Below, one piece after another: positions 1 to 64,000 of a stretch of DNA of 64,000 nucleotides. How positions within the stretch are numbered: position 1 is the first letter of the stretch; each line of letters begins with the position of its first letter. The position numbers were made by a program, and so were the translations under genes. The notes below the pieces were generated by a model. The model was not told the origin of the DNA, made no database searches, and worked only from the letters and a program-made list of their open reading frames with translations. Source of the DNA: Pseudoalteromonas sp. '520P1 No. 423' (lineage in GTDB: Bacteria; Pseudomonadota; Gammaproteobacteria; Enterobacterales; Alteromonadaceae); the NCBI RefSeq assembly GCF_001269985.1, contig NZ_BBZB01000001.1, positions 2,666,001 through 2,730,000 of the forward strand. The letters are read 5' to 3'.

Positions 1-177
1 GTTAGCATTATTTTATATTTATATTTAGATTTAACGCCCATTGAAATTATATCAATTGATGCAAATAAAGAGTTCGAAGACATGTCTCTTTTAAAACATT
101 TAAGCCCTTCGAGAGGCAATGGTATTAAAGCCATTTTAAATGCGATTCAAAGCCAAGCTCGCTTAATGAGTAAATAA
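1..177 (+). CDS. C-terminal end of an unknown protein (5' cut by window edge)
   Basis: An open frame runs from base 1 to a TAA at 175-177 and encodes the last 58 residues of a protein. It begins with a hydrophobic stretch (VSIILYLYL) and ends in a basic helix-like tail (SQARLMSK). I do not recognise the family and propose no function. The gene starts outside the window. It is followed by about 70 bases without a gene before the TonB-dependent receptor. That it is coding is supported only by the uninterrupted frame and a plausible amino acid mix. Confidence 0.5.
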   Translation, partial: VSIILYLYLDLTPIEIISIDANKEFEDMSLLKHLSPSRGNGIKAILNAIQSQARLMSK

Positions 178-247
178 AATCATTTATACATAATTTGAAA
201 CAGTTTTACCTAAATCTGAATGTACAAATCAGTTACAATTGTAAAAT

Positions 248-2335
248 ATGTTTCAATTATGCAGTTTATACAACCTCATGAATTTAAAAGTCCCATTTAA
301 ACTAAAATCAAGTTTAATTAGTCTCTTAATGTTACCTTCTTTGCATTCTGTTGCAAATGAATCAAATGTATTAGTTAATTCATCTTCTTACCCTTCTTCA
401 TTTTTCATGCAATATCACCCTCAAAATGCCTACGATATGATAGATAGGTTACCTGGGTTTTCGTTCGACGGAGGCTCCAATGATCGTGGCTTTGGTGGTA
501 ACGCAGGCAATGTTTTAATTGATGGGTCACGACCTACATCTAAATCTGGCGGCCTAAGAGGTGCTCTGATCCGTATTCCCGTAGAGCAAGTAGAAAAAAT
601 CGAAATAATCCGTGGCGGTAAAGGCTCCAGTGAAGTAGCAGGCCAATCGATCATAGCCAATATAATAAGAAAAAAAGATATTACTTCAGGGACTTGGGCT
701 TTAAAAGCAAGAAGGGCAGCCGATGGAGACTTAAGACCTAATATAGAAGCCGCTATTACAACACAAATAGGCCAATGGGATACCGCTTTCGATACTGATA
801 TCGGTGGCTGGGTGGGTTATAGAGATGCAGTCATTGAAGATAAAGAACTCGATGATCATGTAAATAAAACTGCGGATGAAATTTTAGATGAAAAAAACAA
901 TTGGGTTTATATAAATGGTCAAGGTGCTAAAGAATACATCACCGGTAAACTCACATTAAATGGACGTATTGGTGGTGAAAAGTGGCAAGGTGATATTACA
1001 AGAAATATCATTCACAGCGATTCATTAACACACGAACCTGATGAATTTTGGCTATTAAACGAAAATAATACAAATAAAGAATTTGAACTGGGTATAGATT
1101 GGTTAGGTAATGATGATGATTGGAAATGGCATATTTTAGGATTAGCCGTAGTAAAACATCAAAATTATGAGAATGCTTTTAACCAAAAAAACTTTGCTCA
1201 AAATGAAAACTACAATAGTCAATTTAAACAAGACAGAATAAAAACTGAATATATTTTTAGAAATACATATGGAAAAATAGGAACTGATAGATTTAAACCT
1301 GAGTATGGTTTTGAAATTGCCAATAACAAACTAGATACCGAACTTGAATATTCTGAAAATAATCAGCCGCAAAATCTCGAGTCAGCAAACGTAGTTGTTG
1401 AAGAGTTTAGAGGCGAAGCATTTGTTACTTTTGTATATTCAGCAACAGAGGATTTATCAATCGAGGGTGGCTTAACGGGTGAAATTTCACAAATTGAAGT
1501 ATCCGGTGATGCAACCAATGATCAAACTTTTAAATTTTTAAAACCAAGACTTGCTGCAAATTATAGCTTTAATGCTGATTTGCAACTAAATATTCAAGCT
1601 CAACACAACGTGGGCCAGCTTAATTTTAATGATTTTGCCGCAAGCACTGATACGACTGATGATAGAAATACAGCCGGAAATCCAAATCTCGCTCCAAACC
1701 AGTATACCGAATTAAGTACAAAACTTGATTGGGGTTTTAGTGAAAAAGGCAGTTTATCCATAAACCTATTTTATGAATGGCATACAGATATATTAGAATA
1801 CATTATATTACCCTCTGATAACGGTAATATAAGCCATGGTTTAGGAAATGCAGGTGATGCCACTTTTTGGGGTTTTGAAACAGATCTTAATTTACCTTTA
1901 GATAGTTTCATCCCTAACGGTTTACTTGAAATTTCATATGAGTATAACCGATCTGAATACTTTGATTCTATTATCAATCAAGATCGTATTATTAATGATT
2001 ATACTCCTGAGCAGTTTAATATAGAGTTCAGACAAGATTTAACTGAGCATAAAATTGCTTGGGGTGTCGAATTAATCAGTTACTTTACCGATACCTACTA
2101 TCTTGTTGATGAAATTCATACTTTTGAAGGTAATAACCGTATTGAGGCATTTATTGAAACAACCTATTTTGATGGGCTTAAAGTTCAATTGCTTGTTGAA
2201 CATCTCAATACTGGAGAATATACACGCTCAAGGTTCATGTATGAAGATAATCGTTCAGGTAACTTTGAAGGTAGTCAAATTGCTAAAAGAAAGAGAGAGC
2301 CTGAAATAAAACTCTCTGTATGGGGCACTTTTTAA
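248..2335 (+). CDS. TonB-dependent outer-membrane receptor
   Basis: A 695-residue outer-membrane receptor of the TonB-dependent type, which would import a ligand using proton motive force relayed by TonB. The N-terminus after a second ATG (278) reads as a signal peptide (MNLKVPFKLKSS, then a hydrophobic stretch, LHSVA). A plug domain follows at about residues 55-140, with GGNAGNVLIDGSRP and VEQVEKIEIIRGG. The rest is alternating beta-strand sequence ending in an aromatic residue (SVWGTF), the usual barrel signature. No N-terminal STN signalling domain is seen. The start at 278 gives a cleaner signal peptide than 248; neither has a strong ribosome binding site. The substrate cannot be told from sequence. 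The gene is intact, unlike the receptor at 60-62 kb. Confidence 0.85.
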   Translation: MFQLCSLYNLMNLKVPFKLKSSLISLLMLPSLHSVANESNVLVNSSSYPSSFFMQYHPQNAYDMIDRLPGFSFDGGSNDRGFGGNAGNVLIDGSRPTSKSGGLRGALIRIPVEQVEKIEIIRGGKGSSEVAGQSIIANIIRKKDITSGTWALKARRAADGDLRPNIEAAITTQIGQWDTAFDTDIGGWVGYRDAVIEDKELDDHVNKTADEILDEKNNWVYINGQGAKEYITGKLTLNGRIGGEKWQGDITRNIIHSDSLTHEPDEFWLLNENNTNKEFELGIDWLGNDDDWKWHILGLAVVKHQNYENAFNQKNFAQNENYNSQFKQDRIKTEYIFRNTYGKIGTDRFKPEYGFEIANNKLDTELEYSENNQPQNLESANVVVEEFRGEAFVTFVYSATEDLSIEGGLTGEISQIEVSGDATNDQTFKFLKPRLAANYSFNADLQLNIQAQHNVGQLNFNDFAASTDTTDDRNTAGNPNLAPNQYTELSTKLDWGFSEKGSLSINLFYEWHTDILEYIILPSDNGNISHGLGNAGDATFWGFETDLNLPLDSFIPNGLLEISYEYNRSEYFDSIINQDRIINDYTPEQFNIEFRQDLTEHKIAWGVELISYFTDTYYLVDEIHTFEGNNRIEAFIETTYFDGLKVQLLVEHLNTGEYTRSRFMYEDNRSGNFEGSQIAKRKREPEIKLSVWGTF

Positions 2336-2348
2336 AACCTTATTAAAT

Positions 2349-2380
2349 AAAAAAGCCTATTGAAATCAATAAGCTTTTTT
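2349..2380. terminator. Bidirectional intrinsic terminator
   Basis: A hairpin with an A-run before and a T-run after: AAAAAAGC-C-TATTGA, loop AA, TCAATA-A-GCTTTTTT. It lies between the receptor stop (2335) and the stop of the small minus-strand gene (2384), so it can serve both convergent transcripts. Confidence 0.75.
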
Positions 2381-2383
2381 ATT

Positions 2384-2563
2384 TTAGGCTCTTAATTTGT
2401 TAAGCCTAGCAATTTCATACATAGCGTCATCTGTTTCACTTTGTGCTTTATCAAACATATTTTTGAACAATTTATCATATTGTTCAAAGTGCTCAGCAGC
2501 CGATTTATTATCAATAAGTTCTTTTGTAATACTGTTTATATCTTTGAATTCCAGTTCTGTCAT
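2384..2563 (-). CDS. Small acidic helical protein (59 aa), unknown function
   Basis: A 59-residue frame starts at ATG 2561-2563 and is preceded by a good ribosome binding site (AAGGA, 7 bases upstream). The product begins MTELEFKDINSITKELI and ends IARLNKLRA. It is rich in Lys, Glu and Asp and looks entirely helical, with no membrane segment or signal peptide. It shares the terminator at 2349-2380 with the convergent receptor gene. I do not recognise the family. The good ribosome binding site, terminator and coherent composition argue that it is real, although it is short. A plus-strand frame over the same bases is its antisense shadow. Confidence 0.6.
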   Translation of the reverse strand: MTELEFKDINSITKELIDNKSAAEHFEQYDKLFKNMFDKAQSETDDAMYEIARLNKLRA

Positions 2564-2637
2564 CTTAATATCCTTATAAATAAATGAATATTAAATATGG
2601 CTCAAAACCTCATTTTGTCCAGTATAAAACTAAAAAA

Positions 2638-2832
2638 TTAACTAATAATTTCTTTTACTCGCCCTACTTCACCAGTCTCTAATCTTACTTTTATGCCATG
2701 AGGGTGATTTGCTGAGTTTGTTAATAATTTTTCAACAATTCCTTGGGTTACTTTTCCTGTTCTTTGGTCTTGTTTTAAAACAATTTTAACTTCCATTCCA
2801 GGCTTAATATTTGAACGCTGTGTTCCACTCAT
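2638..2832 (-). CDS. ywbE: YwbE family protein (64 aa)
   Basis: This 64-residue protein matches the YwbE family: RSNIKPGMEVKIVLKQDQRTG near the N-terminus, then GIVEKLLTNSANHPHGIKVRL and GEVGRVKEI at the end. Family members are small beta-rich proteins of unknown role. It begins 18 bases after the bioD stop on the same strand and may be the last gene of the bio transcript. The length is normal for the family. Confidence 0.85.
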   Translation of the reverse strand: MSGTQRSNIKPGMEVKIVLKQDQRTGKVTQGIVEKLLTNSANHPHGIKVRLETGEVGRVKEIIS

Positions 2833-2849
2833 TTATATTCTCTTCATTA

Positions 2850-3548
2850 TCAATCTAAATTCAAAACGTTTTTTAGCGCTTTATAAATTTGTAGCTTAGG
2901 TTTAGCATGCGAATCTTCATTATGAAATGGTGCAACTGCTAATAGTGGCATAGTCAGTCTTTGTTTAAGTGCATCTACATTTTCTTGTTGTACATCCATA
3001 TTCGGATCAATATGATTTGCAACCCAACCGATGCAATTTACTCCTAAAGCTTTCATATGTGCTTGGGTTAGTAAGGCATGATTTAAACACCCAAGCTTTA
3101 GACCAACAACTAAAATAACTGGCATGTCTTTTTCTTTCACCCAATCATATAAATATTCTTCGTCGTTTATTGGCAATGCCCAACCACCTGCACCTTCTGT
3201 GATTAAATATCCCTCTTTTTGAATTTCTTTACTGATCTTTGAGTAAGCTGAATTTAACCCAGAGACAGATATCTTTTCATTTGATAACTTGGCAGCAATA
3301 TGTGGTGCGATTGGTTGTTCATATATATATGGATTGATCAGCTTATATGGCATTGAAACATTTCCACTTTCCAATAAGGTCAGTGCGTCTTCATTTACCA
3401 ATTCATCAAATGCATATTCAGCGCCGGCAGCAATCGGCTTAAAGCCCAGAACCTGGTGTTTATGTTGCTTGATAAACTTCATCAGTAAACTAGTGATAAA
3501 TGTTTTACCGACATCGGTATCAGTTCCTGTGATAAAATAATGATTCAT
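2850..3548 (-). CDS. bioD: Dethiobiotin synthetase
   Basis: BioD closes the ureido ring of 7,8-diaminopelargonate with ATP and CO2 to give dethiobiotin, the penultimate biotin step. The 232-residue protein opens with the P-loop GTDTDVGKT (residues 8-16), followed by the KPIAAG segment and TEGAGGW, all characteristic of BioD. Its start lies 15 bases after the bioC stop, in the order bioB-bioF-bioC-bioD on the minus strand. The length is normal. The cytoplasmic enzyme is a homodimer in characterised relatives. Expression is probably under the BirA operator at 6661-6694. Confidence 0.95.
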   Translation of the reverse strand: MNHYFITGTDTDVGKTFITSLLMKFIKQHKHQVLGFKPIAAGAEYAFDELVNEDALTLLESGNVSMPYKLINPYIYEQPIAPHIAAKLSNEKISVSGLNSAYSKISKEIQKEGYLITEGAGGWALPINDEEYLYDWVKEKDMPVILVVGLKLGCLNHALLTQAHMKALGVNCIGWVANHIDPNMDVQQENVDALKQRLTMPLLAVAPFHNEDSHAKPKLQIYKALKNVLNLD

Positions 3549-3563
3549 AGTGTTTACTCTTAA

Positions 3564-4346
3564 CTATTTTTCTAATGTGAGATAAGCAACTTGATAACTT
3601 ACATCAAATCCATTGTTACTTTTTGGATAAGCATTAAGCAAAGTTTTAAGTCTATTTTTCCCCATCAAACCTTTGTTTACTTTTGCTTGTACCATATTGG
3701 ATGCACCAATCTCTTTTATTGATTTTATCGCAGATAGTGGATCTTTATAATTATCTTTATGGCAATTCAAACGATAACTTTGCAGTTTAAAATTTGCTTG
3801 TTTAATATATTTTAATAAGTCAGTAGGTTTAACAAAATCATTGATATGTTTTTGCTGATCAACCTCCTCCCAAGCGTGTGCTATTTCTTTTAAAGTACCA
3901 TCACAAACAATCGTTAAATAAAACTTTGCACCAGGCTTTAAAACGCGATTTATATTTTTGAGTAATAAAGGTAAATTTTGTGACCATTGCGTTGCAAAAT
4001 TACTAAATACCGAATCAAAACTCTTAGCTTTAAAAGGTAGATAGTCCATATCAGCACATATTTTATAGGCAGGCTTTGTGCTTAATGTATTTATTTCTTC
4101 TAACATAGATATACTTAAATCAAGAGAAATAACTTGCTCATATTTTTGGCTAAGTACTTTAGTATTTACGCCGGGCCCGGCTCCTAAATCAAGGCATAGA
4201 CCTAAGTTATTATCCGGGATGTCTGCTAATAATATTTTTGCACTTTGGCTTTGAACGCAAGCATGTTCATGATAATTAACAGCCGCTTGCGAAAACTTTC
4301 TTTGTGTTGCACATTTATTTTTTTGCTGTGGATTTACTGGACTCAT
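3564..4346 (-). CDS. bioC: Malonyl-ACP O-methyltransferase
   Basis: BioC methylates the free carboxyl of malonyl-ACP with S-adenosylmethionine, so that fatty acid synthesis can build the pimeloyl chain. The 260-residue protein has a class I methyltransferase fold with the SAM loop DLGAGPG at residues 53-59 and a later FDSVFSNFATQW segment typical of BioC. Its ATG overlaps the bioF stop as ATGA (4343-4346), which indicates translational coupling. No bioH (pimeloyl-ACP methyl ester esterase) gene is present in this window, so the esterase must be encoded elsewhere. Confidence 0.93.
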   Translation of the reverse strand: MSPVNPQQKNKCATQRKFSQAAVNYHEHACVQSQSAKILLADIPDNNLGLCLDLGAGPGVNTKVLSQKYEQVISLDLSISMLEEINTLSTKPAYKICADMDYLPFKAKSFDSVFSNFATQWSQNLPLLLKNINRVLKPGAKFYLTIVCDGTLKEIAHAWEEVDQQKHINDFVKPTDLLKYIKQANFKLQSYRLNCHKDNYKDPLSAIKSIKEIGASNMVQAKVNKGLMGKNRLKTLLNAYPKSNNGFDVSYQVAYLTLEK

Positions 4347-5491
4347 ATATTATTTTCAAATGCGCCAGCAAGCGAGTTAATCAAATGCGTGATATCATTT
4401 TCTTTATGCGCTGCTGTAATTGTTATTCTTAACCTAGCGGTATTTTTTGGTACTGTTGGTGGTCTAATTGCTGTTAGCCAAATTTTATCATGTTTCAATT
4501 TATTTGATATATCGACTGCTAGTTGCGAGTCTTTGACAATAATTGGCTGGATCGGGCTAGATGAATCCAATAGCTGCATATTTAACTCGCTACATTTTTC
4601 ATTAAACTGACGTTTAAATTCAAATATATTGCGCTTGAGCGCCTTTCTTTGCTCTGTTGCATTAACCATTTGAATAATGGCATCTTGTGTCATTTTTGCC
4701 ATTAATGGTGGCATAGCTGTTGAAAATATATATTCTCGATTAAATTGTAATAAATAATCTTTGACTTCATTAGTACACAAAATACACGCGCCAGAACTTG
4801 CGACAGCTTTGCCAAAGGTTAAAATTAATAACTCAGGTTTGATCTGTTCACAACTTCCTAAACCATTATCACCTAATACACCAAAACCATGGGCATCATC
4901 TACCATTACCCAAGCCTGATATTGGCTTGCTAATTGTTTCAGTTCTGCCAGAGGTGCACTATCGCCATCCATAGAAAATATGCCTTCAGTCACGATTAGT
5001 TTATCTCGACTTGTCGACTTTTTTAGCTTTTGAGCTAAGTGTGCTAAATCATTATGTCTAAAACGTGACATTTTTGCATTACTAGCTAATCCACCATCAA
5101 TCAAACTTGCATGGTTAAGTTTATCTTGAAATATCTCTGAATCAGCATGACTCATTAAGGTTTTTAATACGCTTGCATTAGCACTAAAGCCACTACTGAA
5201 CAATAAACATGCCTCATAACCCATAAGCTCAGATAAATAGCTTTCTAAATTAACATGCTCTTGATGAAAACCTGTGACTAAGGCGGAACTTGTACTGCCT
5301 AATTTTGTTTGGCTGTAGGTTTGTGATAAACACGAATTAATTGAAAGATAATCATTACTTGCAAAATTGAGGTATTGCTGATTTCCAACTTCTATACAGC
5401 GATCGCTACTGGATTGAATAGCAAAACGTTTACGAAACAAAGACTGTCGTTTACGTTGATTAATTTGTTCAGATATATATTCAAAAGCCAT
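4343..5491 (-). CDS. bioF: 8-amino-7-oxononanoate synthase
   Basis: BioF condenses pimeloyl-ACP (or CoA) with L-alanine in a PLP-dependent decarboxylating reaction. The 382-residue protein has the alpha-oxoamine synthase signatures: NDYLS, GFSANASVL, MVDDAHGFGVLG, and the PLP lysine in LTFGKAVASSGA (Lys228). The C-terminal APPTV-type segment (IRPPTVP) is present. It sits 75 bases downstream of bioB and overlaps bioC by four bases. A hairpin with a T-rich end (5521-5554) separates it from bioB. Confidence 0.95.
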   Translation of the reverse strand: MAFEYISEQINQRKRQSLFRKRFAIQSSSDRCIEVGNQQYLNFASNDYLSINSCLSQTYSQTKLGSTSSALVTGFHQEHVNLESYLSELMGYEACLLFSSGFSANASVLKTLMSHADSEIFQDKLNHASLIDGGLASNAKMSRFRHNDLAHLAQKLKKSTSRDKLIVTEGIFSMDGDSAPLAELKQLASQYQAWVMVDDAHGFGVLGDNGLGSCEQIKPELLILTFGKAVASSGACILCTNEVKDYLLQFNREYIFSTAMPPLMAKMTQDAIIQMVNATEQRKALKRNIFEFKRQFNEKCSELNMQLLDSSSPIQPIIVKDSQLAVDISNKLKHDKIWLTAIRPPTVPKNTARLRITITAAHKENDITHLINSLAGAFENNI

Positions 5492-5520
5492 AAAAAGCCT
5501 TAAGCACCAAAAAACATTAA

Positions 5521-5554
5521 AAATAGGACTTAGATGACACTCTAAATCCTATTT
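5521..5554 (-). terminator. Hairpin between bioB and bioF (possible partial terminator)
   Basis: A 14-base stem with one mismatch: AAATAGGACTTAGA (5521-5534), loop tgacac, TCTAAATCCTATTT (5541-5554). Read on the minus strand it follows the bioB stop (5567) and ends in a T-rich tract, so it resembles an intrinsic terminator inside the operon. It may reduce bioF-bioC-bioD transcription relative to bioB, or it may stabilise the bioB message. Confidence 0.55.
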
Positions 5555-5566
5555 ATAGCTACTAGG

Positions 5567-6598
5567 TTATGCAGGGTAAAATAAATGCTCTGTTGCTTTA
5601 TCATCTATTGCTTTGTTTATTGTCGCTTCATGTGCCTCATCTGAACACCCATGTCTTTGCTCTGGCTTAATGCCTAATTTTTTCAACAGTTCCATATCAG
5701 TATCGGCATCAGGATTTTCTGTTGTTAATAATTTAGCACCATAGAAAATAGAATTTGCACCTGCAAAAAAACACATAGACTGCATCTGCGGATTCATTTC
5801 TGTGCGACCGGCTGATAAACGTACATAACTATGTGGCATCATAATACGTGCTGCAGCAATTGTACGAATAAATTCAAAATCATCTAAATCATCTACATTT
5901 TCAAGCGGTGTGCCTTTTACTTTTACAAGCATGTTTATCGGTACACTTTCAGGTTGCTTTTCAAGGTTTGCAAGTTGCATTAATAGACCATAGCGGTCTT
6001 GTGCTTTTTCACCCATACCAACAATACCGCCAGAACATACTTTCATGCCAGCATCACGAACGTGATCTATGGTATTTAATCTATCTTGAAATGTACGTGT
6101 TGTAATTATTTGGTCATAAAACTCTTCTGAAGTATCAAGATTATGGTTGTAATAATCTAAACCTGCGTCACGTAAAGTATGCGCTTTTTCATTTGTTAGC
6201 ATACCTAAAGTCATACAAGTTTCTAGACCTAATTCTTTAACTTCTTTTACCATTTTTTCAATATAAGGCATGTCTCTATCTTTAGGATCAGACCATGCTG
6301 CACCCATACAAAAACGTGTCGCACCTTTATCTTTTGCAAGTTTGGCTTGCTCTACTACTTTTTCAACTTCAAGTAGCCTTTCTTTTTCTAAATCTGTTTT
6401 ATGACGCGCTGACTGCGGACAGTAAGCACAATCTTCAGGACATGCACCTGTTTTAATTGATAATAAAGTTGATATTTGAACTTCATTAGGTTTGAAGTTT
6501 GTACGGTGAACCGTCGCTGCTTGAAATAATAAATCGTTAAATGGCATTTCAAACAATGCTTTTACTTGTTGATGCGTCCAGTCATGACGTACTTGCAT
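5567..6598 (-). CDS. bioB: Biotin synthase (radical SAM)
   Basis: BioB inserts sulfur into dethiobiotin to make biotin, using a radical-SAM [4Fe-4S] cluster and a sacrificial auxiliary cluster. The 343-residue protein contains the cluster motif [13 protein letters not shown] (Cys53, Cys57, Cys60), the YYNHNLDTS segment and the SAGRTEM segment with the Arg that ligates the auxiliary cluster in characterised BioB. The start ATG at 6598 has an upstream AGAG. The gene is transcribed divergently from bioA, with the BirA operator 63 bases upstream. Its length is normal. Confidence 0.97.
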
Positions 6599-6660
6599 AT
6601 TATTCTCTTTTATATTGTCTCACTACATACTGATGGGTTAGTCTACGGAGCATAGATTGA

Positions 6661-6694
6661 TTGTCAACATTAAAAAACATCTCAAGGTTTACAA
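6661..6694. promoter_or_regulatory. BirA (biotin repressor) operator between bioB and bioA
   Basis: Left half TTGTCAACA (6661-6669), exactly 16 bases of spacer, right half GGTTTACAA (6686-6694). This is the known BirA operator layout, TTGTAAACC-N16-GGTTTACAA. The right half is perfect and the left half has two changes. It ends one base before the GTG start of bioA, so bound BirA would cover the bioA ribosome binding site region as well as the divergent promoters. The exact -10/-35 elements are not clear by eye. Confidence 0.9.
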
Positions 6695-7987
6695 GTGAAC
6701 ACTAAACACACAATAAATAAAATAGATATTGAATTTGATAAAAATCATATTTGGCACCCTTATACTTCTATGACTGAGCCTTTACCTGTTTACCCTGTCG
6801 TATCCGCCAATAAAAATATAATTACCTTAGAAAGTGGTGAAGAACTTATAGATGGCATGGCTTCGTGGTGGAGTGCCATACACGGCTATAACCATAGTCT
6901 ATTAAATGAAGCTGTTAACAACCAAGTCTCTAAAATGAGCCACATTATGTTTGGTGGCATTACCCATGCCCCAGCAGTTAATTTATGTAAAAAATTAGTT
7001 GAAATCACACCAAAGCCACTTACTAAGGTATTTTTAGCCGACAGTGGCTCTGTATCGGTTGAAGTTGCAATAAAAATGGCATTGCAATACTGGCAAAGTC
7101 AGGGAATTCAAAATAAAACCAAACTTATGACAGTTGCTAAAGGCTACCATGGTGATACTTTTGCGGCTATGAGCGTATGCGATCCTATTAATTCTATGCA
7201 TTCGTTATATCAAGGTTTTTTACCTGAACATATATTTTCTCCTGCACCAATATCACCTTTTGATGGAGAGTTTGATAATACAGAGCTAGATACATTAGAA
7301 ACACACTTCATTAATAATCATAAGGAAGTGGCTGCTTTTATCATTGAGCCTGTCGTGCAAAATGCGGGAGGTATGAATTTCTATCATCCTGATTATTTGG
7401 CCGGTTTACGACAGCTTTGTGATAAATATGACGTTTTATTGATCTGTGACGAAATTGCGACAGGCTTTGGACGTACTGGAAAAATGTTTGCCGTAGAACA
7501 TGCCAATATCAGCCCTGACATCATGTGCATAGGTAAAGCAATTACTGGCGGCTATATGACACTTTCAGCCACACTTACCAGTGATAAAATTGCAAAAGGA
7601 ATTAGTGAAGGTGCTGCAGGTGTAATGATGCATGGTCCTACTTTTATGGGTAACCCACTTGCCTGTGCTGTTGCATGTGCCAGCATAGATTTATTGCTTG
7701 CAACTAATTGGAAAAAAACAATAGTTGACCTCAATATTTGGCTCTCCCAATATCTCTTACCATGTAGTCAATTAAACGCTGTAAAAAATGTCCGGGTTTT
7801 AGGAGCGATTGGTGTTGTTGAGGTGAATGAAATCGTTGACGTTGCACTGTTTCAAAAACAATGCATCGAACAGGGTGTTTGGATCAGGCCTTTTGGTAAG
7901 TTAATATACCTTATGCCGCCTTATATTACCCCTGAGGGTGATATCAAAAAACTAGCAGATGTTATTTTCAACATATTAGATAGATAA
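6695..7987 (+). CDS. bioA: Adenosylmethionine-8-amino-7-oxononanoate aminotransferase
   Basis: BioA transfers the amino group of S-adenosylmethionine to 8-amino-7-oxononanoate, giving 7,8-diaminopelargonate, with PLP. The 430-residue protein has the class III aminotransferase features: DGMASWWSAIHGYNH near the N-terminus, the GYHGDT segment, DEIATGFGRTG and the PLP lysine in GKAITGGY (Lys281). The start is GTG at 6695, with AAGG about 7 bases upstream inside the BirA operator. It is divergent from bioBFCD, as in enterobacteria. A weak AT-rich hairpin follows the stop (7996-8040). Confidence 0.96.
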   Translation: MNTKHTINKIDIEFDKNHIWHPYTSMTEPLPVYPVVSANKNIITLESGEELIDGMASWWSAIHGYNHSLLNEAVNNQVSKMSHIMFGGITHAPAVNLCKKLVEITPKPLTKVFLADSGSVSVEVAIKMALQYWQSQGIQNKTKLMTVAKGYHGDTFAAMSVCDPINSMHSLYQGFLPEHIFSPAPISPFDGEFDNTELDTLETHFINNHKEVAAFIIEPVVQNAGGMNFYHPDYLAGLRQLCDKYDVLLICDEIATGFGRTGKMFAVEHANISPDIMCIGKAITGGYMTLSATLTSDKIAKGISEGAAGVMMHGPTFMGNPLACAVACASIDLLLATNWKKTIVDLNIWLSQYLLPCSQLNAVKNVRVLGAIGVVEVNEIVDVALFQKQCIEQGVWIRPFGKLIYLMPPYITPEGDIKKLADVIFNILDR

Positions 7988-7995
7988 TCCAGCAT

Positions 7996-8040
7996 AAAAT
8001 AAACACTCAGATTGATACCTTAAAGCTGATTGTTTATTTT
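7996..8040 (+). terminator. Possible terminator after bioA
   Basis: AAAATAAACA (7996-8005) pairs perfectly with TGTTTATTTT (8031-8040), with a further TCAG/CTGA pairing inside the 25-base loop. It lies just after the bioA stop (7987). The stem is AT-only at its base, so termination would be weak. Confidence 0.4.
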
Positions 8041-8043
8041 ACA

Positions 8044-8378
8044 TCACAATATTAAAACTAAAATAAACCCGAGACTCACTAACAATAGCAGAATTAAATT
8101 ATATCTTTGGTTATCACTTTGCTTTCTACTTCTTATACGACCAAGCATCATACCAACGAATGATAAACCAGCGCATGCATACAGTAATAACATTATTATA
8201 TTTTTAGGTTGCGCTAACCTGTTAACCAAAATATTTTACAATGCCATAATCGATTTCTAGACTTGCATAATGAAACATAATTAAAGCAGCCACAAATGCT
8301 AAACAAGATAATATATTGAGTCCCAATATTAACTTTGTATCAACAAAGGTTTATTACTTCGCTTTATTTGCAACTCAT
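8044..8378 (-). pseudogene. Frameshifted small membrane protein remnant
   Basis: The minus strand encodes pieces of one hydrophobic protein in different frames. One frame (about 8240-8360) gives LILGLNILSCLAFVAALIMFH and then IDYGIVKYFG before a stop. The next frame (ending 8044) continues RLAQPKNIIMLLLYACAGLSF, a basic loop (RIRSRKQSDNQR) and a last membrane segment (LILLLLVSLGF). A possible ATG with a short basic start lies at 8376-8378 in a third frame. Together they look like a small protein of about 100 residues with three membrane segments and two frameshifts. The family is not recognised. No ATG precedes the last fragment in its own frame, which argues against a separate gene. Confidence 0.5.
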
Positions 8379-8386
8379 AAATCTCT

Positions 8387-8410
8387 TATATTGAATTTCA
8401 ATTCAATATA
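8387..8410. repeat. Perfect 10-bp inverted repeat
   Basis: TATATTGAAT, loop TTCA, ATTCAATATA. It lies about 155 bases upstream of asnS, in the gap beside the broken membrane protein. It could be a regulator site or a weak hairpin; there is no T-run on either side. The remaining bases up to 8563 show no other gene. Confidence 0.4.
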
Positions 8411-8563
8411 TCAATATCTAATACAATAAAATACTGATTAAAATAGCCCAATGTACTTTTTTTATTTGTTTTACACAGGTAATATAGCCGCCTGAAAAAT
8501 TAAAATTATATTTACATCTGTAATGTATATACAAAAGTATATTACAGAATCATTGGAGTGAAA

Positions 8564-9961
8564 ATGAGCCACACAGCTATCACAGCATTATTAGCAGGCA
8601 AAGTAGAAGCAGAGTCTACGGTTACAGTTAAAGGCTGGATCCGTACACGTCGTGATTCTAAAGCCGGTATTTCTTTCTTAGCCGTCCATGACGGTTCTTG
8701 TTTTGATCCGATCCAAGCTGTGGTTCCTAATTCACTTAATAATTATGAAGAAATCACACGCTTAACAGCGGGTTGTTCTGTTGAAGTAACTGGTACGCTA
8801 GTTAAATCTCAAGGTAAAGGTCAGTCTTTTGAAATTCAAGCTGATACTGTTAACGTTGTTGGTTGGATTGATAACCCAGATACTTACCCTATGTCAGCAA
8901 AACGTCATAGCATTGAGTATTTACGTGAGCATGCACATCTTCGCCCACGTACGAATATGATTGGTGCTGTAACACGTGTTCGTAACTGTTTAGCCCAAGC
9001 AATCCACCGTTTTTACAACGATCGTGGTTTTGTTTGGATCAGCACACCTATCATCACAGCAAGTGACTGTGAAGGCGCTGGCGAAATGTTTAAGGTATCA
9101 ACGTTAGATATGGAGAACTTACCGCGCACTGATAAAGGCGAAGTCGATTATGCTGAAGATTTCTTTGGTAAAGAAGCTTTCTTAACAGTATCTGGTCAGT
9201 TAAATGGTGAGACTTACTGTTCAGCTATGTCAAATATTTATACTTTTGGTCCTACTTTTAGAGCTGAAAATTCAAATACGTCACGTCATTTAGCTGAATT
9301 CTGGATGGTTGAACCTGAAGTCGCCTTTGCAGATTTAGAAGATATCGCAAAACTTGCTGAAGATATGCTTAAATATGTTTTCAAAGCAGTTTTAGATGAA
9401 CGTCGTGATGATATGGAGTTCTTTGCGCAACGTGTAGAAAAGACTGCAATTGAACGTTTAGAAAACTTTGTAGACAAAGACTTTGCACAAGTTGATTACA
9501 CTGAAGCGGTAGAAATCCTAAAAGCCTGTGGCAAGAAATTTGAGTACGCAGTTGAGTGGGGTGTAGATTTACAGTCTGAACATGAGCGTTATTTAGCAGA
9601 AGTACACTTTAACGCACCTGTCGTAATTAAAAACTACCCTAAAGATATCAAAGCTTTCTACATGCGTGCCAATGAAGATGGCAAAACTGTTGCTGCAATG
9701 GATGTTGTTGCACCAGGTATTGGTGAAATCATTGGTGGTGCACAACGTGAAGAGCGTTTAGATGTACTTGATGCACGTCTTGAAGAAATGGGCTTAGATA
9801 AAGAAGATTACAGCTGGTACCGTGATTTACGTAAATTCGGTACTGTGCCTCATTCTGGTTTTGGTTTAGGTTTCGAGCGTTTAGTTGCTTATGTTACAGG
9901 TATGGGCAATGTACGTGATGTAATTGCATTCCCACGTACTAAAGGTAATGCAACTTACTAA
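8564..9961 (+). CDS. asnS: Asparaginyl-tRNA synthetase
   Basis: AsnS charges tRNA-Asn with asparagine. The 465-residue class IIb synthetase has the N-terminal OB fold ([17 protein letters not shown]), then catalytic motif 2 ([19 protein letters not shown]) and motif 3 ([15 protein letters not shown]). It aligns along its whole length with my memory of the E. coli enzyme. I chose ATG 8564 because GGAG at 8555-8558 sits five bases upstream; an in-frame GTG at 8558 overlaps that ribosome binding site. A long hairpin follows the stop. Confidence 0.97.
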
Positions 9962-9978
9962 TATCAAATCTAATGAAT

Positions 9979-10007
9979 ATACCAGTTAGTCTCTCGCTAA
10001 CTGGTAT
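9979..10007 (+). terminator. Hairpin after asnS
   Basis: ATACCAGTTAG (9979-9989), loop tctctcg, CTAACTGGTAT (9997-10007), a perfect 11-base stem, followed by a short T/C-rich run. It probably terminates asnS transcription. Confidence 0.6.
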
Positions 10008-10119
10008 TTCTAAATACCCCTTCTTTTAAATTAAAATTCCCATAATCTAAAATCAACCACTAGCTAGATGACACTTGCCTTGATATGATCTGATTATCAA
10101 TTTTTTGAAAAATGATCTC

Positions 10120-10827
10120 ATGGAAACTTACCAAATTAGTCCTCTTGGGACTATACGCTCACCTTATAAACAAAAATTTGCAATTCCACGACAACCAAGG
10201 TTAATACCTGAGGCACGTGCGCAATTAGAATTTTCTGGTGAATTTAACCGTGAAGAGTTTGTTCGTGGTTTAGCTGATTTTAGTCATATTTGGTTATTAT
10301 TCAGATTTCATGAAACAGCTGATAAAGGTTGGTCCCCTTTGGTTCGCCCTCCTCGATTAGGTGGCAATGAAAAAAAAGGTGTATTTGCGACACGAGCAAC
10401 TTTTAGGCCTAATGCGATTGGTATGAGTGCGGTAAAGTTAGAAGATATCTGCTACAAAAACGGCAAACTTTGGCTGGAGCTTTCAGGTATTGATTTATTA
10501 GATGGCACACCTATCATTGATATCAAACCTTACTTACCCTACTCCGATAGTTTACCTGATGCCACAGCAGGTTTTGCCGATACGCGGCCTGAAACTGAAC
10601 TTGAAGTATGTTTTAGTGAGCAAGCAATCGAATTTTGTATGAAGCAGCAAAACACACACCCACACTTATATCAATTTATTGCTAAAGTTTTAAAGCAAGA
10701 TCCTCGCCCTGCATATAAAAAGAGTAAAGGTGGCGTACAAGATTACGGTATGTGCCTTTATGACTTTAATATTAAGTGGAAAATTGAAAATAATCTTAAT
10801 ACTGTGCTAGAAATTAGACACCAATGA
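10120..10827 (+). CDS. trmO: tRNA-Thr (N6-methyl-t6A37) methyltransferase TrmO
   Basis: TrmO (YaeB/TsaA) adds the N6-methyl group to t6A at position 37 of tRNA-Thr with S-adenosylmethionine, using an unusual beta-barrel fold. The product matches this family: ISPLGTIRSPYKQKFAIPRQP at the start, FSHIWLLFRFHET, the RPNAIGMSAVKLE segment and GTPIIDIKPYLPY. The C-terminal part has DPRPAYKK, as in E. coli. I chose ATG 10120; an upstream in-frame TTG at 10105 is less likely. Length (235 residues) is normal. It stands between asnS and proS and is likely a single unit. Confidence 0.92.
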   Translation: METYQISPLGTIRSPYKQKFAIPRQPRLIPEARAQLEFSGEFNREEFVRGLADFSHIWLLFRFHETADKGWSPLVRPPRLGGNEKKGVFATRATFRPNAIGMSAVKLEDICYKNGKLWLELSGIDLLDGTPIIDIKPYLPYSDSLPDATAGFADTRPETELEVCFSEQAIEFCMKQQNTHPHLYQFIAKVLKQDPRPAYKKSKGGVQDYGMCLYDFNIKWKIENNLNTVLEIRHQ

Positions 10828-10919
10828 TAAGTTAAGCTTTTTTGCAGCCCTTTGCACTGCTACACTAGAGCACTAAACGAAATAAAAAATTTAATACCCC
10901 AATTTATAACGGAAAAAAC

Positions 10920-12641
10920 ATGCGTACTAGTCAATATATACTCGCGACACTAAAAGAAACGCCTGCTGATGCTGAAATCATCAGTCACCAATTAATGCTA
11001 AGAGCTGGCATGATCCGCCGTCTTGCATCGGGTTTATATACTTGGTTACCCACAGGTTTACGTGTTTTACGTAAAGTTGAAAACATTGTTCGTGAAGAAA
11101 TGAACAAAGCTGGTGCAATTGAAATGTTAATGCCTGTCATCCAACCTGCGGATCTATGGCGCGAATCAGGCCGCTTTGAAGAGTTTGGTCCAGAATTACT
11201 TCGTATTAAAGACCGTCATAATCGTGAGTTTGCATTAGGTCCAACACATGAAGAAGTGATCACTGATTTTGTTCGTAAAGAAATCAAAAGTTACAAACAA
11301 CTTCCTTTAGCACTATATCAAGTACAAACTAAAGTACGTGACGAAGTTCGTCCTCGTTTTGGTGTCATGCGTGCCCGCGAATTTACGATGAAAGATGCTT
11401 ACTCATTTCATTTAAGTGATGAGTGTTTAGATACTACATATCAAAAAATGCATACAGCTTACTGTAATATCTTTAAACGTATGGATTTGGAGTTTCGCCC
11501 AGTTATTGCTGACACAGGTTCTATTGGTGGCAGTGTATCGCATGAATTTCATGTATTAGCCGAGTCTGGTGAAGATGCTATCGCATTTAGCTCACAAAGT
11601 GATTACGCTGCAAATATTGAAAAAGCAGAAGCGATTACAACAGATACGCGTCCTGAAGCGTCAAAAGAATTAAATACTTTTGATACACCAGATGCTAAAA
11701 CAATAGCTGAACTAAAAGCTAAGCACGGTGTTAAGCCCCATAGAGGCGTTAAAACTTTAATTGCTTATGGTGCTGCTGATGAAGAAGGTAACCGTGGTTT
11801 AGTAGCATTAGTTGTTCGTGGTGACCACGAACTTAACGAATTAAAAGCTGAAAAACTTGAATTAGTTGATAGCCCATTAGAGCTTGCTAAAGACGAAGAC
11901 ATTGTCAGTACAATTGGCGCTGCTGCTGGTTCTTTAGGTCCTGTCGGTCTTGAAATACCAGTGATCGTTGATAGCAGTGCAGCTGTTATGGCTGACTTTG
12001 TAGCTGGTGCAAATAAAAACCAAGTTCATTACAGTGGTGTTAACTGGGATAGAGATGTAACTAATTACACTGTGGCTGATATTCGTAATGTTGTTGAAGG
12101 CGATCCGAGTCCATGTGGACAAGGCGTCGTTAATATCAAACGTGGTGTTGAAGTTGGCCATATCTTCCAGTTAGGCACTAAGTATTCTGAAGCGATGAAT
12201 GCCGGTGTGTTAAACGAACAAGGTAAAAACCAGCCGATGGCTATGGGTTGTTACGGTGTTGGTGTATCACGTATTGTTGCAGCAGCAATTGAACAAAATA
12301 ATGATAAATACGGTATCATCTGGCCAGAAGCGCTTGCGCCTTTCCAGTTAGCTATCGTGCCAATGAATATGCACAAGTCGCATCGTATTCCTGATATCGC
12401 AAATGGTATTTACCACAAGCTTACACAAGCTGGTATTGAAGTATTATTTGATGATAGAAAAGAGCGCCCAGGTGTGATGTTCAATGATATGGAATTAATG
12501 GGTGTACCTTACACACTTGTTATTGGTGAACGTAACCTTGATGAAAACAAGGTTGAGTTAAAAAACCGCCGTACTGGTGAAAAAACGATGCTTGAATTAG
12601 ATACTGTGATTGAACACTTCAAAACATTTTTTAACAAGTAA
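10920..12641 (+). CDS. proS: Prolyl-tRNA synthetase (bacterial type, with editing domain)
   Basis: ProS charges tRNA-Pro. The 573-residue protein begins [19 protein letters not shown] and has class II motifs: [12 protein letters not shown], motif 2 around [13 protein letters not shown], and motif 3 [14 protein letters not shown]. The insertion between motifs 2 and 3 (about residues 220-400) is the YbaK-like editing domain that clears Ala-tRNA-Pro. A separate YbaK-family deacylase is encoded at 46.5 kb. The C-terminal anticodon domain ends in [10 protein letters not shown]. An intrinsic terminator follows. Confidence 0.97.
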
Positions 12642-12666
12642 TTTATAATATCTATTGATAGATAAT

Positions 12667-12698
12667 AAAAACCCAATTTAATATAAATTGGGTTTTTT
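12667..12698 (+). terminator. Intrinsic terminator of proS
   Basis: AAAACCCAATTTA (to 12680), loop ATA, TAAATTGGGT (12684-12693), then a T-run to 12698. It has the classic form. Its bases also encode the last codons of the broken L,D-transpeptidase on the opposite strand. Confidence 0.85.
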
Positions 12699-13198
12699 GT
12701 TTTTATAAAGCACATTTTCTTTATCATAAATATCACTCCTGTACTGTACTTGATTATATTCATCAGCCTAGGTGGTCCAATAAACTAAGTGAATTGCTAA
12801 TGGCTGTTTGAGCTTAAACCATTTATTTCCTTCATTATTTTTTATCACTTTATGCCAATAACCCCATCGGGATTTAAGCCATGATGTTTTTGAAATTGAC
12901 TCAATGCGTTAAATAAACCCTTTGAAAATGTATTTTTAGCACTGCGGTCTTGTTTTAAATAACCTAACAGATATAACCTATGTTTTACTTCACTTAACAT
13001 CGGGTGCCTATCACCTAAATTTAAAAATGTTTCAAAATTATTTTCTAAAGGCCTCTCATTATTCAATTTAATAACGCTTGTGGGCATACTATGACTTGAT
13101 ATTAATCGTTTTTCTAATGATGGCGCGTCTTGAGATGCTATTGCCTGACTACAACACAGATAATAAAACACTATCACAAACAAGCTTTTTTGGATCAT
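12678..13198 (-). pseudogene. YcbB/LdtD-like L,D-transpeptidase remnant, catalytic domain deleted
   Basis: L,D-transpeptidases of the YcbB type form 3-3 crosslinks in peptidoglycan; intact ones are usually 500-600 residues. Here an N-terminal piece (13198 to 12845) has a signal peptide (MIQKSLFVIVFYYLCCSQAIA), a spacer, and a peptidoglycan-binding domain (NLGDRHPMLSEVKHRLYLLGY, then LSQFQKHHGLNPDGVIG). It then runs into a stop. Directly after it, in another frame, comes the typical C-terminal end: WFKLKQPLAIHLVYWTT, a TAG (12768-12770) where the family has Trp, then ADEYNQVQYRSDIY to a stop at 12678. The whole YkuD catalytic core with its Cys/His is missing. The gene cannot make an active enzyme. 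Start and signal peptide are intact, so a short exported peptidoglycan-binding protein could still be made. Confidence 0.8.
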
Positions 13199-13338
13199 TA
13201 CTAGACCCCATCATTTAACTTGAATTTAAATTTATGTATGGCGACTAAGTAGGCTAAATCAAAGTTAGATGAAATCTTTTATAGACTTTATTAATATTCA
13301 ATTTTAAAATTTGTTAAAATATTATAAATTTTAGTTAA

Positions 13339-13944
13339 ATGACTTCATTCACTCAAGCTGATTTAAATCATCAGTTAAAAATCAATTTTGAAAAGCAAAT
13401 TAGCCAGCCATTTGATAATTGGTTATCTTTTTCTGAAAAATTCAAACATAAACAACTCACTGAAAATCAGCATTGGATTAAAGCGGGCGATTTTTGTGAA
13501 GATATCGGCTTTATCTTAAGTGGCCTATTACGTGTTTATTATATTGATCATAATGGCAATGAAGTGAATCAACATTTTTATCAAGCCAATGAAGCATTAG
13601 CGCCCATCAGTGCATTAGTTTCAGCTCAGCCTTGTGAATATTATATTCAAGCAATTGAACCAGTCGATTTAATGCTTTCTAATTATAGAGACTTAAATAA
13701 TACACACTCTAAAAATACTCAATGGTTACAACTAGAAGTTAAGTTGTTACAAACTGTTTTTATAAAAAGTGCAAAGCGAGAAGCTCAGTTATTATTAGGT
13801 AATGCAGAGCAAAGGTATAAATGGTTTTTAAAGGAGTTTCCTAACCTTAACGATAAGTTAACTCAATATCACATCGCTTCTTTTCTGGGGATCACAGCGG
13901 TTTCTTTATCAAGATTAAAAAGAAAAATGGATACAAGGTATTAA
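13339..13944 (+). CDS. Crp/Fnr family transcriptional regulator
   Basis: A 201-residue regulator of the Crp/Fnr superfamily. The N-terminal cupin-like sensor domain (residues about 25-120) includes IKAGDFCEDIGFILSGLLRVY and a GNEVNQHFY strand. The C-terminal winged helix (about 140-198) ends in ITAVSLSRLKRKM, the recognition helix. There is no Fnr-type N-terminal cysteine cluster, so an iron-sulfur sensor is unlikely; the ligand is unknown. The ATG at 13339 has no clear ribosome binding site and is preceded by an AT-rich leader. It stands alone between two degenerate regions. Confidence 0.85.
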   Translation: MTSFTQADLNHQLKINFEKQISQPFDNWLSFSEKFKHKQLTENQHWIKAGDFCEDIGFILSGLLRVYYIDHNGNEVNQHFYQANEALAPISALVSAQPCEYYIQAIEPVDLMLSNYRDLNNTHSKNTQWLQLEVKLLQTVFIKSAKREAQLLLGNAEQRYKWFLKEFPNLNDKLTQYHIASFLGITAVSLSRLKRKMDTRY

Positions 13945-14050
13945 CAGGCTCTTCTTGGCTGCGCATAATTCTCGTAAGTTACTCCAAAGGTTAATTGGTT
14001 TTAACTTTACGAGACTGATAAATATTTGTTAGACGCAGATCGCCGGACAT

Positions 14051-14152
14051 TTACCTTCTTACCACCATATGAATATGGTCTTCAGGTATTTCCAATTTGA
14101 CTATATCTATATTTGACCTAATCAAAATGGCTATTAGGTCAAAATTTACACC
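14051..14152 (-). pseudogene. IS200/IS605-type transposase fragment (HUH motif)
   Basis: A short minus-strand frame, closed by stops on both sides, reads IDIVKLEIPEDHIHMVVRR. The segment LEIPEDHIHMVVR closely resembles the catalytic HUH region (His-x-His) of IS200/IS605-like TnpA Y1 transposases. The rest of a transposase (usually 130-150 residues) is absent, and so is any tnpB. A perfect inverted repeat (14112-14143) lies in the same fragment. It is probably the scar of an old insertion in the 244-base gap between the Crp/Fnr gene and fadH. Confidence 0.5.
14112..14143. repeat. Perfect 11-bp inverted repeat beside the transposase scar
   Basis: TTTGACCTAAT (14112-14122), loop caaaatggct, ATTAGGTCAAA (14133-14143). 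It could be an intrinsic terminator for fadH (stop 14189, minus strand), or a hairpin related to the IS200-like element. IS200/IS605 ends are subterminal hairpins. Confidence 0.5.
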
Positions 14153-14188
14153 TTAACGATTTTTAATACTTCTATTCTTTTATAAAGA

Positions 14189-16261
<2,073 letters not shown>

Positions 16262-16453
16262 TCAGTATCACCGAGTCATTTACATGTGTCGTTATCATTT
16301 GATAACTTCTACTTAAATTTATTCTTATTTCAATAAATCATAGATTTAAACGAATATACTTACAGTTTTACAAAGCTGTACTATCTTTAAGTTAATGCAT
16401 ATTGTTTAAGTTAATACATATAAATTTTCTAATATCACTTTGTAGGAGTTTAA

Positions 16454-16888
16454 ATGGCTAGAATATTGATACTAGATGATGATTTAAATATTTTAGAGTC
16501 ACTAAAAAGGCTGCTGGCTCGGAAAAAACATCTACAAGTTGAATACTTTTCTGAGCCAAGTAAAGCATTAGAAAGAGCTGAAAGTGGATTGTTTGAATTA
16601 TTCATTTCTGATTTTAATATGCCATTAATGGACGGTGTGACCTTTTTATCAAAAACAAAAGAAATTCACCCAAGATCACAACGCATTATTTTATCTGGCT
16701 GCGCTGATTTAAATACTGTTGTTGACGCAATCAATAATGTGCAAATATACCGTTTTATAAATAAACCTTGGCATAACTTAGAATTTATTGCCGCTATCGA
16801 GCAGGCACTTGAATATCACCGTGTTCTTACTGAGAACCATTTTCTATCAGAACTTGCCCGCGAACATAACTTATTGCCCGAACAGTAA
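16454..16888 (+). CDS. Response regulator receiver protein (single domain plus short tail)
   Basis: A 144-residue protein made almost only of a CheY-like receiver. The acidic pocket is LDDD (residues 7-10), the phosphoacceptor is Asp53 in SDFNMPLMDG, the switch residue is Ser81 (LSGCAD) and the conserved lysine is Lys104 in FINKPW. The FINKPW ending and long C-terminal helix resemble receivers of RpfG-type (HD-GYP) regulators, but no output domain follows. It has a good ribosome binding site (TAGGAG). No histidine kinase is adjacent, so its partner is unknown. Confidence 0.88.
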   Translation: MARILILDDDLNILESLKRLLARKKHLQVEYFSEPSKALERAESGLFELFISDFNMPLMDGVTFLSKTKEIHPRSQRIILSGCADLNTVVDAINNVQIYRFINKPWHNLEFIAAIEQALEYHRVLTENHFLSELAREHNLLPEQ

Positions 16889-17014
16889 ACAACAACAGTA
16901 CAGAAAAATGCACAAGTTGCATTTTTTCAAAAAAAGTAATTCTCAAACATTTTACAAATTTGTTTACTTGCTGCTTGTTTTTCTTAGAATCAACCACCAT
17001 CTAAAAAACAATAA

Positions 17015-17998
<984 letters not shown>

Positions 17999-18020
17999 TT
18001 ATTAACTAAACTTTTTTAAA

Positions 18021-18051
18021 ACCGAACATTTTATGAATGTTCGGTTTTTTT
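18021..18051 (+). terminator. Intrinsic terminator of trxB
   Basis: ACCGAACATT (18021-18030), loop ttatg, AATGTTCGGT (18036-18045), then six T. It ends 12 bases before the aat start, so aat must rely on read-through or on a promoter overlapping this hairpin. Confidence 0.9.
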
Positions 18052-18063
18052 ATTTGAAGAATT

Positions 18064-18772
18064 ATGTCTAAACAAATTTATCAATTAGATCCTACAAAAC
18101 ATGGATTCCCTGATCCAGAACTTGCCTTAAGGGATCCTGACGGGCTATTAGCCTTTGGTGGAGATTTAACTACACAAAGACTAAAGCTTGCTTACAAGTC
18201 GGGAATTTTCCCTTGGTTTAGTGAAGACGAACCAATTATGTGGTGGTCGCCATCTACACGTGCGGTTATTGAGCTAGATAACTTCCATATCAGTAAAAGT
18301 TTAAAAAAATATCAGAAAAAGAATAATTTTAAAATCAGTATTAATACCCAATTTGAATCTGTTATAGAAGGCTGTCAGCAGCAACGCATAGATCAAGAAG
18401 GTACTTGGATAACGGATGAGATGAAACACGCTTATTTATCGCTGCATCGCTCAGGAATTGCTCATAGCATTGAAGTCACTTTTGAGAATAATCTAGTTGG
18501 TGGTTTATATGGCATCATGCAAAATGGTACTTTTTGTGGAGAGTCAATGTTTCATACAATGACAAACACTTCAAAACTTGCAAGTTGGGCATTAGTCAAT
18601 TGGCTTAAAAAACATGATGCCCATTTTATTGATTGTCAGCTCACAAACCCTTATTTAACATCTTTAGGTGCAACAGAGATCACACGATCTGATTTTTTAG
18701 CTAAACTTATATTATCAAACAAATTTACAATGCCATCAGATATGTGGAAACCACAACAATTAGAAAATATAT

Positions 18773-18780
<8 letters not shown>
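18064..18780 (+). CDS. aat: Leucyl/phenylalanyl-tRNA-protein transferase
   Basis: Aat transfers Leu or Phe from aminoacyl-tRNA to N-terminal Lys or Arg of proteins, creating an N-degron read by ClpS. The 238-residue protein has the family signatures: FPDPELALRDPDGLLAFGGDL at the start, YKSGIFPWFSEDEPIMWWSP, GGLYGIMQNGTFCGESMF, and DCQLTNPYLTSLGA. It overlaps bpt by eight bases, so the two are translationally coupled. clpS and clpA, encoding the rest of the pathway, are 1-4 kb away. Confidence 0.96.
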
Positions 18781-19785
<1,005 letters not shown>

Positions 19786-19818
19786 GCACCAGAAGAATCA
19801 AAATAGTTTTTGATAAAT

Positions 19819-19847
19819 AAAAAAGCTCAGTTTTAACTGAGCTTTTT
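19819..19847. terminator. Bidirectional terminator between infA and clpA
   Basis: AAAAGCTCAGTT (19821-19832), loop TT, AACTGAGCTTTT (19835-19846), with A and T runs on the outer sides. It serves infA on the plus strand, and possibly clpA (stop 19897) on the minus strand. Confidence 0.85.
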
Positions 19848-19896
19848 TGTGTCTAGCCAACTCTCCACAAGTATAAGTTGGCAAAAGATTATAAAA

Positions 19897-22167
19897 TTAA
19901 GCTGGTGTTAATTCTTTCTCAAATTCAAAATGAAGCTTTTTAGCTTTCACTTTTATTTTAACAACACCCCCTTCAGTTAACGCACCAAATAAAATTTCAT
20001 TTGCTAATGGCTTTTTAAGCTTGTCTTGAATTAATCGTGCCATAGGCCGGGCACCCATAGTCTTATCATAACCCTCTTTAGCCAACCATTGACGTGCTTG
20101 ATCTGTCATTTCTAGACATACAGACTTTTTATCTAGCTGTGTTTGCAGTTCTACAATAAATTTATCAACAACATGTAGAATAACTTCTTCATCTAAGTGG
20201 TTAAACCAAATAATGTTATCAAGTCTATTTCTAAACTCAGGTGAGAAGGTTTTATTTATTTCGCCCATTGCATCAAAACTATGATCTTGTTGTTTAAAAC
20301 CAATCGTAGAGCGTGTTGTTTCAGTCACACCTGCATTGGTAGTCATAACAACTACAACATTTCTAAAATCAGCTTTACGACCATTATTATCAGTTAAGGT
20401 ACCGTGGTCCATTACTTGTAATAAAATATTATAAATATCAGAATGCGCTTTTTCTATTTCATCAAGTAAAATGACACAATGGGGCTGCTTAATAACGGCT
20501 TCTGTTAATAAACCACCTTGATCAAAACCCACATAACCTGGGGGCGCACCAATCAAGCGACTGATTGCATGACGTTCCATGTATTCAGACATATCAAAGC
20601 GAACAAGCTCTATACCCATGCATTTAGCTAGCTGCTTAGTGACTTCGGTTTTACCAACACCTGTAGGTCCAGCGAATAAGAAAGAACCAATTGGTTTATC
20701 TTCACTTGAAAGACCTGAGCGAGATAAACGAATTGCGGATGTTAAAGCATCAATAGATTCATCTTGTCCAAATACAAGTAGTTTTAAGTTACGATCTAAA
20801 TTTTTAAGGGTATCTTTATCTGACGAAGATACACTTTGTTGTGGTATACGGGCCATTTTTGCAATAATTTGCTCAATGTCAGCGACACCTATGGTCTTTT
20901 TACGCTTTGATACAGGTAATAATCTTTGATTTGCACCTGCTTCATCTATGACATCAATCGCTTTATCAGGTAACTGACGCTCATTAATGTACTTTGCACT
21001 TAGCTCTGAAGCTGCGCGTAGCGCTTTTTGCGTATAACGAATCCCGTGATGTTGCTCGTATCTGTCTTTTAATCCATTGAGTATTTTAGTGGTATCAGAC
21101 ACACTGGGTTCTAAAACATCAATTTTTTGAAAACGTCTTACTAGCGCACGATCTTTTTCGAAAATGTTTTTAAATTCACCGTAAGTAGTTGAGCCCATAC
21201 AACGTAATTTACCACTAGATAATAATGGCTTAATTAAGTTAGAAGCATCCATCACCCCACCAGAGGCCGCACCGGCACCAATAATAGTATGAATTTCATC
21301 TATAAATAAAATAGCGTCTGGTTCTTTTTGTAATTGCTTTAATAGTGATTTAAAACGTTTTTCAAAATCACCTCGGTATTTTGTACCTGCTAACAAAGAG
21401 CCCATATCCAATGAAAAAACAACGGCATCTTTTATTACATCTGGTACATCATCGTTTACAATTCTATAAGCGAGGCCTTCAGCTATTGCCGTTTTACCAA
21501 CACCTGCTTCACCAACAAGTAATGGGTTATTTTTTTTACGACGACATAAAACTTGTACAACACGCTCAACTTCAGAATCTCTGCCAATTAAAGGATCTAT
21601 ATTTCCTTGTTCAGCTTGTTGATTGAGGTTACTGGTAAAGCTCTCAAGCATATTATTTTCATCGTTCGGCGCTTCAATAGGCTCATCGATCATTTCATCA
21701 TTGTTAACTTGTTCATCTGATGAATCGAGTTTTGAAATTCCGTGAGAAATAAAGTTCACTATGTCTAAGCGACTAATATCACTTTTTTTCAATAAGTAAA
21801 CGGCTTGGCTTTCTTGCTCACTAAAAATGGCAACAAGTACATTGGCACCTGTTACTTCATTCTTTCCTGAAGACTGTACATGAAAAACAGCTCTTTGCAA
21901 TACACGTTGAAACCCTAACGTAGGTTGAGTTTCTCTATCTTGATCGATCTCAGGAATGAGCGGCGTTGTTTCATTAATAAATTCAGATAACGATGTTTTT
22001 AATGCAAGGGTATCACTACCACATGCACCTAACGCTTCTGCCGCAGAAGGGTTATCGATTAAGGCTAATAATAAATGTTCAACTGTCATAAATTCATGGC
22101 GATGAGACCGCGCTTCTCTAAAAGCTGAATTTAGTGTCATTTCTAGATCTTTATTTAGCATAGGCAA
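19897..22167 (-). CDS. clpA: ATP-dependent Clp protease ATP-binding subunit ClpA
   Basis: ClpA is the AAA+ unfoldase that feeds substrates, including ClpS-delivered N-degron proteins, to ClpP. The 756-residue protein has the N-terminal repeat domain ([26 protein letters not shown], which binds ClpS), the first ATPase (Walker [10 protein letters not shown]; Walker [10 protein letters not shown]) and the second ([20 protein letters not shown]). The ClpP-binding IGL-type loop appears as TIGFKQQ. An N-terminal MP precedes the usual ML start, so ATG 22161 is an alternative. It lies 16 bases downstream of clpS. Confidence 0.96.
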
Positions 22168-22183
22168 CTCCTAAGATGGAAGA

Positions 22184-22501
22184 TCAAACTTGTTCACATC
22201 GGCACAACAGAGGATGTTCATGATCTCTGGCATACTGATTCACTTGTTCAACTTTTGTTTGGGCAATATCTGCTGAATAAATACCACAAATTGCTTTACC
22301 ATCGTAATGAACTTTGAGCATAATTTCCGCTGCTTGGTCACTATTTTTGTTGAAAAATTGAATTAAAACCTCAACAACAAAGTCCATAGGGGTAAAGTCA
22401 TCATTATTTAAAATCACTTGATACTTACGTGGTGGCTGCAATTTTTGCTTTTCACTATCACGTACCGTATCAATCACGTCAGCTTGTTTTAAACCACTCA
22501 T
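22184..22501 (-). CDS. clpS: Clp protease adaptor ClpS
   Basis: ClpS recognises N-terminal Leu, Phe, Tyr and Trp and hands those proteins to ClpA. The 105-residue protein has the family core: [39 protein letters not shown], then the C-terminal strand. The NDD segment with the following Thr-Pro-Met and the His in KVHYDG line the N-end pocket in characterised ClpS. It forms an operon with clpA and is divergent from cspD. Confidence 0.96.
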
Positions 22502-22857
22502 AATTAAATATAGTCATTTCTCATGCAGTCAAGCAAACTTGATTGCAAAAAAGTGTAAAAAAAAATAAACCATTAAAAATTAATCAAAAAACTTGACTGT
22601 TTGACTAAATAAACTACAGTCAGAATTAAGTTTGGTTAATCAATAAACAGTTTAACCTGAAACTTTGAGATATATCATTTGAAATATAATGAATATATCT
22701 ACTCAAATAGCCATTTATAAAACATAAATAACTATTTGTAAGTATACATCAGCATTGTACAGGAACAACTGAAGAACATTGATATATAAAAATTGACAAC
22801 ACAACGTATAAATTAAATATAAAAATTAATTAGTCAACTTACAGAAGGATTAGCAGT
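22502..22857. promoter_or_regulatory. clpS-cspD divergent intergenic region with a likely cspD promoter
   Basis: A 356-base AT-rich gap between divergent clpS and cspD. TTGACA at 22793-22798 followed by an AT-rich -10 candidate (AAATAT, 22815-22820, 16-base spacing) is the best promoter for cspD. A ribosome binding site AGAAGGA lies about 10 bases before the ATG. GACTG and CAGTC around 22597-22622 can pair. No additional gene is seen. Confidence 0.45.
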
Positions 22858-23070
22858 ATGGCTTGCGGTAAAGTTAAATGGTTTAATAATGCAAAAGGTT
22901 TCGGATTTATTGTTGCAGATGATGAAGATATATTTGCTCATTACTCAACAATTGTCATGGATGGATATAAAACACTTAAAGCAGGTCAAGATGTCACCTT
23001 TGAGTTGCAAGCAGGTCCTAAGGGTTTGCATGCAACTAATATAGCACCTACAGATGAAAACTTAGCTTAA
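22858..23070 (+). CDS. cspD: Cold-shock-like protein CspD
   Basis: A 70-residue single-stranded nucleic-acid-binding cold shock domain. The RNP1 motif appears as KGFGFI (residues 13-18) and RNP2 as DIFAHY (residues 24-29; VFVHF-like). The start [16 protein letters not shown] and the position next to clpS/clpA match CspD, a stationary-phase replication inhibitor in E. coli, rather than CspA-type proteins. Length is normal. A terminator follows directly. Confidence 0.9.
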
Positions 23071-23081
23071 AAATATAGTTG

Positions 23082-23103
23082 GCTCCATATTTTGGAGCTT
23101 TTT
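23082..23103 (+). terminator. Intrinsic terminator of cspD
   Basis: GCTCCA (23082-23087), loop tattt, TGGAGC (23093-23098), then TTTTT. It lies 12 bases after the cspD stop. Confidence 0.8.
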
Positions 23104-25621
<2,518 letters not shown>

Positions 25622-25647
25622 TATTTGCTAATACTGATTTAATTAAT

Positions 25648-25675
25648 AAAAGGGCATCACATGATGCCCTTTTTT
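25648..25675 (+). terminator. Intrinsic terminator of icd
   Basis: AAAAGGGCAT (25648-25657), loop cacatg, ATGCCCT then a T-run. The inner bases can extend the stem. It ends about 40 bases before rluE. Confidence 0.88.
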
Positions 25676-25714
25676 AGTATAATTAATTTAAGATAACTTT
25701 AAATTTTATGCGAA

Positions 25715-26368
25715 ATGTCAAAAATTAAAATAAAACCAAGCAAGCCTCGTTTTAATCCCACAAAACCTACAAATAAATATAAATCGCATAAATCAGTAGA
25801 ACAAAAGCCAAAAGGTCCAACTAAAGTTGTATTATTCAACAAACCTTTTGATGTCCTTTGCCAATTTACCGATGAGAAAAATGAACAAAAACCACGAAAA
25901 ACCTTAGCTGACTATATTAATGTAAAAGATGTATATCCTGCAGGCAGGCTAGATAGAGATAGTGAAGGACTACTTATTTTAACCAATAATGGTAAATTAC
26001 AAAATAAGCTCGCCTCGCCAAAACATAAAACAGAAAAAACCTATTGGGTTCAAGTTGAAGGTTCGCCAGCCGAGCTGTCTATATTAGACTTATGCCAAGG
26101 CGTAAAATTAAAAGATGGCATGACATTGCCTGCTAAAGTACGTGTTATAGATGATCCTGAGGTTTGGCAACGTGATCCACCGATACGTGAGCGTAAAAAT
26201 ATCCCAACAACTTGGTTAGAAATAAAAATAACTGAAGGGCGAAATAGGCAAGTAAGAAGAATGACCGCACATATTGGACACCCGACATTAAGGCTGATCA
26301 GATACAGTATTGGCAAGTGGTCTATTGACGATATTGATAATGGTGAATATAAAGAAGTTAAAAAGTAG
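25715..26368 (+). CDS. rluE: 23S rRNA pseudouridine(2457) synthase RluE
   Basis: A 217-residue RsuA-family pseudouridine synthase. The basic N-terminal tail ([15 protein letters not shown]) is followed by [12 protein letters not shown] and by the catalytic segment [18 protein letters not shown], with the active-site Asp in GRLDRDS. It ends with the typical [25 protein letters not shown]. The lack of an N-terminal S4 domain, the length and the position next to icd suit RluE, which modifies 23S rRNA U2457 in E. coli. Confidence 0.9.
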
Positions 26369-26386
26369 CTTATGATTTATTAAACA

Positions 26387-26415
26387 AACCTTACAAATTT
26401 GTGTAAGGTTTTTTT
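26387..26415. terminator. Terminator between convergent rluE and maeA
   Basis: AACCTTACA (26387-26395), loop aatttg, TGTAAGGTT (26402-26410), followed by T on the plus strand and preceded by A. It can serve both rluE and maeA. Confidence 0.85.
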
Positions 26416-26439
26416 ATTTAACGACTAATCACTTATATC

Positions 26440-28125
26440 TTATAAACTACAGCGTTTGTAGTTTCTGTATTCCGGTAACCAGTAATTTTTTTCTATCGCG
26501 GCTCTAATTGCATCATCTGAAATTTCTAATGCTACACCTTCTTCAATTGCTTTTTTAGCTAGTTTAAAGGCTATCTTTTTACTTAAAGATTCGATGTCTG
26601 TTAGTGCTGGCAGTAAACTCCCCTCGCCGGTATTAGCAAGTGGAGAGTTTTCAGCAAGTGTTTCACTGGTGATCATTAACATGCTTTCAGTAACACGCGT
26701 TGCGTTAGCTGCAATCACACCCAGACCAATACCAGGGAAAATATAACTGTTATTACATTGTGGTATTTTAAACTCTTTACCTTCAAACTCAAATGGTGCA
26801 AATGGGCTGCCTGTAGCAACAATTGCTTGACCTTGTGTCCAAGTAATCACATCTTGTGGTGTTGCTTCTACTTGCTTAGAAGGATTACTTAATGGGAATA
26901 TGATAGGTCTATCACATCCTTGGTACATCGTTTTAATAACTTGTTCTGTAAATAAACCAGGCTGACCTGAAACACCAATTAAGATATCGGGTTTAGCACA
27001 GTGCATTACATCTAATAATGATGCAAATTCGCCGCTATAGCTCCACTCTTTTAGTGCATCTTTACTTTGTACGAGTGCTGCTTGAAAATCACGTAAGCCA
27101 CCCATGCCTTCACTTAATAAACCAAAACGGTCAACCATGAAAATTTGCCTGCGCGCTTGTGCTTCACTGATCCCTTCAGTGACCATTTGGCTGATGATTT
27201 GCTCAGCAATACCACAACCAGCAGAACCAGAACCCACAAAAACAACTTTTTGTTCTGATAGTTTTACCTCTTTAACACGACAAGCAGCTAACAATGAACC
27301 TACAGTAACTGAAGCTGTGCCCTGAATATCATCATTAAAACAACAAATTTCATCTCTGTAACGTTTAAGTAATGGCATTGCATTAGGTTGTGCAAAATCT
27401 TCAAACTGCAATAATACATTTGGCCAGCGGCGCTTGATTGCATTTATAAATAAATATACAAACTCATCGTATTCATCTTGATTGATTCGTTTATGGCGTG
27501 CACCCATATACATAGGATCGTTTAATAATTTTTCATTATTAGTACCTACATCCAGCATTACAGGTAAAGTATAGGCTGGGCTTATGCCTCCACATGCTGT
27601 ATACAAAGATAACTTACCTATTGGAATGCCCATACCGCCTATGCCCTGATCGCCAAGGCCTAATATTCTTTCTCCATCTGTTACAACAATTACTTTGACG
27701 CTATTTTTTGTCGCATTACGTAAAATGTCATCAATTTGATGGCGTTCTTCATATGATATAAATAAACCACGAGAACTACGGTAAATATCGGAGAATTGCT
27801 CACATGCATCACCTACCGTTGGTGTATATATAATTGGCATCATTTCTTCTAAATGTTCGCGTACCAAACGGTAAAAAAGTGTTTCATTATTATCATGAAT
27901 TGCGCGTAGATAAATATGCTTATTCAGGTCTTCATCAAATTTTGTATATTGTTGGTAACAACGTTCAACTTGTTCTTCGATTGTTTCATAACGCGGAGGC
28001 AATAAACCAGTTAAATTAAAGCTTTCTCTTTCTCGTTCTGTAAATGCACTGCCTTTATTTAATAAAGGTGTTTCTAGTAGGCTTGGCCCCGAATAAGGGA
28101 TATATAAGTAGCTTTGATTATTCAT
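26440..28125 (-). CDS. maeA: NAD-dependent malic enzyme
   Basis: Oxidative decarboxylation of malate to pyruvate with NAD+. The 561-residue protein is of the large SfcA/MaeA type: [17 protein letters not shown] at the start, the [13 protein letters not shown] segment, [15 protein letters not shown], the metal-site region [23 protein letters not shown], and the Rossmann motif [14 protein letters not shown]. It ends in [12 protein letters not shown]. Length is normal for SfcA (565 in E. coli). It is intact and stands alone. Confidence 0.95.
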
Positions 28126-28307
28126 TGTCTCTCTAGCGTTTTAATGTGTTCAATACAATAGCTAATTATTATGGTTATATAAAAAATTGCAATGAATATT
28201 CACTTGTATACAGCAAAAACTTGACATAAAAACATGAATTAACGCTATTTATACAAAAAAGTTACAGCTCGGATGAGATCAATTTATTTATAGCCATTAT
28301 TTTTTAG

Positions 28308-29080
28308 CTATTATTCCAAAATATCTCGTTTTACCGGATAAATTACAAAGCAAAGCTAGTATTAGATCAGACCTATCAATGTGGCATCGTCATTGTTTCT
28401 GAAATGGATAAACGCGTTATATCTTTGGCCTCAGATCTTGCAAGAAAAGGAATGAAACATCTGATCGGTAATTTACCTAAGCCAATTTTTATTGAAAATC
28501 TAACTGCTATTATGGATAAGCTTCACTTGTTTTTACAAGAAGGTGTGCAATCAAATCTTGAGCTCACCGAAGACGAGTTATTAAATGCAATAACTGAAAA
28601 CCAGATCACGCCTTTTTACTAACCTAAAGTTGATAGTAAGGCCAATAGAGTATCAAGTATAGAAGCGCTAGCGCGTATAGTTAGGCCACAAGATCTTCAC
28701 CCAATTGCGCCTTCTGCGTTTATCCCTGTCGCTCAAAAATATGGAGGGTTTGGCCTTTCTTTAGATGATTTTGGCACTGGGTTTACAAAATTAAATCAGC
28801 TTAGAACGTTACCTTTTACTGAGATAAAGATAGACCGCAGTTTAATCTCAGGGATCCATAATGACCCTTTTGAACAAACGATTGTAAATGCTCTGGTTGA
28901 TTTATCTAAAAAACAAAAGATCGATTTAGTCGCTAAAGGAATAGAGCTTTTTGAAGAACTAGAGTTTTTACAATATTATAACAAAACATTTTGATGCAAG
29001 AATATTTAATTAGTAAACCAAAACCAATTCAGGAATTGTTAAAATCGCATCATGTATGGCAAAAGTCCGTAATAAATTAA
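28308..29080 (+). pseudogene. Receiver-EAL (c-di-GMP phosphodiesterase) remnant
   Basis: Remains of a response regulator fused to an EAL domain, which would hydrolyse cyclic di-GMP. The first piece (to 28622) covers the end of a receiver (CGIVIVSEMDKR, NLPKPI) and reads ITPFY, then TAA (28620-28622) where EAL proteins have Gln (FYQPKVD). The frame continues PKVDSKANRVSSIEALARIV with the EALAR motif intact. An internal deletion then joins FIPVAQKYG to FGLSLDDFGTGFTKLNQL, losing about 70-80 residues. DLVAKGIE has Lys where DLVAEGIE has the catalytic Glu. A further frameshift follows NKTF, and the last 28 codons (MQEYLISKPKPIQELLKS) run to 29080. The gene is non-functional. Confidence 0.85.
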
Positions 29081-29100
29081 CTTTATAAGTGTATTTGGAT

Positions 29101-29130
29101 CAGGGAGGGAATTTTCTCCTCCCTGTTTCT
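29101..29130. terminator. Strong hairpin between the EAL remnant and ggt
   Basis: CAGGGAGG (29101-29108), loop gaattttct, CCTCCCTG (29118-29125), then TTTCT. It lies 15 bases past the ggt stop (29145, minus strand) and also after the EAL remnant on the plus strand. Confidence 0.75.
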
Positions 29131-29144
29131 AAAGAATATTGAAA

Positions 29145-30896
29145 TTATTCTGACAGCGCTATACCCTCTCGCCTTGGATCAGCTGCACCATATAGTTTGC
29201 TATTAATCAATTCAACAGCATGAATACCTGAATTTAAATCAACAATTTTAACTGTATGCCCTAAATTTTCAAAATCAGCCGCTTTTAAGGCGAGTTGAGT
29301 ATTATTTTCGAGGCTAGTATAACGATTACGATTTGTGATCCTCGGCATATTAATCGCCTCTTGTGCACTAAGGCCCCAGTCTAAAACACCAATAACAGCT
29401 TGTGCCACATAATTTATAATGCGACTGCCACCTGGTGAGCCTATAACAAGTCTTAAGCTCCCATCTTTATTAAATACCATCACTGGAGACATAGAGCTTC
29501 TTGGGCGCTTATTTGGCTCAACCCGATTTATAACCTCTAGACCATTTTTCTTAGGAGATAATGCAAAATCTGTTAACTGATTATTTAATAGATACCCGTT
29601 CACCATTAAAGTTGAACCAAATGCCATTTCTATCGAGGTTGTCATCGAAATCGCATTGCCTTTTGCATCTACAATCGAAATATGACTGGTTGATGGCATT
29701 TCATATGCGTCATCAATCGCATAAGCTAAATTTTGTACCGGCTCGCCCGCGTTTACTTTACCCATATCATTTCGAGTGATTAAAGCAGCGCGTTTAGTAA
29801 TATATCTAGGCGCTAATAATTCATTTACAGGGATTGATGCAAAATCAGGATCTGCCATATACACATCTCTATCAGCAAAAGCTAAACGAGAAGCTTGGGT
29901 AAAATAATGTAGTGCTTTCACATTATTAACTTCATATTGTGATAGATTTTTATCTTCTAATAATCTTAATATTTGTAATAATGCAACGCCGCCTGAACTT
30001 GGGGGCCCCATGGAGCAGACTTTATACTCATGATATGGTGCACAAACTGCCTGTCGTTCTTTGGCTTGATATTGCTTAATATCCTCAACAGTTAATATAC
30101 CGGGTGCAACTTTTGAATTTTGAACTGTTGCTGCTATTTTTTTTGCATTTTCCCCTGAATAAAATGCTGTTACGCCTTCTTTCGCAAGCTGTTTGTAAAA
30201 CTTCGATAATTCTGGATTTTTTTTATTAGTACCTGCTTTTATTACTTGATCATTTGGAAAAAAGTATTCTTTTGTTCCCGGCATTTGATGTACACCCGGA
30301 TTAAATTTCTTGCTTAACAACATTTCTAGTCGAGGAGATACTATAAAGCCATTTTCAGCCAATGCAATTGCATCATCAAATAACATATTCCAAGGTAAAT
30401 TGCCTTTTGTTTTATGTGCCTTTGCTAATGCAGCAAGTACGCCGGGTACACCAACTGAACGCCCGCCCACAACCGCATCAATCCATCTCACAGCATTACC
30501 GTTTTTATCTAAGAATAATTCGGAATTAGCTTTACTAGGCGCAGTTTCCCGACCATCAAAGGTCGTTAAGTGATCCATTTTTTTATCGAAGTGCATAATA
30601 AAAGCACCACCGCCAATACCTGATGATTGCGGTTCAACTAACGTTAATACAGCTTGTACAGCAATTGCGGCATCAATCGCACTGCCACCTTTTGCCAAAA
30701 TAGCTTGGCCCGCTTTAACTGCATATGGATTGGCAGCGGCAACCATGAACTTATTACCTATAGAAGCTTTTTTTAAATCAAAGCCAGTTGCAGCTTCAGG
30801 TTCTCTATCTTCTCTTTTTGGTTTTTGTGCAACATCGTGGGCAACAACAGATAATGGCAAGGTTGCTACAAATAAATAAGTAATTATTTTTTTCAT
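29145..30896 (-). CDS. ggt: Gamma-glutamyltransferase (glutathione hydrolase)
   Basis: This periplasmic enzyme cleaves gamma-glutamyl bonds, mainly of glutathione, and is made as a self-cleaving precursor. The 583-residue protein has a signal peptide (MKKIITYLFVATLPLSVVA), the large subunit with GGSAIDAAIAVQAVLTLVEPQ and GIGGGAFIMHFD, and the small subunit starting at Thr403 in PSTSHISIVD, the autocatalytic nucleophile by alignment with E. coli Thr391. NNQLTDF, RPRSSMSP and GSPGGSRII (the gamma-glutamyl site) are present. Length is normal. It is a single gene with an adjacent terminator. Confidence 0.94.
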   Translation of the reverse strand: MKKIITYLFVATLPLSVVAHDVAQKPKREDREPEAATGFDLKKASIGNKFMVAAANPYAVKAGQAILAKGGSAIDAAIAVQAVLTLVEPQSSGIGGGAFIMHFDKKMDHLTTFDGRETAPSKANSELFLDKNGNAVRWIDAVVGGRSVGVPGVLAALAKAHKTKGNLPWNMLFDDAIALAENGFIVSPRLEMLLSKKFNPGVHQMPGTKEYFFPNDQVIKAGTNKKNPELSKFYKQLAKEGVTAFYSGENAKKIAATVQNSKVAPGILTVEDIKQYQAKERQAVCAPYHEYKVCSMGPPSSGGVALLQILRLLEDKNLSQYEVNNVKALHYFTQASRLAFADRDVYMADPDFASIPVNELLAPRYITKRAALITRNDMGKVNAGEPVQNLAYAIDDAYEMPSTSHISIVDAKGNAISMTTSIEMAFGSTLMVNGYLLNNQLTDFALSPKKNGLEVINRVEPNKRPRSSMSPVMVFNKDGSLRLVIGSPGGSRIINYVAQAVIGVLDWGLSAQEAINMPRITNRNRYTSLENNTQLALKAADFENLGHTVKIVDLNSGIHAVELINSKLYGAADPRREGIALSE

Positions 30897-31003
30897 AATT
30901 GTATTTTTTATTAACTCAATATTTGCATTTTAATGTTAAAACAGCAAAATAAGCAAAGCATTAGCAGTTCTTTTTGTTTTACCTAACCGTTTTATGGATA
31001 CAG

Positions 31004-31591
31004 ATGATCGATTTACCTTTAAGTAAAAAATATATTTTTCCGCCGTTACTTCTAATCTTTTGCAGTTTTTCTTTTGAATTATTGTCTTTAAATCCAATAC
31101 TTGAATTTAATCGTTCATTAATACAGCAAGGCGAGTTTTGGCGGTTGCTAACGGGTCAATTTGTGCATTCAAACTGGTATCACTTAGCGCTAAACTGTGG
31201 TGGAATTATCTTGATATGGGCATTACACGCAGAGCATACATCTCCTAACAGGTATGCTTTTAATATTCTGTTTTTAGCTTTATTTTGTGGTTTAGGCTTA
31301 TATGCTTTTTACCCTCAAACACATATTTATACCGGGTTAAGTGGTTTATTACATGGTGTGATTGTTTTTGGTGCTATTAAAGATATTAATAGTGGCATGA
31401 AATCTGGTTATCTTTTATTGCTAGGCGTATGGGCAAAAGTATTATGGGAGCAATATTCTGGGCCTAATGCCGATGTAGGCGCATTGATTGATGCAAGGGT
31501 TGCTATTGAAGCACATTTAATTGGTGCGATTGGTGGTAGCTTGTTTTTACTTGAAAAACCACTTTTAAAATTAAGCGCTAACAGAAGGTAA
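31004..31591 (+). CDS. rrtA: Rhombosortase (rhomboid-family protease for GlyGly-CTERM proteins)
   Basis: A 195-residue polytopic membrane serine protease of the rhomboid superfamily. It has HSNWYHLALNCGG (His/Asn of rhomboids, residues 55-67), the nucleophile Ser113 in YTGLSGLLHG, and the catalytic His171 in EAHLIGAIGG, with about six membrane segments. The short size, EFWRLLTGQFVHSNW and the GLSG form match rhombosortases, which cleave proteins bearing the GlyGly-CTERM tail. A matching substrate is encoded at 37.5-40 kb. I chose ATG 31004; the frame also extends to a TTG at 30974. A terminator follows. Confidence 0.85.
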   Translation: MIDLPLSKKYIFPPLLLIFCSFSFELLSLNPILEFNRSLIQQGEFWRLLTGQFVHSNWYHLALNCGGIILIWALHAEHTSPNRYAFNILFLALFCGLGLYAFYPQTHIYTGLSGLLHGVIVFGAIKDINSGMKSGYLLLLGVWAKVLWEQYSGPNADVGALIDARVAIEAHLIGAIGGSLFLLEKPLLKLSANRR

Positions 31592-31602
31592 TACAATTAA
31601 AA

Positions 31603-31625
31603 AAGCCTAGGGAATTCCTAGGCTT
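31603..31625. terminator. Hairpin between rhombosortase and the S9 peptidase gene
   Basis: AAGCCTAGG, loop GAATT, CCTAGGCTT, preceded by six A; thus a T-run follows on the minus strand only further out. It lies between convergent genes (stops 31591 and 31651). Confidence 0.75.
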
Positions 31626-31650
31626 CTATCTAGTTTTAAAAAAGCACTAA

Positions 31651-34131
31651 TTAAAGCTTTTCTTCAAACAACTTATGTATTCTACGGTATTCATCTAACC
31701 AGCTTGAAGGCTGGCGAAATCCATGTGGTTCAACAGGGTAAATTGCCGTTTCAAAGTCTTCTTTTTCAAGTTCGATGAAACGCTGTACTAAACGTACTAC
31801 ATCTTGAAAAAATACATTATCATCAACCATAGGCGCGTTGATCAATAAGTTTTTCTCTAAACCTTCAGCAAAATAGATAGGTGAACTACGCTCGTAAGCA
31901 ATTGGATCAACGTCAGGACGATTTAAGATATTAGATGTATAACCATCATTATAATGAGCCCAATCACTTACAGGGCGAAGTGCTGCACCTGCTTGGAATA
32001 ATTCAGGACGTGTTAATAATGCCATAAATGTCATGAAACCACCGTAAGAGCCACCATATGTGCCTACTCTTTGATCGTTAACATTCGCATTTTTTTCCAT
32101 CCATTTAACACCATCAGCTAAATCTTGAATTTCAGGTGTGCCCATATTTCGGTAAATCGCTGTACGCCAATCACGACCGTAGCCTTTAGATGCACGGTAA
32201 TCCATATCCATTACAACATAACCTTGCTCAGCAAGTAGTGAATGGAACATAAATTCACGGAAATATCCAGACCAACCTAGATGTGAGTTTTGTAAATAGC
32301 CAGCACCATGATTAAAGATAACAGCTTTACGATTTTTGCCTGTTTCGCCTTCTTTATAGTCTGCTGGGTAATATACTTTTGCATATATTGGCTGTTCAGA
32401 ATGAGAAGATTCAACAGCAATTACTTTAGGTGTAATAAGAGATGTATTTAAAAATTGCTCTGAAACTGTATTAGTTAAACGAGTCACCTCTGCGCCAGCT
32501 GTCGCATCTGTCATGTATAACTCTGTCGGTAATGCTAATTTTGAATGAGATAATAATAATTTAGATTCATCAGGGCTCAATGAGAAATCTGTCATACCAT
32601 TTAAATCAGTGATAGCTTCACGGTTACCCGTTTGAACATTAACACGGTAAACTTCGTAAATTCCTGGGTGCTTTTCGTTAGCTTTATAATAAATATGGCT
32701 ATCATCTTTTGTTAAAACTAAATGCGAAATAACAAATTTACCTTGTGTTAAAGCTGATACTTCACCATTTACTGGCTTTTTATAAAGTTGGCTATAACCT
32801 GATTCTTCAGATAAGAAATATAATGTTTCTGAGTTATTTAACCAACCAAAATCATTGTAAGCATAATTTACCCAAGCATCATCATGTAATCTGTGTTGTG
32901 GTACAAACTCTGATTTATCAAAATCTACTGATGCAATCCATCTATCTTTGTTATCCCAAGCTTCAAGCATCACAGCAGCCTGTGTACCTTGTTGATTCCA
33001 TTGAATGGCACTTTGTGACCAAGTCCAATCACTCATTAAATTAATAGAGCGAGGCGATTTTTCTGATTTGTATTTTTTACCATCTCTGGCGTAGTTTTCT
33101 TTTTTAACATCTGCTAGTACATCTTCATCGAAGCCAGGTAATTTATCAAACGTTAATTCTGTTTGTACACCTGTCGTTAAATCTAAGGAATAAACAATCG
33201 AAGTTTGTGGTTTTGCATCAGCAACACGGCGACGTACTTTTTCTGCTTTAACACGACCATCATCTGCAATGTAATTTGGCATAATATCGCCATCTGCACG
33301 CCAGGATGTTTTTTTAGTAACAACAGCAATGATATGAGTGCCGTTAGGTGACAGTTGTGCATCAATCAAACGCATGCCTTTACCTAAGTAAAATGCTTCA
33401 TCAACGCGGCTAGGGTTATTAGCGTTAATTTCATTTTTTAAATTTTCTTTATCTTTTTTATTTTTATGTGTCAGAGCTATATAATCAATTAATTTATGTT
33501 GCTCTTGTGCGATGTAATCTTTTGGCTCAACAACACCTTTAGGTTTATCTGCCATTTTTAAATTAGCGATCTCAACTGTTAAACCGGTTTTAAGATCAAC
33601 TTTATTTAACTTTGAACCTTCACGGTAAACTAAACTACCATCATTTAAAAATTGTACTTGTGATTCATTTGCAGATGAACGTGTAATTTGCGTTAAAGCA
33701 CCCGTTTTTACATTCTGAACAAATACATCGCCCTTAAATACATATGCTTGTAATTTTCCATCTTTAGAGTAAACAGCATATTTAGAACCCGTTTGGTGCA
33801 GTGCTTCAACCGCTACTTTGTCACCATTGTTATTTGCTGTTAGATTTTGATTAAATAAATCTTTAAGCTCGTTACCTGCTTGTTTACGCGTATAAAATAC
33901 AGAGCTTGAATCGGCTGCCCAATATGAAGAAAGTGGTTGGCGACCTAGCCAATCAGGGTGGGCCATTGCTTGCTTTAATGTAATTGAAGTTTCACCAGCT
34001 TTAACTGGTGCTTCAATAACTTTAGCAACAGGCGCAACTGTTGTAGTGGTAGATTCATTTGATAGTGTTTGACAACCTGTTAATGCAAAAGTAGCAGAAA
34101 CGGCAAGTGCAATTAGCGTTTTATTAACCAT
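31651..34131 (-). CDS. S9 family (prolyl oligopeptidase/DPP-IV-like) lipoprotein peptidase
   Basis: An 826-residue serine peptidase. The N-terminus is a lipoprotein signal (MVNKTLIALAVSATFALTGC, with Cys20 as the lipid anchor), so it is probably attached to the envelope. A beta-propeller region follows (repeated strands, e.g. SRSINLMSDWTWSQSAIQWN). The C-terminal alpha/beta hydrolase has the nucleophile Ser695 in GTYGGSYGGFM, Asp770/771 in APMVDDNVFF and His803 in VEPHGFRQP. Such enzymes remove dipeptides or cut short peptides. The gene is intact and stands alone; the specificity is not predictable. Confidence 0.9.
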   Translation of the reverse strand: MVNKTLIALAVSATFALTGCQTLSNESTTTTVAPVAKVIEAPVKAGETSITLKQAMAHPDWLGRQPLSSYWAADSSSVFYTRKQAGNELKDLFNQNLTANNNGDKVAVEALHQTGSKYAVYSKDGKLQAYVFKGDVFVQNVKTGALTQITRSSANESQVQFLNDGSLVYREGSKLNKVDLKTGLTVEIANLKMADKPKGVVEPKDYIAQEQHKLIDYIALTHKNKKDKENLKNEINANNPSRVDEAFYLGKGMRLIDAQLSPNGTHIIAVVTKKTSWRADGDIMPNYIADDGRVKAEKVRRRVADAKPQTSIVYSLDLTTGVQTELTFDKLPGFDEDVLADVKKENYARDGKKYKSEKSPRSINLMSDWTWSQSAIQWNQQGTQAAVMLEAWDNKDRWIASVDFDKSEFVPQHRLHDDAWVNYAYNDFGWLNNSETLYFLSEESGYSQLYKKPVNGEVSALTQGKFVISHLVLTKDDSHIYYKANEKHPGIYEVYRVNVQTGNREAITDLNGMTDFSLSPDESKLLLSHSKLALPTELYMTDATAGAEVTRLTNTVSEQFLNTSLITPKVIAVESSHSEQPIYAKVYYPADYKEGETGKNRKAVIFNHGAGYLQNSHLGWSGYFREFMFHSLLAEQGYVVMDMDYRASKGYGRDWRTAIYRNMGTPEIQDLADGVKWMEKNANVNDQRVGTYGGSYGGFMTFMALLTRPELFQAGAALRPVSDWAHYNDGYTSNILNRPDVDPIAYERSSPIYFAEGLEKNLLINAPMVDDNVFFQDVVRLVQRFIELEKEDFETAIYPVEPHGFRQPSSWLDEYRRIHKLFEEKL

Positions 34132-34293
34132 AGCGTATTCAGTATTCTTATATTGGAATTATCTGCTAGTAATTTAAACTCACTGTATAAAATAGCAATG
34201 GTTTTAATCGTAAAGAATTGTTACTTGGACGAAAGAGATTTTAACGCTTATTCATTCGTAATACTTGCATATCAAATATTTTACATTGATATA

Positions 34294-34351
34294 ACTTACC
34301 TAGCAGGAGTGGTAAGTATTACCAACCCTACAATTAAGCTAAGTTGGTAAT
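34294..34351. repeat. Two adjacent perfect hairpins
   Basis: ACTTACC/GGTAAGT (34294-34300 and 34311-34317), immediately followed by ATTACCAAC/GTTGGTAAT (34318-34326 and 34343-34351). They lie in the 229-base gap upstream of the S9 gene and after the symporter remnant. There is no T-run, so simple termination is not obvious. I see no gene in the rest of the gap. Confidence 0.5.
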
Positions 34352-34360
34352 ACCATCAAA

Positions 34361-34839
34361 TTATTCCCAAATTCCTTTTTCTACTTTTCCTTTAAGCTGA
34401 GGGAAGTCACTGGCTTTAAAACTCGGTTCTTCACCAGCACGTTTTTGAGCTAAATAATGTTTAATCACTTTAATTGCAAGATTAGATAATAATACTAATG
34501 CTACTAAGTTTACCAAAGCCATTAAACCCATAGAAGCATCAGCCAAATTCCAAACAATATCAATTTTAGCAATCGCACCAAACATCACCATACCCACAGC
34601 ACATAACCTAAATGGAGTTAAAAAGTGGGTTTTATTTTTACTTAAAATAAAATATTTGATTCAGCATAAGAGTAATTTGCAATGATAGAAGTAAAACAAA
34701 ATAGTAAAATAGAGCCCGCGATAAAAGCACCCGCCCATTGACCTACATGTGATTGCAGCGCAATAATCGTCAATGAAACCAGGCATAAACCTTGAAAACA
34801 ACAACTGCTAATTAACAAAAAAACCATCAATATTAACAT
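34361..34839 (-). pseudogene. Sodium:alanine symporter (AGCS family) remnant
   Basis: Only the last third of an AGCS transporter is left; family members have about 480-500 residues. The upstream piece reads VSLTIIALQSHVGQWAGAFIA, then FTSIIANYSYAESNILF and a stop. One base of shift restores the continuing frame: LSKNKTHFLTPFRLCAVGMVMFG, then WNLADASMGLMALVNL, to the normal end KGIWE at 34361. The N-terminal two thirds with the sodium and substrate sites are missing. It is therefore a truncated, frameshifted pseudogene. Confidence 0.85.
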
Positions 34840-34895
34840 TTAATGGTTTTTTGTAGCTTCTTATTTTTGATATTTTATAGTTGATTTATCGTTAA

Positions 34896-35591
34896 TTAGT
34901 CATCCATAATCACTTTACCTGCAATGTTATCTACATTGACCGATCCTGAGCCATCGCTCAATAATTCAAAGCTATCAGCTTTGTTGACATTGATACTGCC
35001 AGAACCATCTGATACAGTCACTTTTCCTGAAACATTACGTACGTGGATTGAACCTGAACCATCATCTATTGATACATCATTTTCTACATGTTTAATATCT
35101 ATTGAGCCTGAACCATCATCAATTTCCACTTTACCATTCACATTCCTGATATTAATGGAACCAGAACCATCTTTTAATTTTAAACTTGCAACACCAGAGA
35201 TGTTAATTGAGCCAGAACCATCCTCAACATCTAAGTTTAAATTCTCTGGTACCTCAATTGTTAAATCAATTCTTGTATCTCTATTATGATTACAGCTTGC
35301 TGATTCCAACTTAGCTTTATTACCCAGCTTTTTTAAATCTAAGCAGTAATCATTGTGTGCTTTACGTTGATATATCTCAGCAACAACTTCAATTGAATCA
35401 ACATCTGAAGCAATCACTTTTAACTTTCCGGAGCCCGCTTCAATCACAAAATCATTTATCTTATCAGTCGATAATTTCAAGTTTTCAGTTTTTTGTAAAA
35501 TGAGTTCATCGCTCGAGTTACTCTGCGCAAAAGCTCCTTGGCTCATCGTAAGAAGTAATGTACTTGCTAAAATCGATTTATAAAATTTCAT
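34896..35591 (-). CDS. Exported DGSGS-repeat (DUF4097-like) beta-helix protein
   Basis: A 231-residue protein with a signal peptide (MKFYKSILASTLLLTMSQGAFA). After a leading beta domain (FVIEAGSGKLKVIA), the second half consists of six repeats of about 18 residues, each carrying DGSGSI or DGSGSV followed by alternating hydrophobic strands. This architecture resembles DUF4097/adhesin-like beta-helical domains, in which Asp-Gly-Ser-Gly turns stack. It is probably periplasmic or surface-exposed. The function is unknown. The repeats are diverged at DNA level but strict at the turns, so the protein seems to be under selection. The gene is intact beside broken genes. Confidence 0.75.
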   Translation of the reverse strand: MKFYKSILASTLLLTMSQGAFAQSNSSDELILQKTENLKLSTDKINDFVIEAGSGKLKVIASDVDSIEVVAEIYQRKAHNDYCLDLKKLGNKAKLESASCNHNRDTRIDLTIEVPENLNLDVEDGSGSINISGVASLKLKDGSGSINIRNVNGKVEIDDGSGSIDIKHVENDVSIDDGSGSIHVRNVSGKVTVSDGSGSINVNKADSFELLSDGSGSVNVDNIAGKVIMDD

Positions 35592-35694
35592 ATCGCTATT
35601 CCTTGTGTTTATTTTTATTTTTGACTTTTATAAGTAATTATTAAATAAGTCGCAAACTAATAGGGAAAAGGTTTAAACGAATTTAAAATAAATT

Positions 35695-36236
35695 TTAATA
35701 AGTTATGTTTTCTTCTATCGTTTTGTCTAAATCTTGAAATAAGTTGTTAATATTACTATCTAATTCATCTACTTTATTTTTATCTCTTTCACTGAGTTTG
35801 TTATAGCTAGATTGTAAAATATTATCAATTTCACTTCTAATTTAGATAAAGTGTCTTGTTCATTTGGGCTAAGTGATTTTTCGGCTGAAGTAAAAATACT
35901 GTCTATCTTGTCAAATAACGCGTTAATTTTTTTATATTGCGCTTCGTTAGGTTGCTCGCTCTCGAATAAGGTATCTAATTGCTGATAACTCGTTTCGAAC
36001 TCTTGTTTTTGCTCTGCAGATAAGTGTGTCATATAAATGTTATCAAATAAAGAATCGATTTCTTGAGTCAATTTGCCTAAATCAGAAATGTTTAAAGTAT
36101 CATTCGTATGTGTTACCTGATTTACTGGCTTAATGTCTTGGTTATTTGTTTGATTAGTACTTGATATAGCGGAGATATGTGTTAGGTTTTGAATTTGCCT
36201 TTTAGTTATCTTAAAAGTGTCTAATTTGGTAACAGA
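35695..36236 (-). pseudogene. Frameshifted helical repeat protein next to the broken regulator
   Basis: The minus strand encodes a helical, acidic protein in two frames. The first frame runs from about 36236 without an ATG: TKLDTFKITKRQ, a linker, then EIDSLFDNIYMTHLSAEQKQ and KINALFDKIDSIFTSAEKSL. At about 35845 the sense continues in a shifted frame: EIDNILQSSYNKLSERDKNK, then NINNLFQDLDKTIEENITY to TAA at 35695. The EID-x-LF motif recurs, which suggests three helical repeats of about 40 residues. The start is not identifiable. The family is unknown; its position just downstream of an OmpR-type regulator could suggest a periplasmic accessory protein of the CpxP kind, but that is weak. Confidence 0.5.
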
Positions 36237-36273
36237 TTAACAAATTTATTCATTCTGCTGTGTATCCATTTTT

Positions 36274-36322
36274 ATCAAACCTAAGGTGAAATTTATATAA
36301 TAATCTTCAACTTAGGTTTGAT
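36274..36322. terminator. Long-looped hairpin after the broken response regulator
   Basis: ATCAAACCTAAG (36274-36285) pairs perfectly with CTTAGGTTTGAT (36311-36322), with a 25-base AT-rich loop. It lies directly after the regulator stop (36331) on the minus strand. T-rich bases flank both sides. Confidence 0.6.
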
Positions 36323-36330
36323 TTTTATTT

Positions 36331-37049
<719 letters not shown>

Positions 37050-37105
37050 ATATCTTTATCTTATTAATTATTATAAATACTCAAAAATACACATTTTAGA
37101 TATTG

Positions 37106-37474
37106 TTAACTTCCATTATTATTTTTCAAGCATAATGGATACATAATCTGGTTGAATTGCTTTGCAAATTGATATTTTAAACGTCTTTCTTTTTTAGCAT
37201 CTGTAGACTTAAAAACATCACCTGTGCCCTTCATTGGCTTAAGTCCACATTGAGATTTTATTTTTTCAAAGTTCTCATTTTCAAAGCCTAGGATCGTTAG
37301 TTTTCGTCCAAGTGCCATATATAGCCGATAATCTGATTGAGATTTCGCCATATCAACTGCTTGCATTACTTTATTAAGCGGCTTTTGCATTTCCTGCTCT
37401 TGCTGTGATTTTGTGACGTCATTATTACCACATGCCGCTAATGCACATACTGATGCAACTATATATTTTTTCAT
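37106..37474 (-). CDS. Small lipoprotein downstream of the GlyGly-CTERM protease
   Basis: A 122-residue predicted lipoprotein: MKKYIVASVCALAACGNND, with the lipobox ALAAC. The mature part is helical and charged (QEQEMQKPLNKVMQAVDMAK) and contains two more cysteines (QCGLKP and LCLKN). Its ATG (37472-37474) overlaps the stop of the metalloprotease gene as ATGA, so the two are translationally coupled. The family is not recognised. Because of the coupling it may assist secretion or inhibit the protease, but nothing in the sequence proves this. An alternative ATG at 37486 lies inside the upstream gene. Confidence 0.7.
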   Translation of the reverse strand: MKKYIVASVCALAACGNNDVTKSQQEQEMQKPLNKVMQAVDMAKSQSDYRLYMALGRKLTILGFENENFEKIKSQCGLKPMKGTGDVFKSTDAKKERRLKYQFAKQFNQIMYPLCLKNNNGS

Positions 37475-40056
37475 TTTAATACCCATTTTCTTCTAATTAA
37501 AAATATAAGTCCGAGACATAATATATAACTTAGATTACCACCTGAAGACCTTTTAGCTTCTTCTATTAATACTTCTTCAACGACAGTTTTATCAACAACA
37601 GTGATAGTCAATACGCCAACACCTATGCCGAAATTACCATCACTTAGGGTATATCCAATTAATTCGACTCCAGTAAAATCTGCAGCTGGCGTATATAAAA
37701 TTTTATTATCTGATATTACAACACTTCCAGCGCCTGCGTACTCAAAACTATTTAACTCTAACGTATCACTATCTACATCAGAATCATTTGCTAAAACATC
37801 AATACTATTCTCTGAAGAACCTTTATCTACATTTTCAAAATCAGCTTGAGCAATAGGGAAATCATTCACTGAATTCACAGTTACTTTTATATTAAATACG
37901 TCACTTAATAATTCCCCTTTTTTAGCTGTGGCATTGATATTCAAAATACCATTAAAATTGGCATTAGGTATTATCTTTAGCCCACTAAACGTATAATTAC
38001 TTCCACCAGATAAAGTAACTGAGTCTACCGATTGATTTCCTTCAAAAATCAAATCAGATAGACTGATTTCTAAACTTGTATCTTCATTTGTTTGTAAGGT
38101 TTTTTGACTAGAAAATATAGGTTTACTATCAACTATAGTGCCCCCATTAATTTCAAAATTGCCGCTATTGATAGCAAAGAAAATATTATTATTACATTTA
38201 ACTTTTACTCTCGCTTTGTCGGTATTTACACCTGAAATTTCAACTTCTTGAGAACCATCATTTAATGTGTTTAACGCTAGTGTTTGGTTGAAATTAATTC
38301 CACTATCAGTAGAAAGTAAAATATTCACATGACTACATGAAATAGGCGCTTGTTGGCTATTTGCAGTATCCCAAGTAACTAAGTTGACCGTGTTGTTCCA
38401 ACGAGAAGTATTTGTTGGTTCATTAATTTTAAAACCTGCAGCACTTTGAATCACATTCAATTTAACAGCTTTATCTGAGATATTTCCTTGGCCGTCTCTT
38501 ACTGTTAACCTAAAATTTAAAGTCCTTGTTGTTGTAGGTAAGGTTTCTCCAAAAGCAATATTACCTGAAAGAATGCCATCTATTTTCGGAAAAACTCTGA
38601 CTCCTGTACTTTTTGGTGTAAAGTTTCTAAACAGAGGTTTAGTACCATCATCTGTTTGGTCATCTAGTTTACTATTAGTTTGAACACCTAAATCATATTG
38701 TTCCCAACTATATGATAAAGAATCATTTTCAGCATCACTCGCTTCACCACTTAACATAAATGGTGTTTTAGCAGGAATGGTAAATTCAGCTAAGGCTTCG
38801 ATTGTGGGCGTTTGATTACTTTGTACAACACTTGCACCACAAGATGCTTGTGATGAAAATTGGCTAATTTGATCAATAGAACGAATATGAAAATAAGGGT
38901 CTGAATTATTTTGTAAGTTTTGTTCATCACAAATGCCAGCATAACCCATAATGGTTGAGGCGCTACCAGGTTCATAAGCACTAAGCGCTTCTCTATTGCC
39001 TTCACATGCACCTAAAGAGCCGTTAAACGTATGATCAGCGCCAAACTGATGACCAATTTCATGAGCAAAATAATCAACATGAAAAGCATCTCCCGTTGGA
39101 CTATTACTACCAGTTACACCTTCAGCTTTAGATTGAGAACATACTACTGCAAAACCAGCTAAACCACCGCCCCCTGTACCAACAATATGACCAATATCAT
39201 AATTATCTACACCTATCGTATTATTAATAGTCTCAGAAATCACATCGATATCTTCATCTGTATTTTTAAACGGGTCGGTATCTTTATCTGTAAATATAAT
39301 GGCATCATTATTAGCAACCAATTCTAATTTAATACCGAGTTCACTTTGATAAATTTCATTTACACGATTTAACAAAGTGACTAATGAAGCTAAAGAGCTC
39401 TCTTTATTACCACCATGAAATTCACTATATTCGCCTGTCGTGGCTATTGCTATTCGATAAGTTTTAATTTGAGGCACTTTACTAACATTTTTTGCTTTTA
39501 AAGATTGTTTTAATTGTTCTAATCTAAACATATCTTTCATAGGTTCAGACCTATGACCTAAGGCATCTTTTGATATAGGTTGGGAGTCGCTTCTAAAATA
39601 GCTATGATAAATCTTATTATTATCTCGGTTGACAGGCTCAATAAAGACTTTATCGCCATTATAATTAAATACACCGTGAAACCCATGCATCGTAATATCA
39701 AAGCGACCTTTATGTTGTGGGTTACCAATCTCATACCCAGTAAATGTTTGTATGTTTGGATATTTATTCGATAAGCTTTGCGCCATAACGTGAGAGCGAG
39801 ATAAAATAAATGCTGAAAAATCACCATTTGGTAATGGTAGTACTACATTATTCGAAGCATCTAAATTTAGATTATCTGAAAATGAATTTAAATCTAAGCG
39901 GTATAAAGATGAATGCGATGCTTTACTGTTCAACTTGTCACTTTTATTAATTTGATTATTAAATATCTGAGTCCAAAACGAATGATTATTAGCAGATGCT
40001 GAATTACCAGCAATAGAGAAAATAATGAGGACTAATAAACGATAAATATTCTGCAT
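37471..40056 (-). CDS. Reprolysin-like metalloprotease with GlyGly-CTERM sorting tail
   Basis: An 861-residue secreted zinc protease. It has a signal peptide (MQNIYRLLVLIIFSIAGNSASA), a propeptide, and a catalytic domain (about residues 197-410) with the zinc motif AHEIGHQFGADH (His332, Glu333, His336, His342) and a Met-turn ASTIMGYAG. Downstream are Ig/cadherin-like domains (SASDAENDSLSYSW-like GEASDAENDSLSYSW; NDFPIAQADFENVD; VLANDSDVDSDTLE). The C-terminus is a GlyGly-CTERM tail: RSSGGNLSYILCLGLIFLIRR. Such tails are cut by rhombosortase, which is encoded at 31 kb. It overlaps the lipoprotein gene by ATGA. The gene is intact. Confidence 0.92.
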   Translation of the reverse strand: MQNIYRLLVLIIFSIAGNSASANNHSFWTQIFNNQINKSDKLNSKASHSSLYRLDLNSFSDNLNLDASNNVVLPLPNGDFSAFILSRSHVMAQSLSNKYPNIQTFTGYEIGNPQHKGRFDITMHGFHGVFNYNGDKVFIEPVNRDNNKIYHSYFRSDSQPISKDALGHRSEPMKDMFRLEQLKQSLKAKNVSKVPQIKTYRIAIATTGEYSEFHGGNKESSLASLVTLLNRVNEIYQSELGIKLELVANNDAIIFTDKDTDPFKNTDEDIDVISETINNTIGVDNYDIGHIVGTGGGGLAGFAVVCSQSKAEGVTGSNSPTGDAFHVDYFAHEIGHQFGADHTFNGSLGACEGNREALSAYEPGSASTIMGYAGICDEQNLQNNSDPYFHIRSIDQISQFSSQASCGASVVQSNQTPTIEALAEFTIPAKTPFMLSGEASDAENDSLSYSWEQYDLGVQTNSKLDDQTDDGTKPLFRNFTPKSTGVRVFPKIDGILSGNIAFGETLPTTTRTLNFRLTVRDGQGNISDKAVKLNVIQSAAGFKINEPTNTSRWNNTVNLVTWDTANSQQAPISCSHVNILLSTDSGINFNQTLALNTLNDGSQEVEISGVNTDKARVKVKCNNNIFFAINSGNFEINGGTIVDSKPIFSSQKTLQTNEDTSLEISLSDLIFEGNQSVDSVTLSGGSNYTFSGLKIIPNANFNGILNINATAKKGELLSDVFNIKVTVNSVNDFPIAQADFENVDKGSSENSIDVLANDSDVDSDTLELNSFEYAGAGSVVISDNKILYTPAADFTGVELIGYTLSDGNFGIGVGVLTITVVDKTVVEEVLIEEAKRSSGGNLSYILCLGLIFLIRRKWVLK

Positions 40057-40138
40057 ATAACACTCCGAAAATATGACGATTAATATTATATTCTAATTTA
40101 GCATTAGGACTATTCTATTGGGGTAATAGTTTGTTTGC

Positions 40139-40164
40139 GCTTTGTATCTAACTTGATACAAAGC
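40139..40164. repeat. Perfect 10-bp hairpin upstream of the metalloprotease gene
   Basis: GCTTTGTATC (40139-40148), loop taactt, GATACAAAGC (40155-40164). It lies between the SulP stop (40210) and the protease start (40056), both minus. There is no T-run, so it could be an operator or an RNA stem rather than a terminator. Confidence 0.45.
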
Positions 40165-40209
40165 AATAAAAATAAAGATTTGTATCCATTTGAATTTATA
40201 TTAAGATTT

Positions 40210-41838
40210 TTATCTTTTATTCATATATAGCAGTGCATCTTTTCTGGTTTTAAAAATATATTTTTCATCAATTTTATCTAATAGTTTTATTTTGTCGAAG
40301 TCTTGACGTACACGCTCGCATAAACACACCAATAAAATATCTTTACCTTGATTTTGGTAACTTAAAATAATTTCTTCTATGGCTATTGTACTTGTAATAC
40401 CAACAAATCTCGCATGGGTAAAATCAACCAATATAGTTTTATTTTGATCTAATTGCGACACACTTTGTTTTAAGCCTCGCGCAACACCAAAGCCGATAGG
40501 ACCAGAAATATTTAACAATAAAACCTCATTGGATACTACTTCAAATAATGCTTTTTCATCCGAAGGTAACTGGGCGACTTCTTTATCTGTAAAGATACTC
40601 AAATTATCTAATTGTATTTCTGATAGCCTGCGAATTGTCACTATATTTGCAATAAATACACCTATTAATACCGCAGTAACAAGGTCTACAGCAACCGACA
40701 GTATCATAGTCGATATCATTAAACCGACACTGAATACTGGAATTTGATGTAAACGTTTTAAGAAATTCCAATCAATTATGTTGATTCCTACATTAAGTAA
40801 AATTGCAGACAACACAGCAACAGGAATAAACGCTGTATATTCACCCGCCCACAAGACGATGGCCAATATAAACAAGGCATGTAACATACCAGATAACGGC
40901 GTTGTACCACCTGCTCTTATATTAGTTACTGTACGCATAGTAGCCCCACCACCAGGTAAAGCGCCAAAGAAACCAGCAATCATGTTACCAATACCTTGAC
41001 CCACCAGCTCTTTATCTGAGTCATGTAAATCTTTACTAATACTATCAACCGTTAATGATGTCATTAAAGAATCCAGCGTACTTAATGTGGCAATAAGTAA
41101 TGCAGATTTAACCATTTCACCTGCTAATGCGCTTTCCCAAACAGGTAATGAAAAAGAAGGAAGTTCACTGGAAATAGCACCAACAACAGGTAATGGGCTA
41201 TCCGAAATTATAAAAAACATAACTGCGATTAATAATGCAACGATGCTGCCTGGTATCACTTGATTAAACTTTTGAGGCCATAACATCAACAATAATAAGC
41301 ACGCGCCTCCTAATAAAACATTTGTATCAGAAAAAGTATCAATTGAGTAAGACAAATCCGATAAAGGTAAACCAAACATAGGTTCTATTTGAGATAAAAT
41401 AATTAATATGCCAATTCCTGATGTAAAGCCTGAGATCACCGGATAAGATACCAAAATAAAGTATTTACCTAACTTTAATAGACCAAACAACATCTGGAAT
41501 AAACCAGCCAAAGTCACTACAGTAAATGCAGCGCCTAAACCATTCTGAGGTGATAAAGATACAAAGTGCGTTAAGATTGCTGCCATAGCAACAGTTAAAC
41601 CGGTATTTGGACCTGTTATTTGTTGATTAGTACCACCAAAAAGAGAAGCAAAAAATCCAGTTAATATCGCACAATAAATACCTGCACTTGCCCCTGCACC
41701 TGAGGTAACACCAAATGCTAGCGCAAAAGGAAGCGCTACAATTGTAGATGTTAGAGCACCAAAGATATCCCCTTTGATGGTCTTTCGATTAAAGTGTGAA
41801 ATCGAGAGCATAATGACATACAAAACATTAATTGACAC
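40210..41838 (-). CDS. SulP family anion transporter with STAS domain
   Basis: A 542-residue inner-membrane transporter of the SulP (SLC26) family, which moves sulfate, bicarbonate or other anions. It has about 10-12 membrane segments, the N-terminal signature GDIFGALTSTIVALPFALAFG, the QITGPNTG segment and GGGATMRTVTNIRAGG. A C-terminal STAS domain (about residues 430-540) includes DFTHARFVGITS. The substrate is not clear. The GTG at 41838 or the ATG at 41811 may be the start; neither has a good ribosome binding site. The gene stands alone. Confidence 0.9.
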   Translation of the reverse strand: MSINVLYVIMLSISHFNRKTIKGDIFGALTSTIVALPFALAFGVTSGAGASAGIYCAILTGFFASLFGGTNQQITGPNTGLTVAMAAILTHFVSLSPQNGLGAAFTVVTLAGLFQMLFGLLKLGKYFILVSYPVISGFTSGIGILIILSQIEPMFGLPLSDLSYSIDTFSDTNVLLGGACLLLLMLWPQKFNQVIPGSIVALLIAVMFFIISDSPLPVVGAISSELPSFSLPVWESALAGEMVKSALLIATLSTLDSLMTSLTVDSISKDLHDSDKELVGQGIGNMIAGFFGALPGGGATMRTVTNIRAGGTTPLSGMLHALFILAIVLWAGEYTAFIPVAVLSAILLNVGINIIDWNFLKRLHQIPVFSVGLMISTMILSVAVDLVTAVLIGVFIANIVTIRRLSEIQLDNLSIFTDKEVAQLPSDEKALFEVVSNEVLLLNISGPIGFGVARGLKQSVSQLDQNKTILVDFTHARFVGITSTIAIEEIILSYQNQGKDILLVCLCERVRQDFDKIKLLDKIDEKYIFKTRKDALLYMNKR

Positions 41839-41962
41839 AAGTGATAAGTTTACATTAAAAGTTATAATTTGAAAAACTCTTTTGAGTTTTTTAGCCTAGA
41901 CTCACAAATTTATAATCAACTGCTAAGCTTACTATACTTAATTCATTCTAAAATGTAGCACT

Positions 41963-42631
41963 ATGATATTTCGTATTTTATTAACTTTAAGTCTATTTAT
42001 ATTTTCTTCATTATCACAGGCTTGAATTTATAAGTGTGAACTCGACGGCATATTAAGCTTCAGACAGTTTCCTTGCAGTGACGATGCTGTTGAAATTATA
42101 GTCAACAATTCAACTTCCACTTATGAAAGTGATTTAAATAAACATGATTTATATAGTGAAACAGTGATAGATGCTTTAACAAAGCTACGTTTAGTACTTA
42201 TGAAAATACAAGAAGTTAAGCTTCAAAAACGACACTTTAAGAATCAACTTAAAACCGAGATATTAGCGCTCAATTCCAAAGCGAATAAATCATTAAGTAA
42301 ATTTAACCACCAAGAACTTGATGATAATAAGGCAAATATCACCGCAGGCTACACTCAAAAAATCAATAATTCTCAGGATATGTTAGACAACTTAATAACA
42401 GCAAAATCAGATCTGATGCATAAAATAAGCATGCAAAACAATATCCTTAAATTTGATCAGCAATTTAATGGTAATACGCAAGTTCAACTAATAAATAGCA
42501 TCCTCCAATCACATAAAATTAATACTAAAATCAGAAAGCATCGAGATGACTTACGTTTATATCAAGTGAATTTAAACAACGATTTGGCTCGCCTAAAAAG
42601 ACAATCTGAAATAGCGAATGATCCGAAGTAA
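41963..42631 (+). pseudogene. DUF4124-type exported protein with one in-frame TGA
   Basis: One frame runs from ATG 41963-41965 to TAA at 42629-42631 with a single interruption. The first 20 codons are a signal peptide (MIFRILLTLSLFIFSSLSQA). Then comes TGA (42023-42025), then IYKCELDGILSFRQFPCSDDA, the cysteine pattern of DUF4124. A long coiled-coil C-terminal part follows (VLMKIQEVKLQKRHFKNQ). The lost residue may be Trp (TGG to TGA); that is my inference. Since the rest of the frame is clean, the mutation is probably recent. An internal start such as ATG 42202 could still make a non-exported coiled-coil fragment. Confidence 0.7.
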
Positions 42632-42746
42632 TATAAAACGCAATCTGCTAATATAACAAAGTGATATAATTCACAAATAACTGCTTCCTATCAGATCATC
42701 AACAATCTTGAGCCAGAGAAGAAAAATTATAACAATAACTGATGAA

Positions 42747-43337
42747 TTATTTATATAAAGCCGTATATCGACTAAATGGATGGATAATTTTAATTGGCTT
42801 TAAATGAATGCCAAAAGTAAAAGATAAAATATTGAATTCATAAAAGTTCTGATAGCTTAATTTAAAACCCAATAGCGGCGTTGATACTCTGGTAATCTTT
42901 ATCTTTTTTGAATAATCAAACCAACCGTAAAAGTCTTTTCCAATAGCGGTAGCAGCTAAACAAAAATCAATATTCGCTTTATCTAACATATTTTGAACAT
43001 AGGTATTACTATTCGGGCCAGGCCAATAGCGGTAACAAAAAAGGTTTTTATATTCAGTTATTGAGTGCTGTATTGTTTTTGCTAATACACGTGCCTTCAG
43101 CCCTGAAAATACATACTCCACTCTACTCTGACCACTTCCAACAGCACTATCGAATGGTAATAAATTTAGATGTAAATGCCCCCAACTTGTTTTACAACAG
43201 TTTGGGTTTTGCCATACTTCCCAACGTTCTTTTTTAGTATCCGTTATTATCACAAACCAAAAATGGTCTGCTACCAAGCCTAAATATGGAATTTTTACAG
43301 ATCTGAGTTCAACTTTTAATGCATTATTTTTTATCAT
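42747..43337 (-). CDS. DUF3750 family protein
   Basis: A 196-residue protein with the DUF3750 hallmarks: VKIPYLGLVADHFWFVI, RWEVWQNPNC, the RYWPGPNSNTYVQNML segment and LAATAIGKDFYGW. Members resemble papain-like (NlpC/P60) folds with a conserved Trp-Pro-Gly-Pro-Asn-Ser-Asn-Thr stretch, but their role is unknown. There is no signal peptide. It is divergent from the rhomboid gene at 43407. Length is shorter than some relatives that carry a membrane anchor. Confidence 0.8.
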   Translation of the reverse strand: MIKNNALKVELRSVKIPYLGLVADHFWFVIITDTKKERWEVWQNPNCCKTSWGHLHLNLLPFDSAVGSGQSRVEYVFSGLKARVLAKTIQHSITEYKNLFCYRYWPGPNSNTYVQNMLDKANIDFCLAATAIGKDFYGWFDYSKKIKITRVSTPLLGFKLSYQNFYEFNILSFTFGIHLKPIKIIHPFSRYTALYK

Positions 43338-43406
43338 TTTTATTTTACGATTTACAAAATATCAAATTTGAGTTGTTAACTCATAATATATCCCAATATC
43401 TTTATT

Positions 43407-44096
43407 ATGAATAAAAATACTTCTCTACATAAAAGTTTTTACACAGTTAGCCTCTTTGTCATTTTATTATGGCTCATTAAAGCGTGGCAAACTTACTATT
43501 CAATTGACCTTTATCAACTAGGTGTCAAACCACAGACATTATCAGGCTTGATTGGTGTGTTCACTGGACCACTTATTCATGGTTCTTGGGAGCACGTATT
43601 AGGTAATTCGTTACCCTTAGTTTTGCTGGGAGGCTTTCTAAAATACGGATATCCAAGATCACACTGGTGGGCAATTGCAATTATTTGGCTATTATCGGGC
43701 TTAGGTGTGTGGTTATTTGGCCGCGACAGCTACCATTTTGGTGCAAGCGGGTTAACCCATGGCTTATTTTTCTATTTATTTATCGCAGGCATATTACGCA
43801 GAGATAAGCGCTCAAGTGTATTGTTAATGATAGCCTTTTATATGTATGGGTCTATGGTAATGACCATCTTACCCAGAGAACAAGGTATTTCATTTGAGTA
43901 TCACCTATTTGGCGCAATTGCAGGGCTATTATCAGCAATTTTATTTAGGCATTGGGACCCAAAATTAAAAGAAAAAACATATTCCTGGCAGCAAACCGAT
44001 GACTCTGAAGATTTAATTGGCGATGAATGGCAAAGTGAAAACTTAAATGACTCAAAAGAATTAAGCAGTGATGAAAATAAAGACTCAAATGATTGA
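43407..44096 (+). CDS. Rhomboid family intramembrane serine protease
   Basis: A 229-residue membrane protease. The rhomboid fold is seen as HGSWEHVLGNSLPL (His63 and Asn67), the nucleophile Ser114 in FGASGLTHG, and the catalytic His166 in FEYHLFGAIAG, across about six membrane segments. The C-terminal tail (residues 185-229) is acidic and soluble (TDDSEDLIGDEWQSE). It differs from the rhombosortase at 31 kb in having GASG and a cytosolic tail. The substrate is unknown. The TGA stop lies inside a terminator hairpin. Confidence 0.88.
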   Translation: MNKNTSLHKSFYTVSLFVILLWLIKAWQTYYSIDLYQLGVKPQTLSGLIGVFTGPLIHGSWEHVLGNSLPLVLLGGFLKYGYPRSHWWAIAIIWLLSGLGVWLFGRDSYHFGASGLTHGLFFYLFIAGILRRDKRSSVLLMIAFYMYGSMVMTILPREQGISFEYHLFGAIAGLLSAILFRHWDPKLKEKTYSWQQTDDSEDLIGDEWQSENLNDSKELSSDENKDSND

Positions 44097-44104
44097 GTCT
44101 TTAT
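44079..44104. terminator. Terminator between convergent rhomboid and radA genes
   Basis: AAAGACTCAA (44079-44088), loop atga, TTGAGTCTTT (44093-44102). The stem includes the rhomboid stop codon (44094-44096). A and T flanks allow bidirectional use. Confidence 0.75.
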
Positions 44105-44124
44105 ATCTAATATCGCCATTAAAG

Positions 44125-45519
44125 CTATTTTAATGCCTCTAATAAATCAGTGATATGTTCAATAACGATAATCTTAGCATTACCTTCTTCCATAGATTTA
44201 TGATAATTCGCCTTTGGAATATATATTTGCTCAAAACCGTGTTTAATTGCCTCATTTACTCTAGGTACACCACCACTGATCGGTCTTACTTCACCACTCA
44301 ATGATATTTCACCCATAAAACAATATTTACGCGACATTTCAATATCATTGAGTGAGCTAACCAAAGCAGCAGCTAGGGCTAAATCAGCACTGGTATCCGT
44401 ATCAGGTAACTTTAAACCACCAACTAAGTTAACATAAACATCATGAAATAACTGGATCCTGCCATGTTTACGTAATACCGCAGTGATCATCTTTAAACGG
44501 TTAAAATTAAGGCCTATACTCACTCTTTGCGGATGCTCGCCTTCACATTCAGATACTAAGCTTTGTACTTCTAATAATAAGTTTCGGCTGCCATCACGTA
44601 TACAAGTTATCGCTGAGCCTACAGCTCTTTCATCAGCCCCAGATAAAAATAATTTACTTGGATTATCAACCGAAATCATGCCTCTTGAGTTCATTTGAAA
44701 AATACCAACCTGATCAACATCACCAAATCGGTTTTTACTTGCCCTCATAGTACGAATAATACTATCGTTTACTTCAATATGTAATAAAGTATCTACAATA
44801 TGCTCTAATGTTTTAGGGCCTGCTAAATCACTGCCTTTAGTTACATGACCAACTAAAATAAGCGTTATGCCATGGGTTTTCGCAAATCGGCTTAGCTCTT
44901 GTGCACAGCCTTTTACTTGACCAATAGAACCCGCACTGCCATTTGAATGCTCACTTTCTAGTGCTTGAACTGAGTCAATAATTAAAAATTTCACCTTAGC
45001 TTCAAGGGCTTTTTCCATGATATTAGAAATAATATACTCAGACATTAACAGTAGTTGGTCTGGTACATAATTAATTTTTAATCGCTCAGTGGCGCGCGCC
45101 TTAAACTGCTCTAAACTTTCTTCAGCAGTACAGTACATTGCTGTTGTTTTATGACTCATGTTTGCAGCAAGTTGCGTTAATATTGTTGTTTTACCCGCAC
45201 CAGGATCACCCGAAATAAGAATAATTGACCCTATCGTTAAACCATTTCCTAAAACTCGGTCTAATTCACCGATACCAGTCTCTGTTTTATCAAGTGCAAT
45301 ACTTGATACATCATCCATTTTTTTAACAACATTACCTAAAGTACCCGCATAACCACCTTGAATTGCTTGCGCTCTTTGCTGACTTGGTAATTTAGCTTCT
45401 TTAAATTCGGCTAACGTATTCCAGGCTTTACAACTAGCACATTGGCCTTGCCATCTAGGATGATCATTACCACATTCAGAACATACGAATTTTATTTTTT
45501 CTTTTGTTGCTTTAGCCAC
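44125..45519 (-). CDS. radA: DNA repair protein RadA
   Basis: RadA is a RecA-like hexameric helicase that drives branch migration in recombination repair. The 464-residue protein has the N-terminal zinc finger (FVCSECGNDHPRWQGQCASC, four cysteines), Walker A GDPGAGKTT, the RadA signature KNRFGDVDQVGIFQ, and the C-terminal Lon-like domain (SADLALAAALVSS and MGEISLSGEVRPISGG). Length is normal. It is intact and convergent with the rhomboid gene. Confidence 0.96.
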   Translation of the reverse strand: MAKATKEKIKFVCSECGNDHPRWQGQCASCKAWNTLAEFKEAKLPSQQRAQAIQGGYAGTLGNVVKKMDDVSSIALDKTETGIGELDRVLGNGLTIGSIILISGDPGAGKTTILTQLAANMSHKTTAMYCTAEESLEQFKARATERLKINYVPDQLLLMSEYIISNIMEKALEAKVKFLIIDSVQALESEHSNGSAGSIGQVKGCAQELSRFAKTHGITLILVGHVTKGSDLAGPKTLEHIVDTLLHIEVNDSIIRTMRASKNRFGDVDQVGIFQMNSRGMISVDNPSKLFLSGADERAVGSAITCIRDGSRNLLLEVQSLVSECEGEHPQRVSIGLNFNRLKMITAVLRKHGRIQLFHDVYVNLVGGLKLPDTDTSADLALAAALVSSLNDIEMSRKYCFMGEISLSGEVRPISGGVPRVNEAIKHGFEQIYIPKANYHKSMEEGNAKIIVIEHITDLLEALK

Positions 45520-45680
45520 TGATTATTTCCATCGTTATCGTTCGATTCTAATTTAATTCTACCAAGGTAACGGCTTACGCCCTACTTTAAATTAACACTA
45601 ACGGAGAATTATTTATTTTGGTATAAAATATTCAATTGTGCTTTTCACGTTAAAATGTATAAATTGTTTTACATAACCAT

Positions 45681-45767
45681 TCAAATTTAGCTCAGTATTT
45701 ATTAATTTATAAAAGTAAATATATTACCGGCCAATCAATTCATATTGATGGCGGATTATTGTCGTAA
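45681..45767 (+). pseudogene. C-terminal scrap of a short-chain dehydrogenase
   Basis: In the 288-base gap upstream of the DUF2982 gene, a plus-strand frame reads LAQYLLIYKSKYITGQSIHI and then DGGLLS before a TAA at 45765-45767. The segment YITGQSIHIDGG is the classic end of SDR-family oxidoreductases. Everything upstream (NAD motif, YxxxK site) is missing. It is an isolated remnant. Confidence 0.65.
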
Positions 45768-45807
45768 ATTCAATTAGCTATTTTATATTTTTGTCTATAC
45801 TTAGTTT

Positions 45808-46521
45808 ATGAATGAAATTGAATATCCTATTTTAATCAAATCCCAAGCACATCGTAATCAATTTGTTACGTTGCTTTTTGGTATGTTTATTGGGCTCGCA
45901 TGTTTCATTTCATCATTTTACTTGTGGCAGCAATATCAAATTTACATCATGATTTTCAGCATGATTTCTGTATTAACAATTAGCATTAGTATTTTTAAAT
46001 ACTTTGAGCCGCAATATTGCCTAGGTTTAACAGATGATAAATTGTTTTATTATCATCGACAGGGAAAATGGAGTATTAGTTGGAGCAATATTCAGCTAGT
46101 ACATCACCCCAAAGGAAATGATGGATTAGAGCAAAGGGATATTAATTTTATCGGTATAAAATTACGTAGTTATGATTGCGAAACAAATACAATATCGCCT
46201 AGACTTGCTAATCACTTATTGCATGAACAAAACAATTTATTAATTTTAGCCTTTCAAAATAATGAAATCGAAGTAGAGCAAACCCAAATTAATTTAGCAC
46301 CTTTTAAAACATCGAGTGGCCAAGAAATCACAGGTCCCATAGCAGCTTGGCTTCACCAGATGAAAATACTCCGTAGAATTTATGGATATGATTTATACAT
46401 ACCCATAAATTGTTTTAACTCCCCTGCTGATCAAATAATCTCTTTGTTTAAGAAAAACCAACAGCGCGCAATTTCGAGCATTAATGATATAAAATTATAT
46501 CAGAACAATATTAATGACTAG
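45808..46521 (+). CDS. DUF2982 family membrane protein
   Basis: A 237-residue protein with two membrane segments near the N-terminus (FVTLLFGMFIGLACFISSFYL and IYIMIFSMISVLTISISIF) and a cytoplasmic domain that contains YYHRQGKWSISWSNIQLV, typical of DUF2982. The family occurs in Alteromonadales and Vibrionales and has no known function. Length is normal. Three bases separate its stop from that of the convergent deacylase gene. Confidence 0.8.
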   Translation: MNEIEYPILIKSQAHRNQFVTLLFGMFIGLACFISSFYLWQQYQIYIMIFSMISVLTISISIFKYFEPQYCLGLTDDKLFYYHRQGKWSISWSNIQLVHHPKGNDGLEQRDINFIGIKLRSYDCETNTISPRLANHLLHEQNNLLILAFQNNEIEVEQTQINLAPFKTSSGQEITGPIAAWLHQMKILRRIYGYDLYIPINCFNSPADQIISLFKKNQQRAISSINDIKLYQNNIND

Positions 46522-46523
46522 AA

Positions 46524-47003
46524 CTAATGAAGCATATTTTTACAAATTTTCAAATGTTTACTACTACCCATGATATTTTCAAAATCTTGGTGCGTTAATT
46601 TCAATAATGTTTCATGATCGCCCGCTTCAATAAATACATTATCTAACATATCTAAAGATTCATCACATACCATAGACATATTAAATGCTTCGCCAACGGG
46701 TGGAATAGCCCCTTTGGCACAATCCGTAAATAAATTAAAAACATCTCTTTCTTTTAATAACTCAAAACTCGCGTGAAGCTTTTCATTAATTGATGTTATA
46801 TTTATTTTTTGATCTGCAGGTAACACCGCCATAAGCCGATGACCATCATGGTCGACTAACAATACTGCTTTTGCGATATTTTTTGGTGGAATGCTGGTTG
46901 CCATCGCACTGCCAATTGAACTATTACTATAAAAGTGAGAAACAGTTTGAAATGAAATATTTTGTTTACTGAAGTAGTCTTCTAATTTACGTGAAATAGC
47001 CAT
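46524..47003 (-). CDS. YbaK/ProXp-type aminoacyl-tRNA deacylase
   Basis: A 159-residue YbaK/EbsC-domain protein. Members hydrolyse mischarged tRNA in trans, such as Ala- or Cys-tRNA-Pro. It shows AKAVLLVDHDGHRLMAVLPA (the catalytic Lys region), FTDCAKGAIPPVGEAF (the GAIPP loop) and a C-terminal domain. I chose ATG 47003 because GGGAG lies six bases upstream; the frame opens from a TTG two codons earlier. The exact substrate is not predictable. The proS gene at 11 kb carries the cis-acting version of this domain. Confidence 0.82.
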   Translation of the reverse strand: MAISRKLEDYFSKQNISFQTVSHFYSNSSIGSAMATSIPPKNIAKAVLLVDHDGHRLMAVLPADQKINITSINEKLHASFELLKERDVFNLFTDCAKGAIPPVGEAFNMSMVCDESLDMLDNVFIEAGDHETLLKLTHQDFENIMGSSKHLKICKNMLH

Positions 47004-47164
47004 GGTCAACTCCCATAAAGTTTATCACTTTAAGTATAGTTAAGGTAAACATTACCTCAACAGATATTCAGAATTTGACGCTTGCTATTGGTAATTTAAT
47101 TTGTATGTAATGACATTTACAGAGGCTGAATTTTTCAATCAAAAGTCCTATTTGATAAGTGCTA

Positions 47165-47304
47165 TTAAGCAGCTATTAAATTGGACTCTCGCCCTTTATA
47201 TTTTTCTTTTCTATTAAATGAACCTTTTCCTTTTTTCGCTTTTACAACTTGTGTTCTAAACACTTTAGATGTTACCAAGGCTACTAAATAATAATTGAAA
47301 TGGA
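47165..47304 (-). pseudogene. arfA: ArfA-like ribosome rescue factor, N-terminus degenerate
   Basis: The minus-strand frame contains LVTSKVFRTQVVKAKKGKGSFNRKEKYK split as LVTSKVFRTQVVKAKKGKGS and FNRKEKYKGRES. This strongly resembles ArfA, which rescues stalled ribosomes when tmRNA fails (family core: ALVTS-x-LF, then KKGKGSY-x-RK). The expected start with K-x-N-x-x-K-A-L is corrupted (RIVHFNYYLVAL), and no ATG lies upstream in frame; those bases are the signal-peptide region of the broken M18 gene on the other strand. Either the N-terminus was lost by a deletion that joined the two genes, or an unusual start is used. Confidence 0.5.
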
Positions 47305-47306
47305 CA

Positions 47307-48581
47307 ATGCGAAATAAAATTTTATTAGCTGCATCTATCGCAGCAATGCTGACAACCTCAAGTGCTATAGCCAAAAAAGAGATTAAAAATTCTTGGTTAG
47401 CCTTATCTCAATCAGAGTTAAAACAAGTTCAATCTTATAATGAAGAATATAAATCACTTATAGATAAAGGCCGCACTGAGCTGACTTTTGTAACAGAAAC
47501 TAAAAAACTTGTTGAAAAATCAGGTTTTAAGCAACTAACTGACTATAGTCAAATTGTTCCTGGTGCTAAGTTATATAGCATATAACCGTGACCGGGCTAT
47601 GACATTAATGGTTATTGATACTAAACCAGTATCTGATGGCGTTAGCATTGCAGGTGCGCATATTGATTAACCGTCTATTGAATTAAAAGGCCGCCCACTT
47701 TATGAAAAAAATGGTTTTGCGCTTTTTCAAACTTATACTCATGGCGATATGAATAATTACCAATGGGTTAATATTCCATTAGCCTTAATTGGTCGTGTTG
47801 ATAAAAAAGATGGCACGCATGTTAATATCAATATCGGTCTAAATGAAAACGATCCAATATTAATTATTCCTGATTTAGCACCACATGTTGTCCGTGATTA
47901 CCGCAAACGTACTAACAGAGATGTTATCAAAAAAGAAGAATTAGATATTATCATTGCTTCAAAACCGGGTAAAGACTCAACGGTTAAACAAGAAGTGACA
48001 AATTTCTTAAAAAATAATTATGATATCGACATCGCTGATTTAGTGTCTGCTGAACTTGCTTTAGTACTAGCTGTTAAACCAAAGATGTCGGTAATTTAAA
48101 TAATACAGGCGCAGATTCAAGCGCCCTAGTTGATACAATTAGCCAATTACTTTATCAACAATCACCAACAACATATAATGATTACATATTACGTAAAACA
48201 TTACGTAAAACTAAAGTAATCTCAGTAGATGTTACCCCTAGTGTAAACCCTAACTGGCCTGGCGTTTGGGAATTAGGCAATGCACCTAAATTAGGTGAAG
48301 GCATTAATATCAAACTATATGGGGGTGGTTTTAATACCAACTCTGAATACATAGCTTGGACGCATAACTATTTAGATAACGCAGATATTTTATGGCAAAC
48401 AAGCACATATAAAGGTAAAGCATCTGGCGGTACTATCGCAAGTGCACTATCTGAAAACAACATGGATGTAATTGATTTTGGTGTGCCAGTTATTGGAATG
48501 CACTCTCCTTATGCGGTTGCCTCTAAAGTAGATATTTACTCAATGTATTCTGCAATTAAGGGATTTTTCCTGAATAAATAA
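47307..48581 (+). pseudogene. M18-type zinc aminopeptidase remnant
   Basis: M18 aminopeptidases release N-terminal (often acidic) residues using two metal ions. This copy begins with a signal peptide (MRNKILLAASIAAMLTTSSAIA), then reads KNSWLALSQSE and VPGAKLYSI before a frameshift. The sense continues NRDRAMTLMVIDTKP and AGAHID (metal ligands His and Asp), interrupted by TAA at 47668-47670 where Ser is expected. It goes on PSIELKGRPLYEKNGFALFQ and YQWVNIPLALIGRV to a second frameshift near 48085 (PK-DVG). The catalytic middle after DVG is deleted. The end reads ALSENNMDVIDFGVPVIGMHS and SPYAVASKVDIYSMY to TAA at 48581. Confidence 0.85.
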
Positions 48582-48616
48582 TTTCAACGATTATTGATTT
48601 AACTTTTTTAAATAAA

Positions 48617-48640
48617 AACCGACTTATTAGTCGGTTGTTT
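48617..48640 (+). terminator. Intrinsic terminator after the M18 remnant
   Basis: AACCGACT (48617-48624), loop tatt, AGTCGGTT (48629-48636), then GTTTT. The terminator is kept although the gene is broken. Confidence 0.8.
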
Positions 48641-48965
48641 TATATCAATTAGTTAAGTGAGTGAGCTAATATCAATTTAAATAAGCTCGATAGATGTTAA
48701 GGGTTAAATATCGCTTTCATTCACGATTAATTTTATGGGTTAAAACGCAGTATTTTTGAAATTGATGTAATTTATAGATGTTAATTTACACAATATTTGT
48801 GTATGAACTGTTTTGTGACCTGCCATACACCGATTTATCTTTTTTCATACCAGTTAAGTTATGATGGCCCTCGCTATTATGGTGTTTTTAAATAACTAAC
48901 CTCGTATTCTATTAAAATTATTAGACTTCTACTTGAATAAATACAATTTTCCTATTTAGGTTTAA
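48641..48965. other. Gap without recognisable gene
   Basis: About 325 AT-rich bases. I see no coding pattern, strong hairpin or promoter that I can defend. A 13-codon frame at 48860-48898 (MMALAIMVFLNN) is too short to call. Confidence 0.4.
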
Positions 48966-49166
48966 TCTTCAAATTTTATTAATATTAATTATTGGGGTAA
49001 ATACTCAAAGAGCTGTGAAAATAATGGGACACAAGAGGGTAAAGAATTCTGCAATTATTTAATGAAAAACACTGCAACTGAATTCATGAATATAAATTTC
49101 TCAATTGGCGATGATGTAATCAAAGACCTTATAGAAATCATAGCTGAAAGTGAGCCTGTAGAATAA
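48966..49166 (+). pseudogene. C-terminal fragment of an unknown protein
   Basis: An open frame between stops gives NINYWGKYSKSCENNGTQEG, then KEFCNYLMKNTATEFMNINF, and ends IIAESEPVE. There is no start codon with a ribosome binding site; ATG 49062 would give only 34 residues. Two cysteines and the mixed composition look protein-like. The family is not recognised. It is probably the tail of a lost gene. Confidence 0.4.
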
Positions 49167-49256
49167 GTTGCATGCAAGGGACTCAGCATAGATAAAACAC
49201 AATAAGCTTTCACTCAGTTCCCTATTATAGCGTTTAGATAACTATACAAGCTAGCT

Positions 49257-49742
49257 ATGTTTCAAGGAGATTATACCATTTCAATTAGTCTCATTACTGA
49301 AAACTATTGGGCAGATATCGTAAAAATACAGAAAGAAGCCTATAACGATATCGCCCCTGAAGATCTAAATATTCTAAAAAATAAATGGCACTCATCACCT
49401 CAAACCTGTGCGGTATATTTAAACCATAAAGGTAAAGCGATAGCTTACTTATTAGCGCACCCATGGGCAAGTGAAATTACCCCAAAGTTAAATGAAAAAA
49501 TATCTGTAACTCATAGCTCAACTTTATTTATTCATGATCTCGCATTAGTGCTAGAAGGAAGAGGAAAAAATATTGCTAAAGCGTTAGTGCAGAACCTAAT
49601 TGAAAATGCCCAAGTTCAGAGTTTTTTAAAAATACAATTAGTAGCGGTTCAAAACTCAACTGAATTTTGGGCTAAATTTGGTTTTATAAATATGCCCCTA
49701 GTAAAGAAGTTTGCTCAAGTTATGGTGAAAACGCACAATTAA
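49257..49742 (+). CDS. GNAT family N-acetyltransferase
   Basis: A 161-residue acetyltransferase-like protein. The GNAT fold is seen as ISLITENYWADIVKIQKEAY at the start, the strand GKAIAYLLAHPW, FIHDLALVLEGRGKNIAKAL (motif A, with the acetyl-CoA loop degenerate as EGRGKN), and a final VAVQNSTEFWAKFGF (motif B). The substrate is unknown. The ATG at 49257 has no strong ribosome binding site. It stands between degenerate DNA and the antiporter gene. Confidence 0.75.
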   Translation: MFQGDYTISISLITENYWADIVKIQKEAYNDIAPEDLNILKNKWHSSPQTCAVYLNHKGKAIAYLLAHPWASEITPKLNEKISVTHSSTLFIHDLALVLEGRGKNIAKALVQNLIENAQVQSFLKIQLVAVQNSTEFWAKFGFINMPLVKKFAQVMVKTHN

Positions 49743-49770
49743 TGGAGTTAGAGACATAACAAATAAAGGA

Positions 49771-49790
49771 GGTGTCGCGTAGCCGACACC
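49771..49790. repeat. GC-rich hairpin after the GNAT gene
   Basis: GGTGTCG (49771-49777), loop cgtagc, CGACACC (49784-49790). The surrounding 100 bases are more GC-rich than the neighbourhood and include CTGG...CCAG. It could terminate the GNAT gene; there is only a short T-run (TTAT). Confidence 0.45.
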
Positions 49791-49922
49791 TTATCTGGAT
49801 GTTGAACCAGCCAGAGTCTACGTCGTATGACTTAGCTCAACAATAGCGCCAATACCCGTATCAATCACCTTATAAATAAAAAGGCTTATTAAATTCGGTT
49901 TTTTGGTTTATACAAATATAAA

Positions 49923-51962
49923 TTAACTATTTAACTTTTTACACTCATGCATTTTAAATTCTACTTCCTCGATTAATTTTTCGGCATCTATTTCTGAAAT
50001 CATGCCTTCATGAGATAATTCTTGTATCTTTTTACGTTCTGTATTGAGTAAAATCCGTAATGCTAAATAAGATTCAACCTGTTTCACTAAATGGGGAGAT
50101 GTTTCTCTAAAGTTTTTTAAAGTTTCAATAGAGAAATCATTTACAGCTTTCATTTGCATCATGGCTTGCTCTAATTGTGCAACTTCCAGAGATAGACTAG
50201 GTGCTATTTTTAAAATATAACTACTCGCTTCAAATAATCCTCTCGCGCTTTCAAAAATAATTACGTGTTGTTTATAACTTGCAGATTTTGCATACGTACT
50301 CATTATGGGTAATGATTGACTTCTAATTATCCATTTAGGCATTTGCCACTTCCGTACAATATAAGGCCGAGGCCATATTTTAGGTTTACCATCAAGGGAC
50401 TCCTCTATTGCTTGAACTAAAATCTGAGTAGCATCTGTACTTAATAAGCCTTTAGCAAATTGATTCCAATAAAATTGCCGCTCTGATTCAAGTAATTTTC
50501 GAAGATACTCCACTTGAGTATCTATTTCTTGTTCATCGACATATGGGACATTAATAGAATGTACTTTTGAATCAACTAAAGGCCAATTCACAGCTTTTAA
50601 GTTTGTGTCGCCTTGTAATTGCTCTCTTACTTTTATGATCTCATCTGAAACTTTAACTTGTACTTTTGCTAATGTTTTTTGTTTTGCAACGGGTAACTTA
50701 TCTAATCCTAATTTAGCCATAACAAAACGCATAGATGAGCCATTAACAATAATCGTTAAAACCACAATACCAGCTGTTAAAAATAAGATTTGATCTCTGA
50801 GTTGTATGTCTAAAGACTCATTAGTTGCCACAATTAATGCAAGAGCTAGCGAAACAGCACCTCTTAAGCCCCCCCAAATAAGCACGATTGATTTTTCTTT
50901 AGTTAGGCCAATACCGATGCGCGCCAGAATTGGCATTAAGCCAACGATAACTACGGTTCTAATAATTAAGATCCCCATGAATATGATTGCTAAGTATTCC
51001 CAATTTGCTAAATCAGCTACACCGAGTCTTGTTGATATAACTAAACCAACTAAGATGAAAATTAATGTATTGAATAAAAACGATAAGGTATGCCAAAAAT
51101 GATGCATATGTTCCATCACTTCAGGTGAAAAACGCGTACGTCCAGGTCCCGCATAAATTAATGCTAAAGTGACAACACTTACAACACCTGACGCATGAAA
51201 TACGTGTTCTGATAAATAAAAAACAACATAAGGTAGCACTAAAGTTAATGCAATTTCTATTAAGCTATCATTAAATAAAGAGCCTATAAAAGCCAAACTA
51301 ATACCAGCAACAACAGCACCTATGACCACTCCAATTATTACCACTCTAAAAAATTCAACTATGACGGCTAACGTATTAAATTCTGGCTTTATTTGCGTTG
51401 CAAGTGTGAGAAATAACGTAAATAAAACAATTGCAGTACCATCATTAAGCAAAGACTCTCCTTCTAATAATGTTTGTAACCTTGCCCTTGAGCACATCTC
51501 CTTTAAAAGTGCGACAACAGCAACTGGATCAGTAGCACTAACAATGGCACCAAACATTAAGGCTGTTGGAATAGTCCACTCCCAAGGCAATACCCACATA
51601 CTTAATATTGCAGTGAATAAAGTACAAATAATTAAGCCTGGAATAGCCAATAATGCAATTTGCGATAACATACGTTTAAATAAATGTACTTCAAGAGAAA
51701 AAGCAGACTCAAAAACCAAAGCTGGCAAGAAAATAAACATGATCAGGTTGGCATCTAACTGACTTGCTAGCGAAAAAGATGCTTTTACTTCATTGAATAT
51801 AGGAGTTGTTAATTCGAAATCAAGCATGCTACCAATAAGCATGCCTAATAATAACAAAGCAACCGAATAAGGTATGGCTGTATTTCGCAACAGTCGCCTT
51901 AATAAAATGCCTAATAATATCGAAATCACAAAAAACATTAATAAAAGTAAGATTGTATGCAT
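49923..51962 (-). CDS. CPA1-family sodium:proton antiporter
   Basis: A 679-residue inner-membrane antiporter of the NhaP/NHE (CPA1) type. It has about 12 N-terminal membrane segments with the ion-binding motif AIVSATDPVAVVALL and LLEGESLLNDGTAIVLF, plus WGGLRGAVSLALALIV. A long soluble C-terminal part (about residues 420-679) is helical and could regulate activity. Exchange of sodium (or potassium) for protons controls pH and salt. The start MHTILLLLMFF is reasonable. Intact and monocistronic. Confidence 0.92.
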   Translation of the reverse strand: MHTILLLLMFFVISILLGILLRRLLRNTAIPYSVALLLLGMLIGSMLDFELTTPIFNEVKASFSLASQLDANLIMFIFLPALVFESAFSLEVHLFKRMLSQIALLAIPGLIICTLFTAILSMWVLPWEWTIPTALMFGAIVSATDPVAVVALLKEMCSRARLQTLLEGESLLNDGTAIVLFTLFLTLATQIKPEFNTLAVIVEFFRVVIIGVVIGAVVAGISLAFIGSLFNDSLIEIALTLVLPYVVFYLSEHVFHASGVVSVVTLALIYAGPGRTRFSPEVMEHMHHFWHTLSFLFNTLIFILVGLVISTRLGVADLANWEYLAIIFMGILIIRTVVIVGLMPILARIGIGLTKEKSIVLIWGGLRGAVSLALALIVATNESLDIQLRDQILFLTAGIVVLTIIVNGSSMRFVMAKLGLDKLPVAKQKTLAKVQVKVSDEIIKVREQLQGDTNLKAVNWPLVDSKVHSINVPYVDEQEIDTQVEYLRKLLESERQFYWNQFAKGLLSTDATQILVQAIEESLDGKPKIWPRPYIVRKWQMPKWIIRSQSLPIMSTYAKSASYKQHVIIFESARGLFEASSYILKIAPSLSLEVAQLEQAMMQMKAVNDFSIETLKNFRETSPHLVKQVESYLALRILLNTERKKIQELSHEGMISEIDAEKLIEEVEFKMHECKKLNS

Positions 51963-52048
51963 AAATTCACCTAAACACGCTTGTTAAGTCTTTTAAAAGT
52001 AGTCGTTAATCACGATTTAATCGACTTATTTTTAATCATAAAAACATT

Positions 52049-52847
52049 TTATTTTGCTAACTTTTCCATTAGTACATTAACTGCATCTAAATGTTCTGGG
52101 TTGTTATGACACACACCTTGAAATACTGCACATATACCTAAAAAGTCACTAAACTCGATTCGCTGAGCCATTTTCATCAACATTTTTGTTAACCTTAAAC
52201 AAGCTATCGGTTTGTTTGCGATTTCAGAGGCTAATTCCATTGCTTTAATCATTAAATCTAGCGGTTCTACTGTGTCTAATACAATGCCAATTTCCTTTGC
52301 TTCATTCGCATTTATCACACGCCCTGTAAATGTTAATTCTGCCGCTTTTTGATAACTAATAATACGTTGCATAAACCAAGCGCCACTGTCACTAGGTATC
52401 AATCCTAAGTTAGCAAAAGTTTCTCCAAATTTAGCTTTAGTGGATGCGAGTCTTATATCGCACATATTAGCTAAATCAAAACCCGCACCGATAGCTGGCC
52501 ATTTATTGCTGCAATTACTGGTACTTCCAGTTTATTTATTGCCAATGTCATTTGTTGAATGCCTTCTCTGTATTTTTTTCTAGGGTTTGCACATACCCAG
52601 CAAAATCGCCTGAACGCTCTGCCATATCTTTTATATTACCTTCAGATGAAAACGCAGCCCCCTCACCTATAATTACTAACACAGCGACTTGATGATTTTT
52701 ATTGATTCAGTGAACCGTTTTAACAATATCATTTACGATTTCAATGCCTGTTAAGGCTTTCTTAACATCATCCCGGTTAAAGCTTAATAGTGCGATATTG
52801 TTATTTAGTGAAATATTACAGTCGATCAGTTTTGGTAAATTTCCCAT
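52049..52847 (-). pseudogene. Enoyl-CoA hydratase/isomerase remnant
   Basis: The pieces together form a crotonase-family enzyme of about 260 residues. The first frame starts at ATG 52845-52847 (MGNLPKLIDCNISL) and reads FNRDDVKKALTG; codon 47 is TGA (52707-52709), where related enzymes have Trp (VDWINQN-like; here VH-stop-INKN). It goes on VAVLVIIGEGAAFSSEGNIK to a frameshift near 52575. Then comes MTLAINKLEVPVIAAING, then a second shift into AIGAGFDLANMCDIRLAST. The open C-terminal 138 residues include FGETFANLGLIPSDSGAWF, with Ser-Asp-Ser replacing the usual Gly-Asp-Gly. The gene is inactive. Confidence 0.85.
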
Positions 52848-52951
52848 ATTCTATTTACATTTAGATACATATAATCCGACATAGTAATTATCACTTGAAT
52901 TTATATTTTTCACATCCATTTATATATAAAGCTCAATAATTGAATTTAATA

Positions 52952-54718
52952 ATGACACACAAAAAAAATGATAAAGCTTTTACAAGCTTATTGCCGATCT
53001 TTGCATTTGTAAAACCATATAAAATAATGGTTGCAAGTGCACTGATTGCCTTACTGCTTACTGCGGCAGTTAATTTATCCTTAGGACAAGGTGTAAAGTT
53101 TGTTATAGATAATGGTTTTATTGCCGGCTCTCAAGAACAACTCAGCTCCGCAATATTGATTTTAATTGCAATGATCAGCTTATTAGCCGTAGGCACCTTT
53201 TGCCGATTCTTTTTAATTTCATTGCTGGGTGAACGTGTTAGCGGAGATATTAGAAAAGCGGTATTTAATAAAATTGTGAGTTTACACCCCAGCTATTTTG
53301 AAGAAAATCGCAGCGGCGAAATCATGTCTCGCCTTACAACTGATACTGCGCTATTACAATCGATTGTTGGTTCATCTTTTTCAATGGCATTACGTAGTTT
53401 TTTAATGCTGATTGGTGGCATTATTATGTTGCTGTTCACAAATTTAAAACTCACTTTAATTGTATTAGCCTGTGTACCATTAATTTTGATCCCTATGATG
53501 ATTTTTGGCAAAAAAGTAAGAAAACTCGCAGCTAGTAGCCAAGATGCGATAGCTGATATAGGCACCTATGCGGGTGAAATAATTCAAAATATCAAAGTTG
53601 TTCAAAGCTATAACCATGAAGAAAAAGAAAAAAATGCATTTGGTTCAGAAGTTGAAAAAGCCTTTAATGTTGCAAAGCAACGCGTAAAACAGCGCTCATT
53701 TTTGATAGCCGTAGTGATTTTCCTTACATTTTCTGCCATTAGCTTTATGTTATGGATTGGCGGTATGGATGTATTATCAGGCAAAATGTCTGGGGGAGAA
53801 TTAGGTGCATTTGTATTTTATGCAATAATGGTCGCTATGTCGGTAGCTACTATTGCTGAAGTATATGGTGAGTTACAGCGTGCGGCAGGCTCTGCAACGC
53901 GTTTATTAGAGTTATTAAAAGTCAAAAGCGATATCTCAATAGTCGAAGCGCCATTAACCGTGAGTAAAACTGTTCATACCGATATAGAATTTGAAAATGT
54001 TAACTTTAGTTACCCATCACGTCCTGATGCGCCCGCACTTAAAAATATTAATTTGATGATCCCTAATGGTAAAACCGTTGCACTTGTTGGGCCATCAGGT
54101 GCAGGTAAAACAACCATGTTTGAATTATTACAAAGGTTTTATGACCCGCAATCAGGTGAAATTAAACTTAAAAATTCAAATATTACCCAAATTTCATTAA
54201 CAGAGCTTAGGCATACAATGGGCATGGTGCCACAACACCCTATTTTATTTAGCACTGATGTTTGGCATAACATACGATATGGTAAACCGGATGCGACAGA
54301 TGATGAGGTGATCAATGCAGCAAAACAAGCTCACGCACATGAATTCATCGAAAACTTAGCACAAGGATATGACAGCTTTTTAGGTGAACAAGGTGTCCGT
54401 TTATCTGGTGGCCAAAAACAAAGAATTGCCCTAGCAAGAGCGATATTAAAAGACCCTGAGGTGCTATTATTAGATGAAGCCACCAGCGCCCTAGATGCAC
54501 AAAGCGAACACCATGTTCAAGCTGCACTTGATCAGTTAATGGAAAATAAAACCACAGTCATAATAGCGCACAGATTAGCAACCGTATTACATGCAGATTT
54601 AATTGTTGTTATGGATAAAGGTGAAATTGTAGGTACAGGTACTCATAATTCTCTTTTACAGTCCTCGCCTCTTTATAATCGCTTATGCGAACTTCAATTT
54701 GATAAAGCAGCCAGTTAA
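52952..54718 (+). CDS. ABC transporter, fused permease and ATPase (MsbA-like exporter)
   Basis: A 588-residue half-transporter that works as a homodimeric exporter. Six membrane segments fill residues 20-300 (KIMVASALIALLLTAAVNLS; AISFMLWIGGMDV). The ATPase domain has Walker A GPSGAGKTT, the Q-loop, signature LSGGQKQRIALARA, Walker B VLLLDEATSALD and the H-loop IIAHRLATV. The family includes MsbA-like and multidrug exporters; the substrate cannot be told. I chose ATG 52952; a TTG at 52940 is in frame. A long hairpin follows. Confidence 0.9.
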   Translation: MTHKKNDKAFTSLLPIFAFVKPYKIMVASALIALLLTAAVNLSLGQGVKFVIDNGFIAGSQEQLSSAILILIAMISLLAVGTFCRFFLISLLGERVSGDIRKAVFNKIVSLHPSYFEENRSGEIMSRLTTDTALLQSIVGSSFSMALRSFLMLIGGIIMLLFTNLKLTLIVLACVPLILIPMMIFGKKVRKLAASSQDAIADIGTYAGEIIQNIKVVQSYNHEEKEKNAFGSEVEKAFNVAKQRVKQRSFLIAVVIFLTFSAISFMLWIGGMDVLSGKMSGGELGAFVFYAIMVAMSVATIAEVYGELQRAAGSATRLLELLKVKSDISIVEAPLTVSKTVHTDIEFENVNFSYPSRPDAPALKNINLMIPNGKTVALVGPSGAGKTTMFELLQRFYDPQSGEIKLKNSNITQISLTELRHTMGMVPQHPILFSTDVWHNIRYGKPDATDDEVINAAKQAHAHEFIENLAQGYDSFLGEQGVRLSGGQKQRIALARAILKDPEVLLLDEATSALDAQSEHHVQAALDQLMENKTTVIIAHRLATVLHADLIVVMDKGEIVGTGTHNSLLQSSPLYNRLCELQFDKAAS

Positions 54719-54727
54719 ATAACATTC

Positions 54728-54756
54728 AACCCTAACTCCTACAATGAGTTAGGGTT
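54728..54756 (+). terminator. Strong hairpin after the ABC transporter gene
   Basis: AACCCTAACTC (54728-54738), loop ctacaat, GAGTTAGGGTT (54746-54756), a perfect 11-base stem only 9 bases after the stop. It lacks a T-run but probably terminates or stabilises the message. Confidence 0.65.
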
Positions 54757-54899
54757 CGGTACTTATAAGTGCGCGTGCATCATTAATTCAAATTTAAATT
54801 CACCAATCACAGCTTTATTTATATATCTACACATCTAATATCTAAATTAATCCTATAATTAAGTTGCAAAATATAAAAATTAAAATGGAGGATCTATCA

Positions 54900-55204
54900 T
54901 GCTCTTTATAATGTACTGGGAACTCAATGAAACATATCGGTAAAGGAGAGATTAAAAGCAGCTGATATGCTTATTTCTAGTTGGCATTTCCTACCAAGGT
55001 AATATAGATATTATACGGTTTGATATTACTTCTGATAATTAGGGAGTGATACTAGTAGATGCTGATTAAGCACAAGATGAATCAAATTTAAATAATATGT
55101 AGCGCATTGTATGCCCAGGAATTTTTAAAGTGACAAAAGCCTCCCTTGCTCGGCCTGTTGAAGAATCCATGAAAGCTACCAATCAACTTAATAACAATAA
55201 TTAA
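54900..55204 (+). pseudogene. DUF3303-like small protein remnant
   Basis: A ribosome binding site (ATGGAGGATCTATC) and ATG 54900 open MLFIMYWELNETYR, followed by a stop. The following bases carry recognisable pieces in other frames, e.g. GNIDIIRFDITSDN and GVILVDADKTQDESNLN-like sequence, then NNM-TAG-RIVCPGIFKVTKAS and RPVEESMKATNQLNNNN to TAA at 55204. The order MLF-start, VESDD-like centre and W-R...PG-x-FK end resembles DUF3303/DUF3303-like proteins of about 90 residues. The TAG at 55100-55102 is where Trp would be expected. Several stops and shifts make it non-functional. The rest of the 745-base gap to 55463 shows nothing else. Confidence 0.5.
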
Positions 55205-55463
55205 TTCAAACTAGTCTCATTTTTACAAGAACTACTTTAGTAGCTCATTTTATTTTCTATAATCCATTTTCATAACAAATTTCTATAATCACCTTAAAGT
55301 TACGTCCTTTTTAAAAACACTTGTTCGCTTAAAATAATTTACAATAAAAGATATAACCCTAATAAACAGTAACTTAAAAAGTTGATTTCAATTTTTCGCT
55401 ATTTATTGATATTTTCAGAGAACACGTGTAAGCTAATTTTAATTTCATAACTCAAAGATCTCA

Positions 55464-56546
55464 ATGTCTCGCTCGATTTTAAAAACACTCTCTAAAACAC
55501 TCTTCAATACAGAAAGTTTTTCTGCTTTTATTGCCCCATTTAATAAAGCGCTACCTCACACTAGTTCTGATGACTTTCACGCAGCTAAAGTGACTCATAT
55601 TTCTGATAATAATGATGAAATATTCACTTTATCTTTAAAAGTTGATTCAAAGTTTTATTTTTATCCTGGTCAATACGTCGAATTATTAGTAGAAATTAAT
55701 GGCCGTTTTATTAAACGTTGCTTTAGTATTTCATCATCAATCGAGCAGTTTAAAAAGCACAATACAATTGACTTAACCATTAAAAAGCAAGTATCGGGCA
55801 AAGTGACGCCTTGGCTAAGACAAAACCTTGCATTAAATACGCCAGTCGCAATCTCTCAAGCAAAAGGCGAATTTATTTTAAAGAGTAAAGCTAAAGACAT
55901 GTTGTTTATTGCATCTGGTAGCGGTATTACACCTTTTAAAAGCTTACTTATGAGCCATTTAGCATCAGGAGAGCTTAAACAAGTCAATTTGATGTATTTT
56001 GAGCGTGGTGAAAAACATATATTTGTAAAAGAGTTTGAGCAATTAGCACAAAATTATCCGAATTTTAAACTCGTTAAAGTAAACACAGCCAAGCAAGGTC
56101 GTCTATCTGTCGCTCTGTTAAATAAATTCTGTGATGATTTTACAAATAGAAATATATATTTATGTGGATCTGCAAACATGATCACAGTCAATACGCAATT
56201 ATTACTTAATAGCTCAGTCGCTAGAACACAAATATTCAGTGAGCAATTCACGAGTATTCAGGTCGCTGATTTAAATCTTAAACAAGATCGCATAATTAAT
56301 TATCTAAAAAGTAATAAAACTGTATCTCAAGTTAAAGAAGAGCAAAATAACTTATTATCTGTGTCGCAAAGCAACGATATAAAAGCAAATTATGGTTGCG
56401 GCATTGGGATCTGTCATGAGTGTAAATGTAAAAAACACTCTGGTATTGTTTTTAATACCAAAACGCAAACATATTCAGATAATGGCGAAGAAGACATTCA
56501 ACTGTGCATCAGTATTCCTGTCACACATGTATCGTTAGGACTGTAA
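55464..56546 (+). CDS. Ferredoxin-type flavin reductase (FAD/NAD + 2Fe-2S)
   Basis: A 360-residue electron-transfer flavoprotein. The FAD domain (about 40-140) has FYPGQYVELLVEI and RCFSISSS, the NAD(P)H domain has ASGSGITPFKSLL and LCGSANM. The C-terminal plant-type [2Fe-2S] domain has YGCGIGICHECKC (Cys312, Cys317, Cys320) and a last Cys348 (QLCISIP). It ends two bases before the desaturase start, so the pair forms an operon. By context it delivers electrons from NAD(P)H to the desaturase. Confidence 0.9.
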   Translation: MSRSILKTLSKTLFNTESFSAFIAPFNKALPHTSSDDFHAAKVTHISDNNDEIFTLSLKVDSKFYFYPGQYVELLVEINGRFIKRCFSISSSIEQFKKHNTIDLTIKKQVSGKVTPWLRQNLALNTPVAISQAKGEFILKSKAKDMLFIASGSGITPFKSLLMSHLASGELKQVNLMYFERGEKHIFVKEFEQLAQNYPNFKLVKVNTAKQGRLSVALLNKFCDDFTNRNIYLCGSANMITVNTQLLLNSSVARTQIFSEQFTSIQVADLNLKQDRIINYLKSNKTVSQVKEEQNNLLSVSQSNDIKANYGCGIGICHECKCKKHSGIVFNTKTQTYSDNGEEDIQLCISIPVTHVSLGL

Positions 56547-56548
56547 CA

Positions 56549-57655
56549 ATGAACAAAATAAATGAAGAGCAGATGGCCAGCTTAGCATTAGAATTAAATA
56601 CGGTACGCGATAAACAACTATCTGAAGTAGGACAAACAGATGCTAATTACATTCGAAATTTAATTAAAGTGCAAAGAAGTGCTGAGATTATAGGTCGTAT
56701 ATTGATTGTACTTGGTTTTATTACCCCTATTCTTTGGGTTTTTGGTGTTATATCTCTCTCATTATCAAAAATTTTAGATAATATGGAGATTGGTCATAAT
56801 GTTTTACATGGTCAATATGATTGGATGAACGACCCCTATATTAACTCTCAAAAATTTGAATGGGATATTGCCTGTGATGCCGCGTCATGGCGCAGAGTAC
56901 ATAACTATGAACACCATACATATACAAATATTATTAGCAAAGATCGTGATTTTGGTTATGGTTTATTACGTTTAAGCAATGATTACCCTTGGCGCTTAAA
57001 GAATCTTTGGCAATCAGTTATTTACTTTATTTTAAGTGTATTATTTCAATGGGGTGTTTCTTTTCATGAGTTGGCAGGTGAGCGTGTATTTTTTGGTAAA
57101 AAGAAAGATAACAGAGAAAGCAAAACATCTGATGAACAACTAAAAAAAGCTTTTTTTAGTAAAGGCGGTCGACAAATAGTAAAAGACTATATTCTATTCC
57201 CCGCTTTAGCCGGCCCATTTTTTCTTTGGGTATTTGCTGGAAATTTAGCCGCAAACATTATTCGTAATTTATGGACTTCAACGATCATATTCTGCGGTCA
57301 CTTCACCTCAGGCTCTTTTACCTTTACTGAAAAAGAATGCGAAAATGAAAGCAAGGGTCATTGGTATTATCGTCAGATGTTAGGTTCAGCGAATATCACA
57401 GGTGGTAAAGTTTTTCATATATTGACTGGGCATTTAAGTTTTCAGGTTGAGCATCATTTATTCCCAGATGTACCCGCTCATAGGTATGTAGCGATGTCTA
57501 AAGAGGTTAAAGAAATCGCAGAAAAATATGGTATCCCTTACAATACGGGTGGATTTGCTAAACAATATTTTTCAGTCTTAAAACGTGTTTTTTATTTTTC
57601 ATTCCCTGTAAGGGGCAACAAAACACTTTATCCTAAGTACAATGAGTTAGAATAA
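56549..57655 (+). CDS. Membrane fatty-acyl desaturase
   Basis: A 368-residue di-iron desaturase of the acyl-lipid/acyl-CoA type. The three histidine boxes are HNVLH (His83-His87), HNYEHH (His118, His122, His123) and QVEHH (His302, His303). Hydrophobic segments lie around residues 45-75, 155-172 and 215-255. It follows the reductase gene after two bases. I chose ATG 56549, since an in-frame extension would overlap the reductase by 40 bases. It probably introduces double bonds into membrane fatty acids, which fits a cold-water lifestyle; the position of the bond is unknown. Confidence 0.92.
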   Translation: MNKINEEQMASLALELNTVRDKQLSEVGQTDANYIRNLIKVQRSAEIIGRILIVLGFITPILWVFGVISLSLSKILDNMEIGHNVLHGQYDWMNDPYINSQKFEWDIACDAASWRRVHNYEHHTYTNIISKDRDFGYGLLRLSNDYPWRLKNLWQSVIYFILSVLFQWGVSFHELAGERVFFGKKKDNRESKTSDEQLKKAFFSKGGRQIVKDYILFPALAGPFFLWVFAGNLAANIIRNLWTSTIIFCGHFTSGSFTFTEKECENESKGHWYYRQMLGSANITGGKVFHILTGHLSFQVEHHLFPDVPAHRYVAMSKEVKEIAEKYGIPYNTGGFAKQYFSVLKRVFYFSFPVRGNKTLYPKYNELE

Positions 57656-57676
57656 TAATATTTTAATTATTTATTT

Positions 57677-58072
57677 TTAACTCAAAGGCTTCTTTTGCCT
57701 GAAGAAGCCTTTAAAACCAACATTTTTTTCAAATTTAATCACAGCGACATATGCAATATGCTCTTTGAAATTATCAGGGTAAGGCAGCATTACCTCTTGT
57801 GCATGCGTTATACCAGCATGATTTTGCCAAGCTACTATAAGTTCGCCCGCTTGATAATGCTTAATTGGAAACCCCGTACCACAATAACTTTTAGGCTCAA
57901 CTAATGTGCATGCTACAATGCCTCCGGTAGCTTTAACTTTCAAAGACACCTTATAAATTTCAAAGTCAGTATCATTATAAAATGCTAACCGTGCGACTTC
58001 TAATTTATTATTAGTGGTTGTTTGGCAGCCTGATACGAATAGTAATATAAAAAATAGCATTGATTTCATCAT
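57677..58072 (-). CDS. Small lipoprotein of unknown function
   Basis: A 131-residue predicted lipoprotein. MMKSMLFFILLFVSGCQTTTN has the lipobox VSGC. The mature part is beta-rich (VARLAFYNDTDFEIYKVSLK; AYVAVIKFEKNVGF) and contains two cysteines (VACTLVEPKSYCGTG) that may form a disulfide. The family is not recognised. It is convergent with the desaturase gene and divergent from the hydrolase at 58128. The last codons overlap a terminator hairpin. Confidence 0.7.
   Translation of the reverse strand: MMKSMLFFILLFVSGCQTTTNNKLEVARLAFYNDTDFEIYKVSLKVKATGGIVACTLVEPKSYCGTGFPIKHYQAGELIVAWQNHAGITHAQEVMLPYPDNFKEHIAYVAVIKFEKNVGFKGFFRQKKPLS
57684..57712. terminator. Terminator between desaturase and lipoprotein genes
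   Basis: AAAGGCTTCTT (57684-57694), loop ttgcctg, AAGAAGCCTTT (57702-57712), a perfect 11-base stem. It lies inside the 3' end of the lipoprotein gene and 29 bases past the desaturase stop. Confidence 0.7.
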
Positions 58073-58127
58073 TTTTACTTCGCTTTTATGTTATAAATAC
58101 TGAAATCACAAAATATTATTACATAAA

Positions 58128-59471
58128 ATGAAATTTAAAATATCAATTATATTTAGCTTTTATTTCCTATTATTCACTTTTTCTAATTCTAATCACGCAA
58201 ATGAAAGCTGTGTTAATATTATTGCTAATGTTTCCAACAATCAAAATTTAATAGATAAAGGCACTTTTAGAGCGCACTTTACGCGTAATAAAAACACAGA
58301 TTTAAATTTTGATTATGATGCTCAGACACCTTTTGCTGATTACCTTACATTTGCCAAAAAACATATAATACAATCAAATCCTAGAGCGCTTATTAAATGT
58401 GATAAATATAAAACTTCAATGTTTAATAATTTATCCGCGCCACTTGAGCCTAATGTTGTCAATCTAATTGCACCCTATGAGTTATCGCATAAAGGTAATG
58501 ATAAAGTGATTGTACTGATACACGGTTTAACCGATACGCCTTATCATTTTCATGACTTATCTGAAAAATTTTATGACATGGGATTTGATGTGAGAACACT
58601 ATTGTTACCAGGCCATGCTACAACAGCACATGAGTTATCTAAAATCAGCTATAAAGATTGGCAGCTTGCAACACGATACATTATTGAAAATAGTAAAAAT
58701 AAATACAGTGAAGTTTTATTAGGGGGTTTTTCTACTGGTGGCGCACTTATTTTTGATTATCTAAAAAACAATAAAAAGAATGACAAAATAAAAGCGGCAT
58801 TGTTTTGGTCATTAGGCAGTGAAGCAAAATCTTCAATCGCGAAATACACGCCTTATCTTATTTATGTGCCATTTTTAACTTGGGTTGATAAAGCCGCTGA
58901 TACTGATTTCGCTAAATATGAGTCATTTCCAATGAATGCAGCAGCGCAGTTTTATAACTTAAGTGAACATGTAACTGAATTATTAGATGAACCATTAAAT
59001 TCGGCTTTTGACATCCCATTTTATGCAGTCAGTAGCGATGTAGATAACACAATAAACAGTGAAACCTCTTATAAGTTATTTGCCAAATGGCAGCAACAAA
59101 GTAACGCAAAAAAATCTGTTATAACAAGATATGATACAAATTCGACAACAAATTCGAAAGGGACTGTTTGCGCTAGTGCAATAAATTGCAAAAGGGTGCT
59201 CGATATTTCACATACAGGGATCATGAACTCTTACAATAACCCTTTATATGGGCTAAGTTCTGTATATCGTAATTGTGTTCATTACTTAGGTGAGCCAAAA
59301 TTATACGCATCATGTTTAAAAACAGATACTTTTGGAGAAAATCATAAAAAGAATCTACATGATTTTGCGACAATTAATAAAACTATGGCTAGACTTACAT
59401 TTAATCCACATTTTGATCAAATGTTCAGTGACATCAAACAATTTTTACAAAATAATGCGCTGCTTAATTAG
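58128..59471 (+). CDS. Exported alpha/beta hydrolase
   Basis: A 447-residue protein with a signal peptide (MKFKISIIFSFYFLLFTFSN, then NHA). The hydrolase fold begins at KVIVLIHGLTDTPYHFHDL (oxyanion region, residues 126-144) and has RTLLLPGHATT, and the nucleophile Ser202 in GGFSTGGALIF. A C-terminal His is likely in DISHTGIMNSY. It looks like the carboxylesterase/monoacylglycerol lipase group. The substrate is unknown. It is 11 bases upstream of the YjbR gene and may be cotranscribed with it. Confidence 0.85.
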   Translation: MKFKISIIFSFYFLLFTFSNSNHANESCVNIIANVSNNQNLIDKGTFRAHFTRNKNTDLNFDYDAQTPFADYLTFAKKHIIQSNPRALIKCDKYKTSMFNNLSAPLEPNVVNLIAPYELSHKGNDKVIVLIHGLTDTPYHFHDLSEKFYDMGFDVRTLLLPGHATTAHELSKISYKDWQLATRYIIENSKNKYSEVLLGGFSTGGALIFDYLKNNKKNDKIKAALFWSLGSEAKSSIAKYTPYLIYVPFLTWVDKAADTDFAKYESFPMNAAAQFYNLSEHVTELLDEPLNSAFDIPFYAVSSDVDNTINSETSYKLFAKWQQQSNAKKSVITRYDTNSTTNSKGTVCASAINCKRVLDISHTGIMNSYNNPLYGLSSVYRNCVHYLGEPKLYASCLKTDTFGENHKKNLHDFATINKTMARLTFNPHFDQMFSDIKQFLQNNALLN

Positions 59472-59482
59472 GGATATCGACT

Positions 59483-59860
59483 ATGACTATGGAAATTATA
59501 AAAAACTACTTACTATCTAAACCGGAAGCTAAAATTGATACACCTTTTGGCGAAGATGTGACTGTTTTTAAAGTACGCAACAAAATGTTTGCAACCCTAT
59601 CAATTGGTAAAGCAGGCAGTGGTGAAAATCAAGACTGGTGGGTTAATTTAAAATGTGACCCTGATGAAGCCCTTGCCCTTCGTGATATATTTGATGCTGT
59701 GATCCCAGGCTATCATATGAATAAAAGGTTATGGAACACAGTAATTCTTAATGGCTCAATCCCACAAGGTGAAATTGAGCGTATGATGGATAATTCTTAT
59801 ATGCTCGTTGTTAATAATATGCCTACAAAGGATAGAGAAGCAATAGCACTTCAACTTTAA
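59483..59860 (+). CDS. MmcQ/YjbR family DNA-binding-like protein
   Basis: A 125-residue protein with the YjbR fold (a double-wing motif): IIKNYLLSKPEAKIDTPFGED, the strand VFKVRNKMFATLSIG, WWVNLKCDPDEALALRD, then PGYHMNKRLWNTVILNGSIP and DNSYMLVVNNMP. The family's role is unclear. Length is normal. Starts at 59483 and 59489 are both possible. Its last 10 codons are part of a 50-base tandem repeat that continues past the stop. Confidence 0.85.
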   Translation: MTMEIIKNYLLSKPEAKIDTPFGEDVTVFKVRNKMFATLSIGKAGSGENQDWWVNLKCDPDEALALRDIFDAVIPGYHMNKRLWNTVILNGSIPQGEIERMMDNSYMLVVNNMPTKDREAIALQL

Positions 59861-59950
59861 ACAACATGGTTTCAATTAAAGAAAGAGAAGCGATAGCACT
59901 TCAACTTTAAACAATATGGTTTCAATTAAAGATAGAGAAGCTATAACCTT
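59831..59950. repeat. 50-bp tandem repeat (about 2.3 copies) over the YjbR gene end
   Basis: GATAGAGAAG recurs at 59831, 59881 (as GAAAGAGAAG) and 59931, exactly 50 bases apart. The first two units also share AATAGCACTTCAACTTTAA (GATAGC in the second) and ATGGTTTCAATTAAAG, with few differences. The first unit contains the real stop (59858-59860), so the gene product is not lengthened. It arose by tandem duplication of the gene's 3' end. Confidence 0.9.
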
Positions 59951-60094
59951 CAACATATGTTATTTCACGTTTAAGTATTTTAGCTAACAGATATATTTTA
60001 GCCTGATGGTTTAGGGCTTAACATTTGAAATGGCGGGTAATAATCTATAAATACTTTTTTCATTTATTGGAAAAGTAATATTATAAAAACGATT

Positions 60095-61873
60095 TTAGTT
60101 ATCATAGCCATCCCCTAAATTTTGATTAGAGTATTGTGCAGTTTTAACTGTTAACTCATTTGTGATATTTATACCTTTAAAAAATACAGTTAAATTTTCA
60201 TTCACATCATAACTACCGCTTATATCCACTTGCGCATAATCATTTACGTAATGACCATCAGGCCATGAGCGTGGTTTAGATTGTATAAATCTATCTCGTT
60301 TGTTATGTGCGATACGAAATTGATAAGCATCTTTTTCATAGAATAAAATTAAGTTAGATGCATCGCCTAAACCAACTAATGGAAGAGGTTGTGATAGGTC
60401 ATCTGCAGTGGATTCCCTATCAACAAAAGTTTTATTTACGGTTACACCTAAGCCATCAAGTGGTTCAGGTAAGTTTGTAAACTTATGCTGAACTGCTATT
60501 TCATAACCTTCAATATTAGCTTGTTCTGAATTAACAGGGCGAGAAATACGATAATCATAAGTACCACTTGGTACTGTTACTTTTTCATCCACTTCTTCAG
60601 TTGCTAAATAGCCATCAACATCTTTTTTAAACATGGCTGCAGCAGCATAATTGCCCTCTTCATAATACCATTCTAGCGCTAAATCTAAATTTTTAGACTC
60701 AAATGGGCCAAGGTTAGGATTAGAACCCCAGTCAGTTAGATTATCTACTCGACCACCACCATAACCAGATTCTGGTGACATTTCATCCAGCTCTGGGCGT
60801 GTGATACTTGTTCAGTACACAAAACGTGCCACAATATCATCTGTTAACTCTAGCTTTGCATTCAAGCTTGGTAATCAATTATCATAAGTATTTTTTACAG
60901 TTAATTCGGTGTAATCATCGCCTTCAATTGCTATAACAACACCTGCTTCTGTTTCTGAAGGTTCTAAATCTAACAATGGGATCGCAAAACCGATCGATTT
61001 ACTTGTCGTTTGAACATATCTTAAGCCAGTTGTAACTGACCATGGCATTTGAGCTATTTCGCCATCAAGGTAAATATCAGCATATATCGCTTTAAGTTGT
61101 TCATTTACTTCATAAGTCCAAGGCACCTGGTGCATAGTATGACCATCGTTATCAGCCAATAGTTTATGCACTTGTTCAGGGTCATCCATCATATCAATAA
61201 CTTCATCAGAAGTGATGTAATCAAAAAAGTCCTCAGAATCAAAACTTAACCAGTTTTGTTCAGGATTGCCACTGGCACCAGATAAAAATCCATTGGCATC
61301 AAAATTATTAAATAGACTTTCTGGTAACATAATCGCATTACTATTATCGCCCTATAACCAAGGTAGCGGACGTGTTGTTCTTTGATATCTGCTAGATAAT
61401 GTTCTATCTGAAATCATTGCACCAAAGCCAACTTTTTCTAATACACCTTGATCTAATAACCAAATACCATCAATTTTATATTCAAATACTTCGTCTTCAA
61501 CAATCGTACCAGAACGATCGCCCCAACCTGCTTTTAAACCTGATGTTGAATTATAACGATCAAATGATAAAACCGGTAATTGTGATCCAGAACTACGATC
61601 ATATGTATAATCACTTGGTCGTGACGCAATCGTATCCGTCATACCCGCTTTAGGATCCGAATCTGTTTGAGAGTAACTGATATCAAAGTTTAAATTTAAA
61701 TCATCATTGAAATCCTAATCCATATTCAAGCCAAACGCTTTTAAAGTATTTGAAGTCTCAGACTGGCGTTCCATAAAGTCGCTATTACTGCCTTTGCCCA
61801 TAGAAAGTTTAACCACAGTACCATTTTCATCTAATGTAATTGAGGATGTTTTGGTTGGTTTTCTATATACTTG
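60095..61873 (-). pseudogene. TonB-dependent receptor remnant with four in-frame stops
   Basis: One reading frame holds about 590 residues of a large TonB-dependent receptor, without the N-terminal signal peptide and plug (about a third of the protein). It is interrupted by TAG at 61715-61717 (NMD-stop-DF), TAG at 61352-61354 (PWL-stop-GDNSN), TGA at 60875-60877 (TYDN-stop-LPSLNAKLELTDD) and TGA at 60812-60814 (FVY-stop-TSITRPELDEM). The flanking text is clearly that of receptor barrels, and Trp suits at least the first and third stops. There are no frameshifts. The end at 60095 (GDGYDN) may also be premature. It is divergent from the GntR/FCD regulator, so it may have been its target. Confidence 0.88.
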
Positions 61874-62029
61874 TTACTTTTATGGTTAAATATGGTTTGA
61901 TGGAAAATGATATATTCAAGGTATTAAGACCCTTCTGTAAAAATATACTTTTTACTCTCCGTTAGTGAGTATTTTTTATGGTAAACTCTATCATCATTTA
62001 TTTATTTGTACCGAGATAATCATAATAAA

Positions 62030-62740
62030 ATGCAGCAGCCTCATCGCAATTTAACGCAACAATTAGTACAAGAATTAGGTAAATCAATTCTTCAAGGTAA
62101 ATATAGCGTGGGAGGTAGTTTTCCATCTGAAGCTGAACTGAGTGTAGAATTTGATATAAGCAGAACTGCAACACGTGAAGCGGTTAAGATGCTTACAGCT
62201 AAAGGTTTGATTAGCTCTAGACCCAGAAAAGGTATTACTGTACTGGATATAAAACAGTGGAATCTATTTGATGCTGATATTTTACAGTGGATTTTACTTG
62301 GTAAACCTGATTTATATATGCTGAGACATTTTCAGCAATTACGTTTGGCAATCGAGCCAGAAGCCGCATTTTTAGCTGCTGAACATGCAACTTCTGACGA
62401 TATCATACTGATTGAAAACGCTTTAAAAAGAATGAAACAAGCACATGAAGGTTATGATGATACCCATGAAGCAGATATTGATTTTCATAAAAGTGTATTA
62501 GTTGCCAGTAATAATCCATTTTTTAGTCAGCTAACACATTTCATCGAAATTGCACTTAAAATCAATATTCGTTTTACACAACGTTTAAGAGCGGTCACTG
62601 AAGATGAGTATCAAACCCATGCTGATATTCTAAACCATATTAAAAATAAAGATGCACAAGCCGCTTTTGACTGTGCGATGAAAACACAAAAAGAAACCAT
62701 CAGACTCATTAATGAAAAAATTGCACTATTAAAGGATTAA
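62030..62740 (+). CDS. GntR family regulator with FCD ligand domain
   Basis: A 236-residue FadR-subfamily regulator. The winged helix (residues about 5-75) includes LGKSILQGKYSVGGSFPSEA, ISRTATREAVKMLTAKGLI and SSRPRKGITV. The all-helical FCD domain (about 90-230) has HFQQLRLAIEPEAAFLAAEH and metal-binding-type residues (Asp and His in EADIDFHKSV, a later HADI). It resembles DgoR-type regulators of sugar acid use. I chose ATG 62030; the open frame begins at a TTG at 62006. It overlaps nothing and leads ltaE by two bases. Confidence 0.85.
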   Translation: MQQPHRNLTQQLVQELGKSILQGKYSVGGSFPSEAELSVEFDISRTATREAVKMLTAKGLISSRPRKGITVLDIKQWNLFDADILQWILLGKPDLYMLRHFQQLRLAIEPEAAFLAAEHATSDDIILIENALKRMKQAHEGYDDTHEADIDFHKSVLVASNNPFFSQLTHFIEIALKINIRFTQRLRAVTEDEYQTHADILNHIKNKDAQAAFDCAMKTQKETIRLINEKIALLKD

Positions 62741-62742
62741 TC

Positions 62743-63756
62743 ATGATAGATTTTCGCTCTGACACTGTTACTCGCCCTTGTACTTCCATGAAGCAAGCTA
62801 TGTTTGATGCCCAATTGGGTGATGATGTTTATAGCGATGATCCGACTGTTAATGCGTTAGAGCGATGGACAGCTACAACCCATGAATTTGAATCGGCTAT
62901 TTTTTGTAGTTCAGGCACACAAGCAAATTTACTCGCTTTAATGTCACATTGTGAGCGAGGTGATGAATACTTATGTGGTCAACAAGCCCATAATTATAAA
63001 TTTGAAGGCGGTGGTGCTGCAGTTTTAGGTTCAATTCAACCACAACCCGTTGAAAATGAAAACGATGGTACATTATGCTTTAAAAAACTTGAAAGTTATA
63101 TTAAACCGTTAGATCCCCATTTTGCCAGAACTAAGCTTCTGAGCTTAGAAAATACCATTAATGGTAAAGTACTTCCGCTTAGTTATCTTGCACAAGCACG
63201 TGAGTTTACCACTAAACATCAACTGCAATTACATCTAGATGGTGCGAGAGTTTACAACGCTAAGATCGCGCTTGATGTGAATATTACTGAAATATCGAAA
63301 CATTTTGATTCAATGACAATTTGTTTATCTAAAGGTTTAGGTGCGCCAATTGGTTCATTATTACTAGGTTCAAAAGAACTCATATCAAAAGCCAGAAGAT
63401 GGAGAAAAGTGCTCGGTGGTGGCATGCGCCAAGCCGGTATTTTAGCTGCTGCGGCTAAAGTCGCTTTGATACAAAATGTCGAAAAGTTAAAACAAGATCA
63501 TGCTAATGCGTTGTATTTAGCTCATTCTTTAGCAGATATTGAAGGGATAAATGTTAATACAAAACATGTGCAAACCAATATGGTTTTTTTTAAACTAGAT
63601 AAACCAGAAGCTATCAACAATATTGTACAAACACTTAAAGAAAAGAATATTTTAATTACTACAGGTAATCCAGTGCGCCTTGTGACGCACTTAGATATCA
63701 CTAAACAAGATATAGATATTTTTATTAAAGAATTAAAAACATTGTTAGAAAATTAA
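62743..63756 (+). CDS. ltaE: Low-specificity L-threonine aldolase
   Basis: This PLP enzyme splits L-threonine or L-allo-threonine into glycine and acetaldehyde. The 337-residue protein has MIDFRSDTVTRPC at the start, GDDVYSDDPTVNALE, FCSSGTQANLLALM, LHLDGARVYNA, and the PLP lysine in ICLSKGLGAPIGS (Lys197). It follows the GntR regulator after two bases, an operon by spacing. Length is normal (E. coli LtaE 333). Confidence 0.93.
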   Translation: MIDFRSDTVTRPCTSMKQAMFDAQLGDDVYSDDPTVNALERWTATTHEFESAIFCSSGTQANLLALMSHCERGDEYLCGQQAHNYKFEGGGAAVLGSIQPQPVENENDGTLCFKKLESYIKPLDPHFARTKLLSLENTINGKVLPLSYLAQAREFTTKHQLQLHLDGARVYNAKIALDVNITEISKHFDSMTICLSKGLGAPIGSLLLGSKELISKARRWRKVLGGGMRQAGILAAAAKVALIQNVEKLKQDHANALYLAHSLADIEGINVNTKHVQTNMVFFKLDKPEAINNIVQTLKEKNILITTGNPVRLVTHLDITKQDIDIFIKELKTLLEN

Positions 63757-63761
63757 TTAAA

Positions 63762-64000
63762 TTAAGCCTTTGCCAATATTCTATCTAAATTATTGGCAAA
63801 GTTTTGTCTGTCTGTTTGACTAAGTGGTGCTTGACCACCAGTTTGTATACCACTTGAACGCATAGTATCCATAAAATCACGAATGTTTAATCGCTGTTTA
63901 ATATTCTCGGTGGTATAAAGCTCGCCTCTTGGATTAAGTGCAATACCCTCTTTTTCGATAACTTCAGCTGCTAATGGAATATCACCTGTGATCACGAGAT
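63762..64000 (-). CDS. yaiI: YaiI/YqxD family (DUF188) protein, C-terminal part
   Basis: The last 79 or so residues of a YaiI/YqxD protein; the gene starts beyond the window. The text [40 protein letters not shown] and the [20 protein letters not shown] ending are the DUF188 signatures, a PIN-like fold of unknown function. It is convergent with ltaE, with only five bases between the stops. No terminator hairpin is evident there. Confidence 0.88.

Follow-up and report, generated by a model that had tools for sequence, protein, structure and literature searches.

The window analysed, a stretch of 64,000 nucleotides from the genome of Pseudoalteromonas sp. 520P1 No. 423, contains about 14 recognisable genes interrupted by stops, frameshifts or internal deletions among apparently intact housekeeping genes. 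This raises the question of whether these genes are truly broken and whether their density marks active genome erosion in a recently host-restricted or population-bottlenecked lineage, as stated in the original prediction. The 520P1 genome is large (5.39 Mb in two contigs), of marine origin, and placed in the Pseudoalteromonas denitrificans / NBT06-2 group. The 14 named items were compared with the matching (syntenic) stretches of Pseudoalteromonas sp. NBT06-2 (G003/G022) and P. denitrificans DSM 6059 (G021). Since the NBT06-2 assembly is a 460-contig draft and parts only of both relatives were compared, some of the absences described below may correspond to gaps or to genes located elsewhere.

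Broken genes in the window

The comparison supported 12 of the 14 named items as real broken genes (Table 1). Ten are disrupted in 520P1 and have an intact syntenic orthologue in NBT06-2 and/or P. denitrificans, and the alanine symporter C-terminus and the TonB receptor are supported as fragments. The items labelled 'DUF3303' and 'unknown tail' could not be confirmed, and an X-masked reading of the former gave no Pfam match.

Table 1. Inactivated genes and gene remnants of 520P1, with positions in the window.
Feature	Position	Strand	State in 520P1
Small membrane-type protein remnant (114 aa)	8047..8373	-	five stops, two out-of-frame deletions
L,D-transpeptidase (YkuD and PG-binding) remnant	12684..13204	-	584-bp internal deletion
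REC-EAL remnant	28368..29074	+	261-bp internal deletion and frame change
Sodium:alanine symporter, C-terminal fragment	34364..34660	-	PF01235 positions 311-392 of 392
Helical protein remnant	35698..36188	-	217-bp deletion, frame change
OmpR-type response regulator, recently inactivated	36334..37049	-	frameshift and in-frame indels
Unnamed 259-aa protein remnant	41972..42739	+	3 stops
SDR dehydrogenase scrap, 27 residues	45681..45761	+	intact relative copy in NBT06-2
ArfA gene	47168..47290	-	start and first residues missing
M18 aminopeptidase, recently inactivated	47295..48578	+	frameshift and 136-bp deletion
Enoyl-CoA hydratase, recently inactivated	52052..52919	-	several separate small indels, three frames
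Family-3 solute-binding protein scrap	59937..60054	-	absent from the original list
TonB-dependent receptor, three open pieces	60098..61714	-	PF00593 positions 241-435 in piece 60098-60811

The L,D-transpeptidase (435 aa; PF03734 and PF01471), the helical protein (245 aa) and the 259-aa protein are intact in P. denitrificans, and the corresponding NBT06-2 sites have no room for these genes. The helical protein gave no Pfam family above the cut-off; the 259-aa protein, which matched no Pfam family either, is probably the item first named 'DUF4124', a label for which the Pfam search gave no support. Intact copies of the REC-EAL protein (407 aa; PF00072 and PF00563), ArfA (60 aa; PF03889), the enoyl-CoA hydratase (289 aa; PF00378) and the solute-binding protein (226 aa; PF00497) are likewise seen in P. 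denitrificans. The REC-EAL stretch of this species matches NBT06-2 DNA over 48 bp only, the NBT06-2 site lying between two contig ends. No ArfA gene was seen at the corresponding NBT06-2 site, and the 246-aa hydratase frame of NBT06-2 may itself be shortened. The intergenic stretch between the ArfA and M18 genes has also been lost in 520P1.

The OmpR-type regulator is intact in both NBT06-2 (232 aa; PF00072 and PF00486) and P. denitrificans (239 aa), as is the M18 aminopeptidase (473 aa, with PF02127 on the NBT06-2 copy), and the NBT06-2 copy of the SDR dehydrogenase has 250 aa (PF13561 and PF00106). The membrane-type remnant, for which the Pfam search found no family above the cut-off, has 38% amino acid identity to an open 114-aa frame of NBT06-2 (L032:1852-2193). 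A smaller remnant of the alanine symporter occupies the corresponding place in NBT06-2, and neither relative has room there for an intact copy; the same lack of room was found in both for the TonB receptor, whose other two pieces gave no match above the cut-off in the profile search. Just outside the window lies a further lesion missing from the original list, in a gene for an AFG1/ZapE-type ATPase (L132:894-2020). The reading of one short repeat (49754-49834) as an integron-type attC site was considered and abandoned; an Rfam scan of the window gave nothing at the gathering threshold.

A few of the lesions are single small indels, of the kind that consensus or assembly errors could produce. 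Such errors are extremely improbable as the explanation of the set, and unlikely for most lesions, because deletions of 136–584 bp are present and there are several lesions per gene; moreover, the sequence between them is degraded and the adjacent core genes are open. The core genes, which had been described as clean, are open along the matched length wherever a counterpart exists in NBT06-2 or P. denitrificans, a judgement that extends to those genes alone.

Gene breakage relative to the two relatives

A first automatic count gave 17 NBT06-2 and 21 P. denitrificans genes broken in 520P1, 7 genes of 520P1 and 17 of P. denitrificans broken in NBT06-2, and 5 of 520P1 and 10 of NBT06-2 broken in P. 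denitrificans. As many of these cases reflected different start sites or weak matches to paralogous domains, it was superseded by a stricter count, which leaves out of account stops within the first 25 residues, the initial 10% or the final 7% of a gene, best matches below 45% identity, frame changes of less than 15 codons and cases at stretch edges. The membrane-type protein and the L,D-transpeptidase drop out under these rules; both were confirmed separately.

By the strict count, 14 of the 90 P. denitrificans genes with a counterpart are broken in 520P1, as against 2 of 84 520P1 genes in P. denitrificans (Fisher p = 0.003), and this breakage exceeds chance. The excess over NBT06-2 is less clear. 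Five of 82 P. denitrificans genes are broken in NBT06-2 (p = 0.055 against the 14 of 90 in 520P1), both sets retaining a 220-aa P. denitrificans frame (C32) that may be over-long. In the direct comparison, 7 of 108 NBT06-2 genes are broken in 520P1 and 4 of 109 520P1 genes in NBT06-2 (p = 0.37). Among NBT06-2 genes intact in P. denitrificans, 5 of 69 are broken in 520P1, tested against 3 of 68 (p = 0.72, with small counts). The number of P. denitrificans genes kept intact is practically the same in 520P1 (76) and NBT06-2 (77). The 14 P. denitrificans genes broken in 520P1 differ in their state in the NBT06-2 stretches, where seven have no trace, two are broken, four are intact and one falls in another class.

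Age of the inactivations

Four genes that are intact in a relative, namely those for the OmpR-type regulator, the M18 aminopeptidase, the enoyl-CoA hydratase and the AFG1/ZapE-type ATPase, died recently, on average about 2% of the branch ago. Together they carry 72 lineage-unique amino acid changes in 520P1 versus 53 in NBT06-2, a departure from the share of 0.448 predicted by the intact genes (p = 0.005) that corresponds to a loss of constraint over about 2% of the branch. The excess comes mainly from the OmpR-type regulator (11 vs 4) and the M18 aminopeptidase (27 vs 17); the hydratase (18 vs 16) and the ATPase (16 vs 16) contribute little, so that their inactivations are still younger. The other remnants are more degraded, with dN values of 0.20–0.46 against a single relative copy. 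When the age figures were recomputed without the low-identity pieces the four-gene result was unchanged, and the dN of the helical protein went from 0.378 to 0.267. The remnants are thus of mixed age, the youngest having few lesions and intact copies in relatives.

Selection, composition and coding density of the intact genes

Selection was evaluated on 61 intact three-way orthologues of 520P1, NBT06-2 and P. denitrificans. The branch dN/dS is about 0.075 in 520P1, 0.085 in NBT06-2 and 0.100 in P. denitrificans, with a dN of 0.0326 in 520P1 and 0.0353 in NBT06-2, and 520P1 accumulated fewer unique amino acid changes (675) than NBT06-2 (833). Neither measure reveals relaxed selection on these 520P1 genes. 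Their GC3 (0.247) is not below that of the relatives (0.236 and 0.244), and no drift towards AT is seen. Coding density in the window (80.8%, by a measure that scores open fragments as genes) equals that of the genome sample and is close to that of NBT06-2 (81–82%) and P. denitrificans (80–85%). Low coding density was discarded as a sign of erosion, the relatives lying at 80–85% and three other sampled members of the genus at 82.5–85%; neither by this measure nor by the number of P. denitrificans genes kept is the 520P1 gene set smaller than those of its relatives. The host restriction or bottleneck originally proposed finds no support here, although a change may have come too late to leave its mark on dN/dS. 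The intact genes lack the deterioration that a switch to host life or a collapse in population size should leave, and the pattern looks like ordinary though brisk turnover.

A mutator state, for example through loss of mismatch repair, could raise the rate of small indels. In line with it, several of the out-of-frame indels are small, and one gene has three single-base ones at separate places. It is nevertheless a very unlikely cause, as the remnants that have decayed further show conspicuous large deletions, the branch dS of 520P1 (0.435) is ordinary compared with that of NBT06-2 (0.414) and the matched core genes are open.

Decay outside the window

A search of the EAL-domain family showed that gene decay is active and extends beyond the window. 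Seven of 27 loci are broken in 520P1, compared with none of 20 in NBT06-2, at most one of 38 in P. denitrificans and none of 30 in G002 (p = 0.015 against NBT06-2; p = 0.00014 against the three genomes together). Intact members amount to 20 loci in 520P1, 20 rows in NBT06-2 and 37 stop-free rows in P. denitrificans, and five of the seven broken loci have a syntenic copy in a relative. By this measure the 520P1 lineage is not simply at the background of its clade. Among adh_short matches, 2 of 18 are broken in 520P1 and none of 56 in NBT06-2, P. denitrificans and G002 (p = 0.057). TonB barrel matches are similar in number (63, 59 and 64 in 520P1, NBT06-2 and P. denitrificans), so the receptor set of 520P1 is not contracted; stop-bearing rows among the matches listed number three in NBT06-2, one in P. 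denitrificans and none in 520P1. DDE_Tnp_1, the one transposase family searched, has 16 matches in 520P1, 14 in NBT06-2 and 0–8 in 11 other genomes, and, with 520P1 and NBT06-2 both above those 11, the number is not special to the 520P1 lineage. One sampled 20-kb stretch (L078) contains many repeated mobile-looking pieces.

These results bear on two further explanations. The first is turnover at the clade background, with nothing specific to the lineage and noticed because the window was picked for it. It agrees with the coding density of the window, the similar breakage between 520P1 and NBT06-2 in the two directions, the equal retention of P. denitrificans genes and the lack of stop-bearing TonB rows among the 520P1 matches listed. 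Against it stand the whole-genome EAL test and the larger fraction of P. denitrificans genes broken in 520P1 than in NBT06-2, and it appears rather doubtful. The second is a host restriction or bottleneck that has already given rise to pseudogenes but happened too late to have moved dN/dS, base composition or genome size. The EAL excess, the four young inactivations in the window and 56 kb of flanks and the adh_short counts would fit such an event. It is considered unlikely in view of the unraised number of unique amino acid changes, the GC3, the size of the genome, the DDE_Tnp_1 and TonB counts and the traceless absence from NBT06-2 of half of the 14 broken P. denitrificans genes; in addition, in luminous anglerfish symbionts, whose genome reduction is ongoing, transposases are reported to account for 28 and 31% of the coding sequences (PMC6020299). 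Of the erosion first proposed, active decay with several recent gene deaths stands, and its attribution to a host or a bottleneck is not supported.

Proposed explanation

The lesions are probably best explained by deletion-biased turnover of dispensable accessory genes, to which a recent increase in the formation of pseudogenes may have been added. As is usual in bacteria, a small indel, a stop or a deletion would inactivate a dispensable gene, later deletions would shrink it, and the site would end clean. NBT06-2 may be further along the same path for many of the same genes, which would make them dispensable in a shared niche. The visible excess in 520P1 could then mean that genes have been dying more often of late, or that remnants are cleared more slowly, and not that selection is weak across the genome.

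A possible, if somewhat doubtful, extension dispenses with a population-genetic cause. Niche change alone would set off a wave of pseudogene formation in this large-genomed, free-living marine lineage, dismantling parts of its accessory and cyclic-di-GMP repertoire with the core under full purifying selection, in parallel with losses in a sister species. It draws on the EAL pattern, in which seven dying loci accompany the 20 intact ones of 520P1, NBT06-2 likewise has 20 but no remnants, and P. denitrificans has 37 stop-free.

The locus is a clear case in which a high density of pseudogenes in one window could be mistaken for host restriction, and the three-way comparison separates gene death, which is seen, from relaxed selection, which is not. 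If the EAL pattern extends to other families, marine bacteria would offer a case of second-messenger enzymes lost in parallel and at datable times.

Comparison with known systems

In Salmonella, the youngest pseudogenes are reported to be rapidly removed, by deletion (Kuo and Ochman, PMC2916853). As in the ordinary bacterial turnover outlined there, 520P1 has young pseudogenes amid an intact core with more degraded ones alongside; it differs in having at least one gene family with more broken copies than in the two close relatives. With the Enterovibrio symbionts of anglerfish (PMC6020299), 520P1 shares numerous pseudogenes, but it has no small genome, relaxed selection or shift in composition, and the single transposase family searched gives no sign of an explosion. 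Gene loss has also been reported across Pseudoalteromonas (PMC5240218), and in contrast to the losses described there, in 520P1, a member of a low-GC group, the dying genes themselves are visible.

Gene decay in and beside the window

The genome, 5,387,613 bases with a GC content of about 35%, is split between two contigs of 4.07 and 1.32 Mb; the window lies on contig 1 at 2666001-2730000. Among the named relatives turned up by protein search were Pseudoalteromonas sp. NBT06-2 (N), of the sister lineage, and the outgroup P. denitrificans DSM 6059 (D); parts of these two genomes, that of N being a 460-contig draft, form the basis of the comparison together with whole-genome counts of a few domain families. 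Genome G003, assigned to the genus of the window's genome, gives hits at the same positions as the record that holds the NBT06-2 locus. Most of the window is colinear with both, in blocks of 66-96% nucleotide identity. The open frames found in N and D served as queries against the window, lesion sizes were taken from the alignments, and family assignments were tested with Pfam on the intact relative copies or on the remaining pieces.

The many broken genes noticed in the original prediction are real, and active gene decay is supported. Intact syntenic copies were found for 10 of the 14 genes named and two more are recognisable fragments, whereas DUF3303 and the 'unknown tail' found no confirmation; Pfam gave no support for the label 'DUF4124'. 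Consensus error is an unlikely source for most of the lesions, since deletions run to hundreds of bases and genes carry several lesions each. As about 300 bp of extra DNA adjoins the enoyl-CoA hydratase frame of N, this copy may itself be shortened.

Lesions in and beside the window, and neighbouring features
Feature	Position	State here	Relatives
OmpR-type regulator		frameshift	intact in N and D
M18 aminopeptidase		frameshift, 136-bp deletion	intact in N and D
Enoyl-CoA hydratase		several small indels, three frames	copies in D and N (246-aa frame in N)
L,D-transpeptidase		584-bp deletion	copy in D only
REC-EAL		261-bp deletion	copy in D only
Helical protein		217-bp deletion	copy in D only
ArfA		start gone, with intergenic stretch common to M18	copy in D only
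Unnamed 259-aa protein		remnant	copy in D only
Small membrane-type protein		remnant	copy in N only
SDR dehydrogenase		27 residues left	copy in N only
Alanine symporter		recognisable fragment	no intact copy at site
TonB receptor		recognisable fragment	no intact copy at site
Family-3 solute-binding protein	within window	scrap (additional lesion)	
AFG1/ZapE-type ATPase	L132:894-2020, just downstream of window	10-bp deletion (additional lesion)	intact in N and D
Segment of about 1.3 kb	48585-49910	holds the GNAT gene and the hairpin repeat	only 117-145 bp at same place in N and D
GNAT acetyltransferase	49257-49742	open	
Short hairpin repeat	49754-49834	similar copies elsewhere in genome	in similar form on several contigs of N and one of D
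Sodium/proton exchanger and edge	49920-52142		93-96% identical to N; flanking blocks 80-84%
Ferredoxin-reductase-like protein adjoining fatty acid desaturase	55464-57655		no match in N and D stretches compared
L078 (20 kb, same genome)	G000:C1:2850001-2870000	coding density 0.53; many repeated pieces, longest pairs 93-100% identical	

The step in identity to N at the exchanger suggests, from sequence, either recent exchange or strong constraint. L078 has the appearance of a mobile-element graveyard; by eye, one repeated piece resembles an IS110-type transposase.

Broken genes in the three genomes

A symmetrical count covered 180 kb here (the window, 56 kb of flanks and three of the 20 spaced 20-kb samples, L073, L076 and L085), together with 179 kb from N and 196 kb from D, with genes having a counterpart in the genome compared as denominator. 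Broken copies of D genes amount to 14/90 here, against 2/84 for genes of the window's genome broken in D (Fisher p=0.003) and 5/82 for D genes broken in N (p=0.055). Between the sisters the counts are 7/108 N genes broken here and 4/109 in the opposite direction (p=0.37); 3/77 N genes are broken in D. The 14 D genes broken here are traceless in the N stretches compared in seven cases, broken in two and intact in four, with one in another class. N thus seems to have shed many of these genes as well, either clearing the sites afterwards or losing the genes by outright deletion.

Whole-genome EAL-domain matches here (34 rows, merged by hand into 27 loci) comprise 20 intact and seven broken loci, five with stops or split over several frames and two truncated; partial-domain rows in frames of >300 codons were taken as intact in all four genomes. 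Stop-bearing rows number 0/20 in N, 1/38 in D and 0/30 in a further comparison genome (G002), an excess here with Fisher p=0.015 versus N and p=0.00014 versus the three together. Syntenic copies in D or N exist for five of the seven (the window REC-EAL and four others); among twelve relative stretches hand-picked from EAL rows (5 N, 7 D), locus L145 has a 121-bp match only and L147 none. Only one whole-genome family showed a significant excess of broken copies. Short-chain dehydrogenases are broken in 2/18 matches here (one stop-bearing, one a 46-position piece within an 83-codon frame), versus stops in 0/20 in N, 0/19 in D and 0/17 in G002 (p=0.057). TonB barrel matches number 63 here, 59 in N and 64 in D, with three stop-bearing in N, one in D and none here among the matches listed.

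Age and cause of the losses

Over 1258 codons, compared in pieces, the OmpR, M18, enoyl-CoA hydratase and AFG1/ZapE genes together carry 72 unique amino-acid changes here versus 53 in N (share expected from intact genes 0.448; p=0.005), an excess equivalent to roughly 2% of this lineage's branch after it parted from N, assuming 2.3 nonsynonymous sites per codon. The bulk comes from OmpR (11 versus 4) and M18 (27 versus 17); the hydratase (18 versus 16) and AFG1 (16 versus 16) scarcely differ. Remnants with a copy in a single relative are more degraded, with dN to that copy of 0.46 (membrane-type), 0.36 (259-aa), 0.32 (L,D-transpeptidase), 0.27 (helical) and 0.20 (REC-EAL), against a mean of 0.11 for intact genes versus D; faster evolution of such genes while alive may explain part of this.

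The cause originally proposed, a host-restricted or bottlenecked lineage, lacks support from dN/dS, GC3, coding density and retention of D genes (76 intact here, 77 in N). Tested for relaxed selection, 61 intact triplets of orthologues gave branch dN of 0.0326 here, 0.0353 in N and 0.0812 in D, not raised here, and branch dS of 0.435, 0.414 and 0.811, a partition that is only rough because synonymous distances to D exceed 1.2; unique amino-acid changes are fewer here (675) than in N (833). GC3 shows no AT drift (0.247 here, 0.236 in N, 0.244 in D). Coding density, a measure that scores open fragments as genes, is 80.8% both in the window and over the full 464-kb sample that includes it; N has 81-82%, D 80-85% and three further members of the genus 82.5-85%. 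One transposase family, DDE_Tnp_1, has 16 matches here, 14 in N and 0-8 in 11 other genomes. Host restriction too young to have marked dN/dS is possible; most likely, the broken genes reflect dispensable-gene turnover among these marine bacteria, a process in which N has gone further for many of the same genes and which may have risen recently in the present lineage.
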